Of a stretch of 33,343 bases of DNA, positions 1-33,343 are shown piece after piece; positions within the stretch are counted from its first letter, which is position 1, and each line of letters opens with the position of its first letter. The DNA is from an uncultured Christensenellaceae bacterium (lineage in GTDB: Bacteria > Bacillota > Clostridia > Christensenellales > UBA3700): positions 1 to 33,343 of the forward strand of contig CALWBV010000016.1 of the NCBI GenBank assembly GCA_944376205.1, in the 5' to 3' direction. Made by a program: the position numbers and the translations under genes. The notes beneath the pieces are model-generated. The model saw only the letters and a program-made list of their open reading frames with translations, was not told the origin of the DNA and made no database searches.

Positions 1-553
1 TCAGGAACGTCCCTCACCGTCACGTACGTTTAGTACGCTCGGGATTCGGGACAACCGCTGAAAATTCACAAAATCACAGCACTCTCCAAGGGCTTTACTA
101 CCTTTATATTTTTATATTAGTGTGTCTTTTCTGACAAGTACGCTCCTGTCATAGTCGGTCTGGGAAAAGCAAAAATCATGCTAATCTCCAAGGGCTTTTA
201 CTTCCTTTTATATTCTATCGCGCCCTTGTATATCGGCACATATTTGCGATTTTGTGCGAGTAGTTACGCTCGGTCACGTACGACAAGTACGCTCCCTCGT
301 GAACTCTCTTCAAAACCGCAACTCTGCACCAATCTCCAAGGGCTTTGCTTTCTTTATATGTTCTATTGCAAATCCGCATGTTTGAGAAGAGGGGCAAGTT
401 TTATTTGCTCGATGATATTTTATCCCTCGGGACACGGGTTTGTCAATTGATAGAGAGGCGGTCGTATTATTCGTATAAATCAAAGCAAACACACGATAAT
501 GTTTGTAATTTTATTCTATATTTGAAAAATATCTCATAAAAAACAACTTCGTA
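1..553. repeat. gene-free stretch with three degenerate repeat copies
   Basis: No convincing gene is seen here; the short open frames lack ribosome binding sites and recognisable protein content. A core reading CTCCAAGGGCTTT followed by an AT-rich CCTTTATAT-like tail occurs at 84, 186 and 334. Each copy is preceded at roughly 40-60 bases by a GTACGCTC motif (about 34, 140 and 286). The units are about 85-95 bases long and imperfect, so this is a degenerate, unevenly spaced intergenic repeat rather than a CRISPR array. Function unknown. Confidence 0.55.
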
Positions 554-582
554 TTGACACTTCGGCTTATTATTTATATAAT
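554..582 (+). promoter_or_regulatory. sigma-A type promoter of the beta-galactosidase gene
   Basis: TTGACA at 554-559, a 17-base spacer and TATAAT at 577-582 form a perfect consensus. The start codon lies 36 bases after the -10 box. Confidence 0.85.
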
Positions 583-584
583 AA

Positions 585-3659
<3,075 letters not shown>

Positions 3660-3675
3660 AATTAATTAAAACGAT

Positions 3676-3708
3676 AAATAAAGCGACCTCACGGTCGCTT
3701 TATTTTTT
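3676..3708 (+). terminator. rho-independent terminator after lacZ, probably bidirectional
   Basis: 13-bp stem (3676-3688 with 3693-3705), TCAC loop and a T run. It lies between convergent genes (lacZ and the RadC-like gene), and the opposite strand is also T-rich after the stem. Confidence 0.9.
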
Positions 3709-3791
3709 AGTTGCGTTTGTATTAAAATTTCGCTTATTTTCGTAAAGCAATAATACAGTTTGAAAAACGTCTCTGTTATTGCGAAGGGATT

Positions 3792-4547
3792 TTACATTCT
3801 GAACTTATCCATTGCCGTTGCGAATTTGATGTAATCTCTATATACGTCCTTGTATTGTTTGAGATCGCCGTGTTCGTTGAACGAATAATATCCGTCTGTC
3901 GAGACTATTATGTGGTCGATAAGTTTGAGTCCCATGATCTCGCAGAGCGAAACGAGCCAGCGGGTAAAGTCGTAATCTGCCATAGACGGCGAGCTGTCAC
4001 CCGACGGGTGATTGTGCGCAATAAAGATATTGTTGGCGCCTGCGTTGGCGGTTCTGTTGATAAAGTTTTTGACGTTGAGAGTGCACTCTTGACTGTTGCT
4101 TATGCCGATTTCGCATTTATCCACGAGTTTGCCTTTTGCGTTGACGATTGCCAAATACATTTTTTCTTCGTTGAGATCGCAAAGAAGCGTACGGAAGTAA
4201 TTCACGCTGTGAGTTATCGTATCCAGCATAGGTTTTTCGCCCAGTTTTTGAAGTTCGTACAACCGTATTATCTGCGGCATGGACGACAGGAAAAGAGCGG
4301 CATTCCGAGTCATGTTTTTGACGCTCATAAGTACGGAATACGGCAAGTTGAAAACTTTATTGAGACTACCGCCGGCTTTGTCGATGAGTTCGTGTGCGAT
4401 TACGTTGGTATCTTTGAGCGGAATAAAAGGATAGAGCAGAAATTCGAGAATCTCGTGTTGAGGAAGATTCTCTATTCCCATCTTTTGCACTTTTTCACGC
4501 ATACGTTCTCTGTGACCTGCATGGAGGTTTTTGTCTTTAGTATCCAT
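3792..4547 (-). CDS. radC: RadC/JAB-domain family protein
   Basis: 251 residues. The N-terminus HAGHRERMREK and the UPF0758-type helical region (about 8-95) are typical of RadC proteins. The C-terminal half carries the JAMM/MPN metal motif HNHPSGD (H178, H180) with the trailing Asp D191 in SPSMAD. The family was once linked to DNA repair, but its cellular role is unresolved; the motif predicts a zinc-dependent isopeptidase-like fold. It follows the serine protease gene on the same strand by 44 bases, so the two may be cotranscribed. The start at 4547 has an AAGGGAT sequence close upstream. Confidence 0.88.
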   Translation of the reverse strand: MDTKDKNLHAGHRERMREKVQKMGIENLPQHEILEFLLYPFIPLKDTNVIAHELIDKAGGSLNKVFNLPYSVLMSVKNMTRNAALFLSSMPQIIRLYELQKLGEKPMLDTITHSVNYFRTLLCDLNEEKMYLAIVNAKGKLVDKCEIGISNSQECTLNVKNFINRTANAGANNIFIAHNHPSGDSSPSMADYDFTRWLVSLCEIMGLKLIDHIIVSTDGYYSFNEHGDLKQYKDVYRDYIKFATAMDKFRM

Positions 4548-4591
4548 ATCCCTTATCCCTGAAAATGTCGGTTTTCCGACTGTTTTGTGCT

Positions 4592-5431
4592 TTATTTTTC
4601 AGTAGTCGTGTTCTCTGTCGCAACCTGATATTCTACGTCGGCTTCGTCGAGAAACTCTTTGAGAGTTGTGAGAGGTATGCCGCATCCGATGCCGTATGCG
4701 TCGCTGTTGGAGCCTTCGATACGTGCATAGATAACGCCTACGACGTTGCCGTATTTATCGAAAATCGCACCGCCGCTGTTTCCGTGGTTTATCGTTCCGT
4801 CGAGTATGATTGACTCAAAGTTATCGTCTACGGAAAGTCTTATTCCGGGAGAAGAAACCATGAGTTCGGTGAGTATGATTCCCAAATCTTCGGGATTTCC
4901 GAGAGTGTAGAGTCTGTCGCCGTAATAGATGTCCGATGAAGCGGCAAGAGTTACGGGTTCGTAAGTTGCCGTACCCGATCCGTCGTAATATTTTCTTATT
5001 TTGAGAAGTGCCAAATCGGCTTCGTTGCTGTAACCTACCAAATCTGCGGTCAGAGTGTTGTTATCTGCAAATACGACTTTATATGTTGCGCTCAACGGCT
5101 TATCCAAAGGATTGTAGGGGGTGTCGCTACCTGTCGATGCGTACATGAGTACGCAGTGTCTGTTGGTGACGACATATCCGTCCGACGTAACTATAAATCC
5201 GCTGCCTGCGCTGGTTTTCTGGTTTGAAAAAGTCGCAATTATTCTTGTAGCAGAAAAAAGATTGTTGTTTGCGACAATATTTGCGGCGTTGGGGTCTTCC
5301 ACTTCCGTCACATCTATATAATACGGGGTACGGTCAGTATGGAAAGTCCCGAGAAAACTACAGCCTGCGAGAGAAACTGCGGATATGACGAGCAATATAG
5401 TTACGCAGAAAATCAATATTTTCTTTTTCAT
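4592..5431 (-). CDS. trypsin-like (S1C/HtrA-type) serine protease lipoprotein
   Basis: 279 residues from the ATG at 5431, preferred over an upstream in-frame start because AAAGGTGG precedes it and a lipoprotein signal follows at once (basic MKKK, hydrophobic segment, lipobox LAGC with Cys24). The trypsin-like fold shows all three catalytic residues: His92 in VTNRHCV, Asp139 in NEADLALLKI and Ser219 in HGNSGGAIF. This resembles the protease domain of DegP/HtrA, but the chain ends about 60 residues after the serine, so there is no PDZ domain. It is probably anchored to the outer face of the membrane and acts on exported proteins. The radC-like gene follows 44 bases downstream. The specific substrate is unknown. 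Confidence 0.9.
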   Translation of the reverse strand: MKKKILIFCVTILLVISAVSLAGCSFLGTFHTDRTPYYIDVTEVEDPNAANIVANNNLFSATRIIATFSNQKTSAGSGFIVTSDGYVVTNRHCVLMYASTGSDTPYNPLDKPLSATYKVVFADNNTLTADLVGYSNEADLALLKIRKYYDGSGTATYEPVTLAASSDIYYGDRLYTLGNPEDLGIILTELMVSSPGIRLSVDDNFESIILDGTINHGNSGGAIFDKYGNVVGVIYARIEGSNSDAYGIGCGIPLTTLKEFLDEADVEYQVATENTTTEK

Positions 5432-5621
5432 AGTATTTACCACCTTTTTGGTCTGTAATAACAAAACAATTATACGCAACATTTTATTGGCATATAATTG
5501 CGGATATTGACAGTATCATAATTTTATCACAAAAATTTTTATTTAACAATAGTCGAAACTAATATATTGCTTATAATAAGCACAAAATTACTTTTTTCAT
5601 ACATGTCTTTTACAAAAGCAT

Positions 5622-5649
5622 AAAAAAATACCGCCTCTCGGCGGTATTT
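5622..5649 (-). terminator. terminator after the four-TM protein gene
   Basis: 10-bp stem (5626-5635 with 5640-5649), TCTC loop, and seven consecutive T on the minus strand. It separates the membrane protein gene from the protease gene downstream. Confidence 0.85.
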
Positions 5650-5674
5650 ATCGTATAGTCTTTTATAAGAAAAA

Positions 5675-6298
5675 TCACTTGGTTTTGTTTTCTTTGGCAG
5701 CTTTTGCCTGTGTGCGTTTTTCTTTCATTTCTTGTGTTTTCTTTGCAATTTTCGCTTTGATTATTTCCATTACGAGCAATCTGATAAGGGAAATAATAAA
5801 GAGGAGCAAAGATATACCCGCTACGACGATAGAGAGGATATCGAGGATTCCGAGCGATGCGAAGTCGGCACCGACGATGATCAATACGGACGTAACGAAG
5901 GTGGTGATTTTCAAAGACAGCTTTTTGATTTTCTTGACCCATTTGAGAGTCTTTTTGCGTTTTTTGGCGTCTTGTTTGTCCTTTGCCGCAATTGCCGTAA
6001 ATACTACAAACAATATTATCTGCAAAGCGAGAAATACCGTAGTGATGATATTTACTGCGTCGAGCCATCCGTATTTATTGATACGCATAGCGTCTTTGAA
6101 GATGTAAAAACCGAACATAAATACCGTCCAGACAATGGACAATATTTTAAGTTTGCTCATCTTCTTCTTTTCGGCTTTTTGAGGCGTCTGTCCTTCTGCC
6201 TGCACGGACTGTTGGACGTCGGCAGTCGTTGATTGCTCCTGAACTTGCGAAGGTTCATCGGCAGGTTGTTGCTTTTTTCCTTTGAAAATGTTTTTCAT
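5675..6298 (-). CDS. small membrane protein of unknown function
   Basis: 207 residues, not assigned to a family. The first 45 residues are polar and Q/E-rich. About four hydrophobic segments follow (near 50-68, 82-105, 130-150 and 153-178), separated by a very basic loop (about 106-130, rich in K) and followed by a basic tail ending ENKTK. The layout suggests an integral membrane protein with both ends and the basic loop in the cytoplasm. The start has GGGGGAT as its ribosome binding site. It lies 116 bases downstream of lysA on the same strand with no clear terminator between, so it may be cotranscribed with it. No function can be stated. Confidence 0.75.
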   Translation of the reverse strand: MKNIFKGKKQQPADEPSQVQEQSTTADVQQSVQAEGQTPQKAEKKKMSKLKILSIVWTVFMFGFYIFKDAMRINKYGWLDAVNIITTVFLALQIILFVVFTAIAAKDKQDAKKRKKTLKWVKKIKKLSLKITTFVTSVLIIVGADFASLGILDILSIVVAGISLLLFIISLIRLLVMEIIKAKIAKKTQEMKEKRTQAKAAKENKTK

Positions 6299-6414
6299 GG
6301 CATCCCCCTTTAATTTTTTTAACCTGATCCCCTGAATTTTTTAATTTATCTGTTTGAATTGACAGCCCGACGTTTTTGTCTTGCGGTCAATTTTACAGTC
6401 GCTTTTTTGCGATT

Positions 6415-7680
6415 TCAGTTTTTGTTTTTCTCAAACGGCGTAAAGTCGAGAGTAGCAAAATAATCTTCGGGAGTTTCCGCACGACGTATGAGCTTTACCG
6501 ATCCGTCTTCCTTGAGAAGAAGTTCGGCAGAGCGGAGTTTTCCGTTGTAGTTGTATCCCATAGCGAAGCCGTGTGCTCCTGCGTCGTGGATATTGACATA
6601 ATCACCGATTTCCACTTCGGGCAACATTCTGTCAACTGCGAATTTGTCGTTGTTTTCGCACAGTCCGCCCGTGACGTCGCATTTGTATGTCAGAGGAGCG
6701 TTTTCCTTGCCGAGTACGGTGATGTGATGGTAAGCGCCGTACATTGCGGGACGCATAAGATTAGCTGCGCATGCGTCGAGTCCGACGTATTCTTTCCAGA
6801 TATGTTTTTTGTGGATTACTTTTGCGATGAGCGCACCGTAGGGAGCAAGCATAAATCTGCCGAGTTCGGTATAGATAGCCACGTCGCCCATGCCTGCGGG
6901 TACGAGTATTTTTTCGTATGCCTGACGTACGCCTTCGCCGATAGCTATGATGTCATTGCCTTCTTTGCCGGGACGGTACTGTACGCCTACGCCGCCCGAA
7001 AGGTTGATAAACGCAAAGTGTATTCCTATTTCCTGTTGGATTTCCACGGCGAGCTTAAAGAGAATTTCGGCGAGCTTGGGATAGTATCCCGTACCTACCG
7101 TATTGCTTGCCAAAAATGCGTGAATACCGAAATGCTTTACGCCGTAGTCCTTGAGTTTTTTATATGCAATTTTGATTTGGTCTTTGGTCATGCCGTATTT
7201 TGCGTCCTTGGGCGTGTCCATAATTTCGTTGTTAAGAGTAAAGTCTCCGCCCGGATTATAACGGCAGCACATCGTCTCCTGGAAAGGAGCGATTTCTTTA
7301 TAATAGTCTATGTGTGTGAGGTCGTCGAAGTTGATTATTGCGCCGAGTTTAGCGGCGAGAGCAAAGTCTTCTTTGGGCGTAACGTTGGAAGAAAACATGA
7401 TTTCCTTGCCCTTGAATCCTACTTTGTCGGACATCATAAGTTCGGTCAACGACGAGCAGTCAACGCCTGCGCCTTCTTCTTTGAGTATCTGCAAGATATA
7501 AGGATTAGGAGTAGCTTTTACAGCAAAAAATTCCTTGAATCCTTTGTTCCACGCAAATGCTTTTTTGAGCAGTCTTGCATTTTCTCTTATGCCTTTTTCG
7601 TCGTAAATATGAAAAGGCGTAGGGTATTTTTTAACTATTTCTTTTATTTGGTCTAACGTAACAAAAGGTTTTTTGTCCAT
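6415..7680 (-). CDS. lysA: diaminopimelate decarboxylase
   Basis: 421 residues, the usual length. It decarboxylates meso-diaminopimelate to L-lysine, the last step of lysine synthesis, using PLP in the cytoplasm. The alanine-racemase-like barrel begins with FFAVKATPNP, which carries the PLP lysine (K55). The barrel continues with GVDCSSLTE and the phosphate-binding glycine loop SGGVGV (228-232). The C-terminal beta domain has the active-site Cys-Glu in GGLCENNDKFA (C341, E342) and DAGAHGFAMGYNYNG. One departure is ELGR (272-275) where the family usually reads EPGR. AGGAGA precedes the ATG, and a TTGACA-type promoter lies about 50 bases upstream. Related ornithine/carboxynorspermidine decarboxylases share the fold, but the CEN/SD-type motif fits LysA. 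Confidence 0.9.
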   Translation of the reverse strand: MDKKPFVTLDQIKEIVKKYPTPFHIYDEKGIRENARLLKKAFAWNKGFKEFFAVKATPNPYILQILKEEGAGVDCSSLTELMMSDKVGFKGKEIMFSSNVTPKEDFALAAKLGAIINFDDLTHIDYYKEIAPFQETMCCRYNPGGDFTLNNEIMDTPKDAKYGMTKDQIKIAYKKLKDYGVKHFGIHAFLASNTVGTGYYPKLAEILFKLAVEIQQEIGIHFAFINLSGGVGVQYRPGKEGNDIIAIGEGVRQAYEKILVPAGMGDVAIYTELGRFMLAPYGALIAKVIHKKHIWKEYVGLDACAANLMRPAMYGAYHHITVLGKENAPLTYKCDVTGGLCENNDKFAVDRMLPEVEIGDYVNIHDAGAHGFAMGYNYNGKLRSAELLLKEDGSVKLIRRAETPEDYFATLDFTPFEKNKN

Positions 7681-7726
7681 ATGTCTCCTGTCACAAAATG
7701 TGATAAATTAAAAATTTTACACATTT

Positions 7727-7756
7727 AGTATAATATAAAAGACTGTATTATGTCAA
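7727..7756 (-). promoter_or_regulatory. promoter of lysA
   Basis: Minus strand: TTGACA at 7756-7751, 18-base spacer, TATACT at 7732-7727, about 45 bases upstream of the lysA start. Confidence 0.6.
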
Positions 7757-7833
7757 ACGGGCGGGGGCAATAAGCAAAGCAATTATTTATGATTTCGATT
7801 ATGTTTTGATTTTTACAATCGTGTTTAGCTGAC

Positions 7834-7896
7834 ATACGAAACTTCGTAAGACAAAAATGCAAATAATTTATAAACTTAATACGAAATACCGTAAGA
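7834..7896 (+). promoter_or_regulatory. paired palindromic sites, candidate operator of the HTH gene
   Basis: Two related sequences, ATACGAAACTTCGTAAGA (7834-7851) and ATACGAAATACCGTAAGA (7879-7896), share 15 of 18 positions and each holds an inverted repeat (ACGAA/TTCGT and TACG/CGTA). They start 45 bases apart, and the second ends on the HTH gene's ribosome binding site. This is typical of autoregulated XRE-family repressors, but binding is inferred. Confidence 0.5.
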
Positions 7897-7906
7897 AGGT
7901 TTGGAA

Positions 7907-8146
7907 ATGACAATAGAGCAAGCGGTTAGAAAGAGAATAGAAGAACTCGTCAAAGAGCGACAGAAATCGCTCACTTCACTATGTCTGGACTCCGGGATAA
8001 CTCCTTCGACTATATTTGATTTTATGGTAGGAAAGAGTAAATGTCCTAAAGTATCTACTCTTAAAAAATTTTGCCAAGGGGCGGGAATTACGCTTAAAGA
8101 ATTTTTTGACAGAAGTTATTTTGACGACGACGAAGATTTCGATTGA
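7907..8146 (+). CDS. small XRE/Cro-like HTH DNA-binding protein
   Basis: 79 residues, nearly all one helix-turn-helix domain: RKRIEELVKERQKSLTSLC, then the recognition-helix region GITPSTIFDFMVGKS, then STLKKFCQGAGITLKEFF. This is the Cro/C1 pattern of phage-like repressors. The tail is short and acidic (DDDEDFD). ATG at 7907 is chosen over the TTG at 7901 because AAGGT ends just before that TTG. Two related palindromes stand directly upstream, the nearer one touching the ribosome binding site, which suggests autorepression. A strong terminator follows. The target genes beyond itself are unknown; lysA is divergent but has its own promoter. Confidence 0.82.
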   Translation: MTIEQAVRKRIEELVKERQKSLTSLCLDSGITPSTIFDFMVGKSKCPKVSTLKKFCQGAGITLKEFFDRSYFDDDEDFD

Positions 8147-8160
8147 TGCAAAAAGCGCAA

Positions 8161-8191
8161 AAAAAAGAGAGGTACTTGCCCTCTCTTTTTT
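8161..8191. terminator. bidirectional terminator between convergent genes
   Basis: 12-bp stem (8161-8172 with 8180-8191) flanked by A and T runs, so it works on either strand. It serves the HTH gene (+) and the small lipoprotein gene (-). Confidence 0.88.
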
Positions 8192-8207
8192 ATTAACCCC
8201 GATTAGA

Positions 8208-8546
8208 TCAGATAATCTTCTTGAAGATTTCGATTGCGCCTTCGGTGCCGAATGCAATAGCGTTGCCTTTCTTGCAAAGATTCTTCTTGGAGTCATCGCT
8301 CTTGAGATCTTCGTAAGCAGCCTTTGCATCGTCGCTGTTTTCAAACCAGAATACGGTGATGGTTTCAGTAATTTTGGTGTAGATAGAACCTTTGTAGTCG
8401 CCCAAAGACGTAGCAACACCTACATAGCCTTCTTCCTTAAATTTTTCGTCAACTTTTTCTTGACTGGGAGTACAAGCAACGAATACGGAAACGAGCATTA
8501 CGGCAAGTACCACGATTGCAACGGAAAGAAATACTTTCTTCTTCAT
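8208..8546 (-). CDS. small secreted lipoprotein, unknown function
   Basis: 112 residues. A lipoprotein signal is clear: basic MKKK, a long hydrophobic stretch and the lipobox FVAC with Cys25. The mature part of about 87 residues is a small soluble domain. It includes GYVGVATSLGDYKGSIYTKI, the segment VFWFENSDDAKAAYEDLK and a C-terminal IEIFKKII. The VFWFENSDDAKAAYEDLK part recalls small lipoproteins with a ferredoxin-like fold, but I cannot name a family. AGGAGG stands 5 bases before the ATG, and an extended -10 promoter lies about 40 bases upstream, so the gene is probably well expressed on its own. Confidence 0.8.
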   Translation of the reverse strand: MKKKVFLSVAIVVLAVMLVSVFVACTPSQEKVDEKFKEEGYVGVATSLGDYKGSIYTKITETITVFWFENSDDAKAAYEDLKSDDSKKNLCKKGNAIAFGTEGAIEIFKKII

Positions 8547-8585
8547 AATAACCTCCTGAAAAATTTGTGAATTTTTATTGACTAT

Positions 8586-8614
8586 ATTATATCACTGACA
8601 AAGCGTAATTACAA
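8586..8614 (-). promoter_or_regulatory. promoter of the small lipoprotein gene
   Basis: Minus strand: TTGTAA at 8614-8609, 17-base spacer, TATAAT at 8591-8586 with an extended TGA just before it. Confidence 0.7.
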
Positions 8615-8856
8615 GAACTTTACACAAAAAAAATCGGCAAAATTAAAGTTAACTTAAAATTTATATGGACAAAACGGTAAAAGACATGGAGACTATATTC
8701 AAAAAATTATCAATAATTACAAAAATTAAAGCGAGTCAATATATACAAAACGGATATAAAAAACAAAAAATTTTTTAATATATCCCGAAATTTTCCACAT
8801 AAAACGCTTTTGAAAAAGCAAAGTAACTCCTCTTTGGCGTTTTTAAGGCAATACGT
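8615..8856. other. AT-rich spacer between divergent promoters
   Basis: Very AT-rich, rich in A runs, with no gene, repeat or hairpin that I can support. Only the two divergent promoters at its ends are recognisable. Confidence 0.5.
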
Positions 8857-8885
8857 TTGTCATATTTTGGCGTATGTGTTATAAT
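8857..8885 (+). promoter_or_regulatory. promoter of the AGCS symporter gene
   Basis: TTGTCA at 8857-8862, 17-base spacer, TATAAT at 8880-8885, 42 bases before the GTG start. Confidence 0.8.
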
Positions 8886-8927
8886 CGTTATGTTTTAATT
8901 TGAATGTCTGCATATGCGAGGTAGAGA

Positions 8928-10484
8928 GTGGAAACTTTATCCAAAATAATTTCTTTTGTCAACGATAATATCCTGTGGGGAATACCTATGGTCGTGCTTA
9001 TTCTAGGAGTAGGCATATATCTTACCGTGCGCAACAGATTTATGCAGGTTACTAAATTTCCCTATGCCGTCAAAAACACTATCGGCGCACTCGGTCAGAA
9101 ACAGGCACTCAAGGGCAATGGCAAAAGTTTGTCACAGTTTGAAGCTTTTTCCACTGCGATTGCGGGTACTGTCGGTACGGGTAATATCGTCGGAGTCGCT
9201 ACGGCTCTCGTTGCAGGCGGACCCGGAGCTATCTTCTGGATGTGGGCTTCGGCTTTTGTGGGTATGTTTACAAACTATGCAGAAAACGTTCTCGGTATCT
9301 ATTATCGCAAGAAAAACAAAGACGGACATTACGTCGGCGGACCTATGTACTATATCGAAGAAGGACTCGGTCTCAAGTGGCTTGCGATAGTATTTGCCAT
9401 ATTCTGCATGCTTGCTTCTTTCGGCATGAATATGGTGCAGGTCAATACTATTGCCACTACGCTCGACGGCGGTTTTTCCATGCCCCAATGGCTTACGGGT
9501 CTTATCGTTGCGGTGCTTATCGCATTGATCATAATCGGCGGAGTCAAAAGAATAGGAAAGATTGCTTCCATGATAGTACCTTTTATGTGCCTTTCGTTTA
9601 TCGTAATGGCAATCGTCATAATTTTTATGAACGCCAAGCAGATCCCTTCGGCGCTCGGTATGATTTTTTCCAACGCTTTCAGCATAAAAGCCGTAGGCGG
9701 CGGCGTGCTGGGTTATGCCTTCATGAGAGCAATGAGATACGGTCTCGCAAGAGGTATTTTCTCCAACGAAGCAGGTCTCGGAAGCTCGGTAATCGCACAC
9801 AGTGCTTCCGATACGAGAGAGCCCGTCAAACAAGGTCTGTGGGGAATCTTCGGTGTATTTCTCGATACTATAATTATTTGTACGCTTACTGCGCTCGTGC
9901 TTATCACGTCGGGCGTGTACGATGTGAACGCTACCGTTGACGGCGGCGCTAATCTCACTCAAATCGCATTTGTCGAAAGCTTCGGCACCTTCGGAAACGT
10001 AGTTTTCTGTATTATTCTGCCTCTGTTTGCCTTTACGACGATTTTGTCTTGGGCGTATTACGGCGAGAAGTCTTTCGAGTATATATTCGGCGGCAAGTAC
10101 GCTATAATTTACAAAATCATTTACGTTGCGCTTATAGTTGTCGGCGCAATATCCGGCGTAACTTTAGTGTGGGATTTAGCCGACCTTTTCAACGGACTTA
10201 TGGCGATTCCCAACCTTATCGCATTGTTCGTACTCGGCGGAGTCGTTACCCGTATCACACGCAACTATTTCGAGAGAAAAAAAGGCAAGGAAATTATGCC
10301 TATGTTGTCCGCTTATCCCGAGGCTAACGCTTTGCATACTGCGGAATATATAGCAGAAGGCGGCGAAGAAGGCGAAAACGGAGCCGCATTGTGTGAAGAT
10401 ACGGATGACGAGAAAACAGATAATGCCGACGAACATATTCAAGACGACGGAAGTCAACCGACAGACGAAAGCAAGCAAGACTGA
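8928..10484 (+). CDS. AGCS family amino-acid (alanine/glycine):cation symporter
   Basis: 518 residues. An inner-membrane carrier that imports alanine, glycine or a related amino acid with Na+ or H+. The family signature is clear: SLSQFEAFSTAIAGTVGTGN followed by IVGVATALVAGGPGAIFWMW (about 67-106), then FVGMFTNYAENVLGI and GLARGIFSNEAGLGSSVIAH. About ten hydrophobic spans run through to residue 450. An acidic tail of about 45 residues (rich in E, D and Q) extends past the last span, longer than most family members. The start is GTG with GAGGT upstream; the ATG nearby at 8914 is out of frame. The gene stands alone between its own promoter and terminator. The exact substrate cannot be told from sequence. 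Confidence 0.9.
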   Translation: METLSKIISFVNDNILWGIPMVVLILGVGIYLTVRNRFMQVTKFPYAVKNTIGALGQKQALKGNGKSLSQFEAFSTAIAGTVGTGNIVGVATALVAGGPGAIFWMWASAFVGMFTNYAENVLGIYYRKKNKDGHYVGGPMYYIEEGLGLKWLAIVFAIFCMLASFGMNMVQVNTIATTLDGGFSMPQWLTGLIVAVLIALIIIGGVKRIGKIASMIVPFMCLSFIVMAIVIIFMNAKQIPSALGMIFSNAFSIKAVGGGVLGYAFMRAMRYGLARGIFSNEAGLGSSVIAHSASDTREPVKQGLWGIFGVFLDTIIICTLTALVLITSGVYDVNATVDGGANLTQIAFVESFGTFGNVVFCIILPLFAFTTILSWAYYGEKSFEYIFGGKYAIIYKIIYVALIVVGAISGVTLVWDLADLFNGLMAIPNLIALFVLGGVVTRITRNYFERKKGKEIMPMLSAYPEANALHTAEYIAEGGEEGENGAALCEDTDDEKTDNADEHIQDDGSQPTDESKQD

Positions 10485-10536
10485 CAAAGATAAATCGTAA
10501 AAGGTTATTGCTCATCACAGATAATTTGTAAAATTC

Positions 10537-10561
10537 AAGACGGCATCAGCCGTCTTTTTTA
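10537..10561 (+). terminator. terminator after the symporter gene
   Basis: 8-bp stem AAGACGGC/GCCGTCTT with ATCA loop, followed by T residues. Confidence 0.85.
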
Positions 10562-10650
10562 TCGGAAGATACAATCAAATACCTAAAGACAAAACGCTTC
10601 ACAAAAACAATTCCGTAAAAGCAAAACGGTGTCAACAGTCGTGCTGTCTA

Positions 10651-10680
10651 TTGACATATATAATCGTAGTATATTATAAT
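10651..10680 (+). promoter_or_regulatory. promoter of the LRR operon
   Basis: TTGACA at 10651-10656, 18-base spacer, TATAAT at 10675-10680. It lies 39 bases before the first LRR gene; no terminator appears until 14102, so it probably drives all three genes. Confidence 0.8.
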
Positions 10681-10719
10681 TATTAATGATATTCTGATAA
10701 ATTAAAGGAGTTGAGATAT

Positions 10720-11784
10720 ATGAGTGACTTTGAGATCAAAAGTGTATTAGTAAAATATAAAGGTAAAGGTGGAAAAGTTATTATTCCCTCCAGCGTAACA
10801 GACATAGGTCACGAGGCTTTTAGTGATTGCAAATCGTTGAAGAGTATAGAAATCCCCTCCAGCGTAACAAGTATAGGAGAGAGTGCTTTTTGTAGGTGCA
10901 AATCATTAGAGAGTATATCAATCCCTTCTAGCGTAACAAGTATAGGAGAGAGTGCTTTTTGGGGGTGTGAATCGTTACAGAGCATATCAATCCCTTCTAG
11001 CGTAACAAGTATAGGAGATCATGCTTTTTGGGGGTGTAAATCATTAGAGAGTATAGAAATCCCTTCTGGTGTGACAAGCATAGGAAAGGAGGCTTTTTTG
11101 GGTTGTGAATCATTAACGAGCGTAGAAATCCCTTCTGGTGTGACAAGTATAGGAAATGGGGCTTTTCATGAGTGTAAATCATTAGAGAGTATAGAAATAC
11201 CGCCTAGTGTGACAAGTATAGGAGAGTATGTTTTTTGGGGGTGTAAATCGTTAACGAGCGTAGAAATCCCTTCTGGTGTAACAAGCATAGGATGGGGGGC
11301 TTTTAATAGATGTTATTCATTACAGAGTATAGAAATCCCTTCTAGTGTTACAAGTATAGGAGAGAGTGCTTTTTGGGGGTGTAAATCACTAGAGAGCATA
11401 GAAATCCCTTCTGGTGTGACAAGCATAGGAGAGCGGGCTTTTAGTTGGTGTACTTCACTCAAGAGTATAGCAATCCCTTCAAGCGTAACAAGTATAGGAG
11501 AGAGAGCTTTTAGTTGGTGTACTTCACTCAAGAGTATAGCAATCCCTTCTAGTGTGACAAGTATAGGAGAGAGTGCTTTTATCTATTGCAAATCATTAGA
11601 AAGTATAGTAATCCCTACTAGTGTGGAAAGGATAGAATGGAGGGCTTTTGAAGGGTGTAAATCACTAAACAAAATCACGCTTCCTACAAAATTCAAGGGA
11701 CAAGAAGACAAGCTTGGCATTCGCAAAGAATGCAAAATTACATACACAGACGACGATGACGAAATAATCTATTCCAAAAACTGA
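10720..11784 (+). CDS. BspA-type leucine-rich-repeat protein 1
   Basis: 354 residues from the ATG at 10720, which has AAAGGAG 9 bases upstream; the in-frame TTG at 10711 touches that site and is rejected. A short N-terminal unit (FEIKSVLVKYKGKGGKV) leads into 13 repeats of 23 residues. They follow the pattern I-P-S-x-V-T-S-I-G-x-x-A-F-x-x-C-x-S-L-x-S-I, the LRR_5/BspA class. A cap (LPTKFKGQEDKLGIRKECKI) then gives the acidic tail TDDDDEIIYSKN. There is no signal peptide, membrane span or sorting motif, unlike classic surface BspA proteins. Repeats 10 and 11 are nearly identical at DNA level. It is the first of three paralogues in one operon. The role is unknown; the fold suits protein binding. 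Confidence 0.88.
   Translation: MSDFEIKSVLVKYKGKGGKVIIPSSVTDIGHEAFSDCKSLKSIEIPSSVTSIGESAFCRCKSLESISIPSSVTSIGESAFWGCESLQSISIPSSVTSIGDHAFWGCKSLESIEIPSGVTSIGKEAFLGCESLTSVEIPSGVTSIGNGAFHECKSLESIEIPPSVTSIGEYVFWGCKSLTSVEIPSGVTSIGWGAFNRCYSLQSIEIPSSVTSIGESAFWGCKSLESIEIPSGVTSIGERAFSWCTSLKSIAIPSSVTSIGERAFSWCTSLKSIAIPSSVTSIGESAFIYCKSLESIVIPTSVERIEWRAFEGCKSLNKITLPTKFKGQEDKLGIRKECKITYTDDDDEIIYSKN
11431..11568 (+). repeat. recent tandem duplication of one 69-base LRR unit
   Basis: Units 11431-11499 and 11500-11568 match at 64 of 69 positions, with a run of 44 identical bases. Neighbouring units of the same gene are less alike. The reading frame is kept, adding one 23-residue repeat. Confidence 0.85.
11541..11784 (+). 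repeat. 3' block shared with LRR gene 2 (12524-12767)
   Basis: A 244-base block matches 12524-12767 at an offset of 983 bases with about nine mismatches by eye. It covers the last repeats, the cap and the YSKN tail. This points to recent duplication or gene conversion between paralogues. Confidence 0.8.
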
Positions 11785-11810
11785 TTGATAAATACAAAGG
11801 AGAAACGAAA

Positions 11811-12767
11811 ATGGCATTTTTTCATAAAAAGAAAAAATCAAAGGGTCTAAAGATTAAACGTGGCACACTGGTAGAATATAAAGGAAAAGACGTTAATGTT
11901 TTTATCCCAGACAGTGTGACAAGTATCGGAGGGTGGGCTTTTTGCAAATGTAAATCGTTAGAGAGTGTAAAAATACCATCTAGTGTTGAAAGTATAGGGA
12001 AGTTCGCTTTTTACCGGTGTTATTCACTAAAGATTATAGAAATACAACCTGGTGTGGAAAGTATAGGAGAGCTGGCTTTTAGTGATTGTAAATCATTAGA
12101 GAGTATATCAATCCCTTCTAGCGTGACAAGTATAGGAGAGTGTGTTTTTTGGGGTTGTGAATCGTTGAAGAGTATAGAAATACAACCTGGCGTGGAAAGT
12201 ATCGGAGCGTGGGCTTTTTATGAGTGTAAATCATTAGAGAGTATATCAATCCCTTCAAGTGTGACAAGCATAGGAAAGGAGGCTTTTCGGGGGTGTGAAT
12301 CATTAACGAGCGTAGAAATCCCTTCTGGTGTGACAAGTATAGGAAATGGGGCTTTTCTTGAGTGTAAATCATTAGAGAGTATATCAATCCCTTCTAGCGT
12401 GACAAGTATAGGAGAGTGTGTTTTTTGGGGGTGTGAATCATTAACGAGCGTAGAAATCCCTTCTGGTGTAACAAGCATAGGAAGGGGGGCTTTTAATAGA
12501 TGTTATTCATTACAGAGTATATCAATCCCTTCTAGTGTTACAAGTATAGGAGAGAGTGCTTTTATCTATTGCAAATCATTAGAAAGTATAGTAATCCCTA
12601 CTAGTGTGGAAAGGATAGAATGGAGGGCTTTTGAAGGGTGTAAATCACTAAACAAAATCACGCTTCCTACAAGATTCAAAGGACAAGAAGACTGGCTCGG
12701 TATTCGCAAAGAGTGCAAAATTACATACACAGACGACGATGACGATATAATCTATTCCAAAAACTGA
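11811..12767 (+). CDS. BspA-type leucine-rich-repeat protein 2
   Basis: 318 residues. AAGGAG precedes the ATG, 26 bases after LRR gene 1. The N-terminus is basic (MAFFHKKKKSKGLKIKRG) and not a signal peptide. The YKGKDVNVFIP start unit leads into 11 repeats of 23 residues, some with the variant core IQPGVESIG. The cap and the tail TDDDDDIIYSKN follow, as in protein 1. The last repeats are almost identical to those of gene 1 at DNA level, showing recent exchange. The conserved cysteine in each repeat (AFxxCxSL) would form an internal ladder, as is usual for this class. Function unknown; probably cytoplasmic unless the tail directs it elsewhere. Confidence 0.87.
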   Translation: MAFFHKKKKSKGLKIKRGTLVEYKGKDVNVFIPDSVTSIGGWAFCKCKSLESVKIPSSVESIGKFAFYRCYSLKIIEIQPGVESIGELAFSDCKSLESISIPSSVTSIGECVFWGCESLKSIEIQPGVESIGAWAFYECKSLESISIPSSVTSIGKEAFRGCESLTSVEIPSGVTSIGNGAFLECKSLESISIPSSVTSIGECVFWGCESLTSVEIPSGVTSIGRGAFNRCYSLQSISIPSSVTSIGESAFIYCKSLESIVIPTSVERIEWRAFEGCKSLNKITLPTRFKGQEDWLGIRKECKITYTDDDDDIIYSKN

Positions 12768-12800
12768 TAACTAATAAACAAATACAAAGGAGAAAAAATT

Positions 12801-14069
12801 ATGGCATTGTTTAATAGATTGTTTCATAGAAATAAAAATACAAGGGGACTAAAGATTAAACGTGGCACACTGGTAAAATATAAAGGTAAAGGTGGAAAAG
12901 TTATTATTCCCGACAGCGTAACAGCCATAGGATGCGAGGCTTTTTTTCTCAGATCATTACAGAGTATAGTAATCCCTTCCAGTGTGACAAGCATCGGAAA
13001 GGAGGCTTTTTGGGGTTGCAAATCGTTGAAGAGTATAGAAATACAACCTGGTGTGAGAAGTATAGGAGAGAGCGCTTTTGCTTGGTGTGAATCGTTGAAG
13101 AGTATAGAAATACAACCTGGTGTGGAAAGTATCGGAGCGTGGGCTTTTTATGAGTGTAATTCATTAAAGAGTATATCAATCCCTTCTAGCGTGACAAAAA
13201 TCGGAAAAGGTATTTTGGCATCCTGTAATAATCTGAATCATATAGAAGTCGCAAAAGACAATCTCTATTATTATTCAGAGAATAACTGTATCATAGAAAA
13301 GCAAAGTAAAACATTGATAGCGGGCTGTAATGCAAGTATTATACCCGAAGACGTAAAAGACATCGGGGAGTGTGCTTTTTGGGAATGTACCTTAATGCAG
13401 ATTATAGAAATCCCGTCTGGTGTGAGGAGCATTGGAGAAGATGCTTTTTATAAGTGTAATTCATTAAAGAGTATAGAAATACCATCGAGTGTGCAAAGCT
13501 GTGGCAGAAATGTTTTCGAAGGTTGTGAATCACTAAAAAGAGCTACTCTTCCGACATGGTTTGAGGGGACAAATGCTGCAAAAAAGCTTGAAGAATATGG
13601 TTGTAGAATTACTTACAAAGATATTGAGATAACTCATGCTAAAAATAAGTCTTCTGTAAATACGCCTCCTACAAATCCACAAGAAAAAATAAATACGAAC
13701 GACTTCGAAATAAAAAGTATATTAGTAAAGTATAAAGGAGAAGGAGATAAGGTTAGCATTCCTAATGGTGTAAAAAACATAGGAGACGAGGCTTTCAGCG
13801 GTTGTAAATCGTTGAAAAGTGTAGAAATTCCGTCTAGCGTGACAAGTATCGGTGTGTGTGCTTTTGGTGGTTGCGAAACATTAAATAATATATCAATACC
13901 CTCTAGCGTGGTAAATATTAGATACGGAGCTTTTAGAGATTGCGTATCACTAGACAAAATCACGCTTCCTTCAAGATTCAAAGGACAAGAAGACAGACTC
14001 GGCATTCGCAAAGAGTGCGAGATTACATATTTAGACGACGATGACGATATAATCTATTCCAAAAACTGA
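12801..14069 (+). CDS. BspA-type LRR protein 3, apparent fusion of two units
   Basis: 422 residues, AAAGGAG upstream, 33 bases after gene 2. The first unit (1 to about 285) starts MALFNRLFHRNKNTRGLKIK. It holds LRR_5 repeats with one long insert typical of BspA proteins (DNLYYYSENNCIIEKQSKTL), then an LPTWFEG cap and YGCRITYKDIEITHAKN. A proline-rich linker (NTPPTNPQEKINTN) leads to a second start unit (DFEIKSILVKYKGEGDKV), three repeats, the cap and the terminal tail LDDDDDIIYSKN. The internal EITHAKN lines up with the terminal DIIYSKN of the relatives, so this looks like two former genes joined, with the inner tail decaying. It has no signal peptide. A terminator follows, closing the operon. 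Confidence 0.86.
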   Translation: MALFNRLFHRNKNTRGLKIKRGTLVKYKGKGGKVIIPDSVTAIGCEAFFLRSLQSIVIPSSVTSIGKEAFWGCKSLKSIEIQPGVRSIGESAFAWCESLKSIEIQPGVESIGAWAFYECNSLKSISIPSSVTKIGKGILASCNNLNHIEVAKDNLYYYSENNCIIEKQSKTLIAGCNASIIPEDVKDIGECAFWECTLMQIIEIPSGVRSIGEDAFYKCNSLKSIEIPSSVQSCGRNVFEGCESLKRATLPTWFEGTNAAKKLEEYGCRITYKDIEITHAKNKSSVNTPPTNPQEKINTNDFEIKSILVKYKGEGDKVSIPNGVKNIGDEAFSGCKSLKSVEIPSSVTSIGVCAFGGCETLNNISIPSSVVNIRYGAFRDCVSLDKITLPSRFKGQEDRLGIRKECEITYLDDDDDIIYSKN

Positions 14070-14101
14070 TAATAAATAAAAGCTTTTTTGCAACATAAGT
14101 T

Positions 14102-14138
14102 AAAGTCTCTCGATTTTCGGGAGGCTTTATTTTTTTTT
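14102..14138 (+). terminator. terminator of the LRR operon
   Basis: 11-bp stem including two G-U pairs (14102-14112 with 14118-14128), ATTTT loop and a long T run. Confidence 0.87.
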
Positions 14139-14257
14139 GGGCAAAATCCATAGAATAGTCAGAAATTAAAATAAGCGTTAATGCCCGTAGAAAAAGGCGG
14201 CAGGAGATATTGAATACTTACAAAATACATGGTATAATGACACAAGAGGGAAAAGCT

Positions 14258-15658
14258 ATGAAAATTATTATTGTGTGCAGTTTGATTGCAGTAATGCTTT
14301 GCGTATATTTATTGACGCTTACGGGGTGTTCCGATTCTACGCCCGACGCAATCAAGGATAATTTTACTAATCTTGCAAAGGGCGGCAGTTTTGACAAGAC
14401 GTCAGGCGGACAGGGCGATAGCGTTGTTTTTGACTTTGGCAAAGACGTAACGCTCAACACTCTTGTACTCAAGGAAAAAAGCGGCAGCGTGACTTCTTTT
14501 AGACTTTATGCCGACGATTCGGTTGAGGCTTTTTACGGCAACGATTTTATAGACGGTTACAGATATTGTGCATTCGACGAAATCACGCTTTCGTCTGTGC
14601 GTATAGAAGTATTGCAATGTGACGGCGAATGGGAAATCGACGATTTGGAAGCATATGACGTCAAGTCTACCGATAAGGACGACAACTTCAGAATCATGTC
14701 ATATTTGACCGTGGACAGTGCACTGTATCTCGGTGAGGAATACGCTCAAAAATTTTCGGCAGTGACGCAGTTCAACGTATTCGGCACTCTATATCTCGAC
14801 AAGGAGGGAAATATCGTTTTTCAGGACTATGAAAAAGACGGAGAGACAATAGACGGGAAACAAGCGTTGAATTACGCTTTGCAACTTGTGCGTAAATACA
14901 ATCCCGAGGCGAAGATTGTCGCTACCATTCTCGGCAATAAAGACTTTTATCAGGACGGAATGGATGCCGAACAGCGTCATACAGCGGCAATGGGAGATAA
15001 TAAAGACAAGCTGATTTCCAACGTTCTTAAAGTAATCGAGGAATTTTCGTTCGACGGAATTTCTTTCGACTACGAGTATCCTTACAAATTAAAGTCGTAC
15101 AGCGTTTATAAGTCATTCCTCAAGGATCTCGACGAAGCTTTGCCCGAGGGCAAATTGTTGACGGCGGCAATTTCCGATTGGCAACTTGGCATAAAGATGT
15201 TTACTAAAAACGATTTGAAGGTACTTGATCAGATAGAGGTCATGGCTTATGACTCGTTTGACGAAAGAGGTAATCATTCGACATTCTACAAGTCATGTTA
15301 CGATATTCTTGAGAAATTCCGTTCTAAAGGAGTGGATATGTCCAAGATAAATCTCGGAATACCTTTCTATTCCCGTCCCGTCGACGGAGCAACTTTCTGG
15401 GGCAACTATAAGGATGTGGCAGATAAAATTTTACCTTGGGAAAATTCTTATACCCAGCCTTATACCGACCTTGACGGCAAGGAATATCCGCCTCTTTCCA
15501 ATTACTACAACGGTATTCAGATTGTAAAAGATAAGACGTGTTATGCCGTCGATAGCGGCGTGGGAGGAGTTATGATTTGGCATTTTGCCTGCGATTCGTC
15601 AGATCCCGAACTTTCGCTTATTCAGACAATGGCAAAAGCCGTGCAATCCAGAAAATAA
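14258..15658 (+). CDS. lipoprotein with discoidin-like and GH18 domains
   Basis: 466 residues from the ATG at 14258 (GAGGG upstream), chosen because the lipoprotein signal begins there; lipobox LTGC gives Cys24. Residues about 35-135 form an F5/8 type C (discoidin)-like sugar-binding domain (VVFDFGKDVTLNTLVLKE, SFRLYADD, SSVRIEVLQ). Residues about 143-465 match the GH18 barrel: the signature FDGISFDYEYP holds the catalytic Glu273 and the assisting Asp271, with Ser269 where the first Asp of DxDxE usually lies. MAYDSFDE and IPFYSRPV are also GH18-like. It probably sits on the cell surface and cleaves or binds beta-1,4-linked N-acetylhexosamine chains such as chitin, host glycans or peptidoglycan. 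Chitinase versus endo-glucosaminidase cannot be decided. Confidence 0.85.
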   Translation: MKIIIVCSLIAVMLCVYLLTLTGCSDSTPDAIKDNFTNLAKGGSFDKTSGGQGDSVVFDFGKDVTLNTLVLKEKSGSVTSFRLYADDSVEAFYGNDFIDGYRYCAFDEITLSSVRIEVLQCDGEWEIDDLEAYDVKSTDKDDNFRIMSYLTVDSALYLGEEYAQKFSAVTQFNVFGTLYLDKEGNIVFQDYEKDGETIDGKQALNYALQLVRKYNPEAKIVATILGNKDFYQDGMDAEQRHTAAMGDNKDKLISNVLKVIEEFSFDGISFDYEYPYKLKSYSVYKSFLKDLDEALPEGKLLTAAISDWQLGIKMFTKNDLKVLDQIEVMAYDSFDERGNHSTFYKSCYDILEKFRSKGVDMSKINLGIPFYSRPVDGATFWGNYKDVADKILPWENSYTQPYTDLDGKEYPPLSNYYNGIQIVKDKTCYAVDSGVGGVMIWHFACDSSDPELSLIQTMAKAVQSRK

Positions 15659-15671
15659 TAGATTTTATCAT

Positions 15672-15704
15672 AAAAGCACTTTGCGGTTTGCAAAGTGCTT
15701 TTTT
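15672..15704. terminator. bidirectional terminator between convergent genes
   Basis: 13-bp perfect stem (15672-15684 with 15690-15702), GGTTT loop, with A and T runs on both sides. It serves the GH18 lipoprotein gene (+) and the MATE gene (-). Confidence 0.92.
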
Positions 15705-15759
15705 ATATGGACTTTTATATACGACGTAAAAGGTGAGTTGCTTTAATTGATGATAGCGC

Positions 15760-17247
15760 TTAAAGAACGTTGTTTTTGTTTTCGCTTTCCGATGTCGTTT
15801 CGCATATGCTTGAGTTTTCTTTCTGTTCAGGATTATCTTGCGCAACATCAATAGAGGAGTTAGGATTATAAGAGGATTCAGTTTTTACCTTGTCGGAGTT
15901 ACAACGGTTTTTAAGTATCTTGGGGAAGAATATGAGAAATACCGTGGTAGATAATACAGCTGCGCCTATATCGGCTATCGGTTCGGCATAGAATACCGCT
16001 TGCGCTCCCCATAGTCTGGGCAAAAGCAGAGTAGCGCCAAGATACAATACGAGTTTTCTGGTCAGCGAAAGAACTATCGCAAACTGCGGCTGTCCCATTG
16101 CCGTCATGCCGTCTACAAACGCATACTGGAAGGCGAGAGGAATTATGCCGATCATAAATATTCTTATGCCCCATACGCTGTATTGAGATATCCGTTCGTT
16201 GTCGGTGAAAAGAGATACGAAGGGTTTTGCCACTACAAAAGACAGCGCAAACATTATGCTCGCAAAAGCAATACACATGCCGAGTATGCATTTTTCGCCG
16301 CGCTTTATGAGGTCGGCATTGCGTGCTCCGTAGTTAAAACTTATGACAGGCTGGCTTCCCGTGCTTATGCCCAGCATAGGCATAGTGATGATAGATAAAA
16401 ACGCCTGCACGACGGTAAGCGAACTTATCCACATGTCAGCGTCGTCGCCGCCGTAAGCTTTAAGACATATGTTGCTGGCGATGATTATAATACTGTCTGT
16501 CGCAACGATTATAAAAGGCGAAATGCCCATCTTGAATATTCGAAGGATTGTTTTGACGTCGTATCCGCCAAAGGAAAGTCTGCATTTTGTGCCTTTGAGA
16601 AACAAGAATACGATCACAAAGACAAAAGACAAAAATTGCGAAATGATAGTTGCCAGCGCTGCGCCGCCTACGCCCATGTTAAACGTAAAAATAAAAAGCG
16701 GATCGAGCGCTATATTTGCCACTGCGCCTATGAGCGTAGTCGCCATGCCGATACCCGAATAGCCCTGCGCAATAATAAATTGATTGAGACCCGTGGATAC
16801 CACGCTGAAAAGCGTTCCTGCAGTGTAGATCAACAGATATTGTCTTGCATAAGAATATGTCGCCGTACTTGCGCCGAACGTCATGAGCAAGGGCTTTGCA
16901 AGCGCAAAAGTGAGCGTCATCGTCACTACGGCAAGACCTAAAAGCATAACGAGTGCGTTGGCAAGAATTTTTTTTGCTTTGGGCATATCGTCTTCGCCGA
17001 GAGCCATTGCAAACAGCGGTGCGCCGCCCAGTCCCACAAGGTTTCCGAAAGACGTCAGAAGCGTTGCCACAGGTGCGCAAACTCCGAGTGCCGTAAGCGC
17101 TATGTCGCCCGTGCCCTCTATGTTGCCCACATACATTCTGTCCACGATAGAATATAATACGCTCACAAACTGCGCCAACATTGCGGGCAGGGTAAGTTTC
17201 AGTACTGTGGAAAAGACTTTTTTATTTGCCAGATCGAGAGCTTTCAT
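15760..17247 (-). CDS. MATE family multidrug/cation exporter
   Basis: 495 residues from the ATG at 17247. A TTG 27 bases upstream is in frame, but it lies inside the -10 box of a good promoter, so it cannot be the start. The protein has about 12 hydrophobic spans in two halves, as in MATE/NorM exporters. The N-terminus (KKVFSTVLKLTLPAMLAQFV, then YSIVDRMYVGNI) is a classic MATE start. Other family-like parts are GNLVGLGGAPLFAMALGE, GLNQFIIAQGYSGIGM and the mid-point GISTGSQPVISFNYGARN. It should export organic cations or drugs from the cytoplasm in exchange for Na+ or H+. The last 45 residues are polar and Asn/Glu-rich. The substrate is unknown. Confidence 0.9.
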   Translation of the reverse strand: MKALDLANKKVFSTVLKLTLPAMLAQFVSVLYSIVDRMYVGNIEGTGDIALTALGVCAPVATLLTSFGNLVGLGGAPLFAMALGEDDMPKAKKILANALVMLLGLAVVTMTLTFALAKPLLMTFGASTATYSYARQYLLIYTAGTLFSVVSTGLNQFIIAQGYSGIGMATTLIGAVANIALDPLFIFTFNMGVGGAALATIISQFLSFVFVIVFLFLKGTKCRLSFGGYDVKTILRIFKMGISPFIIVATDSIIIIASNICLKAYGGDDADMWISSLTVVQAFLSIITMPMLGISTGSQPVISFNYGARNADLIKRGEKCILGMCIAFASIMFALSFVVAKPFVSLFTDNERISQYSVWGIRIFMIGIIPLAFQYAFVDGMTAMGQPQFAIVLSLTRKLVLYLGATLLLPRLWGAQAVFYAEPIADIGAAVLSTTVFLIFFPKILKNRCNSDKVKTESSYNPNSSIDVAQDNPEQKENSSICETTSESENKNNVL

Positions 17248-17273
17248 TTTTTGCGTTTCCCTTTTCGCCCACA

Positions 17274-17302
17274 ATGATACTGCCGCAAAAATGCAATGTC
17301 AA
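17274..17302 (-). promoter_or_regulatory. promoter of the MATE gene
   Basis: Minus strand: TTGACA at 17302-17297, 17-base spacer, TATCAT at 17279-17274. It fixes the MATE start downstream at 17247. Confidence 0.75.
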
Positions 17303-17416
17303 ACGTTTAAGTGCAAATTGCTTTCAAATATGGATTAAATAATTGTTTTATGTAATAAAATCAAATTTTCTATGCGTTTTTTTGCGGGTAATTAGCATTA
17401 TCTGTTAAAAAACTAT

Positions 17417-17446
17417 AAAAAAATACGGCGTGAACCGTATTTTTTT
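17417..17446 (-). terminator. terminator after the flavodoxin gene
   Basis: 12-bp stem (17417-17428 with 17435-17446), six-base loop, A/T runs on both strands. It separates flavodoxin from the MATE gene. Confidence 0.87.
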
Positions 17447-17516
17447 GTTGATTGTCACATTAAGGGGGGAAATGACGACAATTTTTGACAATGAATTAAT
17501 TTGAAAACCTCACGTT

Positions 17517-18032
17517 TCAGTTACGTGTTTTCTCAACCCATTCTTTAAGTTGAGAGTCGCAATTCTGTACGTCGGCGCCGTGCAAGGACAGCCCTTCTTT
17601 AAGCACTGCGTGCGGACATGCGTTTTTGATGTCTCTTTCGCTTTTGCCCATCTTGCTTCCTTCATTGGTGCAGAATGGAAGTATCGTCTTGCCGTCAAAT
17701 CCGTATTTCTCCAGAAAGGCAAAGACAGCTACGGGCATAGTTCCGCAATAGTTGGGGTAGCCCAGATATATCCTGTCGTATTTTTCTATGTTTTCGGGGT
17801 AGGCTTTCAGCTTGGGACGTACTCCTTCGAGATAATCTTTTTTAGCCTGCGCCACGCATTCGCGGTAATCGTCGGAATAGTCGTTTTCTTGCGCTATTTC
17901 AAACAAATCTCCGCCTACGATATCGTGCAACTTCTTTGCGGCAACCTTGGTGTTACCTTCCTTGAGTTCGATTATATCGCCGTTGACGTAGTTGTAGCCG
18001 CCTCTCGAAAAATACGCTATCAGTGTAGCCAT
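17517..18032 (-). CDS. flavodoxin-like FMN protein
   Basis: 171 residues, the size of a single flavodoxin domain. The N-terminal strand and phosphate loop (TLIAYFSRGGYNYV, about 3-16) stand where other flavodoxins have SxTGNT. The FMN-flanking loops are recognisable as LGYPNYCGTMP (about 94-104) and PFCTNEGSKMG (about 118-128). This is the flavodoxin_4 type common in anaerobes. These bind FMN and act as electron carriers or small quinone/flavin reductases in the cytoplasm. AAAGGAGG precedes the ATG, and an extended -10 box is seen 30 bases upstream. It is probably monocistronic, with its own terminator. The partner is unknown. Confidence 0.87.
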   Translation of the reverse strand: MATLIAYFSRGGYNYVNGDIIELKEGNTKVAAKKLHDIVGGDLFEIAQENDYSDDYRECVAQAKKDYLEGVRPKLKAYPENIEKYDRIYLGYPNYCGTMPVAVFAFLEKYGFDGKTILPFCTNEGSKMGKSERDIKNACPHAVLKEGLSLHGADVQNCDSQLKEWVEKTRN

Positions 18033-18059
18033 ATAAGCCTCCTTTTTCTTCCGTCACCC

Positions 18060-18068
18060 ATTATAGCA
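18060..18068 (-). promoter_or_regulatory. extended -10 promoter of the flavodoxin gene
   Basis: Minus strand TGCTATAAT (18068-18060) is an extended -10. No good -35 is seen, which is common for this class. Confidence 0.55.
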
Positions 18069-18372
18069 TACATTTTTCGATATTGTGCCGTTATAACGAA
18101 ATCTTTATTCACAATTTACCTTTTATATACATTCGGTTTTTGCTGAACTCAAGAATAAATACATTCAGTATTTATACCGCTAAAAGCGTGCCGATGACTG
18201 TAAACCTTATATTAAAAAATCTTCGTTCATCTCAACGTTTCGAATGAAAATTAATATTGTAAAGCCAAAAATTCCGCTCGCTGTCTTATATTAGTTGATT
18301 TTGCAGATTCTTTTTGCAACCGAATTCGTGTAATATCCGCACCTTTTTGGCAATAATTACATATTATTAGCC
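18069..18372. other. AT-rich intergenic region upstream of ssrA
   Basis: No gene, convincing hairpin or repeat is seen between the flavodoxin promoter and the ssrA promoter. Confidence 0.4.
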
Positions 18373-18401
18373 TTGACAAAAGTATTTGCAATCAATATAA
18401 T
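18373..18401 (+). promoter_or_regulatory. promoter of ssrA
   Basis: TTGACA at 18373-18378, 17-base spacer, TATAAT at 18396-18401: full consensus. It implies a precursor leader of about 80 bases, which contains the palindrome GAAAAAGCTTTTTC at 18425-18438. Confidence 0.85.
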
Positions 18402-18488
18402 AATTACACTGATACGAACATGCGGAAAAAGCTTTTTCTGTGCGTTCATATAATTCCCGAAGTGCAATCATACGCACGCTATCCATAC

Positions 18489-18833
18489 GGGGCTGTACCG
18501 GATTCGATGGGGAAGGGAGCAGGGTATAAGCACGCCGAAGGCTCGTCTTCGTAAAAACGGAAAATTAAAATTAAACGCAAATAATAACAAACAAATGGCT
18601 TTCGCTGCCTAACAGCAGGCCTGTCGACCCAAGACTCCACGGCTTGGAAATCGGCATCAGTTAGTGGACTAGGATCGGGTGCATACGCCTTTAACGCCCG
18701 ACGCCTCTCAAAGGCTTGCCAAACTACCCTCCGTGAATAGAGAGTATAAGGGACAATCATATGTTCAATAAGCGTGTAGAAAGTGCCTTTCAAACTTTTT
18801 CAGACAGGGGTTCAACTCCCCTCAGCTCCACCA
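18489..18833 (+). ncRNA. ssrA: transfer-messenger RNA (tmRNA)
   Basis: Rescues stalled ribosomes with SmpB by acting as alanyl-tRNA and then as an mRNA. The 5' end GGGGCTG pairs over 7 bases with CAGCTCC (823-829 of the 18 kb block), followed by the encoded ACCA ending at 18833. The T arm has a 5-bp stem around TTCAACT (18806-18822). The 5' segment GTACCGGATTCGATGGGGAAG is the conserved tmRNA start. The tag frame at 18577-18612 reads ANNNKQMAFAA then TAA, beginning with the resume codon GCA. The 345-base length is usual. The 3' end is a known target for integrases, and island genes begin directly after it. Confidence 0.96.
18823..18833 (+). other. probable attL at the ssrA 3' end
   Basis: The acceptor-stem end TCAGCTCCACCA (18822-18833) recurs as TCAGCTCCATCA at 32041-32052 in direct orientation, 11 of 12 bases the same. 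Tyrosine integrases commonly use the 3' end of tRNA or tmRNA genes, and one is encoded at 22346-23260. Confidence 0.5.
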
Positions 18834-18837
18834 CACG

Positions 18838-18892
18838 ATACCCAGTCGAACCTTTTTGTAAACGACAAAGAGTTTTGGCTGGGTATTTTATT
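18838..18892 (+). terminator. terminator now serving ssrA
   Basis: ATACCCAG (18838-18845) pairs with CTGGGTAT (18879-18886), and the stem extends inward with G-U pairs; a TTTATT tail follows. If the island reading is right, this terminator came with the island. Confidence 0.75.
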
Positions 18893-18938
18893 GTCTGATA
18901 TCCAGTAATTGAGTTTTTATGTTTTATTTCATTTTTTT

Positions 18939-19217
18939 CCTTCCGAAATTTGCCGTTTCCGTTTCGCTATGGTAGCATAGTTCTCGCAGAAGTCAACGGT
19001 CGCAAAATCGTTGTAGAATAAATAGATTAAATAGTAATTATGCCGGGCAAGAAGGTTTTTTGCTCGGCTTTTTGCTATGCGTTAAAGGTATAAAAATTGA
19101 AAGCAACGATTTTGGCTTTGTTCCGTTGACTTTTGCAGACCGTACTTGCAAGTTATAGTGTTTTTATCGTCCTATGCACCTTCGCTCTTTGCCGGAAACG
19201 GCAGAAAATTTCGGAGG
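18939..19217. repeat. interrupted inverted repeat between ssrA and the sigma-like gene
   Basis: Two sets of matching blocks lie in mirror order. Block 18939-18960 (CCTTCCGAAATTTGCCGTTTCC) pairs with 19194-19217. Block 18986-19013 (GCAGAAGTCAACGG then CAAAATCGTTG) pairs with 19104-19136 (CAACGATTTTG then CCGTTGACTTTTGC). A terminator-like hairpin sits near the middle. The outer right arm includes the ribosome binding site of the downstream gene. It could be a regulatory leader RNA or a decayed small mobile element. Confidence 0.6.
19042..19073 (+). terminator. terminator-like hairpin inside the inverted repeat
   Basis: 9-bp stem GCCGGGCAA/TTGCTCGGC (one G-U) with a T tail. No gene lies directly upstream, so it may act as an attenuator for the sigma-like gene. 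Confidence 0.65.
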
Positions 19218-19225
19218 TATTGAAT

Positions 19226-19879
19226 ATGGAATTACTGGTAAAAAAATTCTCTAACGGGAAGTACGAAGATGAAAGCGAACTCTTTGCAGAGCCGATCTCG
19301 GAAGAAACGGTCAAATTGATGGGTGAAATGATTGCGTTACAGTCTTTACGCACGATCAAAAAATACGATTTCGACGTTGCGGATAAACTGTATGTCGATT
19401 TCATCAAAGACTTGCATCATATGGGCGAAAGAGATTACGTCGTTACAGATGGATACGACTGCGCGCAGATTGCAATATGCTTCCTTTGGCAATTTGCAGG
19501 AAAAAGCGTTTACGACGATTATGGAAAAGACCGCATCGGCAAGAACATTACAATAAAATTAGCCTGCTACAGAGAAGTTGGCAGATATATCGACGGATTG
19601 TGCAGAAAGGCTAAAAGAACGGAGCATATTGATGTAACTGACTATAAAGCATATCCAGCAGATCCAGTAAATTGCTTTGAAAAAGAAGAATGGAATTACG
19701 ACAAAGCAGATGCAATCATAGAAGCATTGAATCTTTCCGATCTGGAACTCGCTATCATAAATTGCTGTATGTGCGGAATGACACAATCCCAAATAACGGC
19801 AGAACTCGGAATAGGCAGAGGTCGTATATGGCATAGGAAGAACGCTATAAGAAAGAGATATATGATTTTAGAGTATTAA
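19226..19879 (+). CDS. sigma-70-like regulator
   Basis: 217 residues from the ATG at 19226, with TCGGAGGT upstream; a longer open frame starting at 19133 adds 31 residues of non-protein-like sequence and is rejected. The middle (about 45-130) resembles a diverged sigma region 2. The C-terminus is a region 4 helix-turn-helix: LNLSDLELAIINCCMCGMT, SQITAELGIGRGRIWHRK, NAIRKRYMILEY. Such proteins in integrative elements often switch excision or transfer genes. It is the first gene after ssrA and has its own 12-bp terminator. The ribosome binding site lies in one arm of the inverted repeat at 18939-19217, so translation may depend on RNA folding. A phage ArpU-type regulator is an alternative reading. 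Confidence 0.7.
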   Translation: MELLVKKFSNGKYEDESELFAEPISEETVKLMGEMIALQSLRTIKKYDFDVADKLYVDFIKDLHHMGERDYVVTDGYDCAQIAICFLWQFAGKSVYDDYGKDRIGKNITIKLACYREVGRYIDGLCRKAKRTEHIDVTDYKAYPADPVNCFEKEEWNYDKADAIIEALNLSDLELAIINCCMCGMTQSQITAELGIGRGRIWHRKNAIRKRYMILEY

Positions 19880-19893
19880 TATATTGCATATTT

Positions 19894-19932
19894 AATAAGC
19901 CTTATACGTTTGAAGCATAAGGCTTATTTTAT
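19894..19932 (+). terminator. terminator of the sigma-like gene
   Basis: 12-bp perfect stem AATAAGCCTTAT/ATAAGGCTTATT (19894-19905 with 19917-19928) with a T-rich tail. Confidence 0.85.
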
Positions 19933-20002
19933 AAATACTAATAATATTACGCAAATGGTTTTCTATTGACGCCCCTTATGATGTTTTCCATTTTGTTGTT
20001 TT

Positions 20003-20134
20003 TTAGTTCTGAGCATATGCTAAAGCGATTTCTTTAGGCATAATGGACCACGTCAGATGCCCAATACGATTAGGTATAGCCAATGTTGTCTCTATTACCA
20101 TTCCATAACATTGCGATTCTAATTGTCTTTGCAT
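20003..20134 (-). CDS. possible 43-residue small protein
   Basis: A short open frame, MQRQLESQCYGMVIETTLAI and on to IALAYAQN, with AAGGA six to seven bases before its ATG. It is 73 bases downstream of the InlB-repeat lipoprotein gene on the same strand, with no terminator between. It has no signal peptide or known motif. The good ribosome binding site is the main support; chance is not excluded. Confidence 0.4.
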   Translation of the reverse strand: MQRQLESQCYGMVIETTLAIPNRIGHLTWSIMPKEIALAYAQN

Positions 20135-20207
20135 GCTTTTTCCTTAATTAAAATCCAGCATCAAACAAATTACTTGATTTGATAACATTTTAATATCCTT
20201 TCTTCCA

Positions 20208-22151
20208 TTAAACTATTTTGGTAAAAATAGCCCTATACTCCATTCCAAGCAAAAGGTCTATATCGTCTAGTGTCGGAGTTATCGTTGGAGACCAGAAATA
20301 GTCAGTTGTATCGTAAACAACATATTCCCATCTTTCAAACCGATAACCTTCATCGGGAACCGCAGTAACCGACGTAGGGGTTGCTCCTTCATCTACGATT
20401 TGTGAAGTTTCTCCTTGTATCGTTCCACCTTCTCCTGCTGTAAAAGTTAAATTATAGACTCTGACAAATTCAGCTGTTATTGTTATATCCTCGTGAATAT
20501 TTGTGTCCTGCCTTTGAGGATCGGTTGAACCGTCGCTCCATTTAACAAATCTATATCCATTATTAGCTTTAGCGGTAATAATCGGGGCAGAATAATTATT
20601 ATCGATTGTAATGGCAAACTCGAAGAAGTGCTTTCCTTCCGGTTTATAATCGTTTGGATTTTTATCTCCACTATTTTCAGAAAAATCGTATTGCAGCAAT
20701 CCTCCCACATAGCCTAAATTTGTTTTATATGTTGCGGTATATGCTATTTTGGTAAAAATAGCCCTATACTCCATTCCAAGCAAAAGGTCTATATCGTCTA
20801 GTGTCGGAGTTATCGTTGGAGACCAGAAATAGTCAGTTGTATCGTAAACAACATATTCCCATCTTTCAAACCGATAACCTTCATCGGGAACCGCAGTAAC
20901 CGACGTAGGGGTTGCTCCTTCATCTACGATTTGTGAAGTTTCTCCTTGTATCGTTCCACCTTCTCCTGCTGTAAAAGTTAAATTATAGACTCTGACAAAT
21001 TCAGCTGTTATTGTTATATCCTCATGAATATTTGTGTCCTGCCTTTGAGGATCGGTTGAACCGTCGCTCCATTTAACAAACTTATATCCGTTATCAGGCT
21101 CTGCAGTTATAATCGGGGCACAGTAATCATCTTGGGCAGAGACTTCAAACGAGAAAAATCTGTTAGAAATTCCTTCATGGACAATTTTTCCTCCATAGGA
21201 ATTCACTTCATAGCAAATATCATAGGTTATTAAATCCATTTTGGGAGTAAGTTCTATTTGTTCGGAATAATGCCAAGGCTCTAAACATACGCCTTGCTCG
21301 TCTGTAATTTGTTCATCGCCATAATACCACCCCTTAAAAATATATCCGTCTTTGGTTACAGGTAAAATATTTACTTTCTCGCCATATTTTACAGTGTGCT
21401 CTTGTACACTGCCGTCATTATTAGTTCTATACCGGCAATCAATTCCTTCCCATTTAGCAACAAAAGTTACGGAGTTGACTGCGGTATAAGGAAACGATAT
21501 TTCTTGTTTTTCTAAAAACCATCCAAGAAATTTATAATTCTTTTTTTCAACCGTCGGAGCAGAATCAATTTGTGTATTTTTTTCTATCTCATTTCTTGAA
21601 ACAATATTTCCGTCACTGATAAAAGATACTGTTACTTTATCGGCAGACGATTCGGGCTTGTTATCATTATTACCGCCTTCCGGATCTGTGGGATCTTCGG
21701 GGTTGTTATTACCATCACCGTTTCCTTCTGTATTTTCAGATTGGCCATCGTAATTATTCAGCATTTTCAATACATCTAAACTATATGTATCATTTTTACC
21801 GGAACACTCATAATATGGAAACAATTTTGAATAACTGAATGTTTTTTCTTCTAAATTTATGTCTTTGACTATAACGAAAAATTTGGAACGAATGTAAGCT
21901 CCAAAACTATTAGTCGCTTCTACATCGACATATACCACATACATTCCTTGACCGTTATCCTCAATATATGATGTTTCATTCCATATGGCAGAACTCGGAG
22001 ACTTCAAAGTATTGGATATGATTTGTTGTGCTGCAGCTTCAGCAAAATCTTGATACTGTTTTTCCGTGTTGATATTTGAGCAAGCAGTAATGCAAAGCAA
22101 ACTAATTCCAATAAGCACTAAAAATAGAGATAGTATAATTTTTTTTCTCAT
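20208..22151 (-). CDS. InlB B-repeat surface lipoprotein
   Basis: 647 residues. The lipoprotein signal (MRKKIILSLFLVLIGISLLC) has lipobox ITAC with Cys24. Residues about 28-135 are a small unnamed domain (YQDFAEAAAQQIISNTLKSP). A linker rich in N, D, G and P (about 138-172) projects the rest from the membrane. The outer part begins with InlB/Listeria-Bacteroides-type repeats (KNYKFLGWFLEKQE, KDGYIFKGWYYGDEQ). Two divergent B-repeat units follow, each with GYKFVKWSDGSTDP or GYRFVKWSDGSTDP and FTAGEGGTIQGETSQ. The two units are nearly identical at DNA level. Likely an adhesin-like or host-facing protein carried as island cargo. The ribosome binding site is AGAGGCG. Ligand unknown. Confidence 0.82.
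   Translation of the reverse strand: MRKKIILSLFLVLIGISLLCITACSNINTEKQYQDFAEAAAQQIISNTLKSPSSAIWNETSYIEDNGQGMYVVYVDVEATNSFGAYIRSKFFVIVKDINLEEKTFSYSKLFPYYECSGKNDTYSLDVLKMLNNYDGQSENTEGNGDGNNNPEDPTDPEGGNNDNKPESSADKVTVSFISDGNIVSRNEIEKNTQIDSAPTVEKKNYKFLGWFLEKQEISFPYTAVNSVTFVAKWEGIDCRYRTNNDGSVQEHTVKYGEKVNILPVTKDGYIFKGWYYGDEQITDEQGVCLEPWHYSEQIELTPKMDLITYDICYEVNSYGGKIVHEGISNRFFSFEVSAQDDYCAPIITAEPDNGYKFVKWSDGSTDPQRQDTNIHEDITITAEFVRVYNLTFTAGEGGTIQGETSQIVDEGATPTSVTAVPDEGYRFERWEYVVYDTTDYFWSPTITPTLDDIDLLLGMEYRAIFTKIAYTATYKTNLGYVGGLLQYDFSENSGDKNPNDYKPEGKHFFEFAITIDNNYSAPIITAKANNGYRFVKWSDGSTDPQRQDTNIHEDITITAEFVRVYNLTFTAGEGGTIQGETSQIVDEGATPTSVTAVPDEGYRFERWEYVVYDTTDYFWSPTITPTLDDIDLLLGMEYRAIFTKIV
20213..20549 (-). 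repeat. 337-base direct repeat, copy nearer the 3' end
   Basis: Matches 20744-21080 with one mismatch by eye (20493 against 21024). The offset is 531 bases, or 177 codons, so the frame is kept. Confidence 0.93.
20744..21080 (-). repeat. 337-base direct repeat, inner copy
   Basis: Partner of 20213-20549. The sequence between the copies is much less similar to its counterpart, so the identity is confined to one block. Confidence 0.93.
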
Positions 22152-22302
22152 AATCGCCTCTTAAATTTTGATGTACTTTTTTCGCTATGTTTGTTCATTG
22201 AATAATATATTTGATGTACAAATTTTCTCTATATGGTCATAAAAAAATACGTTAAAAGACAAAAAAAACTTGCGTTATACTTTATTTTTTGTTATAATAT
22301 AA

Positions 22303-22343
22303 TAAAAAATGTGCGTTAATTATATTAATCAACGCACATTTTT
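22303..22343 (-). terminator. terminator after the integrase gene
   Basis: 13-bp stem AAAAATGTGCGTT/AACGCACATTTTT (22305-22317 with 22331-22343). The minus strand continues with a T-rich tail. Confidence 0.85.
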
Positions 22344-22345
22344 GT

Positions 22346-23260
22346 TTACAGCAATTTCCCAAGCCGATTCATCATATCCTGCTTGTGCTCCATAAGAGAG
22401 TGAGCATAGCGATTCAGAGTTATCGTAGGATTTTTATGCCCAAGAATTTCAGAGAGTGTCTTTACATCCATACCGCATTCAAGAGCACGAGTGGCAAACG
22501 TATGTCTGAGCGAGTGGAATCCTTTGTGAGTAATTTTTAGTTTTTTCAATAGTAATTCAAAACTTCGCTGATAGGAACGGACTGAAACGGCATTTCCTTT
22601 TGCAGAAACAAAGTAAGATGAACGGCTGTTTTTCTTTTTTGCTTTTAATATTGGCAAAAGCTGTTTAGGTATCGGAATCAGACGGCGCGAATTAACCGTT
22701 TTAGGCTCGTCTACAACGAGACCGATTTTACTGTCATGGCATGACTTAGAAATGGTAAGAATGCCTTTATTTAAGTCGATGTCGTCCCATTGTAAAGCAA
22801 TCAGTTCTCCGATGCGAAGTCCGCTATATAGACAAAGTAAAATACCGTACAATTTATCTTTCTTGCTGTTCAATATGGCTTGCTCGATTTGTTTTTGTTC
22901 TTGCATAGAAAAACATTCTACAGGTTTTTCTGTAAGTTTGGGGCGTTTTATCTTATCTGCCGAATATTCTTCTGTAATTTCCAACATATTCGCTGTTTTA
23001 AGCGAACTTTGTATCAATGATATTACCGAGTTCACGCTATTTGCCGATAATCCTTTGCCTGTTTTGCAATTACCATTTTGCAATAGTTGAGTAATATAAT
23101 TTTGCAATACGAGCGCAGAAAGAGTTTTGATCTCATATTCACCTAAATCTTTTGCAATATGTTTGTCTATAATTAGTGAGTATCTTTCATAGGTTCTCAC
23201 TTTAACAGACGGCTTGATATAGTTTTCAAGCCAGATATTTAACCATTCTATGTATTTCAT
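22346..23260 (-). CDS. int: tyrosine recombinase / integrase
   Basis: 304 residues. It should integrate and excise the island by site-specific recombination, plausibly at the 3' end of ssrA. The N-terminal SAM-like core-binding domain (about 1-105) has the typical RTYERYSLIIDKHI and LSALVLQNYI. The catalytic domain has Arg149 in SGLRIGELIALQW, Lys187 in DEPKTVNSRR, His249 and Arg252 in HSLRHTFATRAL, His275 in LGHKNPTITLNRYAH and the nucleophile Tyr285. All catalytic positions are present, so it should be active. AAGGAGG precedes the start. It ends the minus-strand rep module and has its own terminator. Unusually for such islands, it lies about 3.5 kb from the presumed attL, with a regulator and a lipoprotein gene between. 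Confidence 0.93.
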   Translation of the reverse strand: MKYIEWLNIWLENYIKPSVKVRTYERYSLIIDKHIAKDLGEYEIKTLSALVLQNYITQLLQNGNCKTGKGLSANSVNSVISLIQSSLKTANMLEITEEYSADKIKRPKLTEKPVECFSMQEQKQIEQAILNSKKDKLYGILLCLYSGLRIGELIALQWDDIDLNKGILTISKSCHDSKIGLVVDEPKTVNSRRLIPIPKQLLPILKAKKKNSRSSYFVSAKGNAVSVRSYQRSFELLLKKLKITHKGFHSLRHTFATRALECGMDVKTLSEILGHKNPTITLNRYAHSLMEHKQDMMNRLGKLL

Positions 23261-23293
23261 TTTTCCTCCTTATTTTACCAAATGGCAGTTAGA

Positions 23294-23350
23294 CGTGCGC
23301 TTGGCTATATACAAGTCGGCTCGCTTCGCTTCGCCGAAGCCAAGCGCACG
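23294..23350. repeat. large hairpin between int and rep
   Basis: 13-bp perfect stem CGTGCGCTTGGCT/AGCCAAGCGCACG (23294-23306 with 23338-23350) enclosing a second stem TCGGC/GCCGA (23316-23320 with 23333-23337). There is no T run, so it is not a terminator. A replication or transfer origin is possible. Confidence 0.65.
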
Positions 23351-23391
23351 CAATCCAAAAAATGGATAAGCTCAATAAAAAGGCAGCGACT

Positions 23392-23433
23392 GGGCGGAGT
23401 TTTGCGCTGACCCGCTTGCAAAAACTTCCGCCC
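23392..23433. repeat. second large hairpin between int and rep
   Basis: GGGCGGAGTTTTGC (23392-23405) pairs with GCAAAAACTTCCGCCC (23418-23433) with small bulges; loop of 12 bases. It lies 41 bases from the first hairpin, downstream of rep. Confidence 0.6.
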
Positions 23434-23473
23434 GTTTTGTCGTGCTAAACTTTTATTATTGTTTTGCTATCTA

Positions 23474-24487
23474 TCAATTGCTTTTTGGAAGTTTTGCTAT
23501 CGTTTCCGGGCTTACGTGACCTATATATTCGCCTTCGTCCCAGCATTGGAAATTATCGAAAAGAAGGATTTTCCTATCTTCAAGACCATAAGGGCAGACA
23601 ACATCTTCATCCATAATATCTGTTATGAAATACTGATATAGTCCTCTTGAATATACGAGTTTTTCTCCTGTCTTTTCAAGATACTTGGTAAGATATTTTA
23701 TTGCTTGCGGTATTTCTCGAACATGGGCAATTTTATTAAAATCATTTCTACCAAACTTTTTGCGAAAAAAGTCATTTTGCATCGTGGTACGCATTTTCTT
23801 TGCTCTTGTGTCAAAATCATTTACTGCTTCTAACTTACCCGGCATTGTGCCATCGGGTATATAGAAAATGCCGTGGAAGTGCAGTCTGTGTTTTTCCGGA
23901 GAGCGTTCCCATACGCCGATATATCGCCAGCCTTTTCTTGAGCTGAAATGTTGCAAACAATTTTTTAGAGCTTTTTGAAAACTTTCTTCTGTATGTAATT
24001 TATCATCGAAAGTAAGCGTTACAAAATAGTTAAAATTTTGCTGATTTATCTTTCGCCACATTCTTATTTTGCGACAGATAAGATTGCGTTCTTTCCGCTC
24101 CATATTTTGTTTAACAAATTCTAAACAACTTTCTTTGTTGTCAAAATATTCAAGCATCTCTTTGAATATATAATTCTTTTGTTCTCGTTTGCATTTATCT
24201 TGACTTTTGGCATACAATTCTTCAAAAAGTTCTTTACGGGTCATCTGTTTTTGCGTAGATAGCACGCTGTCTTTATTTTTTATTGGTTTTTCTTTTTCCG
24301 CACTGTCACTGTTTAAGACAGAAGTATATTCATCTTTGCAATCCTCAGTTACATTTGCGGTATTTTCTTGTACGACAATCTTTTCTTCGAGTTGACTTTT
24401 CCTGTTCATAGCATAAGGATTGGGCTTATAAGGTATCCCTATAAAATGATTGCCGTCAGAATAAACTTTTACTTTGCTATATGGCAT
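23474..24487 (-). CDS. HUH-type replication initiator (Rep)
   Basis: 337 residues. It probably nicks one DNA strand at an origin to start rolling-circle replication or transfer of the excised element. Motifs of HUH endonucleases appear in order: motif 1 NYFVTLTFDD (153-162), motif 2 HUH as RLHFHGIFYI with His203 and His205, and motif 3 AIKYLTKYLEK with tyrosines at 265 and 269. The first 90 residues are a charged, low-complexity extension. AAGGAGG precedes the ATG. It is expressed with three small upstream genes, and two big hairpins lie between it and int, a natural place for its origin. The small single-domain architecture resembles Rep proteins of microvirus-like and clostridial integrative elements rather than large conjugative relaxases. 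Confidence 0.82.
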   Translation of the reverse strand: MPYSKVKVYSDGNHFIGIPYKPNPYAMNRKSQLEEKIVVQENTANVTEDCKDEYTSVLNSDSAEKEKPIKNKDSVLSTQKQMTRKELFEELYAKSQDKCKREQKNYIFKEMLEYFDNKESCLEFVKQNMERKERNLICRKIRMWRKINQQNFNYFVTLTFDDKLHTEESFQKALKNCLQHFSSRKGWRYIGVWERSPEKHRLHFHGIFYIPDGTMPGKLEAVNDFDTRAKKMRTTMQNDFFRKKFGRNDFNKIAHVREIPQAIKYLTKYLEKTGEKLVYSRGLYQYFITDIMDEDVVCPYGLEDRKILLFDNFQCWDEGEYIGHVSPETIAKLPKSN

Positions 24488-24636
24488 TGCCTTTTCCTCC
24501 TTGAATAGAAGTGAAACCTCTTCACTTCTTCCCGAGAGGGATGACTGCCTGTATTTAGTTGTTATTTATTATTCACGCATCGAGTCTTCGGTTGCCGATT
24601 TTTTATTCTCGCACTATACCGCCGTGCGTTTATATC

Positions 24637-24798
24637 CTATTCTCTTATCTTTTTATTTTCATAATATTCGTTCATCCTTAACTCAAGGGAAGAAACAAAG
24701 AGGTCGTATTCCTCGTCCGACATATTGTCCATGCTCGGTTGTCCGTTGACATAGATTTTAATGCCGAGAGGATTGTTTTCGACCTCGATTTTCTTCAA
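24637..24798 (-). CDS. 53-residue small protein in the rep operon
   Basis: Starts with TTG at 24798, 9 bases after GGGAGG. The product runs MKKIEVENNPLGIKIYVNGQ, then PSMDNMSDEEYDLFVSSLEL and a polar end with NEYYENKKIRE. The composition is protein-like and acidic/amphipathic, with no Cys or signal peptide. It begins 34 bases after the 82-residue gene ends and comes before rep on the same strand, matching the dense operon layout. The function is unknown; a small accessory or regulator of Rep is a guess. Confidence 0.65.
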   Translation of the reverse strand: MKKIEVENNPLGIKIYVNGQPSMDNMSDEEYDLFVSSLELRMNEYYENKKIRE

Positions 24799-24832
24799 CG
24801 AAAATCACCTCCCGATTATGTTATTTTGTTGT

Positions 24833-25081
24833 TTAGTTCATATTTTTTACAATGGTTTCGTCCATTCTGAGCCTTATTCCTTCAGGGTTTTGTCTTACTG
24901 CAAAATACTCGTCGTATATAGCATCCAGTTCGGGAGTACGGCGGAAACGATAATCTATGCCCAGAGTATAGTTGCCGACATTGTTATCTGTAACCCAGCC
25001 GATACGTTGAGCAACGATATACTTTTTTGTACGATAAGTGTTGCAGAATTTGCAATATTGTAAAAACTTTTCTTTTGTCAT
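24833..25081 (-). CDS. 82-residue protein in the rep operon, unknown
   Basis: Its ATG overlaps the stop of the upstream 106-residue gene in an ATGA arrangement, suggesting translational coupling; TAGGAGG also precedes it. The sequence has CKFCNTYRTKKYIVAQRIGW and a middle LGIDYRFRRTPELDAIYDEY. No family is recognised. The two closely spaced Cys (10 and 13, CKFC) could form half of a metal site, but no second pair is present. Its position between a regulator-like gene and rep suggests a role in control or replication of the element. Confidence 0.75.
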   Translation of the reverse strand: MTKEKFLQYCKFCNTYRTKKYIVAQRIGWVTDNNVGNYTLGIDYRFRRTPELDAIYDEYFAVRQNPEGIRLRMDETIVKNMN

Positions 25082-25398
25082 ACTACATTCCTCCTATTTT
25101 CTTCTTCAAACTTGCTTTGGAAATATTCCAATAGAGCCTTGTTTCTTTTGCGAACATATTCAGTGCTGAAATCAAATTGTTCTGCCGCTGCTTTTTGCGT
25201 ACTTCCGTTGACATAAAGTTCGCAGTAAAGCAGATACAAATCAAGCGGGGCAGTCCTTATCATATCCGAGTATGTTTTTACAAGATTTGTTACATCGTGT
25301 GGGATAAAGCGAAAAAGCCTGTCGCATTCAGCCTGATTTGAATAATAGAAACGTAAAGTTTTGAGATCCTTGCGGATTTTCTCGAGTGTTGTTGTCAT
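25078..25398 (-). CDS. small HTH (sigma region 4-like) regulator, first gene of the rep operon
   Basis: 106 residues. The C-terminal half reads as a helix-turn-helix of the sigma region 4 type: LYLLYCELYVNGSTQKAAAE, then QFDFSTEYVRKRNKALLEYF. The N-terminal half is helical (LEKIRKDLKTLRFYYSNQAE). Such proteins often start the control region of clostridial integrative elements. GGGAGG precedes the ATG. The promoter is about 290 bases upstream, and the leader between contains a terminator-like hairpin that overlaps a 30-codon frame, so expression of the whole operon may be attenuated. It overlaps the next gene by 4 bases. Confidence 0.72.
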   Translation of the reverse strand: MTTTLEKIRKDLKTLRFYYSNQAECDRLFRFIPHDVTNLVKTYSDMIRTAPLDLYLLYCELYVNGSTQKAAAEQFDFSTEYVRKRNKALLEYFQSKFEEENRRNVV

Positions 25399-25470
25399 TT
25401 GCTACCTCCCAAAAAATAGATTTGGCGAAATCGCAAATATAACAACGGCGCCTGTAGTCATATCCCGATT

Positions 25471-25563
25471 TCAGACAACAAAAAAAAGACCGTGGCCACA
25501 GACAAAAAGCGAATGGAAATACATTCGTTTTGCCTGACAGCCACGGTCAACCCAGTTTTTCAT
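25471..25563 (-). CDS. 30-residue leader ORF overlapping a terminator hairpin
   Basis: The frame begins ATG at 25563 and encodes MKNWVDRGCQAKRMYFHSLF followed by a hydrophobic end VCGHGLFFVV. Nearly all of it lies within the hairpin at 25480-25549, and the T run of that hairpin codes for the Phe pair. No strong ribosome binding site is seen. It may be a leader peptide whose translation decides whether the transcript ends early. Confidence 0.4.
   Translation of the reverse strand: MKNWVDRGCQAKRMYFHSLFVCGHGLFFVV
25480..25549 (-). promoter_or_regulatory. attenuator-like terminator hairpin in the rep operon leader
   Basis: On the minus strand GACCGTGGC pairs with GCCACGGTC, an inner stem CGAATG/CATTCG lies near the loop with further pairing between, and eight T follow the stem. 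It stands between the operon promoter (25691-25719) and the first gene (25398), so read-through must be regulated or leaky. Confidence 0.7.
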
Positions 25564-25690
25564 CGTATTTATTTACAAGGCAGCTAATATCTCGCCCGAC
25601 TACTTTGCGATCTTATTCCAACTATCAGAAATCTTATCACCGTGTAAATATAAATATGAAGCCTGCGGAAGGCTTGTTTGTTGTGCACTT

Positions 25691-25719
25691 ATTATATCAC
25701 GAGAATTTAGGCAAGTCAA
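25691..25719 (-). promoter_or_regulatory. promoter of the rep operon
   Basis: Minus strand: TTGACT at 25719-25714, 17-base spacer, TATAAT at 25696-25691. Confidence 0.75.
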
Positions 25720-25803
25720 CTTTATATGTCAATACTTTTTAGGTACAAAACCACAACAAACACCAACTTTTCCCATACAAACCTGTAAAAAGGTATTATG
25801 CTG

Positions 25804-25967
25804 TACCTTTCGGCTTGGCATTTTGGGAGAGCTAGCTGCAAAGTCAAAGGCACGCAATAATTTTTCTATATTTTGATGAGAGATAATTAATAAATTTTTG
25901 CGTGTCCCTTGGGGCAGACCTTTGACTTTTTGTTTTTGCTCTCCCGTGTTTTTGTTGCCGAAAGGTA
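25804..25967. repeat. mosaic inverted repeat upstream of the serine recombinase
   Basis: Four blocks recur in mirror order: TACCTTTCGGC (25804-25814 / 25957-25967), GGGAGAGC (25825-25832 / 25938-25945), AAAGTCAAAGG (25840-25850 / 25919-25929) and CACGCA (25851-25856 / 25899-25904). The spacers between the blocks do not match. The centre is AT-rich. No gene is present; candidate recombinase-binding or attachment region, or a structured RNA. Confidence 0.7.
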
Positions 25968-26120
25968 AACAACATAATAAGGTATTGATAGCGTATGTGT
26001 CCGTTGGGTTTCACTTCGGATAAGGTTGTGCCTTAATCCTATCTCTAACGTGTTCCGTGCCTGTTAACCCTTGCCGTTAAGGGATATACTGTAAGTAAAA
26101 AATTTTAGGAGGTATAAAAT

Positions 26121-27629
26121 ATGAAAAATGCAATAATTTACGCAAGATATTCAAGCGAAAGACAATCTGAGCAATCCATTGAAGGTCAGCTTAGAGTATG
26201 TAATGAATTTGCCGAACGCAACGGTTTAAGAATTGTTGGAACTTATATTGACCGAGCTATGACGGGCACGAACGATCATAGAGCAGAATTTCAAAGAATG
26301 CTATCGGACAGTGATACAACTCAAGAATGGGAGATTGTTCTTGTTTATGCTCTCGATAGATTTGGAAGAAATTCAATTGAAATTGCTCTTAACAAACAAC
26401 GATTAAAAAAGAATGGGAAAATACTAATCTCGGCAACGCAGAGAACATCTCAAAATATTGACGGTTCGCAAAACCTAGATGGTATTATTCTCGAAAATGT
26501 CATGATAGGAATAGCAGAATACTATTCAGCAGAGCTTTCTCAAAAAATACGCAGAGGTCAAAACGAAAGCCGTGAAAAGGGAAACTTTATCGGTGGTAGT
26601 GTTACTTACGGATACAAGGTTATAAATAAGAAAATTGTAATTGACGATGACGATGCGGAAGTTGTACGTTATATCTTCAATCAATATGCATCCGGACTGA
26701 CAGCCAAAGAAATTATCGATATTCTACATAAAAAAGGATTATCACATAAAGGAAGACCTTTTCTTCCCAATGCGATTTATAAGATATTGAGAAACACTCG
26801 TTATGTCGGATATTACTTTTACAATGGCAAAAAGTATTCAAATGCCTTTCCGCAAATAATAACAACGGAACTATTTAAGAAAATTCAAGCGATACTTGTA
26901 AAAAACAAACTCGGTTCGCATAGCAGAGATACGGTTTTTCTCTTGAAGGGAAAACTATTTTGCGGTAATTGCGGTAAGAAGATGAATGGAGAAAGCGGAA
27001 CTTCCAATACAGGAAAAGTAAACTATTACTATAAATGTTCTACAAAGAAAAAGAAAAGCACATCATGTTCAAAAAGCACAGCGCGTAAAGACGATATAGA
27101 AAAATTAGTTTTGCAAACAACTAAGGATATTTTGAATACTCCAAAAATAGTTGAACGCATTGCCGATTCGGTTGTGGACATCCATCGCAAACGCCGTCAA
27201 GATCAATATATTCTCAATCTTTTAAGAGAAGACAGAGAGAAAAAACAAAAAGCATTAAAGAATCTTTTATCAGCTATTGAGGAAGGTATCATTACACCTA
27301 CAACAAAACAGCGTATGACAGAGCTTGAAGATGAGATAAATATACTCAACAGCAAAATACTCGAAGAAGAAAATAAAGATGCCAATTTAATTACTCGTGA
27401 ACAAATTATAGAATTCCTTACAATTTTGCCAGAGCAGGAACCACAGCTTATCATAGACACAATGATACGCAAGGTAATTTTGTATGATGACAAAATAGAT
27501 ATTCATTTTAATTTCTGTAATTCCCCTCAATCTGACGAACCCGACAACTTCCCGACCGAAGATTGTCGGGCTTATACTACCTCTTTCCAATCGAGTTTAA
27601 AATCTACAAGTCCACCAGTGAAAACCTAA
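26121..27629 (+). CDS. large serine recombinase
   Basis: 502 residues. It cuts and rejoins DNA at attachment sites through a serine nucleophile. The resolvase domain (about 1-145) starts IIYARYSSERQSEQSIEGQL; Ser11 is the expected nucleophile, and LVYALDRFGRNS (74-85) carries the conserved arginines. The recombinase domain (about 160-255) has GYKVINKKIVIDDDDAEVVR and LRNTRYVGYY. A zinc ribbon follows, with Cys281, Cys284, Cys306 and Cys316. A coiled coil (about 355-425) completes the usual plan. AGGAGG precedes the ATG. It is a second, unrelated recombinase in the island, so the island may be composite, with this gene belonging to a nested element. The flanking mosaic inverted repeat may be its site. 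Confidence 0.92.
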   Translation: MKNAIIYARYSSERQSEQSIEGQLRVCNEFAERNGLRIVGTYIDRAMTGTNDHRAEFQRMLSDSDTTQEWEIVLVYALDRFGRNSIEIALNKQRLKKNGKILISATQRTSQNIDGSQNLDGIILENVMIGIAEYYSAELSQKIRRGQNESREKGNFIGGSVTYGYKVINKKIVIDDDDAEVVRYIFNQYASGLTAKEIIDILHKKGLSHKGRPFLPNAIYKILRNTRYVGYYFYNGKKYSNAFPQIITTELFKKIQAILVKNKLGSHSRDTVFLLKGKLFCGNCGKKMNGESGTSNTGKVNYYYKCSTKKKKSTSCSKSTARKDDIEKLVLQTTKDILNTPKIVERIADSVVDIHRKRRQDQYILNLLREDREKKQKALKNLLSAIEEGIITPTTKQRMTELEDEINILNSKILEEENKDANLITREQIIEFLTILPEQEPQLIIDTMIRKVILYDDKIDIHFNFCNSPQSDEPDNFPTEDCRAYTTSFQSSLKSTSPPVKT

Positions 27630-27664
27630 ATCGAACTACTGAGTTTGGTTGAGGTTTTTATTAT
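27621..27664 (+). terminator. terminator of the serine recombinase gene
   Basis: 17-position stem with one mismatch and several G-U pairs (27621-27637 with 27642-27658), ACTG loop and a T-rich tail. The stem begins inside the last codons. Confidence 0.75.
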
Positions 27665-27754
27665 TTATCTGATAAACATTTCTATCGTATAGTCAAGTTT
27701 GAGTTTGTTTTTTCTAAATGGTACTTTTATAGATAAGTTTTTGTATTTTGTCGC

Positions 27755-27784
27755 AAAAGAAAAGCCCCGATTAATTCGGGACTT
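27755..27784 (-). terminator. terminator after the 235-residue gene
   Basis: Minus strand AAGTCCCGA/TCGGGGCTT stem (one G-U pair only on this strand) followed by TTTTC. It fits the minus-strand gene ending at 27816. Confidence 0.65.
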
Positions 27785-27815
27785 GTTTTAAGGAGGAGTG
27801 TTTTTCATTAAAATT

Positions 27816-28523
27816 TTATATAGTGATTTTATCTATTAATTCCTGTAGGCTTAATATCTTAGGGGAGTTGTCCTGCATATTCATTATTTGCACAAGAGAA
27901 TAATCTCTTAATTGCGAGTAGGTAATGTCAGTTAAGGCTTTTATATCACAATCGTTTTCGATATTGCAATTCAAAGAGTTGCAAAAGGCCGTAATTTTGG
28001 TAAGTTTTATTTCGTTGGATTCAGGAAGTAATTTTAGCGAAAACATTACAGGCGAAAAATTCGCATATACTGCTTGTCGATAGTTTTGTCCGTAAGCAAT
28101 GACGATATTGCCGTTGTATTCTGCGGGCAAGGACTGAATAGTATAACCTGCATCGCAGTCCATAAGTATGATTTTTCTTCTTGCCGTTTGTACGCAATCG
28201 TATAGAGCTTTTTCTCTGGCATGGAGTTTTATATTGTCGCACAAATCGTTTGCTATGAGCATATCGCAGATCAAATCGAGAGCTTGGTTGTATTCTATGT
28301 CCGTATTAATGCCTATGCTAAAGCCGCTAGCAAAATTTATACTTTTCAAGTATTGTATGCCGTTATGGATTTTGTGTAATTGAGCTAAGGAAAACTTGTC
28401 AAAATTAAGTTCGTCTATGAGTTTTTCTATTTCTTGGTTTGAGTGTATTTTATCTACATACACTGGGGTGTGTTTCATAAAAGGTTTATATAAGATAGAG
28501 TATTGTTGTAAATCGTAAAACAT
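27816..28523 (-). CDS. 235-residue protein of unknown function
   Basis: No family is recognised. It is a soluble, mixed alpha/beta-looking protein without signal peptide, membrane span or clear metal motif. Notable parts are IIYLMDCDAGY-like strand IILMDCDAGYTIQSLP (about 118-133), NIVIAYGQNYRQAVYANFSP and a C-terminal ISLQELI-type helix. AAAGGAG precedes the ATG. It is transcribed away from the four-gene operon that starts at 28658, with 134 bases between, an arrangement often seen when divergent genes share one regulator. Its position makes it a possible member of the same cargo system, but nothing in the sequence proves a link. Confidence 0.7.
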   Translation of the reverse strand: MFYDLQQYSILYKPFMKHTPVYVDKIHSNQEIEKLIDELNFDKFSLAQLHKIHNGIQYLKSINFASGFSIGINTDIEYNQALDLICDMLIANDLCDNIKLHAREKALYDCVQTARRKIILMDCDAGYTIQSLPAEYNGNIVIAYGQNYRQAVYANFSPVMFSLKLLPESNEIKLTKITAFCNSLNCNIENDCDIKALTDITYSQLRDYSLVQIMNMQDNSPKILSLQELIDKITI

Positions 28524-28657
28524 AAATTTTCTCCTTTAATAATGATTATTTTTTCTAATAATATCGCCTCATAGATTATGATACATCAGTCAATGTACCG
28601 ATTTTAGTATATTAAAAATATTATCATCATACAAAACGATTATATTGGAGGCAAATT

Positions 28658-29236
28658 ATGCACTTAATCGAATTGATAGAAACACGAAAAATAATTTCGA
28701 TTTTCATACAAATAATCGGATCAAACAATAACAAAAACAGCATTGTCGATATAGGTGCAGTCGTTATCGAGGGTTGGGGAAAACTAAAAGACGGTATAAA
28801 AACAGGGGTAATTCTGACTAATAAATATTCAGCTGGAGTGCATTGCCTGGATTTGTCGGTTAATGATGAGATAAGCAATGCGGCAGTAAATGATAATCAA
28901 CTTAGCGATTCTCAAGATATAAAAATTGTTTTGCAAAAATTAAAAGAATTTGTCGGGGAGGATATTTTGCTAGGGTATAATATTGAGCAGACTTGCGGTT
29001 TTTTGAATTCTTTGGGTAAGCCGTTCGGTATATTATTCAACAATAAACTTTTAGATACGCTTGCAATTGCAAAATCGATATATAAAGACAAGATAAATAG
29101 TTATAGCTTACTTGATCTCACAGAGAGGCACGGAATATCGGGTAAAACATTCTGTGCATTGGATAACGCTTGCATTACAGCTCATTTATTGGGAGAACTT
29201 GCGCTGCGTGACGATGAGGCTCATTGTAATTATTAG
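28658..29236 (+). CDS. DnaQ-like exonuclease-fold protein 1, apparently catalytically dead
   Basis: 192 residues. It follows the pattern of the DEDDh (DnaQ/epsilon) exonuclease domain: IVDIGAVVIEG (usually EIGAVxI), LGYNIEQTCGFLN (usually VGHNxxFDxxFL), LLDTLAIAKSIY, YSLLDLTERHGI and FCALDNACITAHLLGEL (usually HRALxDAxATAxLL). By my alignment the catalytic residues are changed: Asp to Phe16, Glu to Gln18, Asp to Thr112, His to Phe165 and Asp to Asn170. The fold may be kept for binding nucleic acid or protein rather than cutting. TTGGAGG precedes the ATG. It is the first gene of a four-gene operon. The fold assignment is by motif pattern only. Confidence 0.65.
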   Translation: MHLIELIETRKIISIFIQIIGSNNNKNSIVDIGAVVIEGWGKLKDGIKTGVILTNKYSAGVHCLDLSVNDEISNAAVNDNQLSDSQDIKIVLQKLKEFVGEDILLGYNIEQTCGFLNSLGKPFGILFNNKLLDTLAIAKSIYKDKINSYSLLDLTERHGISGKTFCALDNACITAHLLGELALRDDEAHCNY

Positions 29237-29260
29237 ATTAAATAAATTAAGGAGAAATAT

Positions 29261-29998
29261 ATGGAAGATTTTAAGAATAAAAGTTATGTAATAATGGGCT
29301 TTGCCACAATAGACGGTTTTTATGACAAAATAAAAAGAAAAGTAGTCCGTCTCGCTAAAGAAGAGATAATTGAAGTGTCGGCAGTAAAAATAGAAAAAGG
29401 AAAAATAAAGGAATATTTTAATTCTTTTGTTTCAATAGACGGATATGATGCTCACGATATTGAGTTTGACGATTTTCGCATAAATTCGTATTATGCAGAT
29501 GCCGTACATCTAATCGGAGCACCGAATTTTGAATATATAGCAAAAAGGCTGTTTGATTTTATTGGACAAAGTATCATTGTAAATACATCATTCATAACTA
29601 AAGAAGCTTTCAAAATTTTCAAAGAAAAAGCGCAAAGTTTAGGTTATGTGTTCAACAACAATACATTAGATATAGATGATATTTATACTGCAAAAATATT
29701 AAAAGATATGATTGAAGAAAGTGGTGAAAAGTTTGAAAGTTTAACAATTTTACAGCTTGCACAAAAGATGAAAACCGATAAAAATATGTGGGCAGAGATT
29801 TTTGCCGACAATGATATATTTTTTGATCCCGATAGCGAAGTGAATGAGTTGAAAGGCAGGAACGATCCTTTGAGCTGGGCACTTGCTTTTGCAAGGTTGT
29901 TTATTAAGATCAACGATTGCGAAGAAGAGGCAATGGATATTGACGAATCAATGTTTGAAGAAATAAAAGATGTTGATAATAATATGAATATGTTATAA
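29261..29998 (+). CDS. DnaQ-like exonuclease-fold protein 2, apparently catalytically dead
   Basis: 245 residues, 24 bases after its likely paralogue, with AAGGAG. The pattern again fits a DnaQ-type domain: SYVIMGFATIDG (usually YVVxDxETTG), EEIIEVSAVKIEKGKI, LIGAPNFEYIAKRLFDFIG, then IIVNTSFITKEAFKIF, LDIDDIYTAKIL and DPLSWALAFARLFIKI. By eye the active-site positions read Gly13, Ala15, Thr113, Asn201 and Trp206 in place of D, E, D, H and D. An acidic tail (about 218-245) ends the protein. Two adjacent proteins losing the same residues argues for a structural or sensing job. I cannot exclude that the second half is unrelated to the fold. Confidence 0.6.
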   Translation: MEDFKNKSYVIMGFATIDGFYDKIKRKVVRLAKEEIIEVSAVKIEKGKIKEYFNSFVSIDGYDAHDIEFDDFRINSYYADAVHLIGAPNFEYIAKRLFDFIGQSIIVNTSFITKEAFKIFKEKAQSLGYVFNNNTLDIDDIYTAKILKDMIEESGEKFESLTILQLAQKMKTDKNMWAEIFADNDIFFDPDSEVNELKGRNDPLSWALAFARLFIKINDCEEEAMDIDESMFEEIKDVDNNMNML

Positions 29999-30071
29999 TT
30001 TTATAACCTTTAGGTGGACAAATATTTATATACCTGATAGAATATAGAAAAGCAATTCTAAGGAGAAAAAT

Positions 30072-30860
30072 ATGAACAATAGAATTTTTGAAATAGTAAA
30101 TGATGATGAGCTAAAACAACAATATCAACAATTAATAAAAGCAGTTAACGACTTCAATAAAAACAAAACGAAAAGGCTAACAATTTGTCCAACGATGGCA
30201 GGCTCGGAGAATGCAGAAATTATGATAGTAGGAAGAGCTATCAACGGATGGTGTCCTATAAAGCGAGTTTGTGACGATAATGACGATAATACCGAATCAG
30301 TGCAGAAACAAATTCTTGAAATGGTGAATAGATGCGGTAAATGCAACTTGGATTGGGTTGTCGGCAAAAATTATTATAACAAATGCCAAGAGAATAATTG
30401 TCCGTATGCTATTAAGCAAAAGAATGAAGACAAGAGAGAAAAAAAATCGGCTTTTTGGAGATTTGCCAAACTTATTGTAAAGAAATATTTTGAAAACAAA
30501 AAGAAAGAATTCATAGAAGGCGAATGGCAAAAAGAAATTATTTGGACAAATTTGTATAAGGCATCTTATGAAGACGGGGGCAATCCGAAAGGGTTTTACA
30601 ATGCTCAAAAAAACATGTGCGATGACATGCTAAAAAGGGAGATTAAACTTTATCAGCCCGAAGCTATATTTTTTATTACAGAAACAAATCATAGAACAAA
30701 TAACAAAGAAATTGATTTTAGTTGGTTTGTTGAACAAGATTTTCCAAATACATACGAATTGTTAAGGGACAATAATTGCAAATGCAAGGTTTATGTTACA
30801 AAAAGACCTGAATGTAGAAAGATAGAAGAAGTGTATAATGAGAAAAAAAGCCTCAACTAA
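30072..30860 (+). CDS. uracil-DNA-glycosylase-like fold protein (tentative)
   Basis: 262 residues, AAGGAG upstream, 73 bases after the previous gene. The N-terminal part AEIMIVGRAINGW (48-60) resembles the first motif region of the UDG superfamily. IIWTNLYKASYEDGGNP (156-172), with a following helix and YQPEAIFFITE (194-204), fits the later strands of that fold. Between them is a Cys-rich stretch, RCGKCNLDW to NKCQENNCPY (Cys88, 91, 105 and 110), that could bind zinc or an iron-sulfur cluster. The usual catalytic motifs are not plainly present, so a DNA repair activity cannot be claimed. In this operon it may recognise modified or foreign DNA, which is speculation. Confidence 0.5.
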   Translation: MNNRIFEIVNDDELKQQYQQLIKAVNDFNKNKTKRLTICPTMAGSENAEIMIVGRAINGWCPIKRVCDDNDDNTESVQKQILEMVNRCGKCNLDWVVGKNYYNKCQENNCPYAIKQKNEDKREKKSAFWRFAKLIVKKYFENKKKEFIEGEWQKEIIWTNLYKASYEDGGNPKGFYNAQKNMCDDMLKREIKLYQPEAIFFITETNHRTNNKEIDFSWFVEQDFPNTYELLRDNNCKCKVYVTKRPECRKIEEVYNEKKSLN

Positions 30861-30903
30861 TAAGATATTGATAGCCGATAGTAAAAATAATACGGAGTAA
30901 ACT

Positions 30904-31878
30904 ATGCTAGAGCCTAAAAAACTTGCACTTATCAGAATTTTGCAAATACTTCAAGAAAAGAGCGACCCAAACCATGCTTTTACGCAAGAAGACATAGCTA
31001 CTTATCTCAATAAGGATTACGGTATAGAGATAGAGAGAAAGGCTATTGCCCGTAATTTGTCATTACTAAAAGAAGCGGGGTATGACATAGAAAGTACTCG
31101 CAACGGCTCATATCTTGCAAGCAGAGATTTCGAAGATTGCGAATTAAGGCTGTTGATAGACGGCGTTTTGTCAAGCAGATATATCAATGCAAAACACTCA
31201 AAAGACTTAATAGAAAAGTTATGCAAACTTTCAAACGAGCAATTCAAAAGTAACGTAAAAAACATATACAGTGTAAATGAGTGGAGTAAAAGCAAAAGCG
31301 TTGATTTATTCTATAATATAGATGTTATAGATGAAGCAATCGAAAAGAATAGGCAAATTACTTTTGATTACAACAAATACGGTATTGATAAAAAACTGTA
31401 CAAATCGGCATCGCATACAGTAAGTCCATATCAGCTTATTCTGCACAATCAGAGATATTTTTTGATGGCACTCAATGAAAAGCGGGGAGATATTGTATAT
31501 TACAGAATGGACAGAATCACGAATATTTGTCTATCGGATACTCCGCTAACTTCCTTAAAGTCTATAAAAGGCTATGAGGCGGGGATAGATTACAGGCGAT
31601 TTTCATCGTCTTTGCCTTATATGTTTTCAGACGAAGTGCAGAAGATTTCATTCAAAGCACCCGAATGGATGTCTGACCAGATAGTAGATTGGTTCGGGTT
31701 CGATTTTAAAGTCGAAAGAGCTAATGACGGAGAATGTATATTCAATATCAATGCCAGTCCCAAAGCAATGGAATATTGGGCAATGCAATATCTCAATTAT
31801 GTTGAAGTATTACAACCAACTGAACTTAGAGAAAAGATAAAAAGCAATATACAGTCGGCTTTGAACAAGTATAACTAA
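30904..31878 (+). CDS. WYL-domain transcriptional regulator
   Basis: 324 residues. A winged-helix HTH opens the protein (about 1-75: FTQEDIATYLNKDYGIEIER, KAIARNLSLLKEAGYDIEST). The WYL domain follows (about 138-225) with the recognisable SPYQLILHNQRYFLMAL and VYYRMDRITNI. The C-terminal WCX-like extension (about 245-320) has KISFKAPEWMSDQIVDWF. Family members bind a nucleic-acid-derived or nucleotide ligand through the WYL domain and often control phage-defence or DNA-damage genes (established for BrxR/CapW-type regulators). GGAG precedes the ATG, and it is the last gene of the operon, 43 bases after the UDG-like gene. It probably regulates this operon and perhaps the divergent 235-residue gene. 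Confidence 0.87.
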   Translation: MLEPKKLALIRILQILQEKSDPNHAFTQEDIATYLNKDYGIEIERKAIARNLSLLKEAGYDIESTRNGSYLASRDFEDCELRLLIDGVLSSRYINAKHSKDLIEKLCKLSNEQFKSNVKNIYSVNEWSKSKSVDLFYNIDVIDEAIEKNRQITFDYNKYGIDKKLYKSASHTVSPYQLILHNQRYFLMALNEKRGDIVYYRMDRITNICLSDTPLTSLKSIKGYEAGIDYRRFSSSLPYMFSDEVQKISFKAPEWMSDQIVDWFGFDFKVERANDGECIFNINASPKAMEYWAMQYLNYVEVLQPTELREKIKSNIQSALNKYN

Positions 31879-32040
31879 ATTTGGAGCAAATCAAATCTAA
31901 TCAAAAGATGACAAGTCATATGGAAATTTATTAAAAAGATTTTATGTACCTGATTATTGAACATAATTTGTGAATATAAAAAATGATAATTAGCGAGCAT
32001 TATTAAGATATATGGATAAGGGAATTCGATTTTCTATTAT

Positions 32041-32052
32041 TCAGCTCCATCA
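32041..32052 (+). other. probable attR (imperfect copy of the ssrA 3' end)
   Basis: TCAGCTCCATCA repeats the ssrA terminal TCAGCTCCACCA in the same orientation with one difference. A terminator-like hairpin begins three bases later, exactly what would stand after an intact ssrA gene before integration. Confidence 0.5.
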
Positions 32053-32054
32053 AT

Positions 32055-32087
32055 CTCGCTGCCCGACAAGGGGGCGAGTGTTTTTTT
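32055..32087 (+). terminator. terminator, possibly the original ssrA terminator
   Basis: CTCGC pairs with GCGAG (32055-32059 with 32074-32078), with an inner CCC/GGG stem, then TG and a run of seven T. It is 177 bases after the WYL gene but only three after the candidate attR. Confidence 0.65.
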
Positions 32088-32220
32088 GTTCAAAATACTC
32101 GGCTTATAATATCGGGAATAATTTCAATTTAATAAATTTATATGTTGTCTAAAGAGATAAAAAACAGATTTCAAAGTTTTGGTTTAGAGAGACATAATTC
32201 TTATATTTTGCGGGGAGTGA

Positions 32221-32249
32221 TTGAAAAAGCCTAAAAGTTGTGATATAAT
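32221..32249 (+). promoter_or_regulatory. promoter of the Sel1-repeat gene
   Basis: TTGAAA at 32221-32226, 17-base spacer, TATAAT at 32244-32249 with an extended TGA. It implies a leader of about 150 bases, which includes possible stems GTCGGT/ACCGAC and GCCGC/GCGGC; the latter is just before the ribosome binding site. No known riboswitch is recognised. Confidence 0.72.
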
Positions 32250-32406
32250 CAACTATTATGTGGAGCAAAAATAGGGAGTCGGTTGAGGGGACTTCGGCTG
32301 GCAATATTTTTTGTGACCGACAATAAAGACAAGACGGTTTTAAAGAAACAGTCTGTAAAAATTAAACAGATGAAAAAGCCGCTTTACTGCGGCACGGGAG
32401 AATAAA

Positions 32407-33234
32407 ATGGCAGAAGATCTATATGATAAAGCAGTGAAATATTATAATAACAAAGAGTATGAAAAAGCTTTCGAATTGTTTTTGCAGTCTGCCGAACATG
32501 GGTATGCGGATGCGCAAAATAATTTAGGATACATGTACGAATCTGGACAAGGCGTGGCTCAAGATTATGTGAAAGCTGCGGAGTGGTACAGAAAGTCTGC
32601 CGAGCAAGGGGATTCCACAGCGCAATGTAATTTAGGATATTTGTACCATTATGGTAAAGGTGTAGAGCAAGATTATGCAAAAGCGGTCAAGTGGTATAAA
32701 AAGTCTGCTGCGCAGGGTCATGTTATAGCACAATGCAATTTAGGGTATATGTATGCACACGGCAAAGGAGTGGCTCAAGATTATGCCAAAGCAGTCAAGT
32801 GGTACAAGAAGTCTGCCGAGCGAGGTGATGCTAATGCGCAATGCAATTTAGGATATATGTATGATAGTGGCAAAGGCATAAAGCAAGATTATGCAAAAGC
32901 GACAGAGTGGTATAGAAAGTCCGCTGTGCAGGGGCATGTCATAGCACAATGCAATTTAGGAAATATGTACGAAAACGGTCAAGGAGTGAAGCAAGATTAT
33001 ACCAAGGCGGTAGGATGGTACAGAAAGTCCGCCGAGCAGGGGGATGAGGATGCGCAAAAGAATTTGCTGCGCATGTACGCTGACGGCAATATGGAGACTC
33101 AAGATTACGAAACTTTGAGTCAGTGGTACAAAGAATTTACCGAGACAAAGGACAAAGCGGAAAAGACAGATAAAGAAAAAGATATATCGGACAAAGCAAA
33201 CGATGACGAAGAAATCGTTTATTCAAAGAATTGA
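32407..33234 (+). CDS. Sel1-repeat (TPR-like) protein with YSKN tail
   Basis: 275 residues. After a first helix pair (YDKAVKYYNNKEYEKAFELF) come about six Sel1 repeats of 36 residues. They follow A-Q-x-N-L-G-Y-M-Y-x-x-G-x-G-V-x-Q-D-Y-x-K-A-x-x-W-Y-x-K-S-A-x-x-G, a solenoid used for protein binding. A charged linker (TKDKAEKTDKEKDISDKAND) leads to the tail DDEEIVYSKN, the same ending as the LRR proteins at 10720-14069. There is no signal peptide, so it is probably cytoplasmic unless the tail is a targeting signal. GGGAG precedes the ATG. A second copy begins 57 bases after its stop. Function unknown. Confidence 0.88.
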   Translation: MAEDLYDKAVKYYNNKEYEKAFELFLQSAEHGYADAQNNLGYMYESGQGVAQDYVKAAEWYRKSAEQGDSTAQCNLGYLYHYGKGVEQDYAKAVKWYKKSAAQGHVIAQCNLGYMYAHGKGVAQDYAKAVKWYKKSAERGDANAQCNLGYMYDSGKGIKQDYAKATEWYRKSAVQGHVIAQCNLGNMYENGQGVKQDYTKAVGWYRKSAEQGDEDAQKNLLRMYADGNMETQDYETLSQWYKEFTETKDKAEKTDKEKDISDKANDDEEIVYSKN

Positions 33235-33266
33235 GATTAAATAGTATTGAGTGCGAAAAACACATT

Positions 33267-33343
33267 TTTACTGCGGCACGGGAGAATAAAATGGCAGAAG
33301 ATCTATATGATAAAGCAGTGAAATATTATAATAACAAAGAGTA
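33267..33343 (+). repeat. 77-base exact repeat of 32383-32459
   Basis: Covers the ribosome binding site region and the first codons of the Sel1 gene, identical to the window's end, so the repeat may continue further. Confidence 0.95.
33291..33343 (+). CDS. second Sel1-repeat gene, start only (cut by the window end)
   Basis: The ATG at 33291 and the first 17 codons are identical in DNA to the start of the gene at 32407, as is the GGGAG ribosome binding site. It begins 57 bases after the stop of the first copy, with no terminator between, so it is likely cotranscribed. The left arm of the hairpin that precedes the first copy's ribosome binding site is missing here. The rest of the gene, including whether it also ends in YSKN, lies outside the window. 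Confidence 0.85.
   Translation, partial: MAEDLYDKAVKYYNNKE

What the first reader, a model, noticed from the sequence alone, without database searches (positions are those of the whole stretch)
11752..33231. Same C-terminal YSKN tail on unrelated repeat proteins
The three LRR proteins end in DDDD[ED]IIYSKN (YSKN codons at 11770-11781, 12753-12764 and 14055-14066), and the Sel1-repeat protein ends in DDEEIVYSKN (33220-33231). The folds are unrelated and none has a signal peptide. The last four codons are TAT TCC AAA AAC in the LRR genes but TAT TCA AAG AAT in the Sel1 gene, so three of four differ at silent sites. That argues for selection on the peptide rather than copied DNA. A shared short tail at the extreme C-terminus suggests a sorting, secretion, cargo-loading or partner-recognition signal. 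I know of no described signal of this form, but I could not search.
Basis: partly seen in the sequence, partly recalled or inferred. Interest (0 to 1): 0.85.

Follow-up and report, generated by a model that had tools for sequence, protein, structure and literature searches.

The report
Shared YSKN tail on repeat proteins
Three leucine-rich-repeat proteins and one unrelated Sel1-repeat protein in one bacterial genome end in nearly the same ten amino acids, which is likely a private docking tag that would let different binding proteins reach one as yet unknown partner.

Summary
LRR1-3 (10720-14069) and the Sel1 protein (32407-33234) end in D-D-[DE]-[DE]-I-[IV]-Y-S-K-N, the only Y-S-K-N-stop endings in the 1.79-Mb assembly. 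A background model expects about 9e-5 unrelated pairs this alike per genome. Third codon positions differ at 8 of 10, first/second at 1 of 20, so it is not recently copied DNA. It is not a widespread signal: 0 of 45 other family genomes, four scattered hits among 84,980 species, only one in a stop-ended frame of 30 or more residues, and one further tailed protein, the LRR relative P0005. Encapsulin, VirD4-type and WXG100 families were not detected. Against a pure C-terminal tag, the LRR tail continues the solenoid's end cap, which in genus relatives ends in C-K-A-[TEK]-[IV]-I-Y-Y, and tail-like copies lie inside LRR3 and P0005. My reading: the LRR tail grew from the cap's last strand and, with the Sel1 tail, likely serves as a strain-specific docking tag (0.4). 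Close rival: a structural cap, with the Sel1 match captured or coincidental.

The parts
10720..11784 (+). LRR1, 354 aa, BspA-type LRR protein without signal peptide; tail DDDDEIIYSKN at 11749-11781
11811..12767 (+). LRR2, 318 aa; tail DDDDDIIYSKN at 12732-12764
   Evidence: structure model
12801..14069 (+). LRR3, 422 aa, looks like a fusion of two capped LRR units; tail DDDDDIIYSKN at 14034-14066
13605..13646 (+). internal cap end with a tail-like copy, R-I-T-Y-K-D-I-E-I-T-H-A-K-N, inside LRR3
   Evidence: compare P0005, which starts M-E-I-T-Y-S-K-N
32407..33234 (+). Sel1-repeat protein, 275 aa; charged linker then tail DDEEIVYSKN at 33202-33231
   Evidence: structure model
33267..33343 (+). 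exact 77-nt copy of the start of the Sel1 gene and its leader at the contig end; points to a further, unassembled tandem Sel1 copy
   Evidence: family D3
10485..14257 (+). stretch holding the LRR array between the Na:alanine symporter and the GH18 gene; no LRR genes at this place in G032, G040 and G033

Best explanation
The shared ending D-D-[DE]-[DE]-I-[IV]-Y-S-K-N of three LRR proteins and one Sel1-repeat protein is likely a short, strain-specific C-terminal docking tag that would bind one common cytosolic partner while the repeat domains would bind different targets. Shown: the tail, its confinement to these genes in this assembly, its improbability as a coincidence within the genome under a simple background model, and the lack of recent DNA copying. 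Shown too: the LRR tail continues the end cap of the solenoid, which in genus relatives ends in C-K-A-[TEK]-[IV]-I-Y-Y. Predicted: the last residues are weakly ordered or disordered in single-sequence models. Inferred and untested: that in the LRR array the cap's last strand was lengthened by an acidic spacer and S-K-N to form the tag; that the Sel1 protein carries the same tag after a charged linker; and that one partner reads both.
For: Only four Y-S-K-N-stop endings in the genome, all repeat proteins of the two arrays. About 9e-5 such pairs expected per genome. Third positions differ at 8 of 10, first and second at 1 of 20; 2 of 8 synonymous codons are identical against 3.7 expected if independent. 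This excludes recent DNA copying but, because the pair was found by its peptide, does not by itself prove selection. The metagenomic LRR relative P0005 keeps D-D-D-I-I-Y-S-K-N exactly, with a longer acidic run. Single-sequence models give mean pLDDT 37 for the last block (271-275) of Sel1 and 52 for the last block (311-318) of LRR2. Both families stand in arrays: three LRR genes in a row, and a Sel1 gene followed by the start of an identical copy.
Against: No partner was identified, and nothing measures function. The tail was found only in this genome and P0005. Tail-like copies exist away from the C-terminus (LRR3 13605-13646, P0005 N-terminus), which fits a structural cap better than a terminal tag. 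Genus LRR relatives end in the same cap without S-K-N. The LRR2 model places a low-confidence strand on residues 313-317 and its best solved match, 4fs7, has an aligned range that reaches residue 317, so the LRR tail may simply be part of the fold. 33 closed Sel1-like ORFs of other genomes and one plasmid end in other ways (28, five more; both filters are loose and miss some). The two arrays differ in GC3 (0.30-0.31 against 0.41; sample mean 0.455, SD 0.055), so they may have separate histories; LRR codon bias may also cause this.
Confidence: 0.4

Rival explanations
1. The LRR tail is only the last strand of the solenoid's C-terminal cap, after an acidic turn, and the Sel1 tail is a captured or coincidental copy without a shared role.
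For: The cap is homologous to that of genus LRR proteins ending in C-K-A-[TEK]-[IV]-I-Y-Y; three other BspA-type ORFs also have a strand-turn-strand-like end by a loose pattern, one of them I-I-H-C-S-D-G-L-I-Y-K-T-K-N (L041); tail-like copies sit inside LRR3 and at the start of P0005; the LRR2 model has strands at 303-307 and 313-317 and aligns with 4fs7 over a range ending at 317.
Against: The Sel1 model is helical and its tail follows a charged linker with low model confidence, so a cap strand would not explain it. A chance match is expected about 9e-5 times per genome. Recent capture would leave silent sites alike, but 6 of 8 synonymous codons differ.
Confidence: 0.35
2. Chance convergence of two acidic C-termini, noticed because many windows were read.
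For: The last six residues alone would match about 0.5 times per genome; the LRR and Sel1 arrays may have separate histories.
Against: With the acidic stretch the expectation falls to about 9e-5 per genome; in the sample the best of 12,090 pairs scored 24 against 48 here, and 0 pairs shared the last four residues (0.3 expected).
Confidence: 0.1
3. The tail is a secretion or cargo-loading signal for a machine that reads C-termini.
For: A shared short tail after a flexible linker is how cargo-loading peptides look (recalled); there is no N-terminal signal-peptide core.
Against: No encapsulin (PF04454), VirD4-type coupling protein (PF02534) or WXG100 (PF06013) match in the own genome, which is 94.8% complete; the tail is on very few proteins and has no wider distribution. 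Other machines were not tested.
Confidence: 0.1
4. The acidic-I-[IV]-Y ending is a substrate for a tyrosine kinase, of the bacterium or of a host, in the manner of EPIYA-like motifs.
For: Acidic residues before a tyrosine with I or V at -1 resemble kinase substrate motifs (recalled, not tested).
Against: The two secretion families tested for a delivery route were not found; no motif test is available here; S-K-N at the extreme C-terminus is unexplained.
Confidence: 0.05

Closest known systems
BspA-type LRR_5 (PF13306) proteins with C-terminal caps, including genus relatives without signal peptide (L089, L090, L092, L095)
   Same: LRR solenoid and a homologous end cap with the invariant cysteine
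   Different: These relatives end in C-K-A-[TEK]-[IV]-I-Y-Y; the acidic run plus S-K-N was seen only in the window's genes and in P0005
Sel1-like repeat proteins of plasmids (for example on Psychrobacter pA17P1)
   Same: Sel1 solenoid, 55.5% identity over a match of residues 1-241
   Different: The 15 plasmid rows listed (of 1,273 records) end at residue 240 or 241, before most of the linker and the tail
C-terminal cargo-loading or encapsulation peptides (recalled)
   Same: Short shared peptide at the extreme C-terminus of otherwise unrelated proteins, after a linker in Sel1
   Different: No encapsulin shell found; acidic-I-x-Y-S-K-N does not match the loading peptides that I recall
Type VII YxxxD/E and type IV C-terminal signals (recalled)
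   Same: C-terminal, short
   Different: No residue at +4 after the tyrosine; PF06013 and PF02534 not found

Membership tests
BspA-type LRR (PF13306 LRR_5) | LRR_5 profile match above the curated cut-off | tested here: met
   398.5, 367.4 and 256.8 bits against 27.7
Sel1-repeat proteins (PF08238) | Sel1 profile match above the curated cut-off | tested here: met
   219.3 bits against 30.7
Encapsulin cargo with loading peptide | encapsulin shell gene in the genome | tested here: not met
   0 matches of PF04454 in the own genome (94.8% complete); control rang in 3 of 14 genomes
Type IV secretion substrates | VirD4-type coupling protein (PF02534) | tested here: not met
   0 matches in the own genome; control rang in 5 of 14; other coupling-protein families not tested
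Type VII (ESX) substrates | WXG100 partner and YxxxD/E | tested here: not met
   0 matches of PF06013 in the own genome, control rang in 2 of 14; the sequence has no residue at +4 after Y
LPXTG / PEP-CTERM / type IX sorting tails | hydrophobic segment or large C-terminal domain with export signal | tested here: not met
   tails are acidic and polar and there is no signal-peptide core
ssrA-like tag | identity with the tmRNA tag | tested here: not met
   tag of this genome is ANNNKQMAFAA
C-terminal docking motif (short linear motif) | a partner that binds the tail | not testable with these tools
   no partner known

The most novel reading that the evidence does not exclude
A bacterial counterpart of a constant region: two unrelated, array-forming repeat scaffolds (LRR and Sel1) whose binding heads diversify have converged on one C-terminal tag, so that any head they evolve is handed to the same cytosolic effector.
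Probability: 0.2. Interest if true: 0.8.

Novelty: new variant of a known kind. Interest (0 to 1): 0.45.

Why it matters
If the tag is real, it gives a handle to the unknown partner and so to the function of LRR and Sel1 arrays without export signal, whose roles are mostly unexplained (my own knowledge). It would also show that such tags can be private to a strain, and hence invisible to searches that rely on wide conservation.

Tried and rejected

A clean foreign origin of the LRR array was considered and not claimed: GC3 is low, but the cap is related to genus proteins and the flanking DNA shows no clear insertion borders.

Full report
What is there. Three head-to-tail LRR genes (10720-11784, 11811-12767, 12801-14069) and a Sel1-repeat gene (32407-33234) end in DDDDEIIYSKN, DDDDDIIYSKN, DDDDDIIYSKN and DDEEIVYSKN. 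Pfam gives LRR_5 and Sel1 far above cut-off. None has a hydrophobic N-terminal segment. The finding's coordinates and codons are correct.

Is it more than chance? In the own genome (1,788,128 bases, 94.8% complete) the pattern for Y-S-K-N-stop matches eight places; four truly read Y-S-K-N-stop, and they are these four genes. From 156 C-termini called by a simple ORF rule in 240 kb of the same genome, a position-anchored score model gives 5.9e-11 per pair and about 9e-5 pairs among an assumed 1,700 genes; among acidic tails about 8e-5. The last six residues alone would be matched about 0.5 times, so the acidic stretch matters. The three LRR tails are near-identical DNA and count once.

Is it copied DNA? 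Between LRR1 and Sel1, third positions differ at 8 of 10 codons, first and second positions at 1 of 20; of eight codons for the same residue 2 are identical, 3.7 expected if independent. So there was no recent copying. As the pair was found by its peptide, this does not separate selection on an old shared tail from convergence.

How wide is it? The pattern for [DE]-I-x-Y-S-K-N-stop (degenerate at S) occurs in 0 of 45 other genomes of the family. [DE][DE]-I-[LIVMF]-Y-S-K-N followed by TRR has four hits in the 84,980-species collection; only one lies at the end of a stop-ended frame of 30 or more residues, a 36-residue one. Viral contigs have none for a slightly stricter pattern. The LRR cap with tail matches 0 of 395 other genomes of the order. 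In 5.8 billion proteins, searches with the ends of Sel1 and LRR2 gave 3 proteins among 8 candidates and 2 among 5 at E 10 or better (only proteins of 0.55 to 1.75 times the query's length are candidates); a third with the LRR3 junction gave only the own protein among 40. Of the five proteins read, P0004 (the window's own LRR3, on nine contigs) and P0005, a 203-residue metagenomic LRR protein, carry the tail; the three Sel1 hits do not. 28 closed Sel1-like ORFs of relatives end otherwise (32 rows printed, 4 open at a locus edge). That filter missed the window's own Sel1 protein, so I repeated it with another pattern: 16 closed ends, the own one and 15 others, five of them new, none like the tail. 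Both filters are loose and miss some genes.

Where does the LRR tail come from? The LRR cap aligns with LRR proteins of four genus relatives (L089, L090, L092, L095) that end in R-[KR]-[AG]-C-K-A-[TEK]-[IV]-I-Y-Y-stop; three of these four were put in the alignment, at 40-47% identity. The window caps read R-K-E-C-[KE]-I-T-Y-x-D-D-D-D-[DE]-I-I-Y-S-K-N. Of 41 closed LRR ORFs with distinct ends, 3 end in YSKN (the window's own), and six, those three included, have a strand-turn-strand-like end by a loose pattern. One of them, L041, ends in L-I-Y-K-T-K-N, which looks alike but belongs to a different cap. So the I-I-Y part of the tail plausibly descends from the cap's last strand.

Internal copies. 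LRR3 looks like two capped LRR units in one frame: its first unit ends in R-I-T-Y-K-D-I-E-I-T-H-A-K-N at 13605-13646, then a linker, then a unit that starts like LRR1. P0005, as predicted, starts M-E-I-T-Y-S-K-N and continues into a like linker; its DNA was not seen. This weighs against a signal that must sit at the extreme C-terminus, at least in LRR proteins.

Genomic setting. In G032, G040 and G033 the symporter and the GH18 gene stand side by side without LRR genes; in the other three relatives opened (G038, G028, G036) the stretch fetched shows the GH18 relative without the symporter. No co-travelling partner gene lies with the LRR array. The Sel1 gene lies at the contig end beyond a tmRNA gene whose downstream side differs in the three relatives examined, though recombinase relatives occur in two of them; the contig stops in an exact 77-nt repeat of the Sel1 start. 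Of 15 other genus genomes in that search, 12 have no Sel1 match and three have one weak one. GC3 is 0.30-0.31 for the LRR genes and 0.41 for Sel1 against 0.455 (SD 0.055) for 156 genes. Both arrays look accessory, perhaps with separate histories.

Machines that might read it. No match for encapsulin, VirD4-type coupling protein or WXG100 in the own genome.

Reading. I favour a strain-specific C-terminal docking tag (0.4), arisen in the LRR proteins from the cap strand. Nearly as likely (0.35) is a structural cap with a captured or coincidental Sel1 match. Function and partner are inferred, not shown. In print: four searches, read as listings only, found no description of such a tail.

Noticed in passing
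window 18489-18833 and downstream to 33343: tmRNA gene followed by a region with a tyrosine integrase, a G2P-like Rep protein and a large serine recombinase; the content downstream of the tmRNA differs in three relatives (recombinase relatives in two of them), as at an integration hot spot.
   Followed up: partly
window 20213-20512 and 20744-21043: Exact 300-nt direct repeat inside the gene of an InlB-B-repeat protein (20208-22151).
   Followed up: no
window 28658-31878: Two exonuclease-like genes (DEDDh; the second only weakly), an unassigned gene and a WYL regulator in one direction, possibly a small defence-like cluster; PADLOC lists the WYL and DEDDh models only as CRISPR-associated.
   Followed up: partly
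L089, L090, L092, L095: An LRR protein without evident signal peptide (open frames of 268-302 codons) in four genus genomes, ending in C-K-A-[TEK]-[IV]-I-Y-Y.
   Followed up: partly
L041: A different LRR protein of a genus relative ends in H-C-S-D-G-L-I-Y-K-T-K-N, alike in look to the tail but on another cap type.
   Followed up: no
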